Made by a program: the position numbers and the translations under genes. A stretch of DNA of 64,000 bases from an uncultured Draconibacterium sp. (GTDB taxonomy: Bacteria; Bacteroidota; Bacteroidia; Bacteroidales; Prolixibacteraceae): the NCBI RefSeq assembly GCF_963677155.1, contig NZ_OY781884.1, forward strand, positions 1,978,501 to 2,042,500. Direction: 5' to 3'. How positions within the stretch are numbered: position 1 is the stretch's first letter; every line of letters begins with the position of its first letter. Below are positions 1-64,000 of the stretch, piece by piece. The notes under the pieces are model-generated. The model saw only the letters and a list, made by a program, of their open reading frames with translations. It was not told the DNA's origin and made no database searches.

Positions 1-308
1 GTTAACAAGTCTTTCAAAATTACAAGTTGCGTAGATGGTTTGGTGTGCAAACAAAACGGCATATCAATCTGCCCCATGTTTTGTGCGCCCAGCGGAATTA
101 CCGGAAGCACCATTATTTTTGCGCCTTTTTCCCAGGCCTTACCCGCTGCCTGCTCGGCAATTTTAGCCGTCTCCAGCGAATCCGTTCCATAGGGCAAATG
201 GTAGTTGTGTGGCTCGGTGGCTCCCCAAGGCAAAATAGCCACGTCGTATTTCTGAGTTTTGACTTGTTTCCAGTTGGTTTGTTCCAACACATAAGGTTTA
301 GCGTTCAT
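1..308 (-). CDS. Creatininase family protein (N-terminal part, runs off the left edge)
   Basis: The minus strand is open from an ATG at 308 to the window edge, giving the first 102 or so residues. They begin MNAKPYVLEQTNW and contain LPWGATEPHNYHLPYGTD, the metal-binding signature of creatininase-family amidohydrolases (family form: LPxGSxEQHGPHLPxxTD). The Glu, His and Asp metal ligands are all present. The family includes creatininase, 3-dehydro-scyllo-inosose hydrolase and mycofactocin/F420 pathway members, so the substrate cannot be named from this part. The C-terminal half, with the remaining metal ligands, lies outside the window. Confidence 0.85.
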   Translation of the reverse strand, partial: MNAKPYVLEQTNWKQVKTQKYDVAILPWGATEPHNYHLPYGTDSLETAKIAEQAAGKAWEKGAKIMVLPVIPLGAQNMGQIDMPFCLHTKPSTQLVILKDLL

Positions 309-333
309 TCTGTTAGGTTTAGTTCATTGTCCT

Positions 334-1137
334 TTATAATTGGAGCAAAGTGATACCAAAAGTAAATGGCGTAAGCTCCGGCCCTTTTTCGGTTTTAAAC
401 AGCGGCACCAAATCGTAGCTGGCAAACACATTAAACCATCGGTAACCCGTACGCACCATAACCGAGTATTTAAAACGGTGCATCGAAAAATCATCCACCA
501 CTTTTAATTTCTGCTTCTTCTCCTCCTTATACTTTATTTTGGTATGACTACTCAGTCGTAAACTCCCCACAACACCTGCCGAAAAAAACAGGCGGTTATC
601 GTAATGATTGATAGGAATCTGAAATTCGAGCAGCAAGGGCAGCGTAATCATCTCAACAGCCAGTTTCGATTTCTGATTCTCGTTAAAGTACAGGTGTTCG
701 GGCGAGATCACTCCATTACTGGCTTTTACAATAGTCGTATTATCTTCCAGTCGATAACTTTGCAATTGCAGCCCCAGCCCGGTAATCAGCCCAATGGTAT
801 TTCTGTTTTTCTGCAAGCCAATACTTTGTTGTAAAAAGTTGAAATACGCCGAATTCGAGCGAAAAACATCGTTATCCATAAACTCCGAATCATAACCGGA
901 ATAATCTTCGTTAAGCAGCATATTAAAACCAAAATCTATGCCTACCCAATGCCCCGAAAAGTCATCTTGCCACAATTTCAAGCCGTTATGAGTAACTTCC
1001 GAAATATCGATTTTACGCAAAAAACGTTTCGGATTTTCTAACGGAACAATGCTGTCGTTTTCCTGCGCCTTTATTTCAAAACCTGAAAAACAAAGGGAAA
1101 GCAATAGGAGTATCTGAGTTTGAAGTATTCTTTTCAT
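334..1137 (-). CDS. Outer-membrane beta-barrel protein, function unknown
   Basis: This is a 267-residue protein starting at the ATG at 1137. A GTG nine codons upstream is also in frame, but it would place charged residues before the signal peptide. Residues 1-24 form a Sec signal peptide ending FEIKAQ. The rest alternates hydrophobic and polar residues with many aromatics (GIDFGFNMLL, YSVMVRTGYRWFNVFASYD), and it ends in a short strand closing on a hydrophobic residue (FTFGITLLQL). This is typical of small Bacteroidota beta-barrels related to the PorT/OmpA-like barrel fold. No catalytic motif is visible. It lies 25 bp upstream of the creatininase gene on the same strand, so the two may be cotranscribed. 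Confidence 0.7.
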   Translation of the reverse strand: MKRILQTQILLLLSLCFSGFEIKAQENDSIVPLENPKRFLRKIDISEVTHNGLKLWQDDFSGHWVGIDFGFNMLLNEDYSGYDSEFMDNDVFRSNSAYFNFLQQSIGLQKNRNTIGLITGLGLQLQSYRLEDNTTIVKASNGVISPEHLYFNENQKSKLAVEMITLPLLLEFQIPINHYDNRLFFSAGVVGSLRLSSHTKIKYKEEKKQKLKVVDDFSMHRFKYSVMVRTGYRWFNVFASYDLVPLFKTEKGPELTPFTFGITLLQL

Positions 1138-1338
1138 GGGCTTTCTGTACTTCATATCTAACACTTACATATGAACACTAACAAAAGTACACGTTTGGAA
1201 AGAATTCAAAGCCAATTTGGTGTTAAAAATGGTAATTACCAAACAATGCAAATCAATTCGGTAGAATACAAAGCGAACTCCCAAAGTTAAATTTATGAAA
1301 CAACAAGCTATAAACCTCTGAAATACAAATAAAAAGAA

Positions 1339-1346
1339 TACCTTTG
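1339..1346 (+). promoter_or_regulatory. Candidate Bacteroidota -7 promoter element for the helicase gene
   Basis: TACCTTTG matches the Bacteroidota sigma-ABfr -7 consensus TAnnTTTG and lies 16 bp before the ATG at 1363. A clear -33 TTTG box is not obvious, so this is a modest call. Confidence 0.4.
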
Positions 1347-1362
1347 CGGCCACTTAAAAAAA

Positions 1363-3072
1363 ATGATTATGAGTTTATTCGAAACAATGGGGTTAAAAGC
1401 CGAAATCCTGGGGGCGATCCAGGAACTTGGTTTTGAGAATCCCACGCCAATCCAGGAACAAACAATTCCGTTTCTACTGGAAAACGATCAGGACATGGTT
1501 GCCTTGGCTCAAACAGGAACGGGAAAAACAGCGGCATTTGGCTTACCCATTGTTCAGCAGTTCGACATTTCGGTAAAAGCCCCACAGGCTTTAATACTTA
1601 GTCCGACACGCGAACTTGCTTTACAAATAGCAAAAGACCTCGAGAATTTCTCGAAAAATATTAAAGGAGCAAAAATTGCTACGTTATATGGCGGCTCCGA
1701 CATCAGGAAACAGATTAAAGAGCTTGAGAGTGGTGCCCAAATTGTTGTGGGAACTCCAGGCCGTACACTCGACCTGATAAAAAGGAAGAAATTAAAAGTA
1801 AACGAAATCCAGTGGTTGGTACTCGACGAAGCCGACGAAATGCTTTCGATGGGTTTTAAAGACGACCTTGATGCCATTTTGAAAGATACTCCGGCAGAAA
1901 AACAGACACTGTTGTTTTCGGCAACAATGCCAAAAGAAATCGTACGAATTGCCAGTACATACATGGCTAATCCGCACGAAGTTACAGTGGGAAAAAGGAA
2001 CACTGCCGCTGAAAACGTAGAGCACAACTATTACCTGGTACACGCCAAAGACCGTTACATTGCATTAAAACGTATTGCTGATATTAACCCGAACATTTAC
2101 GGGATTATTTTCTGCCGCACACGTGCCGAAACTAAAGATGTGGCCGACAAATTAATGCAAGACGGATACAATGCCGACGCATTGCACGGCGATTTGTCGC
2201 AGGCACAACGCGACCACGTTATGTCTCGTTTCCGTAGCAAACACCTGCAAATGCTGGTAGCTACCGATGTGGCTGCTCGCGGACTGGATGTGAACGACCT
2301 GACTCACGTTATTAACTATAACCTGCCCGACGACCCTGAAGTGTATATTCACCGAAGCGGAAGGACAGGACGTGCCGGTAAAAAAGGAATCTCCATTACG
2401 CTGATCCACATGCGAGAGAAAGGAAAACTTCGCGGTGTGGAGAAGAAAATGGGCAAACAATTCACAAAAGTTCCGGTTCCGCAGGGAAAAGAAATTTGCG
2501 AAAAGCAGCTTTTCAACCTCATCGACCGTGTGGAAAAAGTGGATGTAAACGACGAGAATATTGCTGAGTTTATGCCGGTTATTTACAAAAAGCTGGCGTG
2601 GTTGGAACGCGAAGACCTGATCAAACACTTTGTATCGGTTGAGTTTAACCGCTTTTTACAATACTACGAAAACGCGAAAGATATTAACGTTGACGAAGCG
2701 CGCGAAAAAGAATCAATGCGTAACGATCGTGGTGACCGCCGCAGAGGAGGACGTGACGGACGCGATCGTGGTGACCGTGAAAACCGTGAACGCGGAGACC
2801 GTGGCAGAGGACGAAGAGGCAACAGTGGCAACATGTCGCGTTTCTTCTTCAGCCTGGGCAAAAAGAGCGGCGTAAACAAACGTGCAATCATCGACCTGAT
2901 TAACCAGAACACACCGGGAAAAAGTATCGATATTGGCAGCATTGAAGTACTGAAAGGTTTCTCTTTCTTCGAGATCGACTCGAATTACGAAAAAGAAATT
3001 ACAAAAGCATTCAAAAATGCCCGCTTCAGAGGCCAGAAAGTAAATATTGAAGTCGCAAATAAAAAGAAATAG
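1363..3072 (+). CDS. deaD: DEAD-box ATP-dependent RNA helicase with C-terminal DbpA-type RNA-binding domain
   Basis: The protein has 569 residues (a second ATG two codons in, at 1369, is equally possible). It carries the full DEAD-box motif set: Q motif GFENPTPIQ (about 24-32), Walker A AQTGTGKT (49-56), PTRELA, TPGR, DEAD (about 153), SAT (LFSATMP, about 186), and motif VI HRSGRTGRAG (about 330). A strongly charged Arg/Gly/Asp linker (about 455-490) follows. The last 75 or so residues begin MSRFFFSLGKKSGVN, the DbpA_CTD RNA-recognition fold that targets CsdA/DbpA-type helicases to structured RNA. The expected role is ATP-driven unwinding in ribosome assembly, cold adaptation or mRNA turnover in the cytoplasm. 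It is monocistronic, with a terminator just after it. The exact paralogue (deaD, csdA or dbpA) cannot be fixed. Confidence 0.95.
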   Translation: MIMSLFETMGLKAEILGAIQELGFENPTPIQEQTIPFLLENDQDMVALAQTGTGKTAAFGLPIVQQFDISVKAPQALILSPTRELALQIAKDLENFSKNIKGAKIATLYGGSDIRKQIKELESGAQIVVGTPGRTLDLIKRKKLKVNEIQWLVLDEADEMLSMGFKDDLDAILKDTPAEKQTLLFSATMPKEIVRIASTYMANPHEVTVGKRNTAAENVEHNYYLVHAKDRYIALKRIADINPNIYGIIFCRTRAETKDVADKLMQDGYNADALHGDLSQAQRDHVMSRFRSKHLQMLVATDVAARGLDVNDLTHVINYNLPDDPEVYIHRSGRTGRAGKKGISITLIHMREKGKLRGVEKKMGKQFTKVPVPQGKEICEKQLFNLIDRVEKVDVNDENIAEFMPVIYKKLAWLEREDLIKHFVSVEFNRFLQYYENAKDINVDEAREKESMRNDRGDRRRGGRDGRDRGDRENRERGDRGRGRRGNSGNMSRFFFSLGKKSGVNKRAIIDLINQNTPGKSIDIGSIEVLKGFSFFEIDSNYEKEITKAFKNARFRGQKVNIEVANKKK

Positions 3073-3122
3073 CTAATAGTTGCAAGACGCAAGTTTCAAG
3101 CTACAAGCTTTAAGAAATAGGA

Positions 3123-3152
3123 AATCCGGTCTTTTTAAGATCGGATTTTTTT
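3123..3152 (+). terminator. Rho-independent terminator of the helicase gene
   Basis: AATCCGGTC (3123-3131) pairs with GATCGGATT (3139-3147), with one G-T pair, and a run of T follows. Confidence 0.8.
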
Positions 3153-3170
3153 ATGCTTTTATATGAAACT

Positions 3171-3257
3171 ATCATTCTGATTCGTCGGCTGACGGAGAAG
3201 AATCTTTTGCATCGTAGCTTTGATGGAACAGATCTCTCACATTTATTCGAGATGACA
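3171..3257. repeat. REP-like imperfect inverted repeat, copy 1
   Basis: The arms read ATCATTCTGATTCGTCGG...GGAGAAGAATCTTTT and, inverted from the right, TGTCATCTCGA...GAGAGATCT. The same TGTCATTYCGA...AGAAATCT layout recurs at 28955-29033, also as two converging arms. Elements of this type are scattered through many Bacteroidota genomes and fold into long hairpins. Confidence 0.55.
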
Positions 3258-3290
3258 TCTTTCACAAGAAAAAGAGCCAGTGTCATTCTT

Positions 3291-4223
3291 TTAATCAATC
3301 GTAATCTCCTTTTGTATTCTCAGGCTGCCCAACCAAATTTGGCCATTGTCTTGAATAATATCTTCTTTATCCACCTGAAAACCTAGCCCGGGAAACTCGA
3401 AAGTGGCTTTGTATTGCCCCGATGGTACATCTTCAAAATTGTTATAAGTAATTATAATTTCTTTGCTCTGCTTTCCATTAATTACCGACAACCAATCTAA
3501 ATCCCAGCTATTCCAGCGCTCTGCCGAAACAGTTTCAATTTCATGCTCATATATCTCGTAGGTATTGAAATTCCGAATATATAATCCATTTGTAAAATAG
3601 TGAAACAGGCCAATTCCGGTTTTCTCAGGATCAATATAATAGTAATTGAAATCGTCGTTATTTTTTAGGAGTAATTTAACTGTTACGTTTGTTGACGATA
3701 CGTACTCAACTGATGTGATTTCACAACTCAACCCGGCATGAAACTGATTGTACTTCTTTAGCGCATCAACAATTCTTTCATCGTTGCGTGGGTCAGGGAC
3801 AGAATTACCCAAGGTATCGAGGTAGGTTACAAATCCAATAGGTACAATATTGTCGCTATAAAAAGAAGGAAGTGTTCTAATTATCGCACCGGTAGGCGTG
3901 GACGACAAATAAAGAGGCCAGGTCTCACCACTGTATATTTCCTCTTCCTTTGCAAAGACTGTAAATTCTCCAAGGTTTTCAAAATCCTCAACAAACGACA
4001 TATTATCATTTAAATAAATCAGGTGTGCGAAACAATCATAATATTCAAAATCATTATGAGTTAAAACAACCTCACCATTTGATGTAATACAAAATCCATC
4101 GGTAAGATTTTTTTTGATTTCAATTTCGTCTTCATTCAGATCATCTTCTTTGTCGCACCCTGTAACAACGAATAACACCAGCAGAAAAAACAAGGTTGTG
4201 AAGTTTGTGGCTATTGTTTTCAT
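3291..4223 (-). CDS. Lipoprotein, function unknown
   Basis: The protein has 310 residues with a lipoprotein signal peptide; the lipobox VVTGC puts the lipidated Cys at about residue 23, followed by acidic residues. The body is beta-rich. The C-terminal half looks like one or two immunoglobulin-like or intracellular-proteinase-inhibitor-like sandwich domains (VTVKLLLKNNDDFNYYYID, then SGQYKATFEFPGLGFQVDKE). I see no catalytic motif and do not recognise a named family. It follows the gene ending at 4239 by 15 bp on the same strand, so the pair were probably one operon. Confidence 0.6.
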   Translation of the reverse strand: MKTIATNFTTLFFLLVLFVVTGCDKEDDLNEDEIEIKKNLTDGFCITSNGEVVLTHNDFEYYDCFAHLIYLNDNMSFVEDFENLGEFTVFAKEEEIYSGETWPLYLSSTPTGAIIRTLPSFYSDNIVPIGFVTYLDTLGNSVPDPRNDERIVDALKKYNQFHAGLSCEITSVEYVSSTNVTVKLLLKNNDDFNYYYIDPEKTGIGLFHYFTNGLYIRNFNTYEIYEHEIETVSAERWNSWDLDWLSVINGKQSKEIIITYNNFEDVPSGQYKATFEFPGLGFQVDKEDIIQDNGQIWLGSLRIQKEITID

Positions 4224-4238
4224 TTGTTAGTGGTTTAA

Positions 4239-5075
4239 TTATTTGTATTCAAATTTTTGCAAGTAAATCATTGTCTTTTCATCTGTCATTGTCTCAATTA
4301 AACTATCGGAGTTTAATGTCCATGAATATGCATAAAAATTAAGTGGTACGGAAAAATCATCTCCTTCATACGGGTATGCTTTTTCCGTTTTAAAAACATT
4401 CTTAAAATGAGGCTTGTAATCCATTCGTAATATAGCAACAGACTTAATTAAACTTAACGGATTCATTATCGAATAATTATAGTCGAGGTATTCCACGAAC
4501 GTTCCGCCATTTGAGGATGCAGCTATAATATTCCCAGTTTCATCATAACTCAAATATATATCACCATTTCGGTTATAACTCTCCAGCCTCATTAAGCTAT
4601 CAAAATTAAACTCACCAATAAAATCATCATTTTTATTATATACTCTGGCCGTATTCCCATCCCACTCCACGCTCATATAAGTCACATCTCCTCGCATCTC
4701 TTTTACTATTCTTTCATTCTCGTCATACTCAAAAAAATGTATGTGATTATATTGGGGATTGTCGTAATTCGTAAACTTCTCAGCCAAAACTCTGCCATCC
4801 TCAATTGCGTATTCTTGTTTAATAATGGTGTCAGTTAAATCATTCTCAAGTAAAACTGTGTAGGTAAAATTATAGTCAAATGTTTGACTTTGCGAGTTAT
4901 CTATACCCAGATCAATAAAAACAACCGAGCAACTATCTTCTTTCACTGTAAATTCGCCCATATACTCCGCACTCTCCGAACAAGTTAATTTTGCAGTAAA
5001 CTCATAGTCGCCCTCCGGTTTTTCAATAACCAGAACAAATTCATTGTTTCCGAAACTGGCTACTCCGCCACCCGA
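4239..5075 (-). pseudogene. Probable N-terminally truncated secreted protein
   Basis: An ATG at 4961 opens a 240-residue frame rich in Asn, Tyr and Asp, with RHS/YD-like phrases (YDETGNIIAASSNGG, EYDENERIVKEMRGDV). It has no signal peptide. The same frame stays open upstream to 5075 and encodes plausible protein (FVLVIEKPEGDYEF, FTAKLTCSESAEY), then hits a TAA at 5076-5078 with no start codon. The simplest reading is a secreted protein or lipoprotein that lost its signal sequence through a deletion or rearrangement near 5075. It sits directly upstream of an intact lipoprotein gene. A functional shorter protein starting at 4961 remains possible. Confidence 0.5.
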
Positions 5076-5165
5076 TTAAAACTAAAACTGGCTGCCGAGC
5101 TAGGCGAAGATGTTATTGTAAGCCGCGATAAGGTTTCGGGTTTTAAGAAGTGGATGGATAAGTAA
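5073..5165 (+). other. Possible 3' coding remnant abutting the truncated gene
   Basis: On the plus strand the frame ending at TAA 5163-5165 reads RLKLKLAAELGEDV then SRDKVSGFKKWMDK. This looks like the C-terminus of a soluble protein, with plausible codon use. Upstream of 5073 the same frame is simply the antisense of the minus-strand remnant. Two gene ends therefore meet at about 5075, consistent with a deletion junction. I do not recognise the family. Confidence 0.3.
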
Positions 5166-5392
5166 TTAGATAAAGGTTAATGAAATTGTATGCAATTGCA
5201 GATTCGATTCGTTACCCTCTCTCCTGTTTCGCCCTTCCAGAATGGAGAGACAATCAGCCTCCATTTCAATCAACAATATGCACAATAATTGTTCTGAATT
5301 ATCGAAGATCCACTGACCAATCGGCCTTACTTGCTAGCAGTAAAGGATAAGAGCAAGGGTTATGAAAAGCCCACTATTCGTTAATTACCATA
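5166..5392. other. Intergenic stretch without recognisable features
   Basis: I see no convincing start codon, hairpin or repeat between the remnant junction and the terminator of the OsmC gene. Confidence 0.4.
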
Positions 5393-5416
5393 AAAAAAGG
5401 AGCCATTTCTGACTCC
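5393..5416 (-). terminator. Terminator of the peroxiredoxin/OsmC operon
   Basis: On the minus strand GGAGTC pairs with GGCTCC across a 6-base loop and is followed by seven T. The stem has one G-T pair. Confidence 0.6.
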
Positions 5417-5443
5417 TCTTCTATGCAGTTATAACTTTCTTTT

Positions 5444-5869
5444 TTAAGCTAATTTTGCGTCTAATTCAATTTCGGCAGTACCTCCTGCGTACAAACGCGA
5501 GATTGGGCATTTTGCTTTTGCTGCTGCTGAAAGTTCGGCAAATTTCTCTTGCGACAAACCTTCGCATTTTGTTACGTTGGTTAATTTGATGTTGGTAATG
5601 GCCGGTCCGCCATCTACCTCGCCAAGTGTTACGGCTGCTTCAGTTTCAACGCTTTCAGGAGTTAATCCTTCGCCGCTGATTAAAGCCGCCAAAAACATTG
5701 AGTAACATCCTGAGTGTGCTGCCCCTACCAGTTCTTCTGGATTAGTTCCTTTTCCATCTTCAAAACGAGATGCAAAAGTAAACGGCCCACTATAACCGGT
5801 TATGTTCATATTTCCTTTTCCCTCTTTAAGAGTTCCGTTCCAAACTGAGTTTACTTTTCTTACTGACAT
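5444..5869 (-). CDS. osmC: OsmC/Ohr family peroxiredoxin
   Basis: This is a 141-residue cytoplasmic protein, the usual length for the family. The two redox cysteines of the OsmC/Ohr fold are visible at Cys55 (AAHSGCYSM) and Cys121 (KAKCPISRLY). The N-terminal Arg of the family is probably in ASRFEDG. OsmC proteins reduce organic hydroperoxides with a Cys-based mechanism. NPEELVGAAHSGC places it nearer OsmC than Ohr. It lies 26 bp downstream of a peroxiredoxin on the same strand, so the two very likely form a peroxide-defence operon, ending at the terminator at about 5400. Confidence 0.9.
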   Translation of the reverse strand: MSVRKVNSVWNGTLKEGKGNMNITGYSGPFTFASRFEDGKGTNPEELVGAAHSGCYSMFLAALISGEGLTPESVETEAAVTLGEVDGGPAITNIKLTNVTKCEGLSQEKFAELSAAAKAKCPISRLYAGGTAEIELDAKLA

Positions 5870-5895
5870 AATTTCAAAATTTAAAGTTCTTTCGA

Positions 5896-6420
5896 CTAAA
5901 GTGTATTATCGCCAGGTTGCCAGTTACATCCGGTTAAACCAGGATTCTGAGTAGCTTCCAAAGCTCTTAATACTTCGGCAACGTTACGGCCGGTAGCATC
6001 GTTATTACAGTTTACCCACTGGATTTTCCCTTCAGGATCGACAATAAATGTAGCACGGTAAGCAACGCTTCCAGGCTGTAAGATACCCAATTTTTTAGAC
6101 AATGACTTCGAAGTATCCTCGATTAACGGATAAGTAAGATTGGCCAAACGAGGGTCGTTCGATTTCCATGCCAGGTGAACCTCGGCAGTATCGGTTGATA
6201 CACCATATAACTCAGCATTTAACTCTTCAAATTTTGCGTGGTTGTTGTTAAACTCCACAATTTCGGTTGGGCACACAAAAGTAAAATCTTTTGGGTAAAA
6301 GTAGATTACCATCCACTTGCCTGCTTTTTTATGATCTTCTGATGTTACTTCTCCGAACTGGTTGTCTGCTAATACAGCGTTCTTTTTAAACTTTGGAAAT
6401 TTATCTCCTACTGATTTCAT
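5896..6420 (-). CDS. ahpC: Peroxiredoxin (AhpC/TSA family)
   Basis: The protein has 174 residues. The peroxidatic cysteine is Cys50 in FYPKDFTFVCPTE, the universal Prx motif. A C-terminal Cys165 (GLTGCNWQPGD) fits a resolving cysteine as in the AhpC subgroup typified by the mycobacterial enzyme, which ends CNWRKGD. It reduces H2O2 and alkyl peroxides; the electron donor (AhpF, AhpD or thioredoxin) is not encoded nearby. It is the first gene of a two-gene operon with osmC. The intergenic region to 6725 is shared with a divergent oxidoreductase gene; I saw no clear OxyR site. The symbol rests on motif similarity. Confidence 0.9.
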   Translation of the reverse strand: MKSVGDKFPKFKKNAVLADNQFGEVTSEDHKKAGKWMVIYFYPKDFTFVCPTEIVEFNNNHAKFEELNAELYGVSTDTAEVHLAWKSNDPRLANLTYPLIEDTSKSLSKKLGILQPGSVAYRATFIVDPEGKIQWVNCNNDATGRNVAEVLRALEATQNPGLTGCNWQPGDNTL

Positions 6421-6725
6421 GATTTTCGTTTTTATTTTTTAAAGATTACATGCAAAGGTAAATTGAAATACCGCTCGTGTCAAATTGATTTTTTTTAAGC
6501 CAAATAGACAAAAGCTATACAAGAAATAATAACCACTTGATGTTGAAGATTGTTCACTTCCGAAGATTAAAAATACCATTTCATTGGAAGCCGTTTTATT
6601 TTCACTTTTCTGCTTGTTTCACAACATCCTTTATTGATAAAGCACTTAACTATCGCTATATTTAAATATTTTTTGAATAATTTTCAAGAATATTTAATAC
6701 CTATCCGATTAAAACTAATATTGTT
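6421..6725. other. Divergent intergenic region
   Basis: This 305-bp stretch is AT-rich and separates the divergent peroxiredoxin and oxidoreductase genes, so it must carry promoters for both. I could not assign firm -33/-7 pairs or a regulator site. Confidence 0.4.
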
Positions 6726-8234
6726 ATGGAGGAAAAATCAAAAATGACATCTGTATCAAGAAGAGCATTTCTTGGCACAACAGCAGCTGCGGCTGCAGGA
6801 TTCACAATTGTTCCGCGCCACGCGGTAGCCGGCCTTGGTCATAAAGCACCAAGTGACAAATTAAACATTGCTGGTGTTGGCGTTGGAGGCATGGGGTTTG
6901 CAAACTTAAAAAACCTAGAGTCTGAAAACATTGTTGGCTTGTGTGATGTTGACTGGAAGTACTCAGCACCTGTATTTGAAAGATACTCTGGCGCAAAAAA
7001 GTACAAAGACTGGCGCAAAATGTATGACGAGCTGGGAGACAGCATTGATGGTGTAGTTGTTGCAACTGCCGACCACACACACGCCATTGTTGCAGCTCAT
7101 GCCATTACTATGGGCAAGCATGTTTATGTGCAAAAACCATTAACTCACTCAGTTTACGAATCTCGCTTACTTACCAAACTGGCCGACAAATACAAAGTAG
7201 CCACATCGATGGGTAACCAAGGATCATCGGGCGAAGGAGTAAACCTTACCACAGAATGGTTGGCTAACAACGAAATTGGTGAAGTAACAAAGGTGGAAGC
7301 ATTTACCGACCGTCCTATATGGCCTCAGGGTTTAAACACTCCTGAAAGAGGCGATTGGGTTCCCGAAACATTGGATTGGGATTTATTTACCGGTCCTGCA
7401 AAAATGCGTCCGTTCAACCAGGTATATCACCCATGGAACTGGCGCGGCTGGTGGGATTATGGAACAGGGGCCCTTGGCGATATGGCTTGCCATATTCTTC
7501 ACCCGGTATTCGTTGGACTTGATTTAGGTTATCCTATTCATACTCAAGGAAACTCTACATTATTATTACAAGACTGTGCCCCTACTGCTCAGTCGGTAAA
7601 ATTAACTTACCCTGAACGTAAGGCAAGTGCCGATAAACCATGGAAAGGTTTGAAGAAAAACACGCTTCCTCAAGTAGATGTACATTGGTACGACGGTGGT
7701 ATTAAGCCAATGCTGCCAGAAGGATGGCCAGATGGAAAAGATCCGAACGACCGAGGTGGTGGCGTAATTTTCCACGGAACAAAAGACAAACTGATTTGCG
7801 GATGTTACGGTGTAAACCCATGGTTATTGTCGGGTCGCACACCTGACTCTCCGAAATTCCGTCGTCGTGTAGAAACCAGTCACGAAATGGATTGGGTACG
7901 TGCATGTAAAGAAAATCCAGCGGACCGTGTTCCAACGGCATCAGACTTTAAAGAAGCTGGACCATTCAACGAAATGGTTGTAATGGGTGTTCTTGGCGTT
8001 CGTTTACAATCGCTGAACAAAGAACTGGATTGGGATGGCGAAAACATGGAATTCACTAACCTAAACGATAGTGAAGAAATCAAAATTGTTATTAAAGACG
8101 GTTTTGAAATTCATGATGGTCACCCAACATTCCATAAAACGTGGACTGATCCCGTTCCGGCAAAAGAATTTGCTGCTGAATTGATCAAGCATACTTACCG
8201 TAAGCCTTGGAGTTTACCTGATATGCCAGCATAA
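6726..8234 (+). CDS. Tat-exported Gfo/Idh/MocA family oxidoreductase
   Basis: The protein has 502 residues. The N-terminus has a twin-arginine signal (SRRAFLGTTAAAAAGFTIVP) followed by the Rossmann motif GVGVGGMG (about 50-57), so it is a periplasmic NAD(P)-dependent sugar or polyol oxidoreductase. The family core is visible at VVATADHTHAIVAAHAI and YVQKPL, the EKP-like motif with the catalytic Lys; a dimerisation beta-sheet domain follows. An ATG at 6744 is preceded by GGAGG at 11 bp spacing and may be the true start; it keeps the whole Tat signal. Substrate cannot be predicted. In Bacteroidota such proteins often act on glycans or unusual sugars. It is monocistronic with its own terminator. 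Confidence 0.9.
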   Translation: MEEKSKMTSVSRRAFLGTTAAAAAGFTIVPRHAVAGLGHKAPSDKLNIAGVGVGGMGFANLKNLESENIVGLCDVDWKYSAPVFERYSGAKKYKDWRKMYDELGDSIDGVVVATADHTHAIVAAHAITMGKHVYVQKPLTHSVYESRLLTKLADKYKVATSMGNQGSSGEGVNLTTEWLANNEIGEVTKVEAFTDRPIWPQGLNTPERGDWVPETLDWDLFTGPAKMRPFNQVYHPWNWRGWWDYGTGALGDMACHILHPVFVGLDLGYPIHTQGNSTLLLQDCAPTAQSVKLTYPERKASADKPWKGLKKNTLPQVDVHWYDGGIKPMLPEGWPDGKDPNDRGGGVIFHGTKDKLICGCYGVNPWLLSGRTPDSPKFRRRVETSHEMDWVRACKENPADRVPTASDFKEAGPFNEMVVMGVLGVRLQSLNKELDWDGENMEFTNLNDSEEIKIVIKDGFEIHDGHPTFHKTWTDPVPAKEFAAELIKHTYRKPWSLPDMPA

Positions 8235-8258
8235 ATTCAGTTTTAGAAGATATGCGAA

Positions 8259-8287
8259 AGGTGTCTGCAAAAGCGGGCACCTTTTTG
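8259..8287 (+). terminator. Terminator of the oxidoreductase gene
   Basis: A ten-pair stem AGGTGTCTGC / GCGGGCACCT (with G-T pairs) and an AAAA loop are followed by five T. Confidence 0.85.
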
Positions 8288-8379
8288 TTTATCTAATTTT
8301 TAGGAAATGCTTGCGTATATTCGTGCAAATTCGTAAACTTGCATCCCGAAAATCGTATATAACACTACATTTTCAATCC

Positions 8380-8456
<77 letters not shown>

Positions 8457-8461
8457 TAATT

Positions 8462-8497
8462 GGGGATTCTGCTAAAAATTTCAGGATCCCCTTTTTT
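8462..8497 (+). terminator. Terminator after the tRNA gene
   Basis: GGGGATTCTG (8462-8471) pairs with CAGGATCCCC (8482-8491), and six T follow. Confidence 0.85.
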
Positions 8498-8898
8498 ATG
8501 ACCATTCAAGTCCTTTGATATCTCTGGGATTAGAGAAAAGAATCCATTTATTCTGGCGGTTCGATATTGGTCAATTTCTCAATTATAGACAATTCCTTCA
8601 TGAGACAACTGGCGGTGCAACATTTCACGGGACGGTAAGTTCAGTAGCACTTTTATGTACTTACAATTATCCCCCTAAGATTGAGCCAAATTATTTTTTT
8701 ATTATACTTTTATAACATATGTTATTTTGAAGAAACCAATTATATTCAATGATATATCCTAACATCGCATTAATCAATTTGTAAATCACCAGTATGCATT
8801 ATGTTTGGGCCAGCCCAATGTGATTTGATATGATCATTGAATAACGGATTAGAGGATAACCGCAAGATAAAAGATAAAGAACACAAATAAGTAAAGGC
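8498..8898. other. Intergenic region before the GldK-like gene
   Basis: This AT-rich stretch has no gene I can support; a 66-codon frame inside it has no signal, motif or ribosome site. Confidence 0.4.
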
Positions 8899-10254
8899 AT
8901 GAAGGTAACTCCATTATTAGCAATAATTATTTTGTCATTTTTTGTTATGTCAGGATGTAGCAAGTCAGGAAATGGCGAATTAATTGGAGCAAAGAGTAAA
9001 GGTAATTTGAAAGAGAATACTCCCCTCGGTATGGAGTTTATTCCCAAAGGATCTTATATTCTGGGGCCAAGTGATCAGGAAGCAAATTCGGCAAATACAC
9101 CAACAAAAGCTGTTTCGGTTGAAGCCTTTTGGATGGATGCCACTGAAATCACAAATAGCGAGTATCGTCAGTTTGTAAACTGGGCAAAAGAATCAATGGC
9201 GCGTAAAATGTTGGGTGAACAGTACCCGGAATTCTTGATTGCAGAAGATAAAAATGGGAATCCAATCAATCCACCTAAAATTAACTGGAATGAAAAAATA
9301 GAGTGGGACAATTTAGAATACCAGACGGCTATGGAGGATTTATACCTGCCCGAGAATGAACGGTTTTATGGGAAGAAAGAAATAGATACACGTAAATTGG
9401 TGTATGAATTCTGGTGGATTGATTTGCAACAGGCAGCCAAAAAACGTAACAGATATAATTTTGAGAATCAAAAGTATGAAGGAAACGTATATAATGCTGA
9501 CGGCGAGTTGGTACCAATTGCAGATCGATCATCTTTTATAATACATGAGCAGGTTCATGTTTACCCAGACACGTTAGTTTGGATTGCGGATTTTACCTAT
9601 TCTTATAACGAACCTCTGGCGAACTACTATTTCTCACATCCCGGATTTTATGATTATCCTGTTGTTGGTATTACCTGGGAGCAGGCCAAAGCATTCTGTC
9701 ACTGGCGATCAAAACTTCAAAATGATTTTCTTGAAAGCAAACAGAAATCCACCGTAACTGATTATCGTTTACCGACTGAAGCAGAATGGGAGTACGCTGC
9801 ACGGGGAGGTAGAAATAATACGATGTATCCGTGGGGTAACTATTATTCAAGAAATAGTAGATACGATTACATGGCAAACTTTAAGCCCCTGCGCGGGAAT
9901 TATGTTGCTGACGAAGGAATGACCGCAATGAAAGTAGGAAGTTTCGAGCAAAATGATTTTTGCTTATATGATATGTCAGGAAATGTTGCAGAATGGACGA
10001 ATGATGCCTTTGATGAAGCGGCATATGAATACATTCATGATTTAAATCCCAGTTTAGGCTATAATGCGAGGCCAGATGATCCACCTGTTATGAAACGAAA
10101 AGTAGTTCGTGGCGGTTCATGGAAAGATATTGCGAGCAATATAAGAACTTCAACACGCAATTTTGAATATCAGGATTCAGCCAAATCGTACATCGGATTC
10201 CGTTGTGTAAGGAGTACTTTCAATCCGAGCTTTAGTAATAAGAAATATTGGTAA
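8899..10254 (+). CDS. GldK/GldJ-like formylglycine-generating-enzyme-fold lipoprotein
   Basis: The protein has 451 residues with a lipobox at about residue 20 (FFVMSGC). From about residue 43 it is an FGE-sulfatase (SUMF1) fold: GMEFIPKGSYILGP, FWMDATEITNSEYRQFV, YRLPTEAEWEYAARGG, YDMSGNVAEWTNDAF and VRGGSWKD...RCVRS are the family blocks. The insert between about 100 and 240 and the lipoprotein signal are as in GldK/GldJ, outer-membrane lipoproteins of the type IX secretion and gliding machinery, where the fold is structural rather than catalytic. The usual gldL, gldM and gldN neighbours are absent. It may therefore be an accessory paralogue linked to the convergent SprF and SprB-like genes. 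Confidence 0.8.
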   Translation: MKVTPLLAIIILSFFVMSGCSKSGNGELIGAKSKGNLKENTPLGMEFIPKGSYILGPSDQEANSANTPTKAVSVEAFWMDATEITNSEYRQFVNWAKESMARKMLGEQYPEFLIAEDKNGNPINPPKINWNEKIEWDNLEYQTAMEDLYLPENERFYGKKEIDTRKLVYEFWWIDLQQAAKKRNRYNFENQKYEGNVYNADGELVPIADRSSFIIHEQVHVYPDTLVWIADFTYSYNEPLANYYFSHPGFYDYPVVGITWEQAKAFCHWRSKLQNDFLESKQKSTVTDYRLPTEAEWEYAARGGRNNTMYPWGNYYSRNSRYDYMANFKPLRGNYVADEGMTAMKVGSFEQNDFCLYDMSGNVAEWTNDAFDEAAYEYIHDLNPSLGYNARPDDPPVMKRKVVRGGSWKDIASNIRTSTRNFEYQDSAKSYIGFRCVRSTFNPSFSNKKYW

Positions 10255-10293
10255 ATTTCCGGAATTAGGAAATTGACAATATGCTGTATTTCT

Positions 10294-11253
10294 CTACTTA
10301 AACAACTTATAACAGGTAGCACATCCAGGTATTTCACTAAATTTCCAGATCAACATTATTTCCTGACTACCGTATGAGCTTCTTCTGATATCTCCAACAA
10401 AAAAGTCGTAGCTATATGTCAAACGAACTGAACTTATCAGGTCGATACTAAATAGGGCGGCAATCTCATTATTTGTGCGGTACAATGCGCCTAACTGGAA
10501 TAGATCGGGGTGTCTGTAAAAACTAAAATAGCTTGATAAATTGAATTCAAGTTGGTTTAATGCTTCATTTTTTATGAATGTAATGCCGGTACGTAAACGA
10601 ACTGGTTGTTCTGACAACATATTATATGCCCCATATAAAAAACTGGCATTTGTTTGCAGCTTGTTATCCTCGTTAAACAACGACAATAGATTCTGGCTGG
10701 AAGCACCGATAAGGAAATATCTTCCTACCAATTCAAATCCGACGTCTGCATTAAAATTGGTCATTTTATTCTGATTGGCATACACCACAGGATCTCCAAT
10801 TGTTTCTGTATTTGCCTCATTCATATCATACAAAACATACTGAACATTTCCGGATACGCCCAAATTGAGTTTATGTGCATCATCGAGTTTTACAGAGTAG
10901 GAATAGGATAATGAAAGGTTTTTGAGTGATGTATAACCGATTTTATCACTAAAAAATTTTAAGCCCAACTGCGTATTTAAATGATCACTATACGCAGTAA
11001 ATGTGGTAAAGAATGTTTGAGGAGCTCCCGGAAAATTGATCCATTGCTTACGACCAGCTCCGCTTAATACAAAATTGTATTCTCCATAAATAGAGGCAGG
11101 GTTGATATAATAGGTGTTCTCCCAGTAATTATTGATTCGAATATTCGACTGCGAAAAGCCTGACAAACAATAAAAAAACAAAACTATCAAAGCCGTAAAT
11201 GCCCTTGTAATCCGCTTCCATTTCAAAAACCAGTATATTTCTTTACTCCTCAT
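10294..11253 (-). CDS. Type IX secretion system membrane protein, PorP/SprF family
   Basis: The protein has 319 residues with a signal peptide ending FYCLSGFSQ. The PorP/SprF layout is clear: an N-terminal YYINPASIYGEYNFVLSGAGRKQW block, then alternating beta strands with LNLGVSGNVQYVLYD, FNADVGFELVGRYFLIGASSQNLL and LRLTYSYDFF. It is an outer-membrane beta-barrel. SprF proteins are needed for export of the SprB adhesin encoded next to them. Here the gene follows the SprB-like giant gene by only 13 bp on the same strand, so they form an operon and very likely a dedicated pair. Confidence 0.9.
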   Translation of the reverse strand: MRSKEIYWFLKWKRITRAFTALIVLFFYCLSGFSQSNIRINNYWENTYYINPASIYGEYNFVLSGAGRKQWINFPGAPQTFFTTFTAYSDHLNTQLGLKFFSDKIGYTSLKNLSLSYSYSVKLDDAHKLNLGVSGNVQYVLYDMNEANTETIGDPVVYANQNKMTNFNADVGFELVGRYFLIGASSQNLLSLFNEDNKLQTNASFLYGAYNMLSEQPVRLRTGITFIKNEALNQLEFNLSSYFSFYRHPDLFQLGALYRTNNEIAALFSIDLISSVRLTYSYDFFVGDIRRSSYGSQEIMLIWKFSEIPGCATCYKLFK

Positions 11254-11266
11254 TCAAACAATCTAA

Positions 11267-14200
11267 TTAACGTAACACGGTTACATAGTTGGTTCTGTAC
11301 TTACTTCCTTCAGCAGAAGAGTCATAAACGATTACAAAATAAGTGTCATTCTCGGCTGGTTTCCCATTATAGGTACCATCCCATCCTTCGTCGCCTTCAA
11401 ACATTAATATTCCATTTCTATTATAGATTTTAATATTCCACCCCATTAAATAGAAATCATTAATTCCATCTCCGTTTGGTGTGAAAGTATTTGGTATGTC
11501 AACGATGTTTCTCACAATCCTTATTGAATCTTGTTCAAGACATCCATACGGATTAATTACATTTAGAAGTACACTATAAAAACCGTCGCTTATAATATCA
11601 TAGCGATGTGAAATATCTGATGCATAACCGTTAATTCCATCTCCAAAACTCCACGTATAATCCGAATATTGAATATTTTCTGTGGAGAAATATACAACGT
11701 TTTGATCGGGTGTAACTTCTTCTTTATCTGCCGATATAGAATAGCCAATGTCCTCAAAATTTGTTGCATCAAAACTAAGTGAGTCTTTACATCCATTTAT
11801 AGAAGTACCAATAACGCTATAATTCCCGATATCTCTTATCAGGATACTATCACCGAACGTACCGTCACTCCACTCAAAATAATCCGTTCCATTCGCAAAA
11901 ACGAGAATTGAATCTCCCTCGCAAAACCGAGGAATTTTACTAAGCGATATTGTTGGTATAGGTTCAACATTAATCACCTGGTTGAATGTGCTGACGCATC
12001 CGGTTATATCATTTGTGACGGTAAGCTTTACATTAAAAGCACCTGCTTTTTTGAAAGAATACGTGGGATTTTTTAAGCTCGATGTATTTCCATCGTCAAA
12101 ATTCCATTTAAATGTATATTTGCTATCTTCACTTGCAACCAAAGCTTCAAACTGGTAAGCGTGATCATTGCAATTAATAAGTTCGTTTTTCAAACCTACC
12201 TGAGGGATATAAGTCTCGAAACTGTTTACAATAGAGCATCCTACGGAATCTGTAACTGTTAATACAACCATTCCACTGAGTTCGGTTTCCATTACTGATG
12301 GATTTAAGTCGTCAACTGTTCCAACGGACCAATTGTATTTATACGGAGGCATGCCACCACGTACCGCAGCTGTGCAAATTTCTGTCACCTCCTGACTTTC
12401 ACAGTCGTAATTAATCTTTGTATCTACTTCTAACTCTAATGGCAAAGGTCTATCTACAGAGAATTGTGCTATTTCAGAACAGCCCATCATATCGGTAACG
12501 GTAACAAAATAATCTCCGGCTTGAATATTTAACAGATCCTCGGTTTTTGCTCCATTTGACCATAAATAATTAAAAAGAGTTTGCCCTCCAGCTACATGTA
12601 AATCGATTGCTCCGGTATTATCATTAACACAATCTAGTGAATTCTTAATCTCGGCACTTAGCTGAATTGGAGATGGTTCTGTAATTATAAAAGATTCGTT
12701 TATAGTGCATCCGGCATTATCGATTATGCTGACTGTGTAAGTTCCTGGCGGAAGATTATTTCGGGTGGCTCCTGCTGTTGCATCATCAAGCCAATTAAAA
12801 TTAATGGGGGGCTGCCCACCTATAAAATTTAAATTAATGCTACCGTCGTTTAAGCCATTGCAAGTCACATTTTTCACAACTGGATTAATGGCAAACACTT
12901 CCGGCTCATCTATAGTTTTAGTAATTATTTTTTGGCAACCGTAATCATCAGTAATGGTAATGGTATAATCGCCTGGAGATAAATCGTGTTGAAATGCACC
13001 ACTGGCGAAGTTACTCCACTCAATATTATATGGAGCTACTCCACCGGAAATTTTTAATTCAATAGATGCATCATTTGCTCCGTAGCAACTTATGGGGGTT
13101 TGCTCTACAAGTATTTCAATATCACTGGGTTCTTCAATTAAGACCGTTTGACTATCAGTACAACCAAAAGCATCGACAACCCAAATAGTATAATTGCCAA
13201 TTACTAAATCGCTTATGTTTTGATCGGTACTTGAAAAACCATTATCTCCGCTCCATAAATACTGGTAGTCATAAATTCCCGGAGCCACTTCTTTCTTCGT
13301 TCCACCTTGTACATCAATTGAAATAGCCCCCGTATTATTACCGTAACATTCAATGTTGGTAATGCTCAGAATATTAATATCCAGAATATCAGGTTGTGTA
13401 ATTTCGAATGTTAACATTTTCGGTCCACAATCATTCTCATCGGTCACTGAAATACTGTATTCTCCAGGTGCCAGATTTATGATGTCCTGTTTGTCTGAAA
13501 AGAAAAGGCCATCCTTCTTCCACTCGTAAGTATATACACCTGTCCCTCCGGTTACAGTTAGTGTAATTTCTCCATCTCCTGCTCCATTGCAGCTAATGTT
13601 CTTCTCTGAATCTACAGTCACAACAATATCCTCAGGCTCGGTTATATTGTAGCTAAAGTTATATATCGTGCCAATAGCATCTGTAACCTCCAGGTCGTAT
13701 ACACCTGGCTTTAAATTGTATATACTCTCCTCTGAAGAAGAGTAACCATCGGGGCCTGTCCATTCCATTAAATATGAATTTTCTGCACTAATTGGTGAAC
13801 CTCCTTCGATTTTTGTTTCAATACTACCGTTATTTGTTCCATAACATGGTATGAGAGTTACTACTGCGTTTGTATTCATCGGAGGACTTACATTTACTAC
13901 GACATTGAAAACTTCGCCCACACAAGAACCAGAGGCAGGAGTAACCTTATAAATAACAGTGGAAGTACTTGTTGAATTATTTGTAAGAGTTTGGCTTATC
14001 GATGTTTGTGGAATCGTTTCCTCGCTCGCACCTGTAACGTTCCCTGCAGGAAATATTTCAGGCTCTTCCCAGGTATAAGTCGTTCCTTCAGGAACAATGT
14101 CACCATTTAATGAATCAGGCACAACAGAAAAAGTCTTTCCGCTACTTATGTCTATAGTATACGTTGAAATTACCGGATAAGGATTAATAATGATTTCAGC

Positions 14201-17200
14201 AACATCAGAAATTAGTGTGCTACAATCTCCCGAAGGAAAAGAAATTATACAATAATAGTAACTGGTATCAGCTACTGTATTTGGCGGTAAATATGTTGAT
14301 GAGTTAGCATTGGGTATTGATGTTCCTCCATTATTCCCATTTGATGAATTTATATACCACTGGTAAACTGGTGTTCCTGTTCCGTTTTTATAGCCTACTG
14401 ATAACTCCGTAAGCGTTTCTTCCAGACAAATGGTATTAGATATAGGTTGATGTGTTAAAATGCCGGCGGGGATTACTTTTATTAAAAATGTTTTAGTTTC
14501 ACCATCACAATTATTTAATGAGGGAGTAACTGTTATTGTTGAAACCAGTGTGTCGGCAGTGTTGTTTTGGGTTACAAAAGCAGGAATCGTTCCTTCTCCA
14601 CTGGAACTCAGCCCAACCAAAGGATTATCATTCGTCCAATAAAATTTAATGCCGGGAAGATTGCCTTTAAAAAATACACTATCAGTTAATGCACCGTTGC
14701 ATAAAATCTGGTCTAATGGTTGATCTATTCTTAACTCAGGATTTATACGAATTAAAAATTGTTCAGCCTCACCAGTGCAAGAAACTCCATTGCTACTATA
14801 ATTGGGTGTAACTTCAATGGTCGCGGTTGTAACGGTGCTTCCACTATTAGCAGGTGCAAATGATATATCCCCAATACCTGAGCCTGCTAAACCTATTCTT
14901 CCGTTACTATTGGTCCATGTATAACTTGTTGTTCCATTTAAGTTGTTGGTTGTGAATTCAATTTTAACGCTATCCCCAATACATACATCTATATCTCCCG
15001 GATTATTAACCTGAGCAGATGGATTGACAGTAATTGTAAATTGATAAGGTTCACCTTTGCATTCGTTAGTCCCAATATTTAAAGTGGGTACTACCGTAAT
15101 GGTTGCCTTAACTGGTGATGTGCCATTATTTACAGCAGTAAAAGAAGGAATTGAATCGGTACCAGATAGCGGAATACCAATACTTGTATTGTTGGTTTTC
15201 CATTCGAAATATGTTCCGGGTATAACACCTGTAAGAACAATTTTATCGCTCAGGTTCGATTCGCACAAGATTCGATCAGGAACCGAATCTATTGTCGGAG
15301 TTGGGTTTACGGTTACAATAACTTCAAACGGGGTACCGGCACAACTGTCTAATAAAGGAGTTACCGAATATGTGGCTGTTGCAATTAATGTTGTCTTGTT
15401 TTCTAAGAATTGACTAATGCTATTCTGAGGTACATTCTGTTCGTCGGCCCCCACTAAAGCATCGGCAGGACTTATAACAGGCAAGTTCCATATGTACTGA
15501 GTTCCGGAGGGAACCACATTCTCATTATTGTTCTCAGGAATAATTGTAAATGTGGAATTATTACAAATACTTTCTTCATAAACCTCCTTGATTACAGGTT
15601 CTGGGTTAACAGTAATGATGTATTTATATTCAGCTCCCTCACACGATGTCATACCTGAAACAGTTGCTTGTGCGGTATAAACAACGTCTATCGGGCTATC
15701 CGTTGAATTAATTAGATTTTGTGCCGGAATAATACCTGAGCCACTTGTTGTTACTCCGGAGATTCCCGCCGGCTCCGTTGCTGTCCAACTAAAAACGGCT
15801 CCGGTAGTAGTACTACTTAAATTTACCTCTTCGGTATTTTCACCGGAACAAATAATTTGGTTGTCCAGTGAAAATTGCACGGTTGCTGATGGATTCACGG
15901 TAATTTTAAATGATTGGCTTTCTCCGATACAAGCCATCGATTCCGGAGTTACGGTAATTATTGAAGTTATTGCACTATCTCCTGTATTTCGGGCTATAAA
16001 AGTAGGAACGTCTCCCGTACCATTCGTTTGGCTTAATCCAATTGCTGTATTTGAATTTACCCATGCAAAAGTGGTGTTAGGAACTGTATCTGAAAAACTA
16101 ATTTCCATTGTTGTCTCCCCATTGCAATATTCATAATCTGTTAAGTCGAGTGAAGATGGTGGTTGATTAACAGTAATGGTAGCAGTGCCCGATTGTACCT
16201 GTGAGCATGCATTTACACTGGTTTCCAGAACATCGATTAAATTATATTGGTAAGTTCCTACAGCATTAGTCGGTGCTGAAACAGTTACAGCATCTCCGGT
16301 TATTGTTGTAACCTGCAGCTCATCACCTCCATTAATAGTATATGTAAAAGTATAAGGCGGAGTACCATCAATTCCTTTAAACGTAATTAGAGGTTCATCG
16401 CTACCAAAGCAAACATTTTGGTCACCTGTAATCATTGCTGTTGGAGCTGGATTAACAACAACTTCTGCAGTACCATTCTGAGTTTGCGAACAAGTTTGTG
16501 ATTTAACACTTACCAAAGTATAAGTATACGTTATTGCCAGGTTAGTAGGAACTTCGACAGTAGCACTATTTTCGTCATCAGCTGTTGATACCGTTCTAAT
16601 ACTACCATTATTTATTCTGTAGCTAAAAGAATATGGTGGTGTACCATTGGCACCTACAAATGTTATCAATGGCAGCTCATCGTTAACACAAACACTATTG
16701 TCCCCGGAAATTGTTGCCGTTGGAAGTTCGCTAACTATAACTTGTTTTATTATACTGTCTCCACCACAAGATCTATATACGTTAGTTGCAACAAGCTTTA
16801 CATCATAAATTCCAGGGGTGGTATAAGTATGTGTAATGTCCCTGGGCAAAGTATTTGTCTGCGTCTCAATCGGGGAGCCATCACCAAAATCCCAGGAATA
16901 ATCAGCTACTTGCCTACACTGCCCTCCATATCCGGCAGTTGACGCATTCGTAAAATAAACAGGTGAATTTACACATGAAGATGATACTGTAAAATCAGGT
17001 ACCGGTTTAGTTAAAACTTTGATGTTACTGGCGGTAAACAAAGTAGCATCACATGCATTTATTACATTCAATTCAACGGTATATGAATCCAGATTGTATT
17101 GACAATTTGAAACAGTATATGAGTGTGGAACCGGGTAATCAGCAGAAGCTGCCGGATCAGCAGCGTTGTAATAGGATGTTTTCACCATTTCATCTTGATA

Positions 17201-18040
17201 AAAGGTACTAATAATACCATCTCCGTAATTCACTTCGTACCTTGTTCCTGGTGAGTTCAGACCCCACGCTACACCCGTAATTGTAAATTCCAATTCATCC
17301 GTTGGTGCACAAATATTTGTTGTATTACCGGGGCTGTTTAGGCCTCCAGAAGGATTCGTTTGATTTTTGACGACATACAAAATATCATTTGTACATCCAT
17401 TTGAACCGGTTGCCGTAATAACCATATCAAATGCCCCCATCTGAGTGTATTCATGATCGATAGGAAAATTTATATCATTTTCAATACTACTACCATCTCC
17501 CCAGTCTATCGAATAAGACAGAATACAGGCTGAAGAATTGGATGAATTACCAACTGTTATCGAATAGCTTGGATCTTCAATTGTTGGATTATCACAATTA
17601 TCAAAGGGATAAGCTGGATTATTAACGTCAGTAAAACTAATGTCTGGTTTCTGCTTAACATCAATTGTTTTACTGGCGACTAATGAAGTATCTGCATCAG
17701 TTACAGTTAGTATAACATTGAATGTTTCTACACTACACCCCAAAGAAGTGTATACATGTGCTGGGTCTTTGGTGGTTGATGTTTTCCCATCTCCAAAATT
17801 CCATGTATAAGTATACGGGGGTTTGCCTCCTGTAACCTCCGATGTGAATTGAATGGTAGTTCCCGAACAAGTTTCGTTGTTAAAAAAAGAAAAATCTACT
17901 TTAAGTTCTTCAGCTTGTGTATTTTCTGTACTAATCAATTGTACGTTAATAAAACCTTCATCAGTATCATTGGCATTTGCTGAAAGTACCATTGCTAAAA
18001 TATAAAAGACGAGTCCAGTGTATTTGTCCAACAATGTCAT
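11267..18040 (-). CDS. Giant SprB-like cell-surface adhesin with PKD domains and type IX type B sorting domain
   Basis: This 2257-residue secreted protein has a signal peptide (about 1-24). The N-terminal third has PKD domains (PYTYTWNFGDGKTST, YSIDWGDGSS, ADYSWDFGDGSP). About 430-1390 is a long array of PKD-like/Ig-like modules, each near 75-90 residues and ending in TITVNP-type strands. From about 1390 to 1850 come SprB repeats (SCNGAGDGEITLTVTGGTG, ECYGNNTGAISIDVQGGT, TCNGLNDGSINLNFIGGQP). Two further PKD domains follow, and the last 80 or so residues are the gliding-motility-associated C-terminal domain (NTFTPNGDGINDFYLMGW, IYNRNG). It is expected to leave the cell through the type IX system and act as a mobile adhesin in gliding or surface attachment. 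Its SprF partner is downstream. Confidence 0.92.
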   Translation of the reverse strand: MTLLDKYTGLVFYILAMVLSANANDTDEGFINVQLISTENTQAEELKVDFSFFNNETCSGTTIQFTSEVTGGKPPYTYTWNFGDGKTSTTKDPAHVYTSLGCSVETFNVILTVTDADTSLVASKTIDVKQKPDISFTDVNNPAYPFDNCDNPTIEDPSYSITVGNSSNSSACILSYSIDWGDGSSIENDINFPIDHEYTQMGAFDMVITATGSNGCTNDILYVVKNQTNPSGGLNSPGNTTNICAPTDELEFTITGVAWGLNSPGTRYEVNYGDGIISTFYQDEMVKTSYYNAADPAASADYPVPHSYTVSNCQYNLDSYTVELNVINACDATLFTASNIKVLTKPVPDFTVSSSCVNSPVYFTNASTAGYGGQCRQVADYSWDFGDGSPIETQTNTLPRDITHTYTTPGIYDVKLVATNVYRSCGGDSIIKQVIVSELPTATISGDNSVCVNDELPLITFVGANGTPPYSFSYRINNGSIRTVSTADDENSATVEVPTNLAITYTYTLVSVKSQTCSQTQNGTAEVVVNPAPTAMITGDQNVCFGSDEPLITFKGIDGTPPYTFTYTINGGDELQVTTITGDAVTVSAPTNAVGTYQYNLIDVLETSVNACSQVQSGTATITVNQPPSSLDLTDYEYCNGETTMEISFSDTVPNTTFAWVNSNTAIGLSQTNGTGDVPTFIARNTGDSAITSIITVTPESMACIGESQSFKITVNPSATVQFSLDNQIICSGENTEEVNLSSTTTGAVFSWTATEPAGISGVTTSGSGIIPAQNLINSTDSPIDVVYTAQATVSGMTSCEGAEYKYIITVNPEPVIKEVYEESICNNSTFTIIPENNNENVVPSGTQYIWNLPVISPADALVGADEQNVPQNSISQFLENKTTLIATATYSVTPLLDSCAGTPFEVIVTVNPTPTIDSVPDRILCESNLSDKIVLTGVIPGTYFEWKTNNTSIGIPLSGTDSIPSFTAVNNGTSPVKATITVVPTLNIGTNECKGEPYQFTITVNPSAQVNNPGDIDVCIGDSVKIEFTTNNLNGTTSYTWTNSNGRIGLAGSGIGDISFAPANSGSTVTTATIEVTPNYSSNGVSCTGEAEQFLIRINPELRIDQPLDQILCNGALTDSVFFKGNLPGIKFYWTNDNPLVGLSSSGEGTIPAFVTQNNTADTLVSTITVTPSLNNCDGETKTFLIKVIPAGILTHQPISNTICLEETLTELSVGYKNGTGTPVYQWYINSSNGNNGGTSIPNANSSTYLPPNTVADTSYYYCIISFPSGDCSTLISDVAEIIINPYPVISTYTIDISSGKTFSVVPDSLNGDIVPEGTTYTWEEPEIFPAGNVTGASEETIPQTSISQTLTNNSTSTSTVIYKVTPASGSCVGEVFNVVVNVSPPMNTNAVVTLIPCYGTNNGSIETKIEGGSPISAENSYLMEWTGPDGYSSSEESIYNLKPGVYDLEVTDAIGTIYNFSYNITEPEDIVVTVDSEKNISCNGAGDGEITLTVTGGTGVYTYEWKKDGLFFSDKQDIINLAPGEYSISVTDENDCGPKMLTFEITQPDILDINILSITNIECYGNNTGAISIDVQGGTKKEVAPGIYDYQYLWSGDNGFSSTDQNISDLVIGNYTIWVVDAFGCTDSQTVLIEEPSDIEILVEQTPISCYGANDASIELKISGGVAPYNIEWSNFASGAFQHDLSPGDYTITITDDYGCQKIITKTIDEPEVFAINPVVKNVTCNGLNDGSINLNFIGGQPPINFNWLDDATAGATRNNLPPGTYTVSIIDNAGCTINESFIITEPSPIQLSAEIKNSLDCVNDNTGAIDLHVAGGQTLFNYLWSNGAKTEDLLNIQAGDYFVTVTDMMGCSEIAQFSVDRPLPLELEVDTKINYDCESQEVTEICTAAVRGGMPPYKYNWSVGTVDDLNPSVMETELSGMVVLTVTDSVGCSIVNSFETYIPQVGLKNELINCNDHAYQFEALVASEDSKYTFKWNFDDGNTSSLKNPTYSFKKAGAFNVKLTVTNDITGCVSTFNQVINVEPIPTISLSKIPRFCEGDSILVFANGTDYFEWSDGTFGDSILIRDIGNYSVIGTSINGCKDSLSFDATNFEDIGYSISADKEEVTPDQNVVYFSTENIQYSDYTWSFGDGINGYASDISHRYDIISDGFYSVLLNVINPYGCLEQDSIRIVRNIVDIPNTFTPNGDGINDFYLMGWNIKIYNRNGILMFEGDEGWDGTYNGKPAENDTYFVIVYDSSAEGSKYRTNYVTVLR

Positions 18041-19044
18041 ACGCTAATTTTGAAATCGATAAGACGGTGTGCGCTAAGTTTAAATTTAAGTTTGAAAACT
18101 AAAGATAATGTATATTTTGAGCATTTGCTCCTTTTTACGATTTTTCCTAATTATCTGTAATTATTCTAATTAACCTTATAAGAAATAAAACTATCAGCAG
18201 ACTTTAAACGATATGGTCAAATAAGATAACTATGCGAATCAGTACGACATAAATGATACTAGTTGAAAAGTATTCGCAATTGGTTCGGATTCTGACAAAT
18301 GATAAGAAAGTAATTTCGGGAGTTTCACTTTTTTGTTGGGATGGAGATTATTCAAATCAGGAGAAAGTGAGTTCCTGGATGTACTTTATCCTGATGAAAA
18401 CATTAACTGGATTTTTCAATCAATAAACTTGGGTTTGAATAACACTTCAATAGTATTATTCGGTTAATAGAAGTATTTGCAATCACTTCTTAATTACTGA
18501 TAATGTTAGATATATAAATTACAAAATCATTTGTCACATTTTGGGAACAAATACATATATCGAACAAATGATTAATAATTTAAAATCATTCTATTGGGGT
18601 TTATCATAAGTCTTTCTGTACTTTATACTCCGGGTTGGTGAAAAATAAGGAATCTTTAGAAAATCAAACAACAATCACACGATCAATTCACATCTTCTTT
18701 AAGCCATACAATCGCAAGTTCAGAATTGAATAATGAGAGTGGTATATCTTTGAATTAATGATTTAATCATGACTCATCGATAAACAATCATTTAAAAAAT
18801 CATTTCTATATGTAAATACGTACAATTTATGCTAGCAAGTAAAATTTTAAAATAATAGGATGGGTTCCTTTCTCTATGGGTATTCAAGGCTCTTTACAAA
18901 TATCAATCTGTATATTTACAATACGAAGTTCTAAGACATGATGCAAACAAAATGGTGTAGTGATACAGGAGCTCACCACCCAAAAACGAAGTGCGGACAA
19001 ACCGACAACGGATAACCATTTAAAAGCTAAATCAGATAAACAAC
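18041..19044. other. Long AT-rich intergenic region
   Basis: About 1 kb separates the adhesin operon from the next operon on the same strand. It contains no intact gene I can support. One possible decayed coding segment (18253-18467) is listed separately. Promoters for the adhesin operon must lie near 18050-18200. Confidence 0.5.
18253..18467 (+). pseudogene. Possible frameshifted gene remnant
   Basis: Two overlapping plus-strand frames look protein-like. One starts at ATG 18253 (MILVEKYSQLVRILTNDKKV) and stops at 18424-18426. The other is open from 18306 and ends at 18465-18467 (SEFLDVLYPDENINWIFQS, then INLGLNNTSIVLFG). A single frameshift near 18340-18370 would join them into one product of about 70 residues. 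No family is recognised, and chance cannot be excluded in AT-rich DNA. Confidence 0.25.
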
Positions 19045-19929
19045 TTACTCCGAAGCAATTATTGAAATAAGTTCCTGATTCACCTCACGGTTAAATTCCA
19101 CCAGGTGTTGCTTATTTTTTTGCGAAGCAATTACTTCTGCACGTTTCATTCCTCCATGGTACGTTTTGTTAAAAAAACCAAGACCAACCAAGTAACCGGT
19201 AACGTAAAAGCCATTGTATACCTGAACTCCGGAAAAAGTAAGCACCGACGCATTAATCAAAAAATTGACGACACCCTCGCCTGATTTACCCGCATACATT
19301 TGCCCCGATCCGGGAATAAAACGCGACCAGTTTTTAGCAGCGTTAAGCGATTTTATGCGGGGACGGTTCTTTTTGCTGTAAAGTTCTGTCGCCATTTGTT
19401 TCAGTGCTGTTTCCTTCTCAGGCGTAAAGTGCTGCAATTCGATAAACTCAACAAAGTTCTGTTCCGCTTCTTCCCATTTATACGTTTCGTGCAGCGAAAG
19501 AATTTTTATAGGCAGAAAAACACCAAAATTTGTACTATCGCAGCTGCGATGAAAATATTCGTCGATCTTCCACAAAGCACGCGCGGGTTCATTGTTCAGG
19601 TAATAACAGAGCGATTGCTCGTAACACACAAAACGATACAACGAATCGGAAGGGTCAGTGAAATAAGTAGTTTGAAGAGCATTTATAGCACGCCCGAAAT
19701 CGTTCATTTTCCGGTAGCACAAGGCTTTTTTATAACGCAGCCAATTCAAGTCGGTATCCGCATCTCCCTCAAATACCAGACGTTCGTATTCAATCGAGGC
19801 TTCGAAATAATTTCCCGAATCAAACAAGCTGTCAGCTTTTAACACTGCCGAATTACTAATCGAAGAAATTCCGCAGAGGAATATGAAGCTGAAAAAGAAT
19901 TTGATTATGTATTGCATTTTCGTGTTCAT
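19045..19929 (-). CDS. TPR-like exported protein with C-terminal membrane hairpin (P5 operon, gene 5)
   Basis: I start the protein at the ATG at 19929 (294 residues); a TTG two codons upstream is less likely. A signal peptide (FFFSFIFLCGISSISNS) precedes helical tetratricopeptide-like repeats (about 30-190: LFDSGNYFEASIEYERLVF, YRKMNDFGRAINALQTTY). The C-terminal part has IPGSGQMYAGKSGEGVVNF followed by two hydrophobic segments, a glycine-rich loop reminiscent of TM2/DUF5683 membrane hairpins. The start overlaps the end of the preceding gene by 74 bp. That neighbour carries the same IPGSGxxYAGKxG motif, so the two are distant paralogues. The function is unknown; an envelope role is inferred from the operon. 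Confidence 0.65.
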   Translation of the reverse strand: MNTKMQYIIKFFFSFIFLCGISSISNSAVLKADSLFDSGNYFEASIEYERLVFEGDADTDLNWLRYKKALCYRKMNDFGRAINALQTTYFTDPSDSLYRFVCYEQSLCYYLNNEPARALWKIDEYFHRSCDSTNFGVFLPIKILSLHETYKWEEAEQNFVEFIELQHFTPEKETALKQMATELYSKKNRPRIKSLNAAKNWSRFIPGSGQMYAGKSGEGVVNFLINASVLTFSGVQVYNGFYVTGYLVGLGFFNKTYHGGMKRAEVIASQKNKQHLVEFNREVNQELISIIASE

Positions 19930-20698
19930 TTTCAATAACTTTTACAGAAACAACTGATCCGTAAATATTTGAGACATAATTTACGGCAAAAATACTACCG
20001 AATAGTATAGTTTTAACATCCATAAACCCCGATTTCCGGTAGTTCTCCCAGGTAATTAAACCAAAGCCAATATTACCAATCATTGATGCTATTCCTGCTC
20101 CGGTTTTACCTGCATAAATTTTCCCCGATCCCGGAATAATCGCCGACATTATTCCTGCTGTAACCGACGACTTTTTCCGGTGCTGTTCATGTTCCTTCCA
20201 TATCTCATTTAATGCAAGCACCTGATTATTCAACACTGCATTATCTTCGGGAACAAGCTCCAGATACTGTTTCGCTTCAGGCCAGTTTCCTTTTAGCATT
20301 TCAATACCGCTTAGCTCAAAATTATATAACCACAAAATCGGTTCTTCTCTGCTATTGGTCCGAGCCAGGATACTGCGGGCTTCTCCGTAATTTCCCAAAA
20401 AAGTTTGATTGTACCCGGCAAAAAAGAATGATTTATTATAGAAAGGCGACGAGTTGCTTACTTTAAGGAACGACGATGAAGACTCCTGCAGGTTTTTAAG
20501 CGAATAGTGCGCCCATCCTTTATAGTAATTGATTGAGTCCTTTTGTTGAGCGGAATAATCCGTTTGGTCATTCCCGATTACAAAGATGGCTTCCTCGTAG
20601 AATCCGCTGTTTACCAAATGCCGGATAAAAGGAATCTGACCCTGGCTTTGAGCGAACGTTAACAAAAGAGTGATCATTAACAGAAAAATATACCTCAT
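19856..20698 (-). CDS. TPR-like exported protein with C-terminal membrane hairpin (P5 operon, gene 4)
   Basis: The protein has 280 residues with a signal peptide (residues 1-20, ending FAQSQGQ). Helical repeat pairs follow (GFYEEAIFVIGN, YYKGWAHYSLKNLQESSSSF, TFLGNYGEARSIL, GNWPEAKQYLELV). The C-terminal hairpin has IPGSGKIYAGKTGAGIASM and two hydrophobic stretches. Its ATG overlaps the stop of the YidD-like gene (ATGA, 4 bp), which shows translational coupling. Architecture and motif match the next gene. I do not recognise an experimentally studied homologue. Confidence 0.65.
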   Translation of the reverse strand: MRYIFLLMITLLLTFAQSQGQIPFIRHLVNSGFYEEAIFVIGNDQTDYSAQQKDSINYYKGWAHYSLKNLQESSSSFLKVSNSSPFYNKSFFFAGYNQTFLGNYGEARSILARTNSREEPILWLYNFELSGIEMLKGNWPEAKQYLELVPEDNAVLNNQVLALNEIWKEHEQHRKKSSVTAGIMSAIIPGSGKIYAGKTGAGIASMIGNIGFGLITWENYRKSGFMDVKTILFGSIFAVNYVSNIYGSVVSVKVIENEHENAIHNQILFQLHIPLRNFFD

Positions 20699-21159
20699 TT
20701 ATATTTTTTTATTGAATCATGAAACCGGTGAACATGGGGATCAATGGTACTTGGATCAAGATCGGTTGCTGCTATTCGGTTACAGCGACTAAGTCTGTCG
20801 AACGACAAAAGCGTACCTTTTATTAAACCATAATCTTTAACAGCCTGTTTGCTGAAATCGGAACAGCTCGGATTGTACAAACAACTGGCCGAAAGGTGTT
20901 GCGAGAATAAATTTTGATACACATACAACGATCCCCCGTAAATTAAGCTGACAGGATTAGTGTTTCTAAACGTTTTTGGTTGATTCTTATAAATATAAGA
21001 TCGGTGTCCTGTCACGGGCATTTGTTGCTTAACAACCGAATCTATAAGCAACAGGTCGCTTTTTAAATCGATTTGCTGGCTGTATGCTCCCAAAGAAACC
21101 AACAAAAAAAACAGCAACAAAAAAAACGTTCTATTTACTTTGTGAGATTGGTTTTGCAT
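20695..21159 (-). CDS. Exported YidD-like protein (P5 operon, gene 3)
   Basis: I start the protein at the ATG at 21159, which puts the signal peptide (RTFFLLLFFLLVSLGAYSQ) at the N-terminus; an in-frame ATG at 21195 would bury it. The C-terminal half holds the YidD motif: CLYNPSCSDFSKQAVKDYG, then LIKGTLLSFDRLSRCNR. YidD is a small protein that helps the YidC insertase place membrane proteins. A standard YidD is about 70-85 residues and cytoplasmic-facing. This one is about 154 residues and carries a Sec signal, so it is probably a periplasmic or envelope variant. It overlaps the LolA-like gene upstream by 29 bp. Confidence 0.7.
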   Translation of the reverse strand: MQNQSHKVNRTFFLLLFFLLVSLGAYSQQIDLKSDLLLIDSVVKQQMPVTGHRSYIYKNQPKTFRNTNPVSLIYGGSLYVYQNLFSQHLSASCLYNPSCSDFSKQAVKDYGLIKGTLLSFDRLSRCNRIAATDLDPSTIDPHVHRFHDSIKKYK

Positions 21160-21841
21160 CTTCAGGAATTTTGAAGTTAAAGTAAGGGCTATCATCCGAC
21201 CACGAAACCTTTACATCGGAAAAAGAAGTACGACTGATAATGGAATCTTTTGAAGGAATGTAGCTGATCTCCACAATGTTCATCGGCAACCTGAACTGTC
21301 TGAAATCTTTATAGTTGGTGTAATATATTTTTTTCAGAATATTTTCTTTTGAGGCCTGATATTCGGAATAAATCGGGAGCCCGTTTTCGAAAACCATTTT
21401 TACCGTTACAATTCCTTTTAAGGTAGAAGGCGGCTGCCAGGTAGTAACATAGTACTGCCCTTCAAATTCATTTGAAACCAAACGAAATCCTTCATCAACC
21501 AGCCCCAGATCTTCAATAAAGTTATTCGTAAAGTAGTAAATGAGGGTTCGTTTTGAAGAGAGCTCGGGAACCTGTTCGTAAGCCACTTCGTTACTTTCGG
21601 GATAATAGGTTTTAACTTCTCCAAAAGGATTTACAACGGTCACAAAATCGGGCGACGAGTAATAATACTTGGTAATCACCTGCTTTTCCTTGTCAAAATA
21701 CAAGTCAACTTTTTTTGTTGCTTTTTTTCGGTTATCGAGTACTTCAGTTTTTTGTTTTAGTGAAATGTAATTGCCTTTCTGGGCTTTCACTGAAACACTA
21801 AAAACGCAGGCTATCAATAAAATAACAATTTTCTGAATCAC
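21131..21841 (-). CDS. LolA-like periplasmic lipoprotein carrier homologue (P5 operon, gene 2)
   Basis: A GTG at 21841 gives a clean signal peptide (IQKIVILLIACVFSVSVKAQ) and about 236 residues. An in-frame TTG at 21877 lies inside a strong terminator hairpin and is unlikely. The body is an unclosed-barrel LolA/LolB-type pattern of long beta strands (KKVDLYFDKEKQVITKYYYS, TVKMVFENGLPIYSEYQAS, YFNFKIPEDAKPIS), and the closing PEDAKP phrase is common in LolA-family proteins. LolA carries lipoproteins across the periplasm. The sequence is divergent, and a dedicated carrier for the neighbouring genes is only an inference. Confidence 0.65.
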   Translation of the reverse strand: MIQKIVILLIACVFSVSVKAQKGNYISLKQKTEVLDNRKKATKKVDLYFDKEKQVITKYYYSSPDFVTVVNPFGEVKTYYPESNEVAYEQVPELSSKRTLIYYFTNNFIEDLGLVDEGFRLVSNEFEGQYYVTTWQPPSTLKGIVTVKMVFENGLPIYSEYQASKENILKKIYYTNYKDFRQFRLPMNIVEISYIPSKDSIISRTSFSDVKVSWSDDSPYFNFKIPEDAKPISQSK

Positions 21842-21856
21842 TGTACAGCGGATATT

Positions 21857-21894
21857 AAAAAGATGCCTGTTTTCCAAGAAACAGGCATCTTTTT
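21857..21894 (-). terminator. Terminator hairpin between the TM2 and LolA-like genes
   Basis: AAAAAGATGCCTGTTT and AAACAGGCATCTTTTT form a perfect 16-bp stem with a 6-base loop and T runs on both strands. It would reduce read-through from the TM2 gene into the rest of the cluster and also decides the start of the LolA-like gene. Confidence 0.85.
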
Positions 21895-21914
21895 ATTCGT
21901 AAATAAAAACCATG

Positions 21915-22331
21915 TTACCACATAAAAAACTTCGGATTGTCGATGTATGGACTGATATCGTCGTTGTCAACAATCAGTACAATCAAATCCACAAAAGGCA
22001 CAATTCCAAAAATACCACCACAGGTTAAAATATAACCTACACCAGTCATGGTTTTTGTTCCCAGGTAAAAACGGTGAACCCCGAATCCCCCTAAAAAGAA
22101 ATCGAGAAGAACTGCCGCTACAAAAGATTTCTCTTTCACAACCGCGGTTGCAGGAGCATTTGACGGCAGCGTGCTTAACGCTCCGGCATTCATTGAAACC
22201 ATACTGGTTTCAACCGCTTCCGAGAACATCTTGTCAATCGAATTCATATCGATTGAGTAAGAAGATGCATTTGCGCTTTTCACAAAGAATACTGCGAGTA
22301 GCAAACAAATAGCAAGGCTAACTTTCTTCAT
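21915..22331 (-). CDS. TM2 domain protein (P5 cluster, gene 1)
   Basis: The protein has 138 residues, with a signal peptide (residues 1-22) and a linker of about 45 residues. A TM2 domain follows: SFVAAVLLDFFLGGFGVHRFYLG, then TKTMTGVGYILTCGGIFGIVPFVDLIVLI. TM2 is a two-helix hairpin with the LGxxGxHRFYLG turn and a conserved Asp in the second helix (VDLI). It is an inner-membrane or envelope protein with no known enzymatic role. It heads the TM2/LolA-like/YidD-like/TPR cluster but is separated from the rest by a terminator hairpin, so it is probably expressed at a higher level. Confidence 0.85.
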   Translation of the reverse strand: MKKVSLAICLLLAVFFVKSANASSYSIDMNSIDKMFSEAVETSMVSMNAGALSTLPSNAPATAVVKEKSFVAAVLLDFFLGGFGVHRFYLGTKTMTGVGYILTCGGIFGIVPFVDLIVLIVDNDDISPYIDNPKFFMW

Positions 22332-22666
22332 ATTATTGCTTTTTAAATTATTTGGTTAATCTAAGATAGAATTTTTTTATCACTATTCCGCAATATGTCA
22401 AATAATTTTAGCTGTACCTTGTGGCTGGCATTTTATTGTATAATAACAAATACGATAGCAACCGGAACCTCGCAACGAAGTATATAAATATCAACCCATC
22501 ACCGCATTGGAGCTTTTTATTCAATCTTCTATCTCTTTCAATATTATGTTTATCGTAGGCCTTATAAACGTCATAAAAAAGTCCATCCACTTAATAAGGC
22601 TTTGCACTTAATATCAATTTAATTTCAGTCTTCTTCAATCTAAAATCGTTAATCTTCAACAATCTC
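22332..22666. other. Intergenic region
   Basis: I see no supported gene or structured element in this AT-rich 335-bp stretch. A 60-codon frame within it lacks any signal or motif. Confidence 0.4.
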
Positions 22667-23563
22667 TCAATTCGGAGTTTTTAAATCATTTGCTCCCTTA
22701 ATCTTTTTAACAATTTCGGCCTCCGCATTATCATAGACTTGCCGGATTCGCTGATCGTTAAAATTCATGGTGCGCTCTTCAAAAGCCATATCGTTTATTC
22801 GCTCAAACAGGCGTTCTTTTGCACTGCGAATATCCTTTCCGTAAATGTGGTACGAATCGGCCTGCCAATTCATTCGGCCTAGTTTTACCGTCTTTCCGGT
22901 TTTTGCTGCAATTCCGGCAGCAACCACATCTTTGCTGAATTGAATAAATCCGAACATATTCAGGAAACCGGCATTCCAGGCATCGTTACTTCGGTAGCGG
23001 ATATTGCTGTTTAACCACCAGGTGCCATCTTCGTCTTCCAAAACACGGTACCACAACGATTGTAAACTTGGCGGATCGTCGCAGGTAAAATCAATATTGG
23101 GCATCCAGGTAATCATTTGTGCCTGCCGTGTAAAAGGCTGTTCGGCCAGTTTGTCGATTACATTTTTTATCTGATCAACCTTAAAAGCACCCTCTTCTTT
23201 TGATTCTCCATCAACCAACTCTTTCCAGACACCATAATTTTGCAGGCGTCCGTGGTAAGTATATTCCGGCCGTTTATCTTCCGGATCGTTCATGTTTTTT
23301 ACCAAATGATCTTTCAACCCTTCCAACTCCAGTACATATTCGCGCAAATCGTCGACACCACCGGGAAAGGCCATGTGAATCATCGGATCGATCTCCGGTT
23401 CCAGAATCGTTAAATTCATGGTGCAGTCAATACTCAGCGGATCACCCGGCCGGTCGTACTGCGTTTTAAAACGAGTTCCTTTTCCGTATAAATAAATAAG
23501 TGCTGTTTCGTAAGCTTCGGCCAACGATTTTCCTGTTACCGATATTACCGGGATATTCTTCAT
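22667..23563 (-). CDS. Thymidylate synthase superfamily protein with Ser at the catalytic Cys position
   Basis: The protein has 298 residues and aligns across the thymidylate synthase fold. The substrate region RQAQMITWMPNID corresponds to RRMVVSAWNP of ThyA. PPSLQSLWYRV (Ser166) matches PPCHxxxQFYV, and YRSNDAWNAGFLN matches the QRSxDxxLGxPFN block (Arg191, Ser192, Asp194, Asn202). DSYHIYGKD matches the conserved DxHxYxNH. The nucleophilic Cys is thus replaced by Ser; a Cys lies five residues earlier (Cys161). ThyA converts dUMP to dTMP. This protein may be a catalytically altered paralogue, for instance a pyrimidine hydroxymethylase-like or regulatory protein. The spacing resembles archaeal-type ThyA. 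It is monocistronic. Confidence 0.75.
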   Translation of the reverse strand: MKNIPVISVTGKSLAEAYETALIYLYGKGTRFKTQYDRPGDPLSIDCTMNLTILEPEIDPMIHMAFPGGVDDLREYVLELEGLKDHLVKNMNDPEDKRPEYTYHGRLQNYGVWKELVDGESKEEGAFKVDQIKNVIDKLAEQPFTRQAQMITWMPNIDFTCDDPPSLQSLWYRVLEDEDGTWWLNSNIRYRSNDAWNAGFLNMFGFIQFSKDVVAAGIAAKTGKTVKLGRMNWQADSYHIYGKDIRSAKERLFERINDMAFEERTMNFNDQRIRQVYDNAEAEIVKKIKGANDLKTPN

Positions 23564-23659
23564 CTCTATAGTTTAGATTTATAGCCTAATGATCGTCTCT
23601 TTAAAGATAAAAAATATGTATTCGGTTAAATAAATATTGATAAAAAAATGCTTAGCTTA

Positions 23660-24742
23660 TCAGAATCGGTAATAATAACCAAAGTTATCGCTTTGAACAT
23701 ATACCTTATCATCCAGCGGGTAATTACCTTCTAAAACAGAAAATGAAGAATAGCTTACTGCCCCCCAGATACCAACACCTCCTTTAATATTTGAAAATAC
23801 AGGAACGGGCTCGGAAAAGAAATCCTCATCCAGCCAATAATGCAGATTAGCAGTATACAGGTACTCATAATATTCTTCGGAAAGCGAATACAGGTAAATG
23901 TCGTGGTTACGGAAATCTGCACTATCATCTGAGGTACTGTTTCTGTCGTAGAAATACGAGTTATTCCAAAGATCAAACCTTAACTTCATTCTTTCTCCGT
24001 TAAAGCTGTCGTCTTTAAAAATGGAAAACCGGTTATAGGGGGCACCTGTAATTAATTCATCCGCTTCGTTTATTGCATCGTTAAGTTCGGCATTTTTAAT
24101 CTCAACCCATTCAAATCTTTGCGGCCTTATCATAACTGTATCATTGTGTACCATTGTTCCATCAGGCATGTAACTATATAGCTCCTCTCCTTCGATACAT
24201 TTTGATTCTACCCGATAATAATTGTGCTGCTGCCCGTTGTCATCAAACTCAACATTCGCCGGAGTTTTCCAGGAAGTTGAGTAACCATCTACATTACGAA
24301 CAGTTGTTGTATCCCAGGCTATTATTTCAATCGCTTCCGGTACGGTTGTTTCACAACTAACAGGATTAAACCCATCGGCTAAAATCTCAAGCCGATAACT
24401 TTTTCCTGCCTCCCCGATAACCGACGATTTGTATTTCCCCATCGCAACAGGAGTTTCCGCCTCATAAACCATTTCTTTTACGGGAGTTAGTGTTTCTGCA
24501 AACTCGTCGTCGACATATAAATCAACTTTTGCATTTGCTACCACCAAACTGGTTTTACCGTCGTCAAGCATGCTACTGCTTCTCGACAAACGAACAGTAA
24601 CGGTGTCGCCCAATACAACCAGTCCGTTAACCACCAGCATTGGTTTTATTTCATCTCCTTTAAACACGATTTCCTTTTCGCAGGAAATAAGAAATAGAAA
24701 AAAAACAGAAAAAAGCACCGTTGTTATTTGTTTAAATCTCAT
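23660..24742 (-). CDS. DUF4249 lipoprotein, partner of the adjacent TonB receptor
   Basis: The protein has 360 residues with a lipobox at about residue 21 (FLFLISC) followed by EKEI. The start of the mature part (KPMLVVNGLVVLGDTVTVRLSRS, NAKVDLYVDDE) is the DUF4249 signature of beta-sandwich outer-membrane lipoproteins. These are nearly always encoded beside a TonB-dependent receptor of the carboxypeptidase-regulatory type, and here the receptor gene lies 36 bp upstream. The pair probably binds and imports one ligand together, as SusD does with SusC. The ligand is not known. Confidence 0.85.
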   Translation of the reverse strand: MRFKQITTVLFSVFFLFLISCEKEIVFKGDEIKPMLVVNGLVVLGDTVTVRLSRSSSMLDDGKTSLVVANAKVDLYVDDEFAETLTPVKEMVYEAETPVAMGKYKSSVIGEAGKSYRLEILADGFNPVSCETTVPEAIEIIAWDTTTVRNVDGYSTSWKTPANVEFDDNGQQHNYYRVESKCIEGEELYSYMPDGTMVHNDTVMIRPQRFEWVEIKNAELNDAINEADELITGAPYNRFSIFKDDSFNGERMKLRFDLWNNSYFYDRNSTSDDSADFRNHDIYLYSLSEEYYEYLYTANLHYWLDEDFFSEPVPVFSNIKGGVGIWGAVSYSSFSVLEGNYPLDDKVYVQSDNFGYYYRF

Positions 24743-24778
24743 GATATTCGGATTATGTGTAGTTATTTGTGGGATTTA

Positions 24779-27172
24779 TTAAAACTTAAAAGTGTAACTA
24801 ACAGAAGGGATTAGGGGGAACAAGCTAACTTGTTTCAAAGCAGGCTTCCTGGTATAATAAAGCCCTCCACTCGGCAATATATTTTCTATTTCTTTACTTC
24901 CCCAATACATATAAAATGGATTCTGGCGACTGTAAGCATTGTAAAGTGCAACTGTCCAGGTTCGAACCCCGCGTTTTTTTTGCTTATGGAAATTCATACT
25001 AAAATCGAGGCGATGATACGAAGGCATCCGGTAACTGTTTCGGCCCCCGTAATAGGTAATCCCTCCTTCGGCAGGATAACGACTTGGGCCGGGAAGCATT
25101 GCGGAATATTTCTGTGTTCCGAGAGTTGTTGCATTTCCGGTTCCGTAAACCCAGGCTAAACCAATATCGAATTTTTTACTGAATTCGTGGTTCAAAACAA
25201 GATTTATATCGTGTCTGCGGTCGTATTTTGCAGGAAAGGTTTCGCCAAAATTCAGGTTGTCGAATTTACGGTTTGACCACGATAATGTATACCCCAGCCA
25301 TCCGGTAGTTTTTCCGGTTTTCTTTTCCAGCATAAACTCGGCGCCATACGACCAGCCTTTCCCTGTTTCAATTTTGCTTTCCCAACCTTCGCCAACTCCC
25401 GAAAATGTAGCTCCGGGTTTATATTCAATCAGGTTATCCATTTTTTTGTAAAAAGCTTCAACAGAAAGTTCATAACCTTTATCATGTTTATAAGCTGCCC
25501 CCAAGGCCCACTGATGCGAATTCTGAGGTTTTACATTCTGCGTTGTGGGTAGCCACAAATCGGTGGGTAAACTTATGGTTGCTGAACTTAACAAATGAAT
25601 ATACTGGCTCATTTTTGCATAAGAAGCTTTTACTGACAACTTATCGGAAACCAGATAACGCAAAGCCAGGCGTGGCTGAAACGACGTGTAATTGGTATTT
25701 TCAACATTAAACCACGAAAAGTGCAGCCCAATATTTGCATTTAAGCGCGAGGTTATGTTCCAGCTGTCTTCCACATAAGCATCAAACTCGTTTGCCGCAA
25801 TGTTTTGGTTTCCGTATGTAGTATCCTGATTCATTTGATATTCATCTTCGTCAACGATTGTTTTTTCGTGATTTACCCCCGGTTTAAAAGTATGCCAGGT
25901 ATTTGATGCCCCAAATTTTAACGAGTGATTTGCTGTGGGATAGAAATCAAAATCTACTTTAGCGGTAAAATCGTTTATACCCGACGTATAACGAAAATAA
26001 TCTTTGTTATAATCGTCGCGTTCCTTGTATTCAGAATCACTCTCCACATCAAAATTATATTTGCTGTAGGTTAATGTTGCATTGCTAAACAATTTTGAGC
26101 CGAAAACATGATTCCAACGTAAAGCAGAAGTAATGTTCCCCCAGCCAAGATTATCATTGTACTTATCGTAATAATCGGTATCGCCGGAGGTAGATTTCTC
26201 TTTATCATAAGCCTTATCCTTACCTCTATACATCGACAGAAACAAGCGATCACTATCGGAGAACTTATGATTAATTTTAGCATTTAAATCATAAAAATAG
26301 TACCCGGCATTATATGAATCGTCGTCGTTGTTTTTATTAGCCAATTTAATAAACGGCTGGGCCAATAAATCCACATATGTTCTTCGGCCGGAAACAATAA
26401 AAGCAGTCTTTCCTTTATTTATTGGGCCTTCGAACGAAAAACGTGACGAAATAAGGCCTACCGAAAACTCGCCTTTAAATTCCTGATCGTTTCCTTCTTT
26501 CATTCGAATATCGACCACCGACGATAGTCGCCCGCCAAAACGTGCCGGAAAACCTCCTTTGTAAAGATTTACTGTTTTTACTGCGTTGGAATTAAACACC
26601 GAAAAGAATCCGAACAAATGACTGGCATTGTATACGGGAACTCCATCGAGCAAGAACAGATTTTGATCGGCTCCACCTCCACGAACATAAATTCCGCTGG
26701 TGCCTTCTGTTCCGGCCTGAACACCCGGCAACAGCTGAATGACCTTTAAAACATCGGGCTCTCCAAGTAAAACAGGAAGTTTCTCAATACGCTCGGTCGG
26801 GAGCTCAATCAAACTCATTTGGGTACGTTCAACATTCGATTTCGTGGCATGAACAGTAATTTCATCAAGGTCGCCCATTTGCTTTAGCTTGATATTTATT
26901 ACAGTATCCTTCCGTAGGTTAAGATTGATTGTTTGTTTGTTGTAACTGACAAACGAAAACTGCAAACTTTGTTGCCCGGGCGGAAGCGTAAGGCTGTAAA
27001 ATCCATAAACATTGCTAACGGTACCTTTCTTTTTTAAGGTCTCATAAATATTTGCATTAATAAGCGATTCGCCGGAAGCCACATCGGTAACATATCCACT
27101 AATTGTAACTTCCTGGGCGCACACAAACACAGTACTGCACAATAGTGCGAAACAGAGGTAAAATGGTTTCAT
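24779..27172 (-). CDS. TonB-dependent outer-membrane receptor (DUF4249-paired)
   Basis: The protein has 797 residues. Residues 1-19 are a signal peptide; about 22-105 form a carboxypeptidase-regulatory-like domain (VTISGYVTDVASGESLINANI). The plug follows (PVLLGEPDVLKVIQLLPGVQ, IYVRGGGADQNLFLLDGVPV), and then a 22-strand-type beta-barrel ends LIPSVSYTFKF. It imports a ligand across the outer membrane using TonB/ExbBD energy. The QLLPGVQAGTEGTSGIYVRGG form is typical of the receptors paired with DUF4249 lipoproteins. I see no SusC-type extension. The two genes form one operon. Confidence 0.92.
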   Translation of the reverse strand: MKPFYLCFALLCSTVFVCAQEVTISGYVTDVASGESLINANIYETLKKKGTVSNVYGFYSLTLPPGQQSLQFSFVSYNKQTINLNLRKDTVINIKLKQMGDLDEITVHATKSNVERTQMSLIELPTERIEKLPVLLGEPDVLKVIQLLPGVQAGTEGTSGIYVRGGGADQNLFLLDGVPVYNASHLFGFFSVFNSNAVKTVNLYKGGFPARFGGRLSSVVDIRMKEGNDQEFKGEFSVGLISSRFSFEGPINKGKTAFIVSGRRTYVDLLAQPFIKLANKNNDDDSYNAGYYFYDLNAKINHKFSDSDRLFLSMYRGKDKAYDKEKSTSGDTDYYDKYNDNLGWGNITSALRWNHVFGSKLFSNATLTYSKYNFDVESDSEYKERDDYNKDYFRYTSGINDFTAKVDFDFYPTANHSLKFGASNTWHTFKPGVNHEKTIVDEDEYQMNQDTTYGNQNIAANEFDAYVEDSWNITSRLNANIGLHFSWFNVENTNYTSFQPRLALRYLVSDKLSVKASYAKMSQYIHLLSSATISLPTDLWLPTTQNVKPQNSHQWALGAAYKHDKGYELSVEAFYKKMDNLIEYKPGATFSGVGEGWESKIETGKGWSYGAEFMLEKKTGKTTGWLGYTLSWSNRKFDNLNFGETFPAKYDRRHDINLVLNHEFSKKFDIGLAWVYGTGNATTLGTQKYSAMLPGPSRYPAEGGITYYGGRNSYRMPSYHRLDFSMNFHKQKKRGVRTWTVALYNAYSRQNPFYMYWGSKEIENILPSGGLYYTRKPALKQVSLFPLIPSVSYTFKF

Positions 27173-27377
27173 TGAAGATTGATTTATATTATGGAGCCAA
27201 AACTATACGAATATTATATACATAAAATATAACAAACATTAAGTAAGCTAAATAGAAACTAACAAATACTATTAAATGCTAACAGTTGTTAATTGTTGAT
27301 TAGCATTACCCGATAATCGCATAATCCACTAACATACAGAGTGCTCAGAAAATTTTTTATCGAAAACCCTAAAATTC

Positions 27378-27620
27378 CTACACCGGGCAGCAATTTGAAA
27401 TTTTCAGGTTAAAAACGGCCGGATTTTCTGCAAAAACCTGATTCATAGCTTGAGTCAAAGCTTTCATAATCTCAACTAACTCGCCGGTAATTATACTGCT
27501 CATTTTGCCAGGCTCCACTTGAATGGTTTGGTTGTTTGCCAAAAATGACAGAAAAGTATCGACTGGTTTTTCAAAATCGTCACTTAAGGGGTAAAGACTT
27601 ATTTCAACAGCAACTTGCAT
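27378..27620 (-). CDS. Thiamine-binding YkoF/MTH1187-like protein (UPF0045)
   Basis: The protein has 80 residues. VAVEISLYPLSDDF, the central GKMSSIITGELVEIMKAL and the closing AVFNLKISNCCPV match the MTH1187/YqgV ferredoxin-like fold. Members assemble as oligomers and bind thiamine or its pyrimidine. Length is usual for the single-domain form. The gene begins 3 bp after the stop of the methyltransferase gene on the same strand, so the two are cotranscribed, although no shared pathway is evident. Confidence 0.75.
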   Translation of the reverse strand: MQVAVEISLYPLSDDFEKPVDTFLSFLANNQTIQVEPGKMSSIITGELVEIMKALTQAMNQVFAENPAVFNLKISNCCPV

Positions 27621-27622
27621 GG

Positions 27623-28267
27623 CTATTTGTTTTTCTGAACCAGCGCAACTATAAAAGCCGGTTCGTGATTATCTTTCTCAGCAGTTCGGTCCATCACCTT
27701 AAAATCGGGAGCAAAATGCACTCCTGACGTAAGCTCCGGCGTTCCGAACTTCAGTAAATCTTTCTCTAAACTTTCAGGAACGTAGAATGCTGCATTTTTG
27801 AATACCGGATCGTTAGCCGCATTTTTTGCCAGTTGCGAGTTTCCATTCAGGCAACCCAATAATAAATATCCTCCCGGTTTTAAAACACGATAGATTTCGT
27901 TCAACACCACTTCTTTGCTGTTTACAAACTCCATCATTGTTACCGTAGCTACTACATCAAAACCTTCGTTTTTAAAAGGCAGTTCTCCGGCATCGGCTTT
28001 TAGTATCTCGGCATCCATATTTTTCTCAATAGCCTGATGCAACATCGCATCCGAAATATCAGTGGCAATAACATCAAACCCTGTGCTTACAAACAGCTCT
28101 GTCCAGTGACCAGTTCCGCAACCCAGTTCCAGCATCTTCCCTTTTGGCACTTTTTTCAGCGCATTGATAATAAGCTCTTCTTCTATCGTATCAATTTCTT
28201 TTCCTTCCGGAGTTTGATAATAAGCGTCGTAGGCTCCTGCTATTTCTTCTTTTATAAATACGTTCAT
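27623..28267 (-). CDS. Class I SAM-dependent methyltransferase
   Basis: The protein has 214 residues. Motif I is MLELGCGTGHWTELF (about 45-59), motif II VIATDISDAMLHQA, and motif III DAGELPFKNEGFDVVATVTMMEF; VLKPGGYLLLGCLN closes the Rossmann core. It resembles the UbiE/COQ5-like methyltransferase_11 family. The substrate cannot be told from sequence. It is the first gene of a two-gene operon with the thiamine-binding protein. Confidence 0.85.
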   Translation of the reverse strand: MNVFIKEEIAGAYDAYYQTPEGKEIDTIEEELIINALKKVPKGKMLELGCGTGHWTELFVSTGFDVIATDISDAMLHQAIEKNMDAEILKADAGELPFKNEGFDVVATVTMMEFVNSKEVVLNEIYRVLKPGGYLLLGCLNGNSQLAKNAANDPVFKNAAFYVPESLEKDLLKFGTPELTSGVHFAPDFKVMDRTAEKDNHEPAFIVALVQKNK

Positions 28268-28302
28268 CGTTATCAGTTTTGGCTATCACACCTCTAAAAC
28301 AA

Positions 28303-28343
28303 AGATGCCACCTTTCTACATAACGTAAATAAAGGTGGCATCT
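28303..28343. terminator. Bidirectional terminator-like hairpin
   Basis: AGATGCCACCTTT and AAAGGTGGCATCT form a perfect 13-bp stem. T-rich flanks favour termination of the phnA transcript on the minus strand. Confidence 0.75.
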
Positions 28344-28366
28344 TTTCTTATAAGTGAAAGTTCTTT

Positions 28367-28942
28367 CTAATTCTTCTTTACATACTGCGTAAGAATAACA
28401 ATCTGCTGTCCATTCACTTTTCCTTCAATTTGTTCGGGATTATCGTGTACCAGCGAAATATTACGAACGGCAGTACCACGCTTGGCAGTAAAACCGCCAC
28501 CTTTTACATTCAGGTCTTTTATCAATACAACCGTATCGCCGGCCTGTAAAACAGCGCCGTTACTATCAAGGTGTTTTACCACATCATCCGGATCAATTCC
28601 TTCGCCGGTTGCCTCTGCCCACTCCTTTGTTTCTTCGTCGAGATAAAGCATATCCAGCAGATCTTGTGGCCAGCCTTCAGCTTTTAGTCGGTTTAACATT
28701 CGCCAGGCCATTACCTGAACGGCAGGAACAGTACTCCACATACTATCGTTCAAACAACGCCAGTGATTGGCATCCATCGTCTCCGGGTCATTGATCTGAC
28801 CTGAGCAGGTTGCACAAATATAAATACTGTCTTTTTCGCTTTCCTGTGTTGCCGGCGGTACGGTGTATACGCCCAGGTTATCTTCCGATCCGCATAATTC
28901 ACAAACCGAAGTGCGTTTTTGCAATTCTCTTTCTATACTCAT
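28367..28942 (-). CDS. phnA: PhnA/YjdM family zinc-ribbon protein
   Basis: I start at the ATG at 28942 (191 residues) because the upstream ATG at 28960 lies inside a REP-like repeat. The N-terminus has zinc-ribbon Cys pairs (CELCGSED, ICATCSGQ). The C-terminal PhnA domain is visible as LDSNGAVLQAGDTVVLIKDLNVKGGG and FTAKRGTAVRNISLVHDNPEQIEGKVNGQQI. The family name comes from a phosphonate gene cluster, but PhnA proteins are not proven phosphonoacetate hydrolases. The real function is unknown. It is monocistronic. Confidence 0.85.
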   Translation of the reverse strand: MSIERELQKRTSVCELCGSEDNLGVYTVPPATQESEKDSIYICATCSGQINDPETMDANHWRCLNDSMWSTVPAVQVMAWRMLNRLKAEGWPQDLLDMLYLDEETKEWAEATGEGIDPDDVVKHLDSNGAVLQAGDTVVLIKDLNVKGGGFTAKRGTAVRNISLVHDNPEQIEGKVNGQQIVILTQYVKKN

Positions 28943-28954
28943 TTTGATTGTTCT

Positions 28955-29033
28955 TGTCATTTCGAAGGAAGTATAACTGAGAAATCTTTTACATTAAGAG
29001 TCAGATTTCTCCTCCTTCGTCGTCGGAATGACA
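28955..29033. repeat. REP-like imperfect inverted repeat, copy 2
   Basis: The left arm TGTCATTTCGAAGGAAG...GAGAAATCT and the inverted right arm TGTCATTCCGACGACGAAGG...AGAAATCT converge on a short loop. It is the same element type as 3171-3257 and sits between trpS and phnA. Confidence 0.65.
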
Positions 29034-29051
29034 ATTTATTTAATATTCTTC

Positions 29052-30053
29052 CTAAAACAGTTTCCTAAATCCGATTACATCCTTCACTTCCTGCAAAGTT
29101 TTTACGGCTGATTCGCGGGCTTTTTCGGCACCCATTTTAGCCACTTTTGCCAGATAAACATCGTCTTGCAGTATTTCGATTATACGTTCGCGAATCGGCG
29201 ATGTATAGGCAATAATATCTTCGGCTAATTGTTTTTTCAGATCGCCGTAACGGATTTCACATTTGTTGTACAACTCATCGAAATGCGCCACAGTATCAGG
29301 CGCAGAAACGATATCAAGCAGCGTAAATAAGTTCTGAATGGCTTCAGGTTTTTCCTGGTTCATTTCTGTTGGGCCCGAATCGGTAACGGCACGCATTACT
29401 TTTTTGCGGATTGATTTTGGATCTTCATAAAGGTTAATAGCATTGCCTTCTGATTTTCCCATTTTACCGCTGCCATCCAATCCGGGAACTTTAATCATAT
29501 CGCCGCCACCAAAAGTATACGGACGTGGAATTGGAAATACCTCGGATTTGTACATCCGGTTAAAACGTTTGGCAAATTTACGTGCCATTTCCAGGTTTTG
29601 CTCCTGATCTTTTCCAACCGGTACAAAATGTGCTTTATGAATGATGATATCCGAAGCCATTAATACCGGATAAGTAAGCAGTCCGGCATTTACGTTGTCC
29701 GGATTCTGACGTGCTTTATCTTTAAACGACGTTGTACGTTCCAGTTCGCCCAAATAGGCATTCATATTTAATAACGCATACAATTCCGAAACCTCAGGAA
29801 CATCGCTCTGAATGAATATTGTTGATTTTTCAGGATCAATTCCGCAAGCCAAATATTCGGCCAGTACCTGGCGCACACCCGATTGTAAATTCTCAGGTGT
29901 TGGGTGCGTAGTCAACGAGTGAATATCAGCAATAAAAAAGTAGCAGTTAAAATCGTCCTGCATTTTTAAGAAGTTTTGCACGGCTCCAAAATAGTTTCCA
30001 AGGTGCAAATATCCTGTCGGGCGTATACCACTAACAACTGTCGGTTTATTCAT
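29052..30053 (-). CDS. trpS: Tryptophan-tRNA ligase
   Basis: The protein has 333 residues starting at ATG 30053 (MNKPTVVSGIRPTGYLHLGN); an in-frame TTG further upstream is not credible. It has the class I synthetase HIGH-like motif TGYLHLGNY near residue 12 and the KMSKS-like GKMGKSEGN near residue 195. It charges tRNA-Trp with tryptophan in the cytoplasm. Length is normal. A Trp-biosynthesis gene (trpB2) with a Trp-codon leader lies about 0.9 kb away on the opposite strand. Confidence 0.97.
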   Translation of the reverse strand: MNKPTVVSGIRPTGYLHLGNYFGAVQNFLKMQDDFNCYFFIADIHSLTTHPTPENLQSGVRQVLAEYLACGIDPEKSTIFIQSDVPEVSELYALLNMNAYLGELERTTSFKDKARQNPDNVNAGLLTYPVLMASDIIIHKAHFVPVGKDQEQNLEMARKFAKRFNRMYKSEVFPIPRPYTFGGGDMIKVPGLDGSGKMGKSEGNAINLYEDPKSIRKKVMRAVTDSGPTEMNQEKPEAIQNLFTLLDIVSAPDTVAHFDELYNKCEIRYGDLKKQLAEDIIAYTSPIRERIIEILQDDVYLAKVAKMGAEKARESAVKTLQEVKDVIGFRKLF

Positions 30054-30255
30054 ATTAAAAAATTTAGTTGGAAGACCGAAGACGGAAGATCGAAGCAATC
30101 AACCAAACATCTAACCCAAAATATTCGGGCTCGACTTCCCATAAAATCTATCTGATTTTTAAGTGAGTGCAAAAATAGAGATTCACACGGAAAGTAAAAA
30201 AATAAAATTCGCTATGGATAAAAAATTAATACTGTAAAGACTGTCTTAGTGAAAA

Positions 30256-30729
30256 TCAGGAATCGATAAGGTCAGAAATCTGCGCATTGGTGCAGGCAAT
30301 TAAATCTTTTGGATTGATTTTTATCTGCATACCTCGTTTCCCGGCACTCACATAAATAAATTCGAAATTCAAACAGGTTTCGTGAATAAAAATCGGATAC
30401 GATTTTTTCATTCCCATTGGCGAACAAGCACCACGAATATAGCCGGTGAGCCCCAGCAGTTCTTTCATCAGCACCATTTCCACGCTTTTATTCCCCGATA
30501 TTTTTGCAGCCTTTTTCAGGTTTAATTCGTCAGCTCCGGGAATAACAGCAACAAACACACCCGTTTTATTGCCTCTTAGAACCAGGGTTTTAAATACCTG
30601 CTCTACATTCTGTCCCAACGATTCGGCAACATGTGTCGCACTCAAATCCGCCTCATCAACGTGGTATTCAACCAGGTCGTATGCTATTCTTTTGCTGTCG
30701 AGTAAACGGGCAGCGTTTGTTTTCTTCAT
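30256..30729 (-). CDS. ybaK: Cys-tRNA(Pro)/aminoacyl-tRNA deacylase, YbaK/EbsC type
   Basis: The protein has 157 residues starting at ATG 30729 (MKKTNAARLLDSKRI), the typical YbaK start; a longer in-frame reading adds residues foreign to the family. Key blocks are VFKTLVLRGN (the catalytic Lys), AVIPGADELNLKKAAK and TGYIRGACSPMGMKKSYPIF (the GGxSPxG loop as GACSPMG). YbaK hydrolyses mischarged Cys-tRNA-Pro. It is monocistronic. Confidence 0.92.
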   Translation of the reverse strand: MKKTNAARLLDSKRIAYDLVEYHVDEADLSATHVAESLGQNVEQVFKTLVLRGNKTGVFVAVIPGADELNLKKAAKISGNKSVEMVLMKELLGLTGYIRGACSPMGMKKSYPIFIHETCLNFEFIYVSAGKRGMQIKINPKDLIACTNAQISDLIDS

Positions 30730-30892
30730 CGTGAAATAATTTGAGCACAAAAGTTGAAAATTTTGGTCGATTGACCAAGTAAAAATCATCACATTAACCC
30801 GGATATTTCTGTCGGTTTGCAAAGGTTAATGCATCTGAAATATTTTTTCAAAAAGAAATATTAATTAGCTTTACGTACTGACTTATAAAGAG

Positions 30893-31009
30893 ATGTACAG
30901 AAATAACATATACGGAAAAGAATGGCACTGGCGTAACGTGAAAAGGGAAACACGGAATGTTGCGTATTTTTTCTGTTATAAACTGAAAAGGGATTTGTCG
31001 TATTCGTAG
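30893..31009 (+). CDS. Putative Trp-rich leader peptide upstream of trpB2
   Basis: A 38-codon frame (MYRNNIYGKEWHWRNVKRE...) begins 175 bp before trpB2. Trp codons occur at positions 11 and 13 (TGG CAC TGG), a rare pair in so short a peptide. Its stop codon lies inside the loop of the terminator hairpin at 30986-31025. This is the layout of a ribosome-mediated transcription attenuator. A second AAAAGGGA at about 30941-30948 could compete for the 3' arm of the terminator (GTCCCTTTTT). It is unusual that the peptide reads into the terminator. Identification is by layout only. Confidence 0.5.
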   Translation: MYRNNIYGKEWHWRNVKRETRNVAYFFCYKLKRDLSYS

Positions 31010-31025
31010 GGCAAGTCCCTTTTTG
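30986..31025 (+). terminator. Attenuator-type terminator before trpB2
   Basis: AAAAGGGATTTG pairs with CAAGTCCCTTTT (one G-T pair) around a 14-base loop, followed by T. It lies before, not after, a gene on the same strand, which indicates conditional termination. Confidence 0.7.
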
Positions 31026-31067
31026 TGTTACTGACAGGCAATTAATTATCAACCTAAAAAATAGATC

Positions 31068-32444
31068 ATGACTAGACAAAAAAAGATTTTTCTCGAAGAA
31101 TCGGAAATGCCCAAACAATGGTACAACCTGGCTCCCGATCTTCTATCGCCGTTGAACCCACCACTTGGACCGGACGGAAATCCTGTGGGGCCTGAGATGT
31201 TGGCTCCTGTTTTCCCGATGAATTTGATAGAACAGGAAGTAAGTCAGGAACGATGGATTGATATTCCTGAAGGGATTCGTGAAATTCTGGTGCAATGGAG
31301 ACCAAGTCCACTTATTCGGGCTTACGAACTGGAAGCAGCGCTCGGAACTCCGGCAAAGATCTATTATAAAAACGAAGGTGTTTCGCCGGCCGGAAGTCAT
31401 AAACCCAATACCGCCGTGGCACAAGCCTGGTACAACAAAGAGTTTGGTATTAAAAAACTAACTACTGAAACCGGTGCCGGTCAGTGGGGATCGGCCCTAT
31501 CGTATGCCTGTGCACAATTGGGCGGCATTGAATGTAAAGTTTTTATGGTGCGTGTAAGTTTCGATCAGAAACCTTTTCGTAAAATGATGATGGAAACCTG
31601 GGGCGGCAACTGTATTGCAAGTCCAAGTACCGAAACACAAGCCGGTCGCGATATTCTAGCACAGTTTCCTGATACACCGGGAAGCTTGGGGATTGCTATT
31701 TCAGAAGCTGTTGAAGCTGCAGTTACCGATCCAACAGGCGGAACCCGTTATTCATTGGGATCGGTGTTAAATCACGTAATGTTGCACCAGACTATAATTG
31801 GCTTGGAAGCGAAAAAACAGCTGGCTAAAGTGGGTATTAAGAACCCTGATGTAGTTATTGCCTGCTGTGGTGGAGGTAGTAACTTCGCCGGACTTTCGTT
31901 CCCGTTTATGTACGAAAAAATACATGGCGCCGACATTCAAATTATCGGAGCAGAGCCATCGAGCTGCCCAACTTTAACAAAAGCACCCTTTATTTACGAT
32001 AACGGCGATGTGGCACAAATGACACCGCTTTTGGCGATGAACAGCCTTGGTCACAACTTTATTCCGGCACCAATCCACGCCGGTGGATTACGCTACCATG
32101 GCATAGCGCCACTTGTAAGTGCTGCCTTAAAAGATGGTTTAATGGACGCAATTGCCGTTCACCAAAGCGAATGTTTCGGGGCCGGATTATTGTTTGCCAA
32201 GACCGAAGGTATTATTCCTGCTCCGGAAACAACACACGCCATTGCCGCTACCATCCGCGAGGCTAAAAAAGCCAAAGAAGAAGGAAAAGAAAAAACAATC
32301 CTGTTCAACTTCAGTGGTCATGGTTTGATGGACCTTGTTGGTTACAACAAATACATAGGTGGCGAATTACACGATTACGAATATCCGGAATCGGAAATTG
32401 CCGCTAACCTGAAAAAACTGGAAGGTTATCCATTACCAAAATAA
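31068..32444 (+). CDS. trpB2: Tryptophan synthase beta chain, TrpB2 type
   Basis: The protein has 458 residues, longer than the classical TrpB of about 400. It has the TrpB2 features: the N-terminal [17 protein letters not shown], the substrate/PLP block [15 protein letters not shown] with the Schiff-base Lys112, [11 protein letters not shown], and the phosphate-binding [14 protein letters not shown]. It condenses indole with serine to make tryptophan, or may salvage indole, without obligatory contact with TrpA. It stands alone with no trp operon partners in the window, which is common for TrpB2. A putative Trp attenuator precedes it and a terminator follows. Confidence 0.93.
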
Positions 32445-32456
32445 GAATATTGGAAT

Positions 32457-32486
32457 AGCGCGCTGCTGTTTTGTAGTGCGCTTTTT
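32457..32486 (+). terminator. Terminator of trpB2
   Basis: AGCGCGCTGC pairs with GTAGTGCGCT through G-T-tolerant pairing, and five T follow. Confidence 0.75.
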
Positions 32487-32497
32487 CTTTGCTTCTT

Positions 32498-33445
32498 TTA
32501 AAAGAAAGCGTAAATCAACTCTTCGTTATCAGTTCCCAATAAATGGCGAATATCCTCGTAGAAGTGTGATTTACCAAGCAATAAGGCAGATAATTCAGTA
32601 GCGTAAGGTTCAACAAAATAATTGCCATGCAGGTTGGCGTTTACAATCCGGCCTTTCTTTATTTTAAGGAAGATTTCCAGTGTCCGGCCGTCGATTTCCA
32701 CCTTATTGGTAAAAGTGTATTTTGGCGAGTAGCCCCAACGCCATTCCCAGGTTGTGAATTTTTCATCAACCAGTTTGTTAATCGCTTTTTCCTCATCAGC
32801 TGAAATTGTATAACTTTCTGCTCCTTCTTTTTTTAGCTGCACTCCAATCAGGAAATCGATAAATTCCTCGATATCCAAATCTTTTTTCAGGAACGGAGCA
32901 ATATTAGCCACTTTGCTTCGGTTCGATTGCACCGCTTTGCTGGTGTATTTTCCGGGGATAACCTTTATGCTATTTCCCAGATTTTCCAGATCGGAGTTAA
33001 ACAACAAGGTACCATGATGCAAGACCCGATTTTTAAAAACATGCTCTGCATTTCCCGATATCTTTAATCCCTTAATCAGCAAATCGTTTCTCCCTGATGT
33101 TGTGGCTTCAATATCCAACTGGGCGAGCGCTTCCACCACCGGTTCGGTAAACTGTTTAAACGAAATCTCTGCCGGACTTTTTACATTTTTTATAAAAGCA
33201 AAATTTACATTTCCGGCATCGTGGAAAACCGTTCCCCCACCCGAAATTCGACGTGCTACCGTAATGTCATTTTCGCGCACATAGCGGTAATTTACCTCGC
33301 CCAACGCGTTTTGGTGTTTGCCAACAACCACCGTTTTATCGCTTTGCCACAGCATAAAAATATCATCGTCGAAATTCTTTAGCAGGTACTCTTCGGCAGC
33401 CAAACAGTAAAAAGGATTGTTGTTTTTAAGATTAATGCAAAGCAT
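32498..33445 (-). CDS. lplA: Lipoate-protein ligase A
   Basis: The protein has 315 residues from ATG 33445 (MLCINLKNNNPFYCLAAEEYLL); an in-frame TTG at 33469 is less likely. RRISGGGTVFHDAGNVNFAFI is the lipoate-binding RRxSGGGxVxHD motif, and the conserved Lys is probably in ISGNAEHVFKNRVLHHGTLL. A C-terminal lipoate ligase accessory domain (about 235-315) is present. The enzyme attaches lipoate or octanoate to E2 subunits and GcvH. It is monocistronic. Confidence 0.93.
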   Translation of the reverse strand: MLCINLKNNNPFYCLAAEEYLLKNFDDDIFMLWQSDKTVVVGKHQNALGEVNYRYVRENDITVARRISGGGTVFHDAGNVNFAFIKNVKSPAEISFKQFTEPVVEALAQLDIEATTSGRNDLLIKGLKISGNAEHVFKNRVLHHGTLLFNSDLENLGNSIKVIPGKYTSKAVQSNRSKVANIAPFLKKDLDIEEFIDFLIGVQLKKEGAESYTISADEEKAINKLVDEKFTTWEWRWGYSPKYTFTNKVEIDGRTLEIFLKIKKGRIVNANLHGNYFVEPYATELSALLLGKSHFYEDIRHLLGTDNEELIYAFF

Positions 33446-33490
33446 CTTTTTTTGTTTTATGTCAGGCAAAAGTACAAAATGCCAGGCATA

Positions 33491-33520
33491 AAAAAACCAT
33501 CTCTGATAGCAGAGATGGTT
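33491..33520 (-). terminator. Terminator of the small carboxypeptidase-regulatory gene
   Basis: AACCATCTCT and AGAGATGGTT form a perfect stem around a 6-base loop, followed by a run of T on the minus strand. Confidence 0.8.
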
Positions 33521-33543
33521 TTCTTTTGATATGCAGCATATTG

Positions 33544-33894
33544 CTAATTCAAGGGCTTCAGCTTAACATTTACCTTGTTTGAGAATATATCAATTGTCTT
33601 TTTTTCAATTTCGTTCTTTTCGTAAGAAATATAACTGGCTGTAAGGTTGTATTCGCCTGGTGTAACATCTTCAAAGTAGAAATTTCCGTCGAAATCGGTA
33701 TAAGCCTTTTTGTCGGTTCCTTCCAGCTTCACCTCAACCCCTACCAATAATTCGCCGGTTAATTCATCGGCTACACTTCCGGTAATCATTACGGTTGAAG
33801 GTTTATCCGCATTTGCTGGCTTGTTATCTTTATCGTCGGCCAATCCACTGAAAAACAAACCTGTAACTAATATAAGTGTTAGAAAAATTTTCAT
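33544..33894 (-). CDS. Small exported carboxypeptidase-regulatory-like domain protein
   Basis: The protein has 116 residues: a signal peptide (1-19), a short linker, and one carboxypeptidase-regulatory-like beta-sandwich (ITGSVADELTGELLVGVEVKLEG, AYTDFDGNFYFEDVTPGEYNLTASY). This is the domain normally found at the N-terminus of TonB receptors, here freestanding. Residues 25-33 are Lys/Asn/Asp-rich. Direct 11-bp repeats of ATTACA type lie 58-90 bp upstream, suggesting phosphate control. The function is unknown. Confidence 0.75.
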   Translation of the reverse strand: MKIFLTLILVTGLFFSGLADDKDNKPANADKPSTVMITGSVADELTGELLVGVEVKLEGTDKKAYTDFDGNFYFEDVTPGEYNLTASYISYEKNEIEKKTIDIFSNKVNVKLKPLN

Positions 33895-33951
33895 TTTGTA
33901 TTTCCTTAATCTCTTTAGTCGACAAAACTAGCGCAGAGATTTTACACTGTA

Positions 33952-33984
33952 ATTACACAATTATTACAAATCGATTAATCTTGC
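33952..33984. promoter_or_regulatory. Candidate Pho box (three 11-bp repeats)
   Basis: ATTACACAATT, ATTACAAATCG and ATTAATCTTGC follow each other at exact 11-bp steps (33952, 33963, 33974) upstream of the gene starting at 33894. The minus strand also shows TGTAA-phased repeats here, so the orientation is ambiguous. Confidence 0.55.
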
Positions 33985-33993
33985 AAGCGAGCA

Positions 33994-34026
33994 CAAAAAA
34001 ACGTCTGACTACGAATAGTCAGACGT
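33994..34026 (-). terminator. Terminator of the MORN-repeat gene
   Basis: ACGTCTGACTA pairs perfectly with TAGTCAGACGT around a 4-base loop; seven T follow on the minus strand. Confidence 0.85.
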
Positions 34027-34056
34027 TCTATGCAGTGTTTAATGTAACTTCAAATT

Positions 34057-34521
34057 TTAAAATTCGGAATAGTTTCTTTCGTTTACAACTACTCCCATTT
34101 CATCGTAGCTTTTCCAGGTTCCGGTTTTTTCACCGTTGCTGTAACAAAGTTCATACTTCAAATTACCTTCATCGTCCCACACGTACCAATTGCCGTCTTT
34201 TTTGCCGTTTTTGTAAGCGGCTTTAGCAACCTTAACTCCGTCGGTGTTGAAAGTAAGCCAAATACCGTGCATTTCGTTGTTTTTGTATGCACGTACTTCG
34301 TTCAGTTCGCCTGTCTCAAAATACAGTTTACATTCGCCATCTTTTTTCCCATCGATGAAGTTTGATACCATTTTTACATTTCCATTATCAAAATGGGTAG
34401 TGTACTCTCCTGAAAACAATTCAGAGTTCTGGTAATACAATCCATCAATTTCTTGCAGTTCCTGTGCGAACACTGTAAATGCTACAAATAAAACTCCTAC
34501 TAACAATGCTAACCTTTTCAT
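34057..34521 (-). CDS. Exported MORN-repeat variant protein
   Basis: The protein has 154 residues with a signal peptide (1-19). Four or five MORN-variant repeats (PF07661 type) follow: FDNGNVKMVSNFIDGKKDGEC, YFETGELNEVRAYKNNEMHGIW, FNTDGVKVAKAAYKNGKKDGNW and DDEGNLKYELCYSNGEKTGTW. Such repeats form an elongated beta-sheet; in Bacteroidota they occur in many secreted proteins without known activity. Three perfectly phased 11-bp repeats lie 89-121 bp upstream, so it is probably part of the phosphate-starvation regulon. Confidence 0.8.
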   Translation of the reverse strand: MKRLALLVGVLFVAFTVFAQELQEIDGLYYQNSELFSGEYTTHFDNGNVKMVSNFIDGKKDGECKLYFETGELNEVRAYKNNEMHGIWLTFNTDGVKVAKAAYKNGKKDGNWYVWDDEGNLKYELCYSNGEKTGTWKSYDEMGVVVNERNYSEF

Positions 34522-34609
34522 GGTAGCCTCCTTTCTTTGTTTTAATTTGTTTTTGACGTTACTTCTATTAATACAAAGTTAACATTTAATTCACATAAAC
34601 TAAACACTA

Positions 34610-34642
34610 CTGTAATTTTTTTGTAACATTTCTGTAATTTTT
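34610..34642 (-). promoter_or_regulatory. Candidate Pho box (three 11-bp repeats)
   Basis: On the plus strand CTGTAATTTTT, TTGTAACATTT and CTGTAATTTTT start at 34610, 34621 and 34632, exactly 11 bp apart. Read on the gene's strand they are ATTACA-type repeats upstream of the MORN-repeat gene. Confidence 0.7.
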
Positions 34643-34672
34643 AAGCAATCTTGATCAACAAAGTAAAGAGCA

Positions 34673-34733
34673 AAAAAAAACCCGGACTCTCATCCGGGGT
34701 TAAGGTAGGCTCTGCAACCTACCTGCCATTAAA
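34673..34733 (-). repeat. Duplicated double-hairpin 3' element with terminator, copy 1
   Basis: On the minus strand a hairpin GGTAGG...CCTACC is followed by a second hairpin CCCCGGATGAGAGTCCGGG and a run of T. The block from 34681 to 34733 is repeated almost base for base at 36508-36561. Each copy lies downstream of a minus-strand gene. Confidence 0.8.
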
Positions 34734-34813
34734 ACTTTTACATAAAAAAGCGCTCGGAATAACCAACACGCAATTACCTGATTAACCACCCATTAAACAG
34801 ATTGAAACGAGAA

Positions 34814-36286
34814 CTATTTTATGATCAATTTTTTCTTTAAAACAGATTCATTCTGATCAATTACTTCGAGGATATACGTAGCAGGAGCCGAGTTTTTCAG
34901 ATCAATCTGGACTTTATTATCTCCTGTTACTTTTTGTTCCCATATTTCTTGACCAGCTAAATTAAAGACTCTTGCAGTATAATTGCCATTATAGCCTAAC
35001 TCTAGATTAAATACACCTTCTGACGGATTTGGGTATACTAATAAGCTTTGTGACTCTTTACTACGGGGGTCAATCGAACCAGATTTAAGCAAAGAAATTG
35101 GAATAAGCCCCGATTTAAAAGAATCTTTAATATATATTTTTTCAGCATGAGCTTCTCGGTAGGCTCCACTTTCAACTATCACACAGAGATAAAATTCACC
35201 CATGAATCTTATATTATGACCTGACGAATAATAATCATAAGGAATATTAATATTGACATCATAGGTATGGGAGCTACCTGTCGCAATATTAGCAAACCCA
35301 CTATTAAGGACTCCTGTTGCCACCGCATTGTATATATAATTATCGATACTATTTTGCTGTATTTTTGTAAAGACCCAGCCGATTTTATCAAGTTTGCCAA
35401 CACCTCCACTATTTTTAACAGTAACCTTAATATTATTTACATCCGTGTTATTGTAATCAAAAGTCGGTAGTTGTGTACTTCCATCCACTACAGGTAGCTC
35501 TACATTTGTAAGACTAAAATCGGGATCACCTGTAGTCTCGCATGTATAACTAAATGTTTGAGGTGGCATATGTCCAAAATCTACTACCAAATAATACGTT
35601 ATTCCATTTGTAGAAAAGCCATCGCGTGAATAAAACCAACTCGTAAACTTCTTATAATCTGGATAGTACGAATGGTCATCATAATCATGGTCAGTATTAT
35701 ATGGATAATAGTAGATACAATTGCTTGGAGTAACTGAGTTTTTATAAAATCGCATATATATAGCACCATCGTTATAGTTTCCTTTTATATCAAATTCAAA
35801 ATTAAATTTTGTCCCTACTGGATAATTAGTCCCAGCAGCATTAAGCACTTTAAAATTTTTTATTTCAACACTTAAATCGGAGTCACCTGTAGTCTCGCAT
35901 GTATAACTAAATGTTTGAAGGGGCATATGTCCAAAATCGACTACCAAATAATACGTTATTCCATCAGTAGAAAAGCCATCGCGTGAATAAAACCAACTCG
36001 TAAACTTCTTATAATCTGGATAGTAAGAATGGTCGTCATAATCATGGTCAGTATTATATGGATAATAGTAGATACAATTGCTTGGAGTAACTGAGTTTTT
36101 ATAAAATCGCATATATATAGCACCATCGTTATAGTTTCCTTTTATATCAAATTCAAAATTAAATTTTGTCCCTGCTGGATAACTCGTTCCTGCAGCATTA
36201 AGCACTTTAAAATTTTTTATTTCAATTGTTTGAGAAAATGATACAAAAGGTAATACTACTAAAACAAAGATGAATAAATTTTTCAT
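34814..36286 (-). CDS. Secreted protein with duplicated domain and type IX type A sorting domain
   Basis: The protein has 490 residues: a signal peptide (1-18), then two nearly identical 119-residue units in tandem (each IEIKNFKVLNAAGT...GTKFNFEFDIKGNYNDGAIYMRFYKNS...YYPDYKKFTSWFYSRDGF). A beta-sandwich region follows (about 265-395). The last 75 or so residues are the Por secretion C-terminal domain (LLVYPNPSEGVFNLEL, VFNLAGQEIW, LKKKLIIK). It should be exported by the type IX system and anchored or released at the surface. The ligand is unknown. Phased 11-bp repeats lie 81-113 bp upstream, so it is a candidate Pho regulon member. Confidence 0.82.
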   Translation of the reverse strand: MKNLFIFVLVVLPFVSFSQTIEIKNFKVLNAAGTSYPAGTKFNFEFDIKGNYNDGAIYMRFYKNSVTPSNCIYYYPYNTDHDYDDHSYYPDYKKFTSWFYSRDGFSTDGITYYLVVDFGHMPLQTFSYTCETTGDSDLSVEIKNFKVLNAAGTNYPVGTKFNFEFDIKGNYNDGAIYMRFYKNSVTPSNCIYYYPYNTDHDYDDHSYYPDYKKFTSWFYSRDGFSTNGITYYLVVDFGHMPPQTFSYTCETTGDPDFSLTNVELPVVDGSTQLPTFDYNNTDVNNIKVTVKNSGGVGKLDKIGWVFTKIQQNSIDNYIYNAVATGVLNSGFANIATGSSHTYDVNINIPYDYYSSGHNIRFMGEFYLCVIVESGAYREAHAEKIYIKDSFKSGLIPISLLKSGSIDPRSKESQSLLVYPNPSEGVFNLELGYNGNYTARVFNLAGQEIWEQKVTGDNKVQIDLKNSAPATYILEVIDQNESVLKKKLIIK

Positions 36287-36366
36287 GATTAGAGATTTTA
36301 ATTAGTTGATCTTAAATTTCTTCAATACTAATTTACTAATTAAAACTATAGTTCGTTTTATTATCG

Positions 36367-36399
36367 CTTAATTTAATTATTAAGTAATCAGTATGTAAT
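36367..36399 (-). promoter_or_regulatory. Candidate Pho box (three 11-bp repeats)
   Basis: On the minus strand ATTACATACTG, ATTACTTAATA and ATTAAATTAAG are consecutive 11-mers upstream of the gene starting at 36286. Confidence 0.65.
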
Positions 36400-36500
36400 A
36401 TATCTCTAATTCATGATTGTAGCATTTTTATGTAGTCTACGATTTTATATACAGGACTGAGCCTCACTATTTCTTACAGTTCTTCGGCATCGACACTATA

Positions 36501-36561
36501 AAAAAACCCCGGACTCTCATCCGGGGTTAAGGTAGGCTCTGCAACCTACCTGCCATTAAAC
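36501..36561 (-). repeat. Duplicated double-hairpin 3' element with terminator, copy 2
   Basis: This is the second copy of the 53-bp block at 34681-34733 with the same two hairpins and T run. It lies 22 bp past the stop of the beta-helix lipoprotein gene and terminates it. Confidence 0.8.
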
Positions 36562-36582
36562 ACTGCGTATAGCTTTTTATCT

Positions 36583-38790
36583 TTAGTTAATAACCTTTGT
36601 AGTTCCGTCGACTGTGTTTAATGCATCCGACATCCAATCTGGTTTTGAAATGCCATTTCCGGCACCAGTTGCACTGCTGCTCTCGCCCACTGTCAATCCA
36701 CTTACTGATTTAGCGTGGTCTCCAATATTTTCAAATTTACAGTTGGTTACTACTACATCTCCTGCTGCAATGCGTGCATTTGCATCTGCATCATCTGCAT
36801 CTGCATAGAAATACGGATGACTTTTCCCATCAACTAAACCTCCGATAACGATGTCATCAATATTCATTTTACCAGAACCTTCCTTTAAGTAGAAAGGTTT
36901 TTCACCCATTCCATATACAGTAAGGTGTTTCAGTGTAGCATCAGTCATAGGTGTTGCAGCACCGTTGTCGCCATTGTTTGATCCTTCAATACCTGATTTT
37001 GTAGAATTCATAGAAAACCAGTATTCACCTTTTCCAGACCAACCATCAGCAAAGTCAATACCGTCATCATCGCTTCCTACAGATACAAGGTGAAACGCAT
37101 TTACTGTTCCACCGAAGAATTCAATACCATCATCTTTTCCCATATAAGAAACAAGGTAATCAACTTCAGTACCAGAACCCACACCGAAAAATGATACGCC
37201 ATTGAATTGTTTTTCCTCGGTATAATTATATCCGGTATATTCAACACGTAAATATTTAATTACACCTGAATTATCATCAGCAACATTTCCTCCATAAGAG
37301 AGACCTGATACTTCAGCTCCTGCTGATGCGTTTGATTTGTTTGTAGGTGCTTTACCACAAATTACCAAACCGCCCCAATCGCCTTTTATTTTTGTATCAC
37401 ATGTCATAACCACCGGAGCATCAGCCGTTCCATTTATAAAAATTTGGCCGCCCTGAGCAACTGCGATATATGAAATCTGACCTCCTTTAGCTTCAATAAC
37501 AGTTCCTGCTGGAATAGTTAAAGAACCGCCGTCTTTTACAACAAGTTTACCTAGTAATTTATAGTTGTTAGCTGCATTTAACTCAACATCATCAGAAATT
37601 TCAAAAGTCCCCGCACTACTCTTACCTAAATTAATAGTAACGCCTTCCATTTCATCATTAAAGATAGTAGTTGATTCATCAATTTTATTTAATGCATCAG
37701 GCATCCAATCTGGTTTATTAACACCATTTCCGGCTCCTTTTGCACCTGGATTTTCAGTAAAAGTCAACCCATCAATTGACTTTGCTTGACCATCCTTTAA
37801 ATCAACAAAGCTTACATTGGTAACAACTACATCGCCTGCTGCAACACGAGCATTCGCGTCAATATCATCAGAGTCAGTGTAAAAAATAGGCTGTTGTTTA
37901 CTATCTACAAGACCTCCAATAACAATATTGTCGATGTTGATATTGCCAGCACCTTCTTTTAAATAGAAAGGCTTTTCACCCATTCCATAAACAGTAATGT
38001 TTCTTAACGTTGCATTTGTCATTGGTGTAGCAGCACCGTTATCGCCATTGTTTGATCCTTCAATTCCTGATTTGGTAGAGTTTAAAGAAACCCAGTATTC
38101 ACCAGTTCCCGACCATCCGTCAGCAAAGTCAATACCATCATCATCGCTACCGACTGAAACTAAGTGAGACGCATTAACTGTACCACCAAAAAATTCAATA
38201 CCATCGTCTTTCCCGTTGTATGAAACAACATAATCAACCTGTGTTTCAGAACCCACTCCAAAAAACGAAACCCCATTAAATTGTTTTTCTTCGGTATAAT
38301 TATATCCGGTATATTCAACACGTAAATATTTAATTACACCTGAATTATCGTTAGCAACGGTGCCTCCGTAAGAAAGCCCGGAAACCTCTGCTCCTGCTGA
38401 TATATCCGATTTATTTGTTGGGGCTTTACCACAAATTACCAAACCACCCCATGATCCAGGAGTCTTCTCAGAACTGGTCATAATAACTGGTTTTTCAGCT
38501 GTACCGTTAATATAAATCTTGGCATCTTGGGCAACAGCAATATAAGCTGTTTGTCCTCCTTTAGCTTCAATAACCGTTCCAGCAGGGATAGTTAGCGAAC
38601 CACCCGCTATTACAGTAAGTGATCCTGTAAGAACATATTTCGTGCTTGCATCTAAAGTTTGTGAATCAGAAATCTCACCTTGCAGGTTCACAGGATCTGG
38701 TCCATCAGGATCAATAGGATCATCGTCGTCGTCACAACCAGCAAATGCTAATAGGGCAATTGCCAACATGGCTAAAATTAATTTTTTCAT
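36583..38790 (-). CDS. Duplicated beta-helix-type lipoprotein, partner of the TonB receptor
   Basis: The protein has 735 residues with lipobox AFAGC followed by DDDDDP, the acidic stretch that often marks surface-exposed Bacteroidota lipoproteins. Two copies of a domain of about 340 residues follow, with a period of 358 residues. Each has SLTIPAGTVIEAKGGQ, SWGGLVICGKAPTNK, YLRVEYTGYNYTEEKQFNGV, DDGIEFFGGTVN and DDDGIDFADGWSG. Alternating short strands with Gly/Asn turns suggest a right-handed beta-helix. Aspartate clusters may bind Ca2+ or a ligand. It lies 24 bp after a TonB receptor gene, so the pair probably act together on an extracellular, perhaps phosphorylated, substrate. A single-copy relative is at 45736. 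Confidence 0.8.
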   Translation of the reverse strand: MKKLILAMLAIALLAFAGCDDDDDPIDPDGPDPVNLQGEISDSQTLDASTKYVLTGSLTVIAGGSLTIPAGTVIEAKGGQTAYIAVAQDAKIYINGTAEKPVIMTSSEKTPGSWGGLVICGKAPTNKSDISAGAEVSGLSYGGTVANDNSGVIKYLRVEYTGYNYTEEKQFNGVSFFGVGSETQVDYVVSYNGKDDGIEFFGGTVNASHLVSVGSDDDGIDFADGWSGTGEYWVSLNSTKSGIEGSNNGDNGAATPMTNATLRNITVYGMGEKPFYLKEGAGNINIDNIVIGGLVDSKQQPIFYTDSDDIDANARVAAGDVVVTNVSFVDLKDGQAKSIDGLTFTENPGAKGAGNGVNKPDWMPDALNKIDESTTIFNDEMEGVTINLGKSSAGTFEISDDVELNAANNYKLLGKLVVKDGGSLTIPAGTVIEAKGGQISYIAVAQGGQIFINGTADAPVVMTCDTKIKGDWGGLVICGKAPTNKSNASAGAEVSGLSYGGNVADDNSGVIKYLRVEYTGYNYTEEKQFNGVSFFGVGSGTEVDYLVSYMGKDDGIEFFGGTVNAFHLVSVGSDDDGIDFADGWSGKGEYWFSMNSTKSGIEGSNNGDNGAATPMTDATLKHLTVYGMGEKPFYLKEGSGKMNIDDIVIGGLVDGKSHPYFYADADDADANARIAAGDVVVTNCKFENIGDHAKSVSGLTVGESSSATGAGNGISKPDWMSDALNTVDGTTKVIN

Positions 38791-38814
38791 CTCTAATTTG
38801 ATTTTTTGTTAATA

Positions 38815-41607
38815 TTAGAATCTATATGTTATTCCTAAACTTATTTTCATTCCCTTTTTATAAGACTGCACAAGATGATCTTGTGTCGGGTTTTCTTGCA
38901 TTCGTTGAACATCCTGATTCAATAAGTTTTTAGCACTCAGGCTAACCCCCAGCTTATTGAATTTCGAACGCAATACAAAATCAACAGTATGAAGAGCCTT
39001 ATCAACCTGATTTCCAAATGATGATGTTCCGATAAGTGATATCCGGTCTGATGTATAGTTATACACTACTGAAGTAGTAAGAGAATTGTCGCCATTTTTC
39101 CAATCGGTGCGGTACCCCAGAGCTGCGTTTGCAATAAGAGGGGCTGCTCCTTGCAAACCGTCTTCATCGGTATTAAAGTTTACTGAAATTTGAGAGTTTC
39201 CATTTTTATCCTTTGTTTCCTCCCTAACTTTCTCTCCATTTAACTCTTGTTTTGTTTCCATCAATGAAAGGTTGCCGGAAACAAATAATTTTCTCAATCC
39301 ATCTTCTGTTGTCAAATTAAGGATATCTTTTTTTACATCAATTTCAAGTCCATATACATAGGCCCAATCTCCGGTATTTGCATATGTAAAATCATTTGAA
39401 GCCGATGCCATTACAAACTTGTTGATCGGATCAAGTATATATTTTCCAAAGCCTGAAATAGAAACTAATTCTCCTCTGTTAGGGAACATTTCCCATTTTA
39501 ACTCCCCGTTATAAACAGTCGATGGATATAAATATGGATTCCCCAATGAAGTTTCGGTTATACCCTCGAACAGGAATAAGGCCATTTCGGTAAATTGAGG
39601 TAAAGTATAGGTTTGTCCAACCGCAAACCTCAAATTGTTTTTGTCGTTTAATGAATATTTTAAGGACAGTGATGGCAATACTTTCAACTCGTTAAAATCG
39701 CCCGATCCTCCTTCAGGAGCCAATGCTGTTACATACTCAACTTTCTGATAGACATTTTCAACTCGAGCTCCAAGCAAAGCCATTAATCTCTCAGAGATAT
39801 TGAGTTCTAACGAAAGGAAACCGGCATTTACAAATTGTGTTCCTTTATAAGTTGACGGACGAATTGTGTTTCCGAAAAAGGTTTTCATATAAAAACCATA
39901 ACCATCAGCTCTTTCAAGGTTTTCATCGTTTAGAAATGCATCAATATCCATTACATCAACCCGCACGAGATATCCATCAGGTGGTGGATTAAAAATGTTA
40001 CGGTTACGGTAGATATCATGGTTAAACTGGGTAGATTTAAAATCTCTCACTTTATATTTACCAGAATACCCAATTGTTAACTTACCTCGGTAATCTTTAT
40101 TATCAGTAAGCCCCTCACCAAATTTACGAGACAAACTCAAGTTCGCAGCAAATTCGTCCTCAACAAAGTTGTGAAAATAACGGAAGTTATCCGACTCATT
40201 GTCATCGGTAAAATAGGCCCAGCCATCTTCGTCTAGCCCGTTTAAAGAAAGGTGGCGACGATCAGGTATAATATTTTTTACATTATTGTAGGATATTCCC
40301 CATTCGAAATCCGTTTTCTCATTAACTTGGTGCGCTCCTAATAACTGGTTAACAAGAATTGTTGTGCGTTCAAAATCCGCACGACGAATTAAAGCACTAT
40401 CCTCCGCCAGGTCTTTTACAAAACCTCTTAAATTACGCAATTCCTGTTCGGAAGAATTTAGCAACATGGAGTTGAGATAAAGACTATTCTTTTTCCACTC
40501 ATAGTTCAGGTTAACCATTGCCGTAGTCTGGGTATTATAGTTATATTTTTCTCCAGACAATGTTTTCCGGGGGGCATCGCTTCCGTTAACCCTGTTTTGA
40601 ATTAAATCGCTGTATGAATAATCGTTCTCAAAAGATGCTGTAAAAAAAGCATTTAGCTTAGATCCTGAAAACTTAAAAGTTTTTCCGCCATTTAATGAGA
40701 ACCCAATATTGGGCATTAAAGACTTTTTCTGCGGATTCCATGTAGTTTCAAAATCATAACTACCTAGAGATGAAGCCATGTCAAAATCACTAAATCCTAA
40801 GAACCCAGGGCCATCTTGTAAATAAAATGTTTCCGCATCGAAAACACTTGTATTAGTTCCTCCTTTTATTCCAATCTGCAAATACTGTTTTCCACTAAAT
40901 TTCTTTGAGGCAATATCAACATTTGCTCCGGCAAAGTCGCCATATAAGGGTGAAGTAAATACCTTTTCAACACCTATATATTCAATAATATCAGTATCAA
41001 ATAGTTCGAGGTTTATGTTTTTTGTTTCTGCATTATTCGACGGAAACGGCAATCCATTCAAGGTAGTGTTGTTATATCTATCACCTAAACCACGCACATT
41101 CAATGTTTTTCCGCCCTCTTGCTTTGTAATACCGGTAATTTTTGTAGCAGCTGATGCAGCATCAGAAACCCCCTGATTCGATAGAGCCTGGGCTCCAATT
41201 GTTTCCTTAATTCCTACAGATTCTTTTTGTTCCAACAGCAACATACTCTCCGACTCACGATTTGCTTTTGCTACCACCTGAACGCCTTCAATTTCAAGTG
41301 TTGCCGGAGCCAAATCAACATTTAACGTTGTTTCCTGGCCGGCAGTAACTTCAACCTGAAATTCCTGAGTATCGTACGAAATAAACGAAACCACAATAGT
41401 ATGCGTTCCCGCTGTTACTTTTGGAATTACATAATTTCCATCAAAATCAGTAGTTGTTCCTTGTGTTGTTCCTTTAATTAATACAGTGGTCCCGATTAGG
41501 GCCTCTTTTGTTTTGGCGTCGGTTACAGTTCCTTTAATTGTTCCGGTTTGTGCTGTGACCACCAAGCCCTGAATTAGCAGCAGAATGCTAATAATCAATC
41601 TATTCAT
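38815..41607 (-). CDS. TonB-dependent receptor of the phosphate island (beta-helix lipoprotein partner)
   Basis: The protein has 930 residues: signal peptide (1-19), carboxypeptidase-regulatory domain (GTIKGTVTDAKTKEALIGTTV), a linker with ESMLLLEQKESVGIKETIG, a plug (ITKQEGGKTLNVRGLGDRYN, TTLNGLPFPSNNAETKNINL) and a beta-barrel ending SLGITYRF. The plug with IKETIGAQALSNQGVSDAASAATKITG resembles receptors that import phosphorylated or protein-derived ligands in Bacteroidota. It is cotranscribed with the lipoprotein gene. Multiple phased ATTACA-like 11-mers lie 67-126 bp upstream. Confidence 0.9.
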   Translation of the reverse strand: MNRLIISILLLIQGLVVTAQTGTIKGTVTDAKTKEALIGTTVLIKGTTQGTTTDFDGNYVIPKVTAGTHTIVVSFISYDTQEFQVEVTAGQETTLNVDLAPATLEIEGVQVVAKANRESESMLLLEQKESVGIKETIGAQALSNQGVSDAASAATKITGITKQEGGKTLNVRGLGDRYNNTTLNGLPFPSNNAETKNINLELFDTDIIEYIGVEKVFTSPLYGDFAGANVDIASKKFSGKQYLQIGIKGGTNTSVFDAETFYLQDGPGFLGFSDFDMASSLGSYDFETTWNPQKKSLMPNIGFSLNGGKTFKFSGSKLNAFFTASFENDYSYSDLIQNRVNGSDAPRKTLSGEKYNYNTQTTAMVNLNYEWKKNSLYLNSMLLNSSEQELRNLRGFVKDLAEDSALIRRADFERTTILVNQLLGAHQVNEKTDFEWGISYNNVKNIIPDRRHLSLNGLDEDGWAYFTDDNESDNFRYFHNFVEDEFAANLSLSRKFGEGLTDNKDYRGKLTIGYSGKYKVRDFKSTQFNHDIYRNRNIFNPPPDGYLVRVDVMDIDAFLNDENLERADGYGFYMKTFFGNTIRPSTYKGTQFVNAGFLSLELNISERLMALLGARVENVYQKVEYVTALAPEGGSGDFNELKVLPSLSLKYSLNDKNNLRFAVGQTYTLPQFTEMALFLFEGITETSLGNPYLYPSTVYNGELKWEMFPNRGELVSISGFGKYILDPINKFVMASASNDFTYANTGDWAYVYGLEIDVKKDILNLTTEDGLRKLFVSGNLSLMETKQELNGEKVREETKDKNGNSQISVNFNTDEDGLQGAAPLIANAALGYRTDWKNGDNSLTTSVVYNYTSDRISLIGTSSFGNQVDKALHTVDFVLRSKFNKLGVSLSAKNLLNQDVQRMQENPTQDHLVQSYKKGMKISLGITYRF

Positions 41608-41673
41608 AACTTTAACTTGCAGTGTTAATGACTATTTTCTTTTGTTATTCAGCGGCAAAGCAAAACCTTTAAT

Positions 41674-41733
41674 GTTACAGCAGGATTAATCCTCATTTAA
41701 ACTATTATTACATTTGCTTAATCAAAATGTAAC
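41674..41733. promoter_or_regulatory. Candidate Pho box cluster upstream of the TonB receptor
   Basis: GTTACAGCAGG (41674), ATTAATCCTCA (41685), TTTAAACTATT (41696) and ATTACATTTGC (41707) are phased at 11 bp. On the gene strand GTTACATTTTG and ATTAAGCAAAT occupy 41712-41733. The region is partly palindromic, so strand assignment is open. Confidence 0.55.
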
Positions 41734-41867
41734 AACACCATATACTGCTGAATAACTGCACACTACAGCGATTCTATATTGTATTTTGAATATACAAACA
41801 GGAAATTAAATGTAAACTGAAGTGGATTAGGGTAAACTATTTGTAAACTTTTAGCGAATTACAAATA

Positions 41868-43631
41868 CTACTCTTTTGAAAGTGAGAACAGAAACTCAAC
41901 ACCGCCCTTTTGCCTGTTTTTTACCGACACCCTTCCTTTGTGCAGTGTAATGGCATTTTTCACAATTGCCAATCCAAGTCCGGTGCCACCTTTTGCGCGC
42001 GACCGACCTTTATCGACCCTATAAAAACGCTCGAACAATCGGGGCAAATGAGCTTCGGGAATTTCAGAGCCTGAGTTAAAAAATGAGAAATAATAATAAT
42101 TGTCATCCTGATGATAACAACGGATATGAATTTGTATTCCCTTACCGCCATAGTTTATGGCATTCTCCATCAGGTTTTGGAAAACGGAGAATAGCAACGA
42201 TTCGTTTCCATTTATAACCGTTTCCGGTTCTACGTCCTCAATAAATTCAATGTTGTTATCTTCAATTTTAATTTGAAAATATTCGTAAATATCGTCGCAT
42301 ACTTGCTTCAGGTCAACTTGTTTCATTTCAAACAATTCGCCTGCATCCTCAATGTTGTTAATCAGAGAAACATCGTTAATCAATGTTGTTAAACGCTCCG
42401 ATTGAAAAAAGGCTTTTTCGAGAAAGTACTTTAGTTTATCGTGTGGTATGGGCCAGTTATCGAGAATGGTTTCCAGGTACCCGCGAATTGACGATAGCGG
42501 CGTTTTTAGTTCGTGTGCAATGTTCGATGTAAGTTGCTGTTTTAACAAGCGGCGTTTTTCTAAACGGGTAACATCGGTAATCACCACCTCAAAACTTTTG
42601 TCGGCAAAAATTATCGTTTGTATTTTATAGTATTTTTCGTTCTTCGATACCGTATAAACCAATTGTGGCAGTTTATCGCTTTTACCAAACTCAGGATTAA
42701 CCAACTCATTATTGATAAACTTATTTAGTTTTTCAAATTCGGGCAACTTCAAGATTTTACCCGAAGATGTTACCTCCTTTTTCGACATGAGGTTTACAAT
42801 TTGTACAAAGCGACCATTTGAAAGAGTAATTTTTCGTTTGTCCGAAAAAAAAGCAATGGCCTCGTCGAGCGCATCAAGATGGTTAAATAACTTTTCTCGC
42901 TCGGTCGACAGATCATCCTTTGTTTTCTTCAGGTTATTATAAATGGTAATAATCTGCGAACTGATGATCCCCAACTCATTATCCGGAAACTCATTGTTGT
43001 ACTCTACCAACTCGTTGTTTCCTGCTTTTAACGCAAAGTCTTTTAGTTTTTTAATTGTTCCCGACAGGCGAAGTGTTACCAACGTTAAAAGCAGCCCGAT
43101 AAAAAAGAACAAGCCAACGATAAACACAATAAAGTTACGACTGGTTTTCAGGAAATCTTTTACCTCAACATCGTAAACCAGTGCGGCACGTACAAAATAC
43201 TCCGGATACTGTTTGGCGTAATAGTAAAACTCTTGCTTTGTTGTTGCCGACACCCGAATGTTCACTCCAATGCCGTGGTCGATTGCTTTCTGAATTTCGG
43301 GCCGGTGAAGATGATTTTCCATTTCCTGATAATCGTCTACAAAATTATCGTAAAGCACCTGCCCTTTTTTGTTGATAACCGTTATACGTGTATTGTTTTG
43401 CGGAAACAGATTGACGACTTCGGCAACCTGATCGAATTTTTTAGTGGTAAATAAATCATTCTGTTCGATAAACCGGGAAGTAATTTCCGAGGTGTTATTC
43501 AGTAATGCCTCAAGCTGCGAGGCCCGAAAGTCTTTTTCGCGTTCGTACTGGTACACCAAAACTGTAGCGGTAAATATTATAAATACTACACTGTAATAAA
43601 AGAATATTTGAGCGCTAAAGTTTTTCTTCAC
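41868..43631 (-). CDS. Membrane sensor histidine kinase of the phosphate island
   Basis: I start at GTG 43631 (587 residues); a TTG two codons upstream is the alternative, and neither is an ATG. Two membrane helices (about 7-27 and 168-190) flank a periplasmic sensor domain. A HAMP-like segment, a PAS-like domain (about 245-360) and the kinase core follow. The phospho-acceptor His is in SNIAHELKTPLSS (about 373). N box ENAINYGG, F box ERFYRVDKGRS and G boxes AKGGTGLGLAIV are all intact. It lies 21 bp downstream of its response regulator gene. PhoR-like architecture and location suggest an envelope-phosphate or stress signal. Confidence 0.92.
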   Translation of the reverse strand: MKKNFSAQIFFYYSVVFIIFTATVLVYQYEREKDFRASQLEALLNNTSEITSRFIEQNDLFTTKKFDQVAEVVNLFPQNNTRITVINKKGQVLYDNFVDDYQEMENHLHRPEIQKAIDHGIGVNIRVSATTKQEFYYYAKQYPEYFVRAALVYDVEVKDFLKTSRNFIVFIVGLFFFIGLLLTLVTLRLSGTIKKLKDFALKAGNNELVEYNNEFPDNELGIISSQIITIYNNLKKTKDDLSTEREKLFNHLDALDEAIAFFSDKRKITLSNGRFVQIVNLMSKKEVTSSGKILKLPEFEKLNKFINNELVNPEFGKSDKLPQLVYTVSKNEKYYKIQTIIFADKSFEVVITDVTRLEKRRLLKQQLTSNIAHELKTPLSSIRGYLETILDNWPIPHDKLKYFLEKAFFQSERLTTLINDVSLINNIEDAGELFEMKQVDLKQVCDDIYEYFQIKIEDNNIEFIEDVEPETVINGNESLLFSVFQNLMENAINYGGKGIQIHIRCYHQDDNYYYFSFFNSGSEIPEAHLPRLFERFYRVDKGRSRAKGGTGLGLAIVKNAITLHKGRVSVKNRQKGGVEFLFSLSKE

Positions 43632-43652
43632 TGACAATTTATTGCGTTTTTG

Positions 43653-44330
43653 TTATTGAAAACAATAACCGTAACCCGATTTCCCCTTGATGTTCGATCC
43701 GTAGTCTCCGATTTTTTTACGTAACCGTGCGATGTTAACATCCACATTTCTTTCGGTTACAATTACATCGTCTTTCCAAATTCGCTTTAGAATTTCTTCG
43801 CGACTAATGTATTGTCCCATATTTTTCATGAGTAGCGATAAAATTTCGTACTCTTTACGTGTAAGGTTTACCGGTTCACCCTCAATGGTAGTTGCCTTTT
43901 TCTTAAAATCAATTTTAAGCTCCTTATACACCACTTTTTTCGATTCTTCGTCGGCTTTTAAACCACGTTTTAAAATGGCTTTAATTCGGGCAACAACCTC
44001 TTTAATCGAGAATGGTTTTGAAATGTAATCGTCGGCACCTACATTAAAACCGGTAAGTATGTCGTTTTCCTCCACCTTTGCAGTTAAAAATATAATGGGC
44101 ACCTGCAACTTACGGTCTTTCCGGATGATGTTTGCCACTTTGTACCCCGACACACCTTCCATCATCACATCCAGCAAGATGAGCTGATATTCTTCAAGTG
44201 GCATTTCAAGTGCTTCTTCTCCCGAATTGGCAATATCTATTGTAAACCCCTCACTTTCAAGATTAAACTGCAATATTTCGCAGAGATCTTTTTCGTCGTC
44301 AACAATTAAAACTTTTTGATTTTCTTCCAT
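43653..44330 (-). CDS. OmpR/PhoB-family response regulator of the phosphate island
   Basis: I start at ATG 44330 (225 residues). The receiver domain has the acidic pair VDDEKD, phospho-acceptor Asp in LILLDVMMEG (about 53), the Thr in IFLTAKV and Lys in YISKPFS. The C-terminal winged helix is of Trans_reg_C type (VNLTRKEYEILSLLMKNMGQYISREEIL, RNVDVNIARLRKKIG). It is the first gene of a two-gene operon with the histidine kinase and is divergent from a porin gene; the shared intergenic region holds the best Pho box in the window. Autoregulation is likely but inferred. Confidence 0.93.
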   Translation of the reverse strand: MEENQKVLIVDDEKDLCEILQFNLESEGFTIDIANSGEEALEMPLEEYQLILLDVMMEGVSGYKVANIIRKDRKLQVPIIFLTAKVEENDILTGFNVGADDYISKPFSIKEVVARIKAILKRGLKADEESKKVVYKELKIDFKKKATTIEGEPVNLTRKEYEILSLLMKNMGQYISREEILKRIWKDDVIVTERNVDVNIARLRKKIGDYGSNIKGKSGYGYCFQ

Positions 44331-44503
44331 ATTGACCAATTTATGGGAATGATATGAATAATGGCGTATTTAAAAATATGTAGTGCTTTCTAATAAAAAT
44401 GGAAAAATAGTAAAAATACTCGAATTATTAAGGAACGGTTAACCACATTAAAAAGCAATTACAACTAACATCCGAATTAATATTACCTATAAGTTATGAA
44501 GCA

Positions 44504-44547
44504 ATTACATTTTTATTACATTTTCATTACATTTCGATTACTTTTAT
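44504..44547. promoter_or_regulatory. Pho-box-like array of four perfect 11-bp repeats
   Basis: ATTACATTTTT (44504), ATTACATTTTC (44515), ATTACATTTCG (44526) and ATTACTTTTAT (44537) are consecutive with exact 11-bp period. E. coli PhoB binds direct repeats with the same 11-bp period. The array lies between the divergent response regulator and porin genes. Confidence 0.8.
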
Positions 44548-44579
44548 ACAAATACCTATTACAGAGCAATTAAGAATGA

Positions 44580-44607
44580 ATTACACTTTGATTAAAAATT
44601 ATATTTG
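44580..44607 (+). promoter_or_regulatory. Second repeat pair and -7 element of the porin promoter
   Basis: ATTACACTTTG and ATTAAAAATTA (44580-44601) form another 11-bp repeat pair overlapping TATATTTG (44600-44607), a match to the Bacteroidota -7 consensus TAnnTTTG. PhoB-type activators commonly bind where the -33 box would be. Confidence 0.6.
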
Positions 44608-44725
44608 CATCCGATTTTTATAAACACTGCGTATGAAACCAACGGGAGAAAATTCTGTAATCTGCAACAGAAACCTCATGCAAGTTACATACGATGTTAC
44701 AAAAAAGAAAAAGACTTTAAATCGT

Positions 44726-45724
44726 ATGAAAAAGACTTTACTAATTATTGCCCTGATGATAGTTCTCATCAATCGGGGTTTTGCTCAGGATGACGACTTT
44801 GTTCCATCCGGGGCAGGATTTGCAACCATTTTTGCCAATTTCCACCAGGGAGTTACCGATGCGTCAAGCGACGAATCGGCATTTGAACTTGTACGCGGCT
44901 ATTTGGGTTACGAATACAATTTCAGCCCGAACTTTTATGCCAAAATCAACCTCGATATTGGTAGCCCCGAAGACCTTTCGGAATACGCCAAATCGCGTCG
45001 TTACGCTTATTTCAAAAATGCCTACCTGCGTTACTCTGAAGGAAAACTAAAAGTTGAATTCGGATTAATTGGCTTAAAGCAATTTAAGCAAATGGAAAAA
45101 GTGTGGGAACGACGCTACCTGATGAAAACACTGGCCGACGAGAACAAGCTGGGTGCTTCTGCCGACCTTGGAATGAATATTAATTACACAATATCGGATG
45201 TGTGGGATATAGATTTCACCATTGCAAACGGCGAAGGATACAACAACGTTCAAAGCGATGGTGTTTTTAAATATGCTGTTGGCACAAGTATTCAGTTCCT
45301 CGAAAATTTTAGTTCGCGATTGTATTACGACATCACCAGCGACAACATTTCCCAGTCAACTTATCACGCTTTTCTTTCGTATGATTTTAACGGAAAAGCG
45401 AATTTGGCCGGCGAAGGAATTTATCGCGAAAACGATGGCTGGGACGAAGGCTACAACCGCTACGGATTTTCGTTATATGGGAAATACAATATTAACAAAC
45501 GCTACCAGCTATTTGCCCGTTACGACAAAATTAGCTCGAACAAATTAGACGGAGAGGAAACCCCGTGGAACCTTTCGGATGACGGAAGTGCACTGGTTGC
45601 CGGACTTCAGTTTCAGCCCATTAAAAACATCAAGTTTGCTTTAAACTACCAGGACTGGGTACCTTATGCTGCCAACGCTGATAACAAAGCATTTATTTAC
45701 CTGAACCTTGAAGTTAAACTCTAA
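44726..45724 (+). CDS. Phosphate-selective-porin-like outer-membrane protein
   Basis: I start at ATG 44726 (332 residues), which places the signal peptide (MKKTLLIIALMIVLINRGFAQ) at the N-terminus; an in-frame ATG at 44633 would add 31 polar residues before it. The mature protein is a barrel with strands such as RGYLGYEYNFSPNFYAKINLD, AYLRYSEGKLKVEFGLIG and FLSYDFNGKANLAGEGIYREN, and it ends FIYLNLEVKL. The pattern matches the porin O/P family, which in Pseudomonas includes phosphate-selective pores. It is directly preceded by Pho-box repeats and followed after 11 bp by a beta-helix lipoprotein gene. Confidence 0.78.
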   Translation: MKKTLLIIALMIVLINRGFAQDDDFVPSGAGFATIFANFHQGVTDASSDESAFELVRGYLGYEYNFSPNFYAKINLDIGSPEDLSEYAKSRRYAYFKNAYLRYSEGKLKVEFGLIGLKQFKQMEKVWERRYLMKTLADENKLGASADLGMNINYTISDVWDIDFTIANGEGYNNVQSDGVFKYAVGTSIQFLENFSSRLYYDITSDNISQSTYHAFLSYDFNGKANLAGEGIYRENDGWDEGYNRYGFSLYGKYNINKRYQLFARYDKISSNKLDGEETPWNLSDDGSALVAGLQFQPIKNIKFALNYQDWVPYAANADNKAFIYLNLEVKL

Positions 45725-45735
45725 AATCAGCACTG

Positions 45736-47043
45736 ATGAAACTAAAAATATTTATAATACTACTTACCGTTTTTATTGTTACATCGTGCCGAAAAAGCGA
45801 TTACCTGCTTGAAGGTAGTGGCGAAACGATTACCGATAACGGTTTTGGAACAGGAACCGTTACCTGGAGCAAAGATAAAGAATATGTGCTTGAAGGACTT
45901 GTTTTTGTAAACGACGGGCAAACACTTACCATCGACCCCGGAACAGTAGTACGGTTCAGGGTAGGGCAAGCCGAAAATGCCAGTGCATTAATTGTGGCGC
46001 GCGGCGGAAAAATTATTGCCAACGGAACACCCGACGAGCCCATTATCTTTACCGTTGAAGGCGACGATCTGAACGGCTCGATCGATAAAAACGTGAGAGG
46101 CCTTTGGGGAGGCCTAATACTATTGGGAAACGCCCCAATAAACCTGACCGGCGGCGAAGCATCGATTGAAGGTATACCACTGGCCGAACCACGCGGAATT
46201 TATGGCGGATTAAATGAAAACGACGACTCGGGAATTCTGAAATACGTTTCGATTCGCCACGGGGGAACAAATATTGGCGAAGGCAACGAAATTAACGGAT
46301 TAACCCTTGGTGGTGTTGGAAGTGCAACCGAAATCGACTATGTTGAGGTGATTGCCAATGCCGACGATGGTGTTGAAATATTTGGAGGAACGGTAAACCT
46401 GCAACATATGGTGGTATCGGGATGCGACGACGATGCTTTCGACTACGACCTGGGATGGTCGGGTAATGGCCAGTTTTGGCTGGGTGTGCAAAACGGCCTG
46501 GTTGGCGACAACCTAATTGAAGCAGGCGGAGGCGTTGATCCGGTTTACGGACTGCCCCACTCGCTGCCCAATATTTTTAACATTACAATGGTGGGCAACG
46601 GCGACTCGAACGGCGGAAATACCATTCTGTTTGATAACAACGCCGGAGGATTGATCGCTAACTCTGTTTTTATGAATAAAAGAAACGGCATTTTACTTGA
46701 AGTAAGCGACCAACAACACGATAGTTTTAGCCAATGGAAAAACGGAAAACTGGGCGTAAAAAACAATATTTTTTACCAGATTGCCAACACTACCGGCTCC
46801 ACTTTTAAACTCACCGGCAATTACACACCCGAGATGCAAAACGAGTGGCAAGCAGCGTTTAACACCTCGAAAAACGAAACCGTCAATCCATTGATCAACA
46901 CCGAATCGGGAAGCTATTTACCCGAAGAAAAAATTAAGGGCGATTTACACGATTTCCCATTGCCGTGGTTTCAGATTGTTGACTTTAAAGGCGCTTTTGG
47001 CGAAGACGACTGGACACAAGGCTGGACATTGCTTGCGAAGTAA
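45736..47043 (+). CDS. Beta-helix-type lipoprotein, single-copy relative of the 36.6-kb gene
   Basis: The protein has 435 residues with lipobox VTSC at about residue 17. It shares the motif series of the larger lipoprotein: TLTIDPGTVVRF, LWGGLILLGNAPINL, GILKYVSIRHGG, NGLTLGGVGSATEIDYVEV, DDGVEIFGGTVN and DDDAFDYDLGWSG. It is longer than one unit of that protein because of a C-terminal extension. It is cotranscribed with the porin, so it is likely an outer-membrane or surface protein induced under phosphate limitation. The fold is inferred as a right-handed beta-helix; the ligand is unknown. Confidence 0.78.
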   Translation: MKLKIFIILLTVFIVTSCRKSDYLLEGSGETITDNGFGTGTVTWSKDKEYVLEGLVFVNDGQTLTIDPGTVVRFRVGQAENASALIVARGGKIIANGTPDEPIIFTVEGDDLNGSIDKNVRGLWGGLILLGNAPINLTGGEASIEGIPLAEPRGIYGGLNENDDSGILKYVSIRHGGTNIGEGNEINGLTLGGVGSATEIDYVEVIANADDGVEIFGGTVNLQHMVVSGCDDDAFDYDLGWSGNGQFWLGVQNGLVGDNLIEAGGGVDPVYGLPHSLPNIFNITMVGNGDSNGGNTILFDNNAGGLIANSVFMNKRNGILLEVSDQQHDSFSQWKNGKLGVKNNIFYQIANTTGSTFKLTGNYTPEMQNEWQAAFNTSKNETVNPLINTESGSYLPEEKIKGDLHDFPLPWFQIVDFKGAFGEDDWTQGWTLLAK

Positions 47044-47091
47044 AATGTTAGACTGATAACACAACTTGAAACGAGATACGCAAATAAAGAG

Positions 47092-47132
47092 TCCGGGGCT
47101 ATATTTAAATCGATTGTACAGCCCCGGATTTT
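47092..47132 (+). terminator. Terminator of the porin/lipoprotein operon
   Basis: TCCGGGGCT and AGCCCCGGA form a 9-bp stem around a 19-base loop, followed by TTTT. The loop is long for a terminator. Confidence 0.65.
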
Positions 47133-47211
47133 ACTAATATTAAACGTTAAACGGAACGCGATACAATCGCACACCAACGAGGAATTGATTATTTCTTGAT
47201 TCAGAAACTAT

Positions 47212-47284
47212 GCACAACGGCAGTCTGTTAAAAAATAAAATTATAGCCCTTCTATTTGGGTTTAAGCTCAGTTCTTTGTTAGGC
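47212..47284 (-). repeat. attC-like inverted repeat 3 (cassette end)
   Basis: On the minus strand it opens with GCCTAACAAAG and closes with CCGTTGTGC, 73 bp in all. It lies downstream of the thioredoxin-like gene. GCCTAAC fits the RYYYAAC box of integron attC sites. Internal pairing is weaker than in the other two copies. Confidence 0.45.
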
Positions 47285-47368
47285 TTAGTTTTTTTATACA
47301 CATTCTCATATTCAATCCTATTTCTACATCCCAATTTGTAAATAAACTAAACTAAAAACATTTTCAGC

Positions 47369-47911
47369 TTAATTATTATATTCATCCAATTGCTTTGTCA
47401 ATGCTGCGGCATTACTTGGTCTCTCAGCTTTTTTTACAACAATTTCTCCTTTCCTATTTATAATTGCATATTGAGGAATCGATATACTTAAGTTTCCATT
47501 TTCGTCTGTCAAGAATAATGAAACTATATCTTTAGAAAATATGCTGTCTGACTCTTCAGTTGAATGAAATGATGTAAAGTAGCCACTGATCGTGTCATTT
47601 TTTAGAATCTGAATACTCTTTTTAATATCTTCCGCATTGTCAAGAGAAATGTAAAGTCTGACAATATTGTTTTCTTTAAAATATGACTCCATTTTCTTCG
47701 ATTCTTTAAGTTCGGAAATGCATGGTTTACACCATGAAGCCATCAGATCAAGGTAAATAACTTTACCATCAAATTGCTTTATCAAATTATCAAATGAAAT
47801 GGGATTGTTGAGAATAATCAACTGTGAATTATTTATACCCAGATCTTTTTGTGCCTTACTTATTATTGGAATCAAAAAAATGATCAAAATTGAAAAAACT
47901 ATTTTCTTCAT
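47369..47911 (-). CDS. Thioredoxin-like (TlpA/ResA type) exported protein, cassette gene
   Basis: The protein has 180 residues with a signal peptide (1-20, ending IISKAQ). A thioredoxin fold has the redox motif LMASWCKPCISEL (CKPC, about 61-64). The cis-Pro region is probably SIPQYAIINRKGEIV. It would reduce disulfides in the periplasm or exported proteins. The gene is AT-rich relative to its neighbours and is the last of three minus-strand genes separated by attC-like repeats, so lateral transfer is likely. Confidence 0.85.
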   Translation of the reverse strand: MKKIVFSILIIFLIPIISKAQKDLGINNSQLIILNNPISFDNLIKQFDGKVIYLDLMASWCKPCISELKESKKMESYFKENNIVRLYISLDNAEDIKKSIQILKNDTISGYFTSFHSTEESDSIFSKDIVSLFLTDENGNLSISIPQYAIINRKGEIVVKKAERPSNAAALTKQLDEYNN

Positions 47912-47980
47912 ATTTATTGCTTGTTTTGTTTTTAAAAATATTTCTAAAATATAAAGCTGTGATCAACTTTTCAAAGTTAT

Positions 47981-48113
47981 GCATAACGGTTGGTACATGT
48001 TGTCGGGGCGGATTTCGAAGAGCGTTCCTGTCCGAAGGACACGGAACTGTGAAACGAGAATCCGCAGTTGGCGTACCACCGAACCCCGCCCTGCAATATG
48101 TACTGTGTTATGC
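47981..48113 (-). repeat. attC-like inverted repeat 2
   Basis: It is a 133-bp imperfect palindrome. On the plus strand the left end reads GCATAACGGTTGGTACATGT and the right end reads CAATATGTACTGTGTTATGC. Inner arms GGGGCGGATT and AATCCGC/CCCCGCCC extend the stem. It begins 9 bp after the stop of the AlbA_2 gene, as attC sites follow cassette genes. Confidence 0.6.
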
Positions 48114-48121
48114 CCAGTTTG

Positions 48122-49153
48122 TTATATTGTCATTATTAGGTCAATTGTTTTTTGTCTAATATTTTGGTATAGATTAACAAAATCATCTTTAAAAATAAAT
48201 GCAGTCAAAGGGTACTCTTTCCCATTTGAATTAGGTAATATTTGTCGTGAACTCATTTTTATAGTTGCAAAAACTGTGTTAGGTGAATTAACAATTTTAT
48301 CTATAGATTTTTCAATATCAGTTATAGAATGGCTAAACAGCAACTTAAAATCGAAAAAATCATCACTTTTTTTCATTTCTTGTCTAATCAAGTCTTCTGT
48401 AGCGAAAGGACTTATTTCTATTGTGTCAATTGATATAAAGCATTTTACAAGACGATATTTGAATTTTTCAGCATCCTTGTCGATAATCTCTTTTGCAGGA
48501 CCTTGCAACTCCAATGAACAGAAATCTATTATTTTATTTTCTTTAAATTCTTTCCCAATACCATATAGCTCTGCCAATATTACAGATAGCTTTGATTCTC
48601 CTAAAGTTAATTTTTGAAGAATACTACTCAACTTCTCTTGAATTGATTTTCCACTATTTAGAGAAGGTAAAGATTGCAACCAATCATTGATTTTAATTGT
48701 TTCATGCCCTAAAGCTTCTGAATTTGAAGTTCCATGTCGATAATAAACTTTACCGATTTCCAGTCCTCTTAATTTGGACGTAGGAGTTAATGGTGCCGAA
48801 TACTTCGTAACAGGAAATTCAATAATGCCAAACTCTTTTTCCAAACATTTTAATTTGTAGTATGAAAAAACTGGTCGAGGATAAACCTTATTTTTTACTT
48901 TGTCTTGCAAAATTGCATCGTCAATGTCAGCATCTAATCCATGAAACACTTTTTCTCCATTATCTTTTTCTTCAACTCCAATAATTATAAATGAACTTTC
49001 TTTTCGGATTGTGTTAGACATACAAATTACATCTTTAACAAAGTCACTTGTAGCCTTTTCTTTATCTGAGAAGTCATACATTTTCGTTTTAAAATCAAGA
49101 ACTGATGATTCTTGAGCCTCAATCAATATTTTTAATTTATTTTCAGTTATCAT
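48122..49153 (-). CDS. AlbA_2 (Schlafen-like) putative DNA-binding protein, cassette gene
   Basis: The protein has 343 residues. The N-terminal 150 or so residues are an AlbA_2/Schlafen AAA_4 domain: LDFKTKMYDFSDKEKATSDFVKDVICMSNT, SSFIIIGVEEKDNG, then GLEIGKVYYRHGTSN, the usual end of this domain. The rest is all-helical and unassigned (ILQKLTLGESKLSVILAELYG, SITDIEKSIDKIVN). AlbA_2 proteins occur as regulators and in phage-defence systems, so a defence role is possible but unproven. Codon use is AT-rich, and it is flanked by attC-like repeats. Confidence 0.75.
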   Translation of the reverse strand: MITENKLKILIEAQESSVLDFKTKMYDFSDKEKATSDFVKDVICMSNTIRKESSFIIIGVEEKDNGEKVFHGLDADIDDAILQDKVKNKVYPRPVFSYYKLKCLEKEFGIIEFPVTKYSAPLTPTSKLRGLEIGKVYYRHGTSNSEALGHETIKINDWLQSLPSLNSGKSIQEKLSSILQKLTLGESKLSVILAELYGIGKEFKENKIIDFCSLELQGPAKEIIDKDAEKFKYRLVKCFISIDTIEISPFATEDLIRQEMKKSDDFFDFKLLFSHSITDIEKSIDKIVNSPNTVFATIKMSSRQILPNSNGKEYPLTAFIFKDDFVNLYQNIRQKTIDLIMTI

Positions 49154-49168
49154 TCTGTCTTTATTATT

Positions 49169-49300
49169 GGCTATAACGGTTTGTGTAAGTTGCGTTGCGG
49201 ATTGCGGTGTGATTTCCTGTCGAGCCGCAATATTGTTGTTGCGAGTTCAATAGTAAGTTGTCAGCACGAAAACCGCAATGAAATTTACACTTTGTTAGGC
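49169..49300 (-). repeat. attC-like inverted repeat 1
   Basis: It is a 132-bp imperfect palindrome. On the plus strand the left end is CTATAACGGTTTGTGTAAGT followed by TGCGTTGCGG. The right end is CCGCAATG then AAATTTACACTTTGTTAGGC. TAAC/GTTA, GTGTAA/TTACAC and TTGCGG/CCGCAA pair, with interruptions. GTTAGGC fits the GTTRRRY integron core box. It starts 9 bp after the stop of the membrane-protein gene. Confidence 0.62.
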
Positions 49301-49308
49301 GTAGTTAT

Positions 49309-50040
49309 TTATAATTGTTGATACTTTCTTTTATACATTTCAATATAATGTCCTAACTGCCAACCCAAGATATTTAGCTTGTCGATGTCCACTTCTATAT
49401 CTTTGGTCTTGCTAATTTGTGATATACATAAATACTCATGACTAAATTTTTCTTGTTTTGTTTTAATTTGGGTCATAAGTACATCTCTCCAAATAATCAA
49501 TTCTTTTTCATCTATCTTAATTCCTTTTTTGTTTAAAATCATTTTGGGTTTATTGTTTTTGATTTTCATGGCAGCCCAAATTATTACTCCAATGAAGAAG
49601 GTTGTTGAGCCGATAATCAAAACTTTTATGAATTCATCATTCATATTTTTCCTGAGATAATAAAGTATTCCAACGATAAAGAACAAACTTGGAAATATGT
49701 GGTAGAATAAATAGTGAATAGTTGACCTTTTAATTTCCAAAATCAAAGGAAGCTTTGCCCCTAATTTAGATTTGCTTCTTTCCGAAATATGAGTTTGTTC
49801 GTAAGATATAGTGTTAGAATTAACTTTTCTTCCTAAGCTATTTCCTTGCTCATTTAAACCACTGTAAAATGCTTTCTTGTTATTTTTTAGCGTTTGGTAC
49901 TCATCATTGTCAAACTTATAATTTATACAATCTTGTCCAAAATGTGGCTTTTGCTGGGAAATCTTACAGACCATTCCAAGAGGATATTTTATTCCTCTAT
50001 TTTTACAAATCTTGCAATATGATAATTCGGTATTCGTCAT
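49309..50040 (-). CDS. Small membrane protein with N-terminal Cys motif, cassette gene
   Basis: The protein has 243 residues and no signal peptide. The N-terminus has CKICKNRG...MVCKISQQ...DCINY, four cysteines that could form a zinc site. Two membrane helices lie at about 114-130 and 143-160 (YHIFPSLFFIVGILYYL, VLIIGSTTFFIGVIIWAAMKI). The C-terminal part after about 170 is cytoplasmic and resembles a PH-like or YcxB-type region (KMILNKKGIKIDEKELIIWRDV). I do not recognise a named family. It is the first of three genes in the cassette-like array and is AT-rich. Confidence 0.6.
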   Translation of the reverse strand: MTNTELSYCKICKNRGIKYPLGMVCKISQQKPHFGQDCINYKFDNDEYQTLKNNKKAFYSGLNEQGNSLGRKVNSNTISYEQTHISERSKSKLGAKLPLILEIKRSTIHYLFYHIFPSLFFIVGILYYLRKNMNDEFIKVLIIGSTTFFIGVIIWAAMKIKNNKPKMILNKKGIKIDEKELIIWRDVLMTQIKTKQEKFSHEYLCISQISKTKDIEVDIDKLNILGWQLGHYIEMYKRKYQQL

Positions 50041-50270
50041 TTTATAATTACGCCTAACTAGTATATAACATCAATTGTAGTTATCCCACTTAAAGCGGTA
50101 GATAACAACACTTATTATGTTGAGTTATTATTTTATATTATTTGTGGGTGCGTGTTCACTTGTTTTTGGTTTTAGCGTTATAAATGTAATCAAAACTTAT
50201 ATAAATAGTAGTTGGCAGGGTAAAAAACTCCGCTGTTGGCGGTAAGCTTTCCGCAGCTAGAAAAAGTACG
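50041..50270. other. Left flank of the minisatellite; possible cassette boundary
   Basis: GCCTAAC at 50052-50058 (GTTAGGC on the minus strand) lies 12 bp upstream of the ATG at 50040, as a recombination box would. A GTTATAA at 50177 might be the far end of a fourth repeat, but pairing between them is poor. Nothing else is apparent. Confidence 0.35.
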
Positions 50271-50438
50271 TCCGCCGATGCTTTTTAGCCGTCCTACACC
50301 GAAAAAATGTGCTCCTACATCGAAAATAACCGTTCCTACACCAATAATTGGTCGTCCTACATCGAAAAGCAGGCGTCCTACACCGTCAGAATCATTTCCT
50401 ACATTACATTTGTCTCGTCCTACATGTGTAGGACGATC
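50271..50438. repeat. 21-bp minisatellite (about eight units)
   Basis: TCCTACA recurs at 50292, 50313, 50334, 50355, 50376, 50397 and 50418, exactly 21 bp apart, with a degenerate unit at 50271. The first 10 or so bases of each unit (TCCTACAYCG) are conserved and the rest vary. The period keeps frame. On the minus strand a 96-codon frame (50190-50480) reads VG every seven residues; on the plus strand a 79-codon frame (50236-50475) reads PT every seven residues. Neither has a signal peptide or clear start context, so I do not call a CDS with confidence. Confidence 0.85.
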
Positions 50439-50634
50439 ATTTTGTAGTGTAGGGAATACGAAGTTAAACATATAATTCACTTCAAGTTAGGGCTTATAGT
50501 AAACATCTGCACAATTTTTTCTTATATTATATAGCAGAAGGCCGGGATTATAATTCAAACCCTACTGCGGTTCAAACCCGATTAATACCTTGAACAGGAA
50601 GACAACACTTTTGCTTTTAGCTACATCCTTTAGC
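50439..50634. other. Intergenic stretch right of the minisatellite
   Basis: I see no gene or terminator hairpin of note before the glycosyltransferase stop codon at 50635. Confidence 0.4.
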
Positions 50635-51609
50635 TCAGCTTATTAGTCCTTCTAAAATTTCGCGTGTGCTGTCGGAATATGGAATCTGGATAGCTTCCTT
50701 TTGCTGTAACCAGTCAGATAGAATCTCAGGAAAAGCATTAATTTTTGAAACAACAGAAATCCCCATTTCGGCTAACATAGCAGCATTACAAGCTTGTTCG
50801 TATTGGTTTTTCATTGGAATAACACACAACTTTTTACCCATAAACAAGGCTTCGGCCGGGGTTTCAAAACCGGCAGTGCACAATATTCCCGAACAACCAA
50901 CAAAAGAACGGTTAAATCCATCGAGCGAAACCGGGTTAAACTGAATGGAGCCTTTGGTGTAACTTTTCGGGCAGTGTTTTGAAAAAACCTCCCAACGAAC
51001 ATTTTTATGAGGACTAAGCAATTTTTCAATTTCCGAATCGCTAAAAGCCGGCAGATAAACAGTATAGTGTCCTTTATCAGCCACAGTTGCATTTCGGATA
51101 GCAGAGCGAATAACCGGCTCGAAATTCTGCTGATCCAATTGTTTAAAATGAAACCCATAACGAAATGTTGTTGGTGCGTAATACTTTAACACCAACTCTC
51201 CAAACGCATCTTTTTTTAATGGTAGGGGTGCTTTGGGGTGCAAAACCGCATTTTGATGGCTAAGTCCAACACACCTTTTCTTTCGCAGTTTACAGGCCCA
51301 GGCTGTAACCGGTTCAAAATCGTTAATTACCACGTCGTACTGATGAACGGGTATTCTCCTAATGTCGTTTATCAACCGAAAAGGACGGGCTTTGGCAATG
51401 GTTTTCCAAATGTCTACACCACCCTTTTTACCAAAAATAAAACTAAAGCCATAAAGCCGGTATTTTACCGGAAAAGGCAAACGGATATCGCCCTGAGTTC
51501 CACTCACAAGAATATCCGTTTCTCCTATCTCTTTTAAAACCGGAATGATCTCGGTGGCGCGAGCCAAATGACCATTCCCGGTACCCTGTATGGCGTATAA
51601 AATTTTCAC
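50635..51609 (-). CDS. GT-B fold glycosyltransferase, third gene of the phytase operon
   Basis: The protein has 324 residues starting with GTG at 51609; no in-frame ATG fits upstream. The N-terminus KILYAIQGTGNGHLARATEI is the MurG/MGT-type acceptor loop (GxGxGH). The C-terminal half has CSGILCTAGFETPAEALFMGK, then CVIPMKNQYEQACNAAML, the nucleotide-sugar-binding region of GT1/GT28-like enzymes. It lies 18 bp after the phytase gene on the same strand, so it is cotranscribed with phytase and a TonB receptor. Because the operon appears phosphate-regulated, synthesis of a glycolipid that replaces phospholipid is a plausible but unproven role. Confidence 0.82.
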   Translation of the reverse strand: MKILYAIQGTGNGHLARATEIIPVLKEIGETDILVSGTQGDIRLPFPVKYRLYGFSFIFGKKGGVDIWKTIAKARPFRLINDIRRIPVHQYDVVINDFEPVTAWACKLRKKRCVGLSHQNAVLHPKAPLPLKKDAFGELVLKYYAPTTFRYGFHFKQLDQQNFEPVIRSAIRNATVADKGHYTVYLPAFSDSEIEKLLSPHKNVRWEVFSKHCPKSYTKGSIQFNPVSLDGFNRSFVGCSGILCTAGFETPAEALFMGKKLCVIPMKNQYEQACNAAMLAEMGISVVSKINAFPEILSDWLQQKEAIQIPYSDSTREILEGLIS

Positions 51610-51627
51610 CGAATGTTCGGACTGAAT

Positions 51628-52743
51628 TTATTCCTGCGCTAGAATTTGTTTTTCTATGTCTTCCCACGAGATGTATTTAAAATTCTGGCTTACCAGTACT
51701 TCGTTGTCGTAGTTGTAACCATCCTGAACCACCAACATGCCTTTGGGATAATTTGCGCCCAGCGGAACGTTTGTTATCTCAATTCCATCGGTTTCTTCCA
51801 CACCATCAACAGCGCCATCAACAATACGGAAACTGCCGAGGTATTTATTATCGCCCTGGCGCTCGAAAACCACATAACTATAGCTTCCCTGCGACGAAGC
51901 CACGAGGTAACCATTCACGCTGTCGGTGGCATAAATAGCCAGTCCTTCAATATCGTAGTGCATATCAGCATTCTCTTCAGTGCTCATCGCCACCAATGTT
52001 CCTTCGGTAGAACCATCGGGTTCAGCATCGAACTTAAAAATACCGGCTACCTCTTCACCGATATAAACTACACCGGTTTCATCGTCGGCAGCCACTCCTT
52101 CGGTTTGTGTACCCAGGTTCCACGAGCGAACCAATTTAGCATCAATTTTATCCCCTTTGGCTATCAGTTGCCACTGCTCAACCTCTCCGGCTTTGCTATT
52201 CAGAAACACAAAATAGTTTCCGCTTTTGGCACTTCGGTACATGCCCAAACCATAAACCTCTTCCTGCATTTCGGAAGTAATTACACGCGCTTCTGCCGCC
52301 TCCAGCACACCACCTTTTTTTACGATATACAAAGAAACAGAATGCGAAGAGCGGTTGCTTGCTGCCAACACATCAACCTTTTTATCGCCCAGTTGAAAAC
52401 CGTAACGCAGGTCGCAGTTATTCATACGGCCATCGGCGTAATAGTTCAGTTGTTTCCCATTAAGATCGTAAGTGGCCAGTCCGCCTTTTTTATCGGTACC
52501 AATGGTAAACGAGTTTATTACATTGGTTGTATCGATCCAAATAGCGGGGTCGTCAGCCGAATCTTCGTCTTTATCCTGCGGAACAGGATCGGTTTCGGCT
52601 ACTGCCACAACAGTATTTTTAATGTGTTCGCCGGCTTTACGCGAGCCTTCGCTGGGGCGATTCGTTTCGCAACCAATTATGGTTACAAGCATAGCGGATA
52701 GAAAAACACTTGCTAAAAAAATACGGTTACAGGTACAATTCAT
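51628..52743 (-). CDS. phy: Beta-propeller phytase lipoprotein
   Basis: The protein has 371 residues with lipobox TIIGC at about residue 25. The mature part has the BPP phytase blocks: DEDSADDPAIWID, FTIGTDKKGGLATYDLNGKQL, NNCDLRYGF, AASNRSSHSVSLY, TEGVAADDETGVVYIGEE, MHYDIEGLAIYA, YLVASSQGSYSY and GIEITNVPLG. Acidic residues in these blocks bind the catalytic Ca2+. The enzyme removes phosphate from phytate outside or at the surface of the cell. It lies 93 bp downstream of a TonB receptor gene, and together they suit uptake of organic phosphate under phosphate limitation. Its length is normal. Confidence 0.93.
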   Translation of the reverse strand: MNCTCNRIFLASVFLSAMLVTIIGCETNRPSEGSRKAGEHIKNTVVAVAETDPVPQDKDEDSADDPAIWIDTTNVINSFTIGTDKKGGLATYDLNGKQLNYYADGRMNNCDLRYGFQLGDKKVDVLAASNRSSHSVSLYIVKKGGVLEAAEARVITSEMQEEVYGLGMYRSAKSGNYFVFLNSKAGEVEQWQLIAKGDKIDAKLVRSWNLGTQTEGVAADDETGVVYIGEEVAGIFKFDAEPDGSTEGTLVAMSTEENADMHYDIEGLAIYATDSVNGYLVASSQGSYSYVVFERQGDNKYLGSFRIVDGAVDGVEETDGIEITNVPLGANYPKGMLVVQDGYNYDNEVLVSQNFKYISWEDIEKQILAQE

Positions 52744-52836
52744 CGTCGTTAAATTTTATGTAAACAGCTGAGAACACAATACAAAGTGTCCTCAGCTTAA
52801 ATTTCTAAAATCTATTCTATGCGATAATTACGATTT

Positions 52837-55578
52837 CTAAAAATTAAACTTCAGGCCAAAATTTACTTTAATATCGTAGAACTCGGCCTGGTAAGTGTAT
52901 TGCGACTCCCCCTGATAATAACGCAACGGCGTATTCAAAATATTGTTGAGCTCAGCAAACAACATAAAGTTTTTGTTGAAATGGTAGCTGGTATTAAAAT
53001 CGAGGTACGAAACCTTATCGTAGTACACATCTTCGAAAGCTTTGTCGCTGTATTCTTCAACAAAAGCACCTGCGTAATTGTACGACACACGAGCCGATAG
53101 CTTTTTGCCTTCGTAGTACAACGATGCATTCAAGGTATTTTCTGGTGTTCCGGGCAAAGTCAGATCATCGTCGTTGCGGTCTTCAATCTGGAAATTACTC
53201 ACCGTTGACTTGGTGTAGGTATAGTTGGCATAAAATCCGGTTTGGCGAAGGAAGCCCGGCAAAAAGTCGAACTGACGCTGGAAGGCCATTTCAACACCAA
53301 ACAAGGTAGCATCGCCGGCATTAATAGGCTGGGTAAATTTTCCCCAGGTTTTCCCCAGATAATCGTAATCCGACTGAATTCCGTCAACAATAAAATCGTT
53401 GATGTCTTTGTAAAAAATTCCACCCGAAACCAAACCAATAGACTCAAAATAATGTTCAGCCATTAAATCAAAGTTCCATGCTGTAGTTGGGGTAAGATCG
53501 GGATTACCAATCTCAACACGGTCTTTTTCATTATTGATTTCAACACGCGGAACCAAGTCGATATATTTTGGGCGAGCCAGAGTATTGGTAACACTTGCTT
53601 TAATGTTGGTATTTTTATCGATCTTGTATTTTAACAACAACGATGGTAACACCTTTGTGTAGTCGTTATCCACTTCTTTGGTATCCACAAGATCCTCAAC
53701 GTCTCCTTCATCATCCAGAATCAGCTCTTTACCTGAGTAGTTAACTGAAGTGTTTTCAACCCTTACACCAGCGACTACATCCAAACGGCCAAACGACTGG
53801 TCGAAACGCAGGTAAGCGGCAGTTACATCTTCCGATGCATCAAAGTTTCCGGCAAGTTCTTCCAGGTTTACTTCGCCTTCAAAATCGTCTGAATTAAGAT
53901 TTAAACCACTTAAATATTTTATATCAACAAAAGTTCCGGCCGCATAATCTCCGGCAAGGAAATCATCTTTTGTTTTAACAACTGTATTACTGAAAGCTCC
54001 GTTATTAAAACTGTCTTCATTATTTGGCGAATAATCGTAGAAATCGTTGTTGCGTTTTTTGCTTTTACCTTTGTATTTGGCACCAAAACGCAAAACACTT
54101 GTTCCATTCTGAAAAGGAAGTTTAAAGTCGACTTTGAATTTTTTGTCGATATCTTCGGTGTACTGATGTTCTTCTGTCAATTCATCAAATTTCCAGTTGC
54201 TGTTAAAATCCTGCGCTTCCGGGGTATTAATAATCACCTGTGGTTTTTCGGTATCTGCAAGATCCTGGCTGAACGCCACATCTTTAATCTTGTACTGTAG
54301 GTAACGTTCGTTTGGGCGGTCTTCGTTGGCCTTTGAGTACGAACCTTTCCAGTCGATTTCAAGGGCACCAAACTGGTGTTCGCCACCTAAAGAAATATGG
54401 TAAGTTCGCTGATCTTCCAAACGTGCATCTTTATTGGTTCCGCCTTTCACCTGGCGTTCAATTTTTGCCACATCTTCATCCAAATCTTTGTAAACAACAC
54501 GGTAACGGTTTTCCCAGTCGTTACGGTGGTTGTACATTACTTTTGCCTCGATTTTGTTATTGGCATCAAATTTATAATCAAGCGCCCCCGAGTAACTCTG
54601 GCGTAAACGTTCAATCAGATAGGTACGCACCTGCATTTCTTTCATTTTTCCCTCGTCGTTCCATTCGGCTTCCAAATCATCCGATCCCATCATATGGTCC
54701 TGCACCGACCCCGCTAGTGTAACACCCAGTTTGTTGTTTAAAAACCGATCGGCGTACAACAACGAAAAGTTTGGAGCCACTTTGCCGCGAAGTGCATTGT
54801 AAGTACCGCCAACCGATCCGGTAATACGACGTGAGTAAGGATTTGATTTTGTTACAAGGTTTACCGAACCGCCAATGGCATCGGCGTCCATATCGGCGGT
54901 AACCACCTTGTTTACTTCAATGCTTTGAATCATATCCGAAGGAATAAGGTCGAGCTGGATGGAACGTGTTTCAGCCTCAGCCGACGGAATACGGTCGCCA
55001 TCAATAGCTACCGAGTTATACTCGGGCGATGTTCCGCGAATGTTTCCAAAACGCGCTTCCCCCTGATCGTACTGTACATTGATTCCGGGAATACGTTTTA
55101 AGGCATCACCAACATTCTGGTCGGGGAAACGACCTACCTGATCAGAAGAAATAATGTTGGTAATATTCATGCTGCTTTTTTGTTGGTTCAAAGCTTTTGA
55201 TTGCCCCTGTAACGCACCGTTTACCACCACTTCTTCAATATCAATACCGGCCTGAAGTTGAAAATTAAGAGTGCTTGTTTTTCCAACAGTAACATTTATC
55301 GTTTTAACTGTTTCTTTAAATCCTATGTACGAAACTTTTACTTTATAATCACCTGGATCAAGAGCCACAATCCGATAAAATCCGTTTACATCGGTTACAG
55401 CCCCTTTATGCAAATCTTCAATTACAATAGCCGCTCCTGGCAAAGGAAGGTTTTCAGTGTCGACAATCCTACCGGCAATGGTACCTTTATTTGCGGCATT
55501 TTCGTCTTCGCCTTCTGCCATTGCACTAAACATACTGACAAACAATAGAATAAATAAAAGAAGAGATAATTTTTTCAT
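52837..55578 (-). CDS. TonB-dependent receptor of the phytase operon
   Basis: The protein has 913 residues: signal peptide (1-21), carboxypeptidase-regulatory domain (GTIAGRIVDTENLPLPGAAIVIE), plug (FPDQNVGDALKRIPGINVQYD, GNIRGTSPEYNSVAIDGDRIP, DADAIGGSVNLVTKS) and a large barrel ending VNFGLKFNF. The plug form (VGDALKRIPGI, DADAIGGSVNL) matches TonB receptors often found beside phytases or other phosphatases in Bacteroidota and Caulobacterales. It would import inositol phosphates or their products. Phased ATTACA repeats lie 94-126 bp upstream, so the operon is probably under Pho control. Confidence 0.92.
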   Translation of the reverse strand: MKKLSLLLFILLFVSMFSAMAEGEDENAANKGTIAGRIVDTENLPLPGAAIVIEDLHKGAVTDVNGFYRIVALDPGDYKVKVSYIGFKETVKTINVTVGKTSTLNFQLQAGIDIEEVVVNGALQGQSKALNQQKSSMNITNIISSDQVGRFPDQNVGDALKRIPGINVQYDQGEARFGNIRGTSPEYNSVAIDGDRIPSAEAETRSIQLDLIPSDMIQSIEVNKVVTADMDADAIGGSVNLVTKSNPYSRRITGSVGGTYNALRGKVAPNFSLLYADRFLNNKLGVTLAGSVQDHMMGSDDLEAEWNDEGKMKEMQVRTYLIERLRQSYSGALDYKFDANNKIEAKVMYNHRNDWENRYRVVYKDLDEDVAKIERQVKGGTNKDARLEDQRTYHISLGGEHQFGALEIDWKGSYSKANEDRPNERYLQYKIKDVAFSQDLADTEKPQVIINTPEAQDFNSNWKFDELTEEHQYTEDIDKKFKVDFKLPFQNGTSVLRFGAKYKGKSKKRNNDFYDYSPNNEDSFNNGAFSNTVVKTKDDFLAGDYAAGTFVDIKYLSGLNLNSDDFEGEVNLEELAGNFDASEDVTAAYLRFDQSFGRLDVVAGVRVENTSVNYSGKELILDDEGDVEDLVDTKEVDNDYTKVLPSLLLKYKIDKNTNIKASVTNTLARPKYIDLVPRVEINNEKDRVEIGNPDLTPTTAWNFDLMAEHYFESIGLVSGGIFYKDINDFIVDGIQSDYDYLGKTWGKFTQPINAGDATLFGVEMAFQRQFDFLPGFLRQTGFYANYTYTKSTVSNFQIEDRNDDDLTLPGTPENTLNASLYYEGKKLSARVSYNYAGAFVEEYSDKAFEDVYYDKVSYLDFNTSYHFNKNFMLFAELNNILNTPLRYYQGESQYTYQAEFYDIKVNFGLKFNF

Positions 55579-55671
55579 TTCAAATTTGGTTATTTATTTA
55601 CGCAGCAAAATTGGTTATTACCTCTCTGAAAGCGGTTGCATAACAGTTAAAAGGGAATTAAAAAAAGGTAG

Positions 55672-55704
55672 TAATCGGTAATTTTTTTGTAATGGTTCTG
55701 TAAT
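55672..55704 (-). promoter_or_regulatory. Candidate Pho box (three 11-bp repeats)
   Basis: On the minus strand ATTACAGAACC, ATTACAAAAAA and ATTACCGATTA are consecutive 11-mers upstream of the phytase-operon receptor. Confidence 0.72.
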
Positions 55705-55722
55705 TACAAAAAGACGGAAAAC

Positions 55723-55751
55723 AAAAAAGGAGGCTAAAAAAGCCTCCTTTT
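55723..55751 (-). terminator. Terminator of the first PiT gene
   Basis: AAAAGGAGGC and GCCTCCTTTT form a perfect stem around a 7-base loop, with a T run on the minus strand. Confidence 0.9.
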
Positions 55752-55772
55752 CAAATCGTATATTGTTACTTA

Positions 55773-58043
55773 TTATTTACTCTTTTCAACCGAGTAGCTT
55801 ACAAAATCTCTGTGTGCTTTAATCAGATTAATTGAATGCAACAACAGGTTTTTAGTTTCGCTGTTTATGTTGAAATACAACATCGAATTACGTGTATTTA
55901 CATCTTTCGTTTTAATACGTTTAATCTGGTTTTTCTCTGTCTTTTTCAGGTAATCCACAATCTCATCGCGTTTAACAATCAAATCGTCCAGTTTATCGAA
56001 AGTGTTTTCCTCTATCATTGTTAGTCCCATGCTATAGAACTCATCGAGTTTTGCAGCCAGTTCCTGTAGCTCCTCTGCCTGATCTTTCGAGAATGGTTTA
56101 TGCTGATTATCCAAATGCTCGAATAAAGGCTGGATCAGGAAGTTTAGCGAGTGGGCAATTTCGCGCTGATAATCGACTACCTGTACATAAAAATGCCCGG
56201 TATCAACATGGTCTTCAATTTTTGAAAGCGTATCGAATATCTTGCTCTTTATTTTTTTCGATTTTGAATTCAGCTTATCTTTCAACAAAATACTTTCCTT
56301 CAAATCAGTTCTGTTTTCCTGAAGGAAACTTTCAACTCCACCAGAAAAAGCTTTATTCGATGAAACCAATGCATTAATACAGTGCTTTTTACATTTCTGC
56401 ATTACTTTTTCAACACCATCAGTTTCGTTAAATGCCTCCTCTTCTTCTTCAATAGCTTTGTTGTTACGCTTTTTGAACAAGAATTGTGTGCGAATTACCA
56501 TAAAAATAGCAATGGCTACAAATACAAAAATCAGGAATTTACCACCTACCGAAATTAACAACGCTACCAATCCGGAAACAGTGAAAGCAATTATTGCGGT
56601 TAAAAACCATCCGCCAATCACAGCAAATACTCCCGAGATACGATAAACAGCACTTTCGCGATCCCAAGCTCGATCGGATAATGAAGTTCCCATAGCCACC
56701 ATAAACGTTACGTAAGTAGTAGAAAGAGGTAAGGTAAACGAAGTTGCAATGGCAATAAGGATACTGGCTGTTACCAGGTTTACCGATGCACGAATTTTAT
56801 CGAAAGCAGGCGTATCAGGATCGTTTGCCGGGCCCAGAGGAACAGGTGTAAAACGGCGACTTACCGACTCGCGAACACTTGTTGGCATTGAGCGGCTAAC
56901 CGATTTATTGAAGTTGATGCTACTACGTACCATTAATCTTGCAATCAGTGACGAACCAAAGCGTTCCATTCCTTCCGACTGACGTGCCAGGTTGATCTCG
57001 GTTTTTGTTACTGCCTGCGCCTTTTTCGACATAATAAGCGTAACTACCATTACCAGTCCCGAGATTAATAACATGTAAACCGGGGTACTGCTTTTCCCAG
57101 CCAGTTTTCCCATCGAAAAGGCTTCGGGGCTCATACCCGATGCTACCCAGGCCTGGAACGATTTAAAACCGGCAACCGGCACTCCGATAAAGTTTACCAG
57201 GTCGTTTCCGGCAAATGCCAATGCAAGTGAGAAAGTTCCTACCAGCACAATAACTTTCAGAATGTCAATTTTAAAAACCCATTGTAACAATTGAATAATT
57301 ACCGTCCACCCCACAAAACTCAACAACAACACTATTGCTGTATTTTGTTGAATCCATTCGTATAATGTTCCACCTCCAGTTAGCTCCATATCGGCAAACG
57401 ACGATCCCCGAATACCTTTAATCAGCATAAAATAAGTAATGCCTGTAATCGCCAAACCTCCAAAAGCCGAACCGAAATATTTTAAACTTTTTCCGTATTC
57501 AAACGAAAACAGCAGACGTGTTAGGTACATCACTATTGCCCCGACTGTAAAAGCCACAAACACCGAAAGCAAAATACCGCCGATTATAGCCAGCGCCTTT
57601 TCGGAATTTATGTAGTGGTAGAGTTCGGCAACAACCGATCCTCCGGCTGTTTTAATTTTAACCACCGATACGGCAACCGCAGCGCCCAATAATTCAAACA
57701 CAATGGAAACCGTTGTTGAAGTTGGCATTCCGAAAGTGTTAAACATGTCGAGCAGAATAATATCCGTAATCATTACAGCCAAAAATATGACCATGATTTC
57801 GGCAAAATAGAACTGATCGGGATGAAAGATCCCTTTTCGGGCTACTTCCATCATTCCGTTTGAGAAGGTTGCTCCAACCAGAATCCCCAGACTTGCCATC
57901 AAGAAGATAACCCATTTAGGTGCTGCTTTAGAGCCAATTGCAGAGTTTAAAAAGTTTACTGCGTCGTTACTTACACCAACAATTAAGTCGGAAATTGCCA
58001 AAGCAAATAGTACAACAACGAGAACCAAATAAAAATTTTCCAT
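55773..58043 (-). CDS. pitA: PiT-family inorganic phosphate transporter with C-terminal PhoU-like domain (copy 1)
   Basis: The protein has 756 residues. The two PiT signatures are present as GVSNDAVNFLNSAIGSKAA (about 23-41) and FAGNDLVNFIGVPVAGFKSF, each in one half of an inverted-repeat transporter of about 10 helices; SLSDRAWDRESAVYRISGVFAVI is also typical. After about residue 530 a soluble helical domain (MQKCKKHCINALVSSNKAFSGG, TGHFYVQVVDYQREIAHSLN) resembles PhoU. Ordinary PiT proteins have 400-500 residues, so the extension probably senses or gates transport. It moves phosphate with a cation across the inner membrane. A near-identical paralogue is encoded next to it. Confidence 0.9.
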   Translation of the reverse strand: MENFYLVLVVVLFALAISDLIVGVSNDAVNFLNSAIGSKAAPKWVIFLMASLGILVGATFSNGMMEVARKGIFHPDQFYFAEIMVIFLAVMITDIILLDMFNTFGMPTSTTVSIVFELLGAAVAVSVVKIKTAGGSVVAELYHYINSEKALAIIGGILLSVFVAFTVGAIVMYLTRLLFSFEYGKSLKYFGSAFGGLAITGITYFMLIKGIRGSSFADMELTGGGTLYEWIQQNTAIVLLLSFVGWTVIIQLLQWVFKIDILKVIVLVGTFSLALAFAGNDLVNFIGVPVAGFKSFQAWVASGMSPEAFSMGKLAGKSSTPVYMLLISGLVMVVTLIMSKKAQAVTKTEINLARQSEGMERFGSSLIARLMVRSSINFNKSVSRSMPTSVRESVSRRFTPVPLGPANDPDTPAFDKIRASVNLVTASILIAIATSFTLPLSTTYVTFMVAMGTSLSDRAWDRESAVYRISGVFAVIGGWFLTAIIAFTVSGLVALLISVGGKFLIFVFVAIAIFMVIRTQFLFKKRNNKAIEEEEEAFNETDGVEKVMQKCKKHCINALVSSNKAFSGGVESFLQENRTDLKESILLKDKLNSKSKKIKSKIFDTLSKIEDHVDTGHFYVQVVDYQREIAHSLNFLIQPLFEHLDNQHKPFSKDQAEELQELAAKLDEFYSMGLTMIEENTFDKLDDLIVKRDEIVDYLKKTEKNQIKRIKTKDVNTRNSMLYFNINSETKNLLLHSINLIKAHRDFVSYSVEKSK

Positions 58044-58150
58044 TTAGTAGTATTTAATGACGTGTAAAGTCTTGATTTTTGATTCTTATTTTTCTTATTT
58101 TTTGTTAGCTGTCACCGGCGGCAAAGTTGCTCTAATCAGGCAATTAAAAT

Positions 58151-58194
58151 GTTACAGTTTGATTACATTTTAATTAATTTACGATTACACGCTG
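58151..58194. promoter_or_regulatory. Candidate Pho box (four 11-bp repeats)
   Basis: GTTACAGTTTG (58151), ATTACATTTTA (58162), ATTAATTTACG (58173) and ATTACACGCTG (58184) are phased at 11 bp upstream of the first PiT gene. Their orientation is opposite to the gene, unlike the receptor and porin boxes. Confidence 0.65.
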
Positions 58195-58240
58195 TTCAAA
58201 AAACACTGATCTACTGCGCATTAATACTTAAACCAAAGCA

Positions 58241-58269
58241 CAAAAAAAGCCGGGATAATTTCCCGGCTT
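58241..58269 (-). terminator. Terminator of the second PiT gene
   Basis: AAGCCGGGA pairs with TCCCGGCTT around a short loop; seven T follow on the minus strand. Confidence 0.85.
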
Positions 58270-58293
58270 GTTAAAATATTGTTTCCAGAATAT

Positions 58294-60567
58294 TTAATTA
58301 TTCTTTTGAAGTGTATTTGTGATAAAATCACGATATGCTTTTAACAGATTCACGGTGTGTAGTAGCAAATACTCCAGCTCCGAAATTAATTTGAAGAACA
58401 ACTGCGAGTTTCGCGTATTAACCATTTTATTTTTAATACGTTTTATCTGGTTTTTCTCCATTTTATGAATCTGATCCAGAATGTCGTCGCGTTCTTCAAT
58501 CAATTGTTCAAGGTCTTCAAATGTTTTACCCTCTATATCCTTCAGCACCGCTTTAAAGAACCTATCAATACGTTCTGTTACATCCTGCAATTCAACATGC
58601 TGCTCTTCAATAAATGGTTTATGGTTGTTTTCAACATGTTTAATCATAGGCTCAAGCATAAAATGCACAGCATGTGCCATCTCGCGTTTATGCTCCATCA
58701 TTTGTACATAAAAATGACTGGTATCCAATGCTCCTTCGGTAAATTTTGTAACCGTTGAATAAACCTTGTCACGGTTTTTCTTCGATTTTTTCGAGAATTT
58801 CTTACTCGCCACCTCTACCTTTTTCAGTCCTGCTCTATCCTCTTTCAGGAAACTTTCAATACCATCGGTAACAATCAGGTCACTCGATTTTACAGCATTT
58901 ACCATTTGCTTCGCACTTTTCTCCAGAATCTGCTCATGCGCATCGGCTTCTTCAATCTCTTCGTCTTCTTCGGCGGCCTGCTGATCGCGCTTTTTCATCA
59001 TAGCATGTGTGCGTATAACCATAAAAAGAGCAACTATTACGAATACGAAAATCATAAACTTGCCGCTAACTGCAATAATCAGCGCTACAATACCCGAAAC
59101 GGTAAAAGCAATTAATGCAGTTAAAAACCATCCTCCGATTACTGCAAAAACACCCGAAATTCGATATACTGCACTTTCGCGGTCCCAGGCACGATCAGAT
59201 AACGAAGTACCCATTGCAACCATAAATGTTACGTATGTAGTTGATAATGGCAGTTTAAGTGAAGTACCTATAGCAATTAATATACTTGCAACCACCAGGT
59301 TTACCGACGCCCTAACCTTATCAAACGAAGGTGGATCCTGATCATCTTCACTAACATAAGAATGTGGTTCAAAACGCGAACTCACCCCATTGGTAACAGA
59401 TGAGGGCATTACATTTGCCAGTCGTTTATTAAACTTAGTGGTTCCCCGAACAATTACACGCGCAGCAAACGACGACCCAAAACGTTCGTCTCCTTCATTC
59501 TGACGCGATAAATCGAGCGATGTTGCAATCACCGATTTCGCCTTTTTCGACATAATCAGCGTTACAATCATTACCAATCCGGCAATTAACAACATGTATG
59601 TTGGCGTACCCACTTTACCTGCCAACATTGCCATCGAAAAGGTATTGGGGTTAGTAGCTCCGTCGGCAATCCAGGCCTGGAACGAATTATAACCGGCCAA
59701 CGGCACACCAATAAAGTTTACCAGGTCGTTTCCGGCAAAAGCCATTGCAAGCGCAAAAGTTCCGGCCAGTACTACAATCTTTAATATCTTAATATTGAAA
59801 ACCCATTTTAATAACTGAATTAGAACAACCCAAAATCCGAAGCTGTATAAAAGCATTAATGCTGTGTGGTGTTTTAACCATTCCTGAATGGTCTCTCCGC
59901 TGCTTAGCTCAATACCTGCATAGGTTGAGCCCTTCATTCCTTTTATAACAATAAAATAAGTGATGGCTGTAATGGCTAAACCGCCAAAGATTGAACCAAA
60001 ATATTTCATTGGCCCGCGGTATTTAAAAGTAAACACCAGGCGGGTTAAATACTGTACAATGGCACCAACGGTAAAGGCAATAAACACCGAAAGCAATATT
60101 CCGGTAATAATAGCAAGCGCCTTACTCGAATTGATGTATTGCGACAGTTCCATCAATACAGATCCTCCGGCTGTCTTAATCTTTACTATCGATACCGACA
60201 CAGCGGCACCTAGTAATTCAAAAACGATTGAAACCGTTGTTGATGTTGGCATCCCAAAAGTATTGAACATATCAAGCAGAATAACGTCGGTTATCATTAC
60301 TGCAAGAAAAATGATCATGATCTCGGAAAAAACAAACATGTCGGGATGAAAAATTCCTTTCCGCGCAACTTCCATCATTCCACTCGAAAAAGTAGCACCT
60401 ATAAGTACTCCTAAACTAGCCATTAAAAAGATTACCCACTTGGGCGCTGCTTTCGAACCAACTGCAGAATTAAGAAAATTTACGGCATCGTTACTTACTC
60501 CTACAATCAGGTCTGAAATTGCTAATGCAAACAGTACAATTACAAGAATCAGATAAAAGTTTTCCAT
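58294..60567 (-). CDS. pitB: PiT-family inorganic phosphate transporter with C-terminal PhoU-like domain (copy 2)
   Basis: The protein has 757 residues and is closely similar to copy 1 along its whole length (identical stretches such as GVSNDAVNFLNSA and FAGNDLVNFIGVP). The PiT core occupies about 1-520. The C-terminal helical region (EQILEKSAKQMVNAVKSSD, TSHFYVQMMEHKREMAHAVH) again looks PhoU-like but diverges most between the copies. The tandem pair with separate terminators and promoters suggests differential expression, for example one constitutive and one induced. This gene is divergent from phoR across a 197-bp region with 11-bp phased ATTAA repeats. Confidence 0.9.
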   Translation of the reverse strand: MENFYLILVIVLFALAISDLIVGVSNDAVNFLNSAVGSKAAPKWVIFLMASLGVLIGATFSSGMMEVARKGIFHPDMFVFSEIMIIFLAVMITDVILLDMFNTFGMPTSTTVSIVFELLGAAVSVSIVKIKTAGGSVLMELSQYINSSKALAIITGILLSVFIAFTVGAIVQYLTRLVFTFKYRGPMKYFGSIFGGLAITAITYFIVIKGMKGSTYAGIELSSGETIQEWLKHHTALMLLYSFGFWVVLIQLLKWVFNIKILKIVVLAGTFALAMAFAGNDLVNFIGVPLAGYNSFQAWIADGATNPNTFSMAMLAGKVGTPTYMLLIAGLVMIVTLIMSKKAKSVIATSLDLSRQNEGDERFGSSFAARVIVRGTTKFNKRLANVMPSSVTNGVSSRFEPHSYVSEDDQDPPSFDKVRASVNLVVASILIAIGTSLKLPLSTTYVTFMVAMGTSLSDRAWDRESAVYRISGVFAVIGGWFLTALIAFTVSGIVALIIAVSGKFMIFVFVIVALFMVIRTHAMMKKRDQQAAEEDEEIEEADAHEQILEKSAKQMVNAVKSSDLIVTDGIESFLKEDRAGLKKVEVASKKFSKKSKKNRDKVYSTVTKFTEGALDTSHFYVQMMEHKREMAHAVHFMLEPMIKHVENNHKPFIEEQHVELQDVTERIDRFFKAVLKDIEGKTFEDLEQLIEERDDILDQIHKMEKNQIKRIKNKMVNTRNSQLFFKLISELEYLLLHTVNLLKAYRDFITNTLQKNN

Positions 60568-60610
60568 TTAAATTTGGTTTTTGTAAAGGTCGGCAAATAT
60601 AAAGTTTGTC

Positions 60611-60687
60611 AAAATTTTAATCCTTTTGTAATATTAATAAAATATTAACTAACCATGAAATTACCATTAACCAATTAGTAACCACTT
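60611..60687. promoter_or_regulatory. Degenerate 11-bp phased repeats between pitB and phoR
   Basis: On the minus strand ATTACAAAAGG and ATTAAAATTTT (60611-60632) point to pitB. On the plus strand ATTAATAAAAT, ATTAACTAACC, ATGAAATTACC and ATTAACCAATT run at 11-bp steps from 60633 towards phoR. The match is weaker than elsewhere. Confidence 0.45.
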
Positions 60688-60764
60688 TTTTATACGGCAT
60701 TTGAAACCTTAATTTGCAAAGTTTGATTTTTGAATAACAAATAGTAATAACATAACAACATTAA

Positions 60765-61802
60765 ATGAGAACATACTCTTCGAAATTCCTTGCCATACTG
60801 GTTGCAATCACTTTAACCATTCTGGCTTTCGGCATCGCACTGTTGGCGCACTACTTTGGCGAGAATATTTTGGTTATTACCATTTCTACACTGGCCTTTT
60901 TTGTAGCCGCCTACTTTTCTATTTTATACATTATCAAGAAATACATTATCGACCGGATTCGGCCTTTGTATAACACCATTCGCGATTTGCCACTGAGCGG
61001 GAAAAAGATGGAGGAAAAAATCGACTCGAACAGTTTGCTGCTAAATGTAAAATACGAGGTTGAAGAATGGGCCAAGTCGCAATTAAAAGAAATTGAACGA
61101 CTTAAAGAGCTGGAAAAATACCGCAAAGATTTTGTTGGAAACGTATCGCACGAACTAAAAACACCAATCTTTAATATCCAGGGTTATGTGCTTACGCTTT
61201 TGGAAGGCGGATTGGAAGATCCCAAGATTAATAAACTTTACCTGAAACGCACAGAAAAAAGTATCGACCGGATGGTGTCTATTGTTGAAGACCTGGAATC
61301 GATCACCAAACTGGAATCGGGAGAGCTGCAGCTAAACATGACCCGTTTTGATATTGTAAAAACCGTTGAGGAAGTAATTGAAATGGAACACTGGCAAGCA
61401 TCAGAAAGCCAGATATCGGTACAAATCATTAATAAACCCGATCGGCCTATTTTTGTACGCGCCGACAAAAAACGGATTCTCGAAGTAGTCACCAATCTTA
61501 TTGTTAACGGGGTAAAATATGGCAAGCAAAACGGATATGTAAACATTTCGTTTCACGATTTAGATGATAACATAATTGTTGAAGTCGCCGATAACGGAAT
61601 TGGTATCGAAAAAAAAGACCTTCGACGTATTTTTGAGCGTTTCTTCCGTGTTGATAAATCGCGTTCGCGCGAACAAGGTGGCACAGGGCTTGGACTTTCG
61701 ATTGTAAAACACATTATCGAGGCTCATAATCAATCTATTAACGTCCGAAGCGTACTTGATCAGGGAACTACATTCAATTTTACACTCGAAAAGCAAAAGT
61801 AG
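60765..61802 (+). CDS. phoR: PhoR-like sensor histidine kinase
   Basis: The protein has 345 residues. Two N-terminal membrane helices (about 9-30 and 34-56) are joined by a very short loop, so no periplasmic sensor exists, as in PhoR kinases that sense phosphate through transporter and PhoU contact. His129 in VGNVSHELKTPIFN is the phospho-acceptor; NGVKYG (N box), DNGIGI (G1), ERFFRVDKSRS (F) and QGGTGLGLSIV (G2) follow. There is no PAS domain. The gene is divergent from the pitB transporter and 159 bp upstream of a PhoB-type regulator, which supports the assignment. Confidence 0.9.
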   Translation: MRTYSSKFLAILVAITLTILAFGIALLAHYFGENILVITISTLAFFVAAYFSILYIIKKYIIDRIRPLYNTIRDLPLSGKKMEEKIDSNSLLLNVKYEVEEWAKSQLKEIERLKELEKYRKDFVGNVSHELKTPIFNIQGYVLTLLEGGLEDPKINKLYLKRTEKSIDRMVSIVEDLESITKLESGELQLNMTRFDIVKTVEEVIEMEHWQASESQISVQIINKPDRPIFVRADKKRILEVVTNLIVNGVKYGKQNGYVNISFHDLDDNIIVEVADNGIGIEKKDLRRIFERFFRVDKSRSREQGGTGLGLSIVKHIIEAHNQSINVRSVLDQGTTFNFTLEKQK

Positions 61803-61961
61803 CCCAATCAAAACTTTCCGTAAAAAAAAACGCAAGAGTGCCGATTAATTTGTATTTTGGTTCAATTAAGCACTATTTTAGTTTTGTTTTTATTTTTTGT
61901 TTAAAGGAAAGTTAATTGTTCTTTAATAAGCAGCACTTACTTTTGTCAAGAATTTTATGCT

Positions 61962-62660
61962 ATGAGTGAAAATCAATTTAAAGTTTTATTAGTTGATGAC
62001 GAGTTGGATATCCTCGAATTTCTGAGTTACAACCTTGAGAAAGAAGGATACGAGGTATTTACCGCCAGAAATGGTGCAGAAGCTATAAAGGTTGCAGAAA
62101 AACAGGTACCCCATCTCATTATACTCGACGTAATGATGCCGGAAATGGATGGAATTGCTGCATGTGAGGAGCTTCGAAAAATTCCGGCATTGAGCAGCAC
62201 CGTTATTGCCTTTTTAACTGCCCGCGGCGAAGACTATTCTCAAATTGCAGGTTTTGAGGCCGGAGCTGATGATTACATCACCAAACCGGTTCGGCCAAAA
62301 GTTTTGGTTAGCCGCGTAAAAGCCTTGTTAAAACGTACCGGCGAAGCTACTCAACCTGTTGAAGTAGTTGATACCAACACCGTAACAATTGGCAACCTGG
62401 TTATTGATAAAGAACGCTACCTTATTCGTATTGGCGATAATGAAATGATTTTGCCAAGAAAAGAATTTGAACTGCTTTCGCTTTTGGTTTCGAAACCAGG
62501 TAAAGTGTTTACCCGCGAGGAGATTTACTATTCGGTTTGGGGCGAAAACGTTGTGGTTGGCGACAGAACAATCGATGTTCATATACGTAAGCTACGCGAA
62601 AAAATTGGCAACGAGCACATCAAAACGCTCAAAGGAATTGGCTATAAATTTGTTGAATAA
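61962..62660 (+). CDS. phoB: PhoB-like response regulator
   Basis: The protein has 232 residues. The receiver domain has VDDELD, phospho-acceptor Asp56 (LIILDVMMPEMDG), Thr in AFLTARG and Lys in YITKPVRP. A linker precedes the winged helix (ILPRKEFELLSLLVSKPGKVFTREEI, DRTIDVHIRKLREKIG, IKTLKGIGYKFVE). VMMPEMDG and the domain ends match PhoB. It is the likely reader of the 11-bp repeats in this window, together with or in competition with the regulator at 43653. It follows phoR and ends at a terminator. Confidence 0.93.
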   Translation: MSENQFKVLLVDDELDILEFLSYNLEKEGYEVFTARNGAEAIKVAEKQVPHLIILDVMMPEMDGIAACEELRKIPALSSTVIAFLTARGEDYSQIAGFEAGADDYITKPVRPKVLVSRVKALLKRTGEATQPVEVVDTNTVTIGNLVIDKERYLIRIGDNEMILPRKEFELLSLLVSKPGKVFTREEIYYSVWGENVVVGDRTIDVHIRKLREKIGNEHIKTLKGIGYKFVE

Positions 62661-62682
62661 AAGTATAAGACATTATATAATG

Positions 62683-62709
62683 AAAGGGGCTTTTTAAAGT
62701 CCCTTTTTT
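62683..62709 (+). terminator. Terminator of phoRB
   Basis: AAAGGGGCTTT pairs with AAAGTCCCTTT (one G-T pair), followed by T. Confidence 0.8.
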
Positions 62710-62720
62710 ATTGGTACAGG

Positions 62721-63326
62721 TTACACAAGATAAAGTACAAGATAAAGTACAAGAAAGCCAAGTCCGTAGCCGGCTATCAGTTGTTTCAGATCGTGCTTAC
62801 CCAGAATAAGCCGTGCAGTTCCGATTAACCCCGACAGTAACACAACAATTAAAACCGAATAAACCGGGTTAACCCCATTTCGAAACGATAGTGCAAACAA
62901 GGTTCCGCTTAAACCTCCAATGGCTGCCATGTGGTTGCTGATCTTCCATTTTAGCGAAACAATAAGCAACACAACAAGCACCAACACCGAAGCAAGCATA
63001 AACAGTTTAAACTCGGGAACAGCCTGTACCTTTCGTAATAAAATAAAACCAAGGTAGTAAAAAACCGATGCGCTTAACAACGGAATTAGACGGTCGCGGC
63101 TGCCGGGCATATTAATATTAAAACGCGGATTTAGTGAGAGTACTGCCACCGAAAGCATCGGCAAAATACAGGTAGTAAAAAACACCACCAGCAGCACAAA
63201 ACGTTTAGCTTCCCATAAAAGCAGATCGAAATAAAATCCGGTATGCAGGAGCAAAAACATGCCAAGCGTCGGAATCAATACCGGGTGAAATATTATGGAT
63301 ATAATTCGGGCTATTCTCTCCGACAT
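62721..63326 (-). CDS. PAP2-like integral membrane protein
   Basis: The protein has 201 residues and about six membrane helices. SRDRLIPLLSA, KISNHMAAIGGLSG and ARLILGKHDLKQLIAGYGLGF correspond to the three PAP2 motifs (KxxxxxxRP, PSGH, SRxxxxxHxxxD). PSGH is replaced by ISNH and the final Asp is shifted, so activity is uncertain. Members of this Bacteroidota group are annotated as PAP2-family phosphatases, perhaps acting on undecaprenyl or lipid phosphates. The stop of rpoN is 1 bp before its start, so the two are translationally coupled. Confidence 0.7.
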   Translation of the reverse strand: MSERIARIISIIFHPVLIPTLGMFLLLHTGFYFDLLLWEAKRFVLLVVFFTTCILPMLSVAVLSLNPRFNINMPGSRDRLIPLLSASVFYYLGFILLRKVQAVPEFKLFMLASVLVLVVLLIVSLKWKISNHMAAIGGLSGTLFALSFRNGVNPVYSVLIVVLLSGLIGTARLILGKHDLKQLIAGYGLGFLVLYLVLYLV

Positions 63327-63327
63327 C

Positions 63328-64000
63328 TTATAACTCTTTTCGTAAACGAGCTACCGAAATTCCCAGCTGCTCGCGGTATTTTGCAACAGTTCTTCGCGCA
63401 ATATTGTACGATTTTTCTTTGAGAATCTTCGCCAGTTTCTCATCGGTTAAAGGCTTGCGTTTATCCTCGCTTTCAATACATTCCTGGAGAATTTTTTTGA
63501 TTTCGCGCGTTGATACCTCTTCACCGTCGTCTTTTGCCAAACCTTCGGAAAAGAAATATTTCAGTGGGTAAATTCCAAAATGCGTTTGAATGTATTTACT
63601 GTTCGAAACCCTTGATATAGTTGAAATATCGAGCCCGGTTCTCTCGGCAATGTCTTTTAAAATCATCGGACGAAGTTTTGTTTCGTCGCCTTCCTGAAAA
63701 TATTCTTTCTGAAAGCTGATAATCTCCGACATAGTAAGCAACAAAGTAGTTTGTCGCTGATGTATTGCATCGATAAACCATTTGGCCGAATCCAGCTTTT
63801 GTTTCACAAAACTTACCGCTTCTTTGTCGGTTTTTTGTGCTTTCTGGTTTTGGCTCATGGTTCTAAGCATCTCAGAATAGGTGTCGTTGATTTTTAGCTC
63901 CGGAACATTACTTTGATTTAACGAAAGACTTAACTCCCCGTCAACCAACTCCAGCATAAAATCGGGAATAATATGCTGATTCGATTTATTTAAAGGATTA
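63328..64000 (-). CDS. rpoN: RNA polymerase sigma-54 factor (C-terminal part, runs off the right edge)
   Basis: The open frame continues to the window edge (NPLNKSNQHIIPDFMLELVD), so only the C-terminal 224 residues are present. They include the core-binding and DNA-binding regions: LRPMILKDIAERTGLDISTISRVSNSKYIQT and the RpoN box ARRTVAKYREQLG close to the C-terminus. Sigma-54 directs RNA polymerase to -24/-12 promoters and needs AAA+ activators. It is cotranscribed with the PAP2-like gene downstream. Confidence 0.95.
   Translation of the reverse strand, partial: NPLNKSNQHIIPDFMLELVDGELSLSLNQSNVPELKINDTYSEMLRTMSQNQKAQKTDKEAVSFVKQKLDSAKWFIDAIHQRQTTLLLTMSEIISFQKEYFQEGDETKLRPMILKDIAERTGLDISTISRVSNSKYIQTHFGIYPLKYFFSEGLAKDDGEEVSTREIKKILQECIESEDKRKPLTDEKLAKILKEKSYNIARRTVAKYREQLGISVARLRKEL

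What the first reader, a model, noticed from the sequence alone, without database searches (positions are those of the whole stretch)
33952..60687. A local Pho regulon marked by ATTACA repeats at exact 11-bp spacing
At least seven intergenic regions (33952, 34610, 36367, 41674, 44504, 55672, 58151, weaker at 60611) carry consecutive 11-mers starting ATTACA/GTTACA/ATTAA. They lie upstream of the phosphate transporters, the TonB/phytase operon, the TonB/beta-helix operon, the porin operon, the first two-component pair, and three small secreted-protein genes of unknown role. The period equals that of the PhoB operator in Proteobacteria, but the core differs (TTACA rather than TGTCA). The motif therefore assigns unknown genes (33544, 34057, 34814, 36583, 45736, 50635) to phosphate starvation.
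Basis: partly seen in the sequence, partly recalled or inferred. Interest (0 to 1): 0.75.

Follow-up and report, generated by a model that had tools for sequence, protein, structure and literature searches.

The report
Bacteroidota phosphate-starvation operator, 11-bp repeats
A 27-kb stretch of this Bacteroidota genome looks like a self-contained phosphate-starvation gene cluster whose promoters carry tandem 11-base sites, probably for the PhoB regulator, one letter away from the E. coli version and often set at the same distance from the core promoter, which lets several unknown genes be assigned to phosphate scavenging.

Summary
The seven main intergenic regions, and no other non-coding region of the window, carry strong tandem TTACA-N6 units at 11-bp spacing. 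The "weaker" 60611 site does not pass. In the 5.27-Mb genome all three exact TTACA triples lie in the window.

The Pho reading holds. The regulator and kinase in the middle pass NCBIfam's Bacteroidota PhoB and PhoR cut-offs. In related genomes the same arrays precede porin-pstSCAB-phoU-phoBR operons, Pho4 transporters, the CpdR-like gene and TonB receptors. None of the 8 family genomes without a phoB match (of 60) has a composite match; 28 of 52 with one do.

New here: read towards the gene the unit is TGTAA(T/C), one letter from E. coli TGTCA. In relatives, after 22 of 73 arrays a TTTG (-7-like) element starts exactly 11 nt on. E. coli phoA, phoB and pstS show the same gap before a -10-like hexamer.

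Against: this genome's own pst operon has no array; half of the window's arrays face the other way without fixed spacing; the composite shows no excess across the phylum; 34814 has no independent support. Binding and phosphate response are untested. New variant of a known kind.

The parts
33941..33984 (+). Array 1 (4 units, ATTACA orientation on +), upstream of 33544 on -; read towards the gene it is TGTAA with the last unit 11 nt before the -7-like TAGTTTTG
   Evidence: 9 of 9 upstream regions of this gene's family homologs score >=13
33923..33930 (-). -7-like element TAGTTTTG of the 33544 promoter
34595..34638 (-). Array 2, upstream of 34057 (MORN_2 protein), TTACA orientation towards the gene
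   Evidence: an exact triple precedes a MORN_2 gene in another genome (L174)
36367..36410 (-). Array 3, upstream of 34814 (T9SS-tail protein); score 13, no independent support
41674..41717 (+). Array 4 (degenerate middle units), upstream of the 38815 TonB receptor / 36583 lipoprotein genes; TGTAA towards the gene, 11 nt before TTGCTTTG
41656..41663 (-). -7-like element TTGCTTTG of the 38815 promoter
44504..44547 (+). Array 5a between phoB (-) and the 44633 porin gene (+)
44558..44601 (+).
   Evidence: aligned counterparts next to phoB in L120, L123 and L128
55672..55704 (-). Array 6 (3 units), upstream of the 52837 TonB receptor / phytase / glycosyltransferase genes
58151..58194 (+). Array 7, upstream of the 55773 Pho4 transporter; TGTAA towards the gene, 22 nt before CAACTTTG (58122-58129)
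43653..44339 (-). PhoB response regulator (NF053854, 324.8 bits, cut-off 270)
41868..43637 (-). PhoR histidine kinase (NF053855, 649.3 bits, cut-off 500)
33544..33894 (-). Small CarboxypepD_reg-like secreted protein
34057..34521 (-). MORN_2 repeat protein
36583..41607 (-). TonB receptor (38815-41607) and two-repeat lipoprotein-like protein of the 45736 family (36583-38790)
44633..47043 (+). Porin homologous to the porin that leads pst-phoU-phoBR in relatives (44633-45724) and 45736-47043, predicted beta-rich, same family as 36583
50635..55578 (-). TonB receptor (52837), phytase (51628) and glycosyltransferase (50635)
55773..60567 (-). Two Pho4-family transporters (55773-58043 with an array; 58294-60567 without a qualifying one)

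Best explanation
The repeats are PhoB operators (Pho boxes) of a compact phosphate-starvation regulon. Low phosphate activates the kinase PhoR (41868-43637), which phosphorylates PhoB (43653-44339). PhoB~P binds head to tail, one protomer per 11-bp unit (TGTAAT/C read towards the gene), where RNA polymerase would otherwise meet the -33 element, 11 nt upstream of the -7 box TAnnTTTG, and recruits polymerase as E. coli PhoB does in front of -10. It switches on scavenging operons: porin plus lipoprotein, TonB receptor plus lipoprotein, TonB receptor plus phytase plus glycosyltransferase, a Pho4 transporter, and small envelope proteins. Shown here: the arrays, their spacing, their recurrence before phosphate genes in relatives, the fixed distance to a -7-like element in relatives, and the identity of PhoB and PhoR by family models. 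Inferred: binding by this PhoB, the promoter elements as used in the cell, the direction of regulation, and the response to phosphate.
For: Spacing and non-chance. PhoB/PhoR. Without using the window, TTACA/TGTAA is the top 5-mer at 11-bp spacing in the phoB loci of family relatives (23 pairs, background 0.7). Family upstream regions scoring >=14: 18 of 75 for island-type genes, 0 of 78 for other genes, 0 of 32 convergent gaps. The array precedes porin-pstS-pst permeases-pstB-phoU-phoBR in L118. Composite (three units, N11, NNNNTTTG, <=1 mismatch): 41 matches in 60 family genomes, reversed control 10; 23 of the 30 with a returned locus precede phosphate-type or island-type genes (one of the 30 is the window's own); 28 of 52 genomes with phoB have a match, 0 of 8 without (p 0.004). 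-7-like element at exactly +11: 22 of 73 arrays, mean 0.67 per other offset. E. coli phoA, phoB, pstS: TGTCA-N11-hexamer within 1 mismatch of TATAAT.
Against: This genome's pst operon has no array. Four of the eight lead genes of the window have the array in the TTACA orientation without a common distance to a -7 box; none was found after the array on the phoB side. The order-level excess at >=14 is not significant (3 of 46 against 2 of 105, p 0.17; at >=13 11 of 46 against 3 of 105, p 1e-4). No phylum-wide excess of the composite (15 against 16 control in 198 genomes). The phoB-less genomes are few, related, and five of the eight are at most 91% complete. No experiment.
Confidence: 0.9

Rival explanations
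1. The arrays are read by the second OmpR-type regulator of the island (RR 61962-62660 with kinase 60765-61802), not by PhoB.
For: The pair sits beside a Pho4 gene here and in L136, and the kinase beside Pho4 in L123. Its regulator scores 218.7 bits with the PhoB model, under the cut-off of 270, so it is a relative that could bind a similar site.
Against: Arrays lead the pst-phoU-phoBR operon in loci where no homolog of this pair is seen within the fetched 20 kb (for example L118, L119). Composite matches go with phoB presence. The intergenic region that this pair shares with Pho4_58294 has no qualifying array.
Confidence: 0.06
2. The arrays are PhoB sites, but the TTACA-oriented ones (34057, 34814, 44633, 52837) repress or modulate rather than activate.
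For: In relatives the fixed 11-nt distance is a feature of the TGTAA-to-gene reading; TTACA-oriented arrays of the window show no common distance.
Against: The TTACA-oriented set includes the phytase/receptor and porin/lipoprotein operons; a phytase and its receptor and lipoproteins of this kind are induced in F. johnsoniae, though OprP there is not (PMC8115612, passages). At the porin, L123 and L128 have a TTACA-oriented array 11 nt before TATATTTG.
Confidence: 0.2
3. The arrays are chance repeats of A+T-rich promoter DNA.
For: The region is A+T-rich (window G+C 39%), and single units are common.
Against: Shuffles, spacing controls, coding-DNA control, reversed-pattern controls and relatives.
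Confidence: 0.01

Closest known systems
E. coli PhoB Pho box (TGTCA direct repeats, 11-bp units)
   Same: Tandem head-to-tail 11-bp units; core TGTAA against TGTCA; 11 nt from the last unit to the core promoter element (for E. coli, 45 for relatives); PhoB family regulator with a similar recognition helix region by alignment
   Different: A instead of C in the core; in front of a TAnnTTTG-type -7 box instead of TATAAT; often 3-4 units; both orientations present in the window
Riemerella anatipestifer PhoP DAP-seq motif (TTTAACA most conserved letters; PMC9603813, passages)
   Same: Bacteroidota regulator linked to phosphate starvation; letters compatible with the TAACA variant that leads the order-level loci
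   Different: In the passages seen no 11-bp repeat structure or promoter distance is given, it is reported upstream of 583 genes and likened to ArcA; 'pst' does not occur in the text; orthology to this PhoB not tested
Bacteroides fragilis PhoB at the pstC promoter (PMC3547664, passages)
   Same: Bacteroidales PhoB, direct binding to a pst promoter by EMSA and PhoB-dependent pstC expression
   Different: A 512-bp fragment; no site or consensus in the passages seen
Flavobacterium johnsoniae PHO regulon (PMC8115612, passages)
   Same: phoBR cluster with TonB receptor, lipoprotein FII, glycosyltransferase and OprP; phytase with TonB receptor; most of these induced by low phosphate
   Different: OprP and PhoR not significantly induced there; no operator described ('motif', 'promoter' and 'Pho box' absent from the text); orthology not tested
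Bacillus subtilis PhoP box (TTAACA-like repeats)
   Same: T/A-rich unit with about 11-bp period (recalled, no call)
   Different: Other phylum and promoter elements; not tested here

Membership tests
Pho box (PhoB-type operator) | Tandem direct repeats with an 11-bp period | tested here: met
Pho box (PhoB-type operator) | PhoB and PhoR encoded in the genome | tested here: met
   NF053854 and NF053855 over their cut-offs
Pho box (PhoB-type operator) | Located before phosphate-uptake and phosphorus-scavenging genes | tested here: met
   Window: Pho4 and the phytase operon. Relatives: porin-pst-phoU-phoBR, Pho4, PstS. Not before this genome's own pst
Pho box (PhoB-type operator) | Fixed distance to the core promoter element | tested here: met
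   22 of 73 arrays in relatives at +11; in the window 11, 11 and 22 nt for 3 of 8 lead genes, not for the other 5
E. coli-type Pho box in the strict sense | TGTCA core | tested here: not met
   Core is TGTAA(T/C)
Pho box (PhoB-type operator) | Bound by phosphorylated PhoB; genes respond to phosphate | not testable with these tools
   Needs EMSA/footprint and expression data
Bacillus subtilis PhoP box | TTAACA-type core and its position at Bacillus promoters | not tested
   recalled only

The most novel reading that the evidence does not exclude
A Pho switch that has dropped Pst and PhoU. PhoB of the window forms a clade (100/99) with PhoBs of four other genomes, together from four genera; in four of the five (window, L120, L123, L128) phoB has a divergent porin plus lipoprotein beside it in the place where 12 of 20 family loci, two of them of the window's own genus, have porin-pst-phoU. 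PF01895 finds no stand-alone PhoU in the window genome, only two PhoU domains in one 587-aa frame elsewhere, and its pst is a distant, array-less one. PhoR would then sense phosphate, or a proxy, without a PstSCAB-PhoU complex. In addition, the operator keeps the E. coli geometry (last unit, 11 nt, core element) although the core element is of another kind, so PhoB's docking on polymerase would be older than the promoter code it serves.
Probability: 0.3. Interest if true: 0.65.

Novelty: new variant of a known kind. Interest (0 to 1): 0.5.

Why it matters
PhoB has been shown to act in Bacteroidota, but in the papers I could search I found no operator with repeat structure and promoter geometry for it (searches; open-licence papers only). 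This one (TGTAA units at 11 bp, 11 nt before a TTTG -7-like box) can be scanned for in related genomes and points to phosphorus scavenging for proteins of unknown function, among them two of a lipoprotein-like family of the kind abundant in the F. johnsoniae low-phosphate exoproteome. The same 11-nt gap in E. coli and here, before different core promoter elements, is a testable statement about how PhoB contacts polymerase. A Pho system apparently without PhoU makes the question of how PhoR senses phosphate directly testable.

Tried and rejected
The matrix scan of the genome used a model made from the window's own eight sites. Of 13 hits with E <= 10, eight are in the window, the top seven among them; the best outside has E 1.26. 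This is partly by construction, and only 150 of 1,926 first-look candidates were scored, so I rest on the simple pattern and on relatives. A first alignment of 44-bp sites was misregistered because of my coordinates and was dropped.

Whether the array marks pst everywhere: among 18 named genomes (12 with a PstS-family match) one Tannerellaceae locus (L322) had a 2-mismatch and one Bacteroidales locus (L323) a 3-mismatch composite; the other PstS loci had none at <=3 mismatches. The phylum scan gave no excess. Of 34 loci that I selected from the 80, 7 had an array by a looser rule; many of the 80 are not PhoB orthologs, so I did not use this as a test.

Exact TWACA triples in 60 family genomes number 52, reversed control 27 (sums mine), so about half may be chance; examples: inside a gene (L170), before a primase-like gene (L161), an integrase (L179), a GH20 gene (L169). 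The one <=1-mismatch hit outside the window in this genome precedes an anthranilate synthase gene and has TTAGA in the middle. With the window-trained model on nine relatives, 3 of the 11 hits with E <= 0.6 are not within 30 kb of phoB.

The model of 45736 (mean pLDDT 77.5, pTM 0.81, 15 sequences) gave beta-helix polysaccharide enzymes as best Foldseek matches, with TM-scores of 0.40 or less in the rows shown; no PDB relative by sequence. I use it only as weak support for a beta-helix. The C-terminal parts of the two long Pho4 proteins match no Pfam family above cut-off. The comparison of PhoB with PDB chains was not used. L045-L048 were fetched and not analysed further.

Papers: PMC4415409, PMC8115612, PMC9603813 and PMC3547664 were seen as passages; all others as search listings only. 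Recalled, from no call: the Bacteroidetes TAnnTTTG/TTTG promoter consensus, the B. subtilis PhoP box, head-to-tail PhoB binding and sigma contact details beyond the passage, and the reading of the kinase/regulator beside pst as NarL-type.
Full report
What is there. The window (64 kb of a 5.27-Mb single-contig genome, C1:1978501-2042500) holds a phosphate island at about 33.5-60.6 kb. NCBIfam names PhoB (43653-44339, NF053854, 324.8 bits, cut-off 270) and PhoR (41868-43637, NF053855, 649.3 bits, cut-off 500). Pfam finds two Pho4 transporters, a phytase with a TonB receptor and a glycosyltransferase, a second TonB receptor, and small envelope proteins. The products of 36583 and 45736, without Pfam matches over cut-off, belong to one family (38% identity over 241 aa, E 2e-43).

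The repeats. In the ATTACA orientation the arrays start at 33941, 34638(-), 36410(-), 41674, 44504, 44558, 55704(-) and 58151. Shuffles give a mean of 0.74 positions against 16; other spacings give at most 2. TTACA pairs in non-coding DNA peak at 11, 22 and 33 bp (8, 6, 2), with one each at 31 and 32; coding DNA shows no peak. In the whole genome the exact triple occurs three times, all here.

Independent test in relatives. PhoB loci were taken from 19 family genomes (20 loci, L118-L137) and 20 genomes drawn at order level (20 loci, L138-L157; one of these, G072, is of the same family). Among the 5-mers tested (words of fewer than three different letters left out), TTACA/TGTAA is the most enriched at 11-bp spacing in the family loci (23 pairs, background 0.7); TAACA and TTACA lead in the order loci (9 and 7). 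Arrays scoring >=14 are in 18 of 75 family upstream regions of operons with an island-type gene, 0 of 78 of other genes, 0 of 32 convergent gaps (p 2e-8). At order level the >=14 excess is not significant (3 of 46 against 2 of 105, p 0.17); at >=13 it is (11 of 46 against 3 of 105, p 1.4e-4); one of the two 'other' hits (L147) precedes a Na+/Pi cotransporter gene. Loci of related species are not independent, so these p values are generous. Per lead gene in the family, regions scoring >=13: CpdR33544 9 of 9, porin 14 of 15, TBDT38815 5 of 10, MORN 3 of 8, PhoB 3 of 11.

What the arrays precede elsewhere. Between porin and phoB in L118 (same genus) Pfam finds PstS, two permeases, an ABC ATPase and PhoU, and an exact array precedes this porin-pst-phoU-phoBR operon. 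By gene order 12 of the 20 family loci and 1 of the 20 order-level loci have the same arrangement; only L118 was checked by Pfam. On other contigs exact triples precede a Pho4 gene (L176), a MORN_2 gene (L174), a CarboxypepD_reg gene (L163) and TonB-type receptors (L162, L172), but also unrelated genes. With the window-trained model on nine relatives, 8 of the 11 hits with E <= 0.6 lie within 30 kb of phoB (distances mine).

Promoter geometry. Read towards the gene the unit is TGTAA(T/C). In the window the last unit lies 11 nt before TAGTTTTG at 33544, 11 nt before TTGCTTTG at 38815 and 22 nt before CAACTTTG at 55773. In relatives alone, an 8-mer ending in TTTG starts at exactly +11 after 22 of 73 arrays, against 0.67 per other offset; in the opposite reading small peaks at 9 and 20 appear, which I attribute to TGTAACA holding both TGTAA and TAACA. 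E. coli phoA, phoB and pstS have TGTCA-N11-hexamer (TATAGT, CATAAT, TATAAC; hexamers chosen by match to TATAAT, not by mapped starts). The composite of three units, N11 and NNNNTTTG with one mismatch gives 41 matches in 28 of 60 family genomes, reversed control 10 (sum mine). 24 of the 41 lie within 30 kb of phoB on the same contig; 28 of 52 genomes with a phoB match have one, 0 of 8 without (p 0.004). Of the 30 matches whose loci were returned (one is the window's own), 23 precede porin (10), TonB receptor (3, at only 25-29% identity), PhoU (2), PhoB (2), CpdR-type (2), Pho4 (2), PstS (1) or Porin_O_P (1) genes; 7 do not: one runs off its contig, four have no ORF within reach, one is KduI-like and one unassigned. 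The other 11 matches were not classified, except that the exact one at G139:C11:1151925 precedes a Pho4 gene (L187). At phylum level there is no excess: 15 against 16 control in 198 genomes. So this exact form is a family-level trait.

Results against the simple story. This genome's pstSCAB (C1:1172804-1176333) has no phoU beside it and no array, and its PstS matches the Pho-linked PstS of L118 at 28% over 156 aa, PstB at 45%. Four of the eight lead genes in the window have the array in the TTACA orientation, without a common distance to a -7 box; around the porin L123 and L128 have 11 nt, the window 14 by my count. No homolog of 34814 was found in the 40 loci. No -7-like box was found after the array on the phoB side.

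Evolution. PhoB of the window groups with those of L120 (same genus), L123, L128 and L121 at 100/99 and apart from the same-genus PhoBs of L118 and L119, whose loci have the pst-phoU arrangement. In window, L120, L123 and L128 a divergent porin-45736 pair stands next to phoB instead; the genes beside phoB in L121 were not identified. Exchange of the island between genera or loss of old copies would both fit; I did not test which.

Comparison with what is known. B. fragilis PhoB binds the pstC promoter, no site given in the passages seen (PMC3547664). R. anatipestifer PhoP has a DAP-seq motif with TTTAACA as most conserved letters (PMC9603813, passages). F. johnsoniae induces a TonB receptor, lipoprotein FII, phytase with receptor, a glycosyltransferase and PhoB under low phosphate, but not OprP or, significantly, PhoR (PMC8115612, passages). 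The element works like, and by position equals, an E. coli Pho box; the TGTCA core itself is not met.

Verdict. Confidence that these are PhoB operators is 0.9; the unshown steps are binding and phosphate response.

Noticed in passing
window 43653-47043; L120, L123, L128, L121: PhoB of this island forms a clade (100/99) across four genera that excludes the PhoBs of two same-genus genomes, whose loci carry pst-phoU: island exchange or differential loss.
   Followed up: partly
G000:C1:1172804-1176333 (L044:6805-10334): A pstSCAB operon without phoU or array, only distantly similar to the Pho-linked pst of a same-genus relative, directly behind a kinase/response-regulator pair.
   Followed up: partly
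window 60765-62660: A second kinase/regulator pair beside the Pho4 genes; its regulator scores 218.7 bits with the Bacteroidota PhoB model, under the cut-off; a homologous pair lies next to a Pho4 gene in L136.
   Followed up: no
window 36583-38790 and 45736-47043: Two members of one lipoprotein-like family with invariant Asp/Glu residues (D210, D211, E214, D232, D233, D236 in 45736), weakly beta-helix by fold search; possible catalytic or metal site.
   Followed up: partly
window 55773-60567: Two Pho4 proteins of 756-757 aa whose C-terminal halves match no Pfam family above cut-off, whereas a relative's copy (L187) is cut by the locus end and cannot be compared.
   Followed up: no
window about 34680-34731 and 36500-36553: Nearly identical stretches of about 50 bases (GGCAGGTAGGTTGCAGAGCCTACC...CCGGATGAGAGTCCGGG) in two neighbouring intergenic regions, terminator-like.
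   Followed up: no
window 48122-49153: A Schlafen/AlbA_2 domain gene inside the island, probably unrelated to phosphate.
   Followed up: no
window 11267-18040: An ORF of 2257 aa on the - strand, not examined.
   Followed up: no
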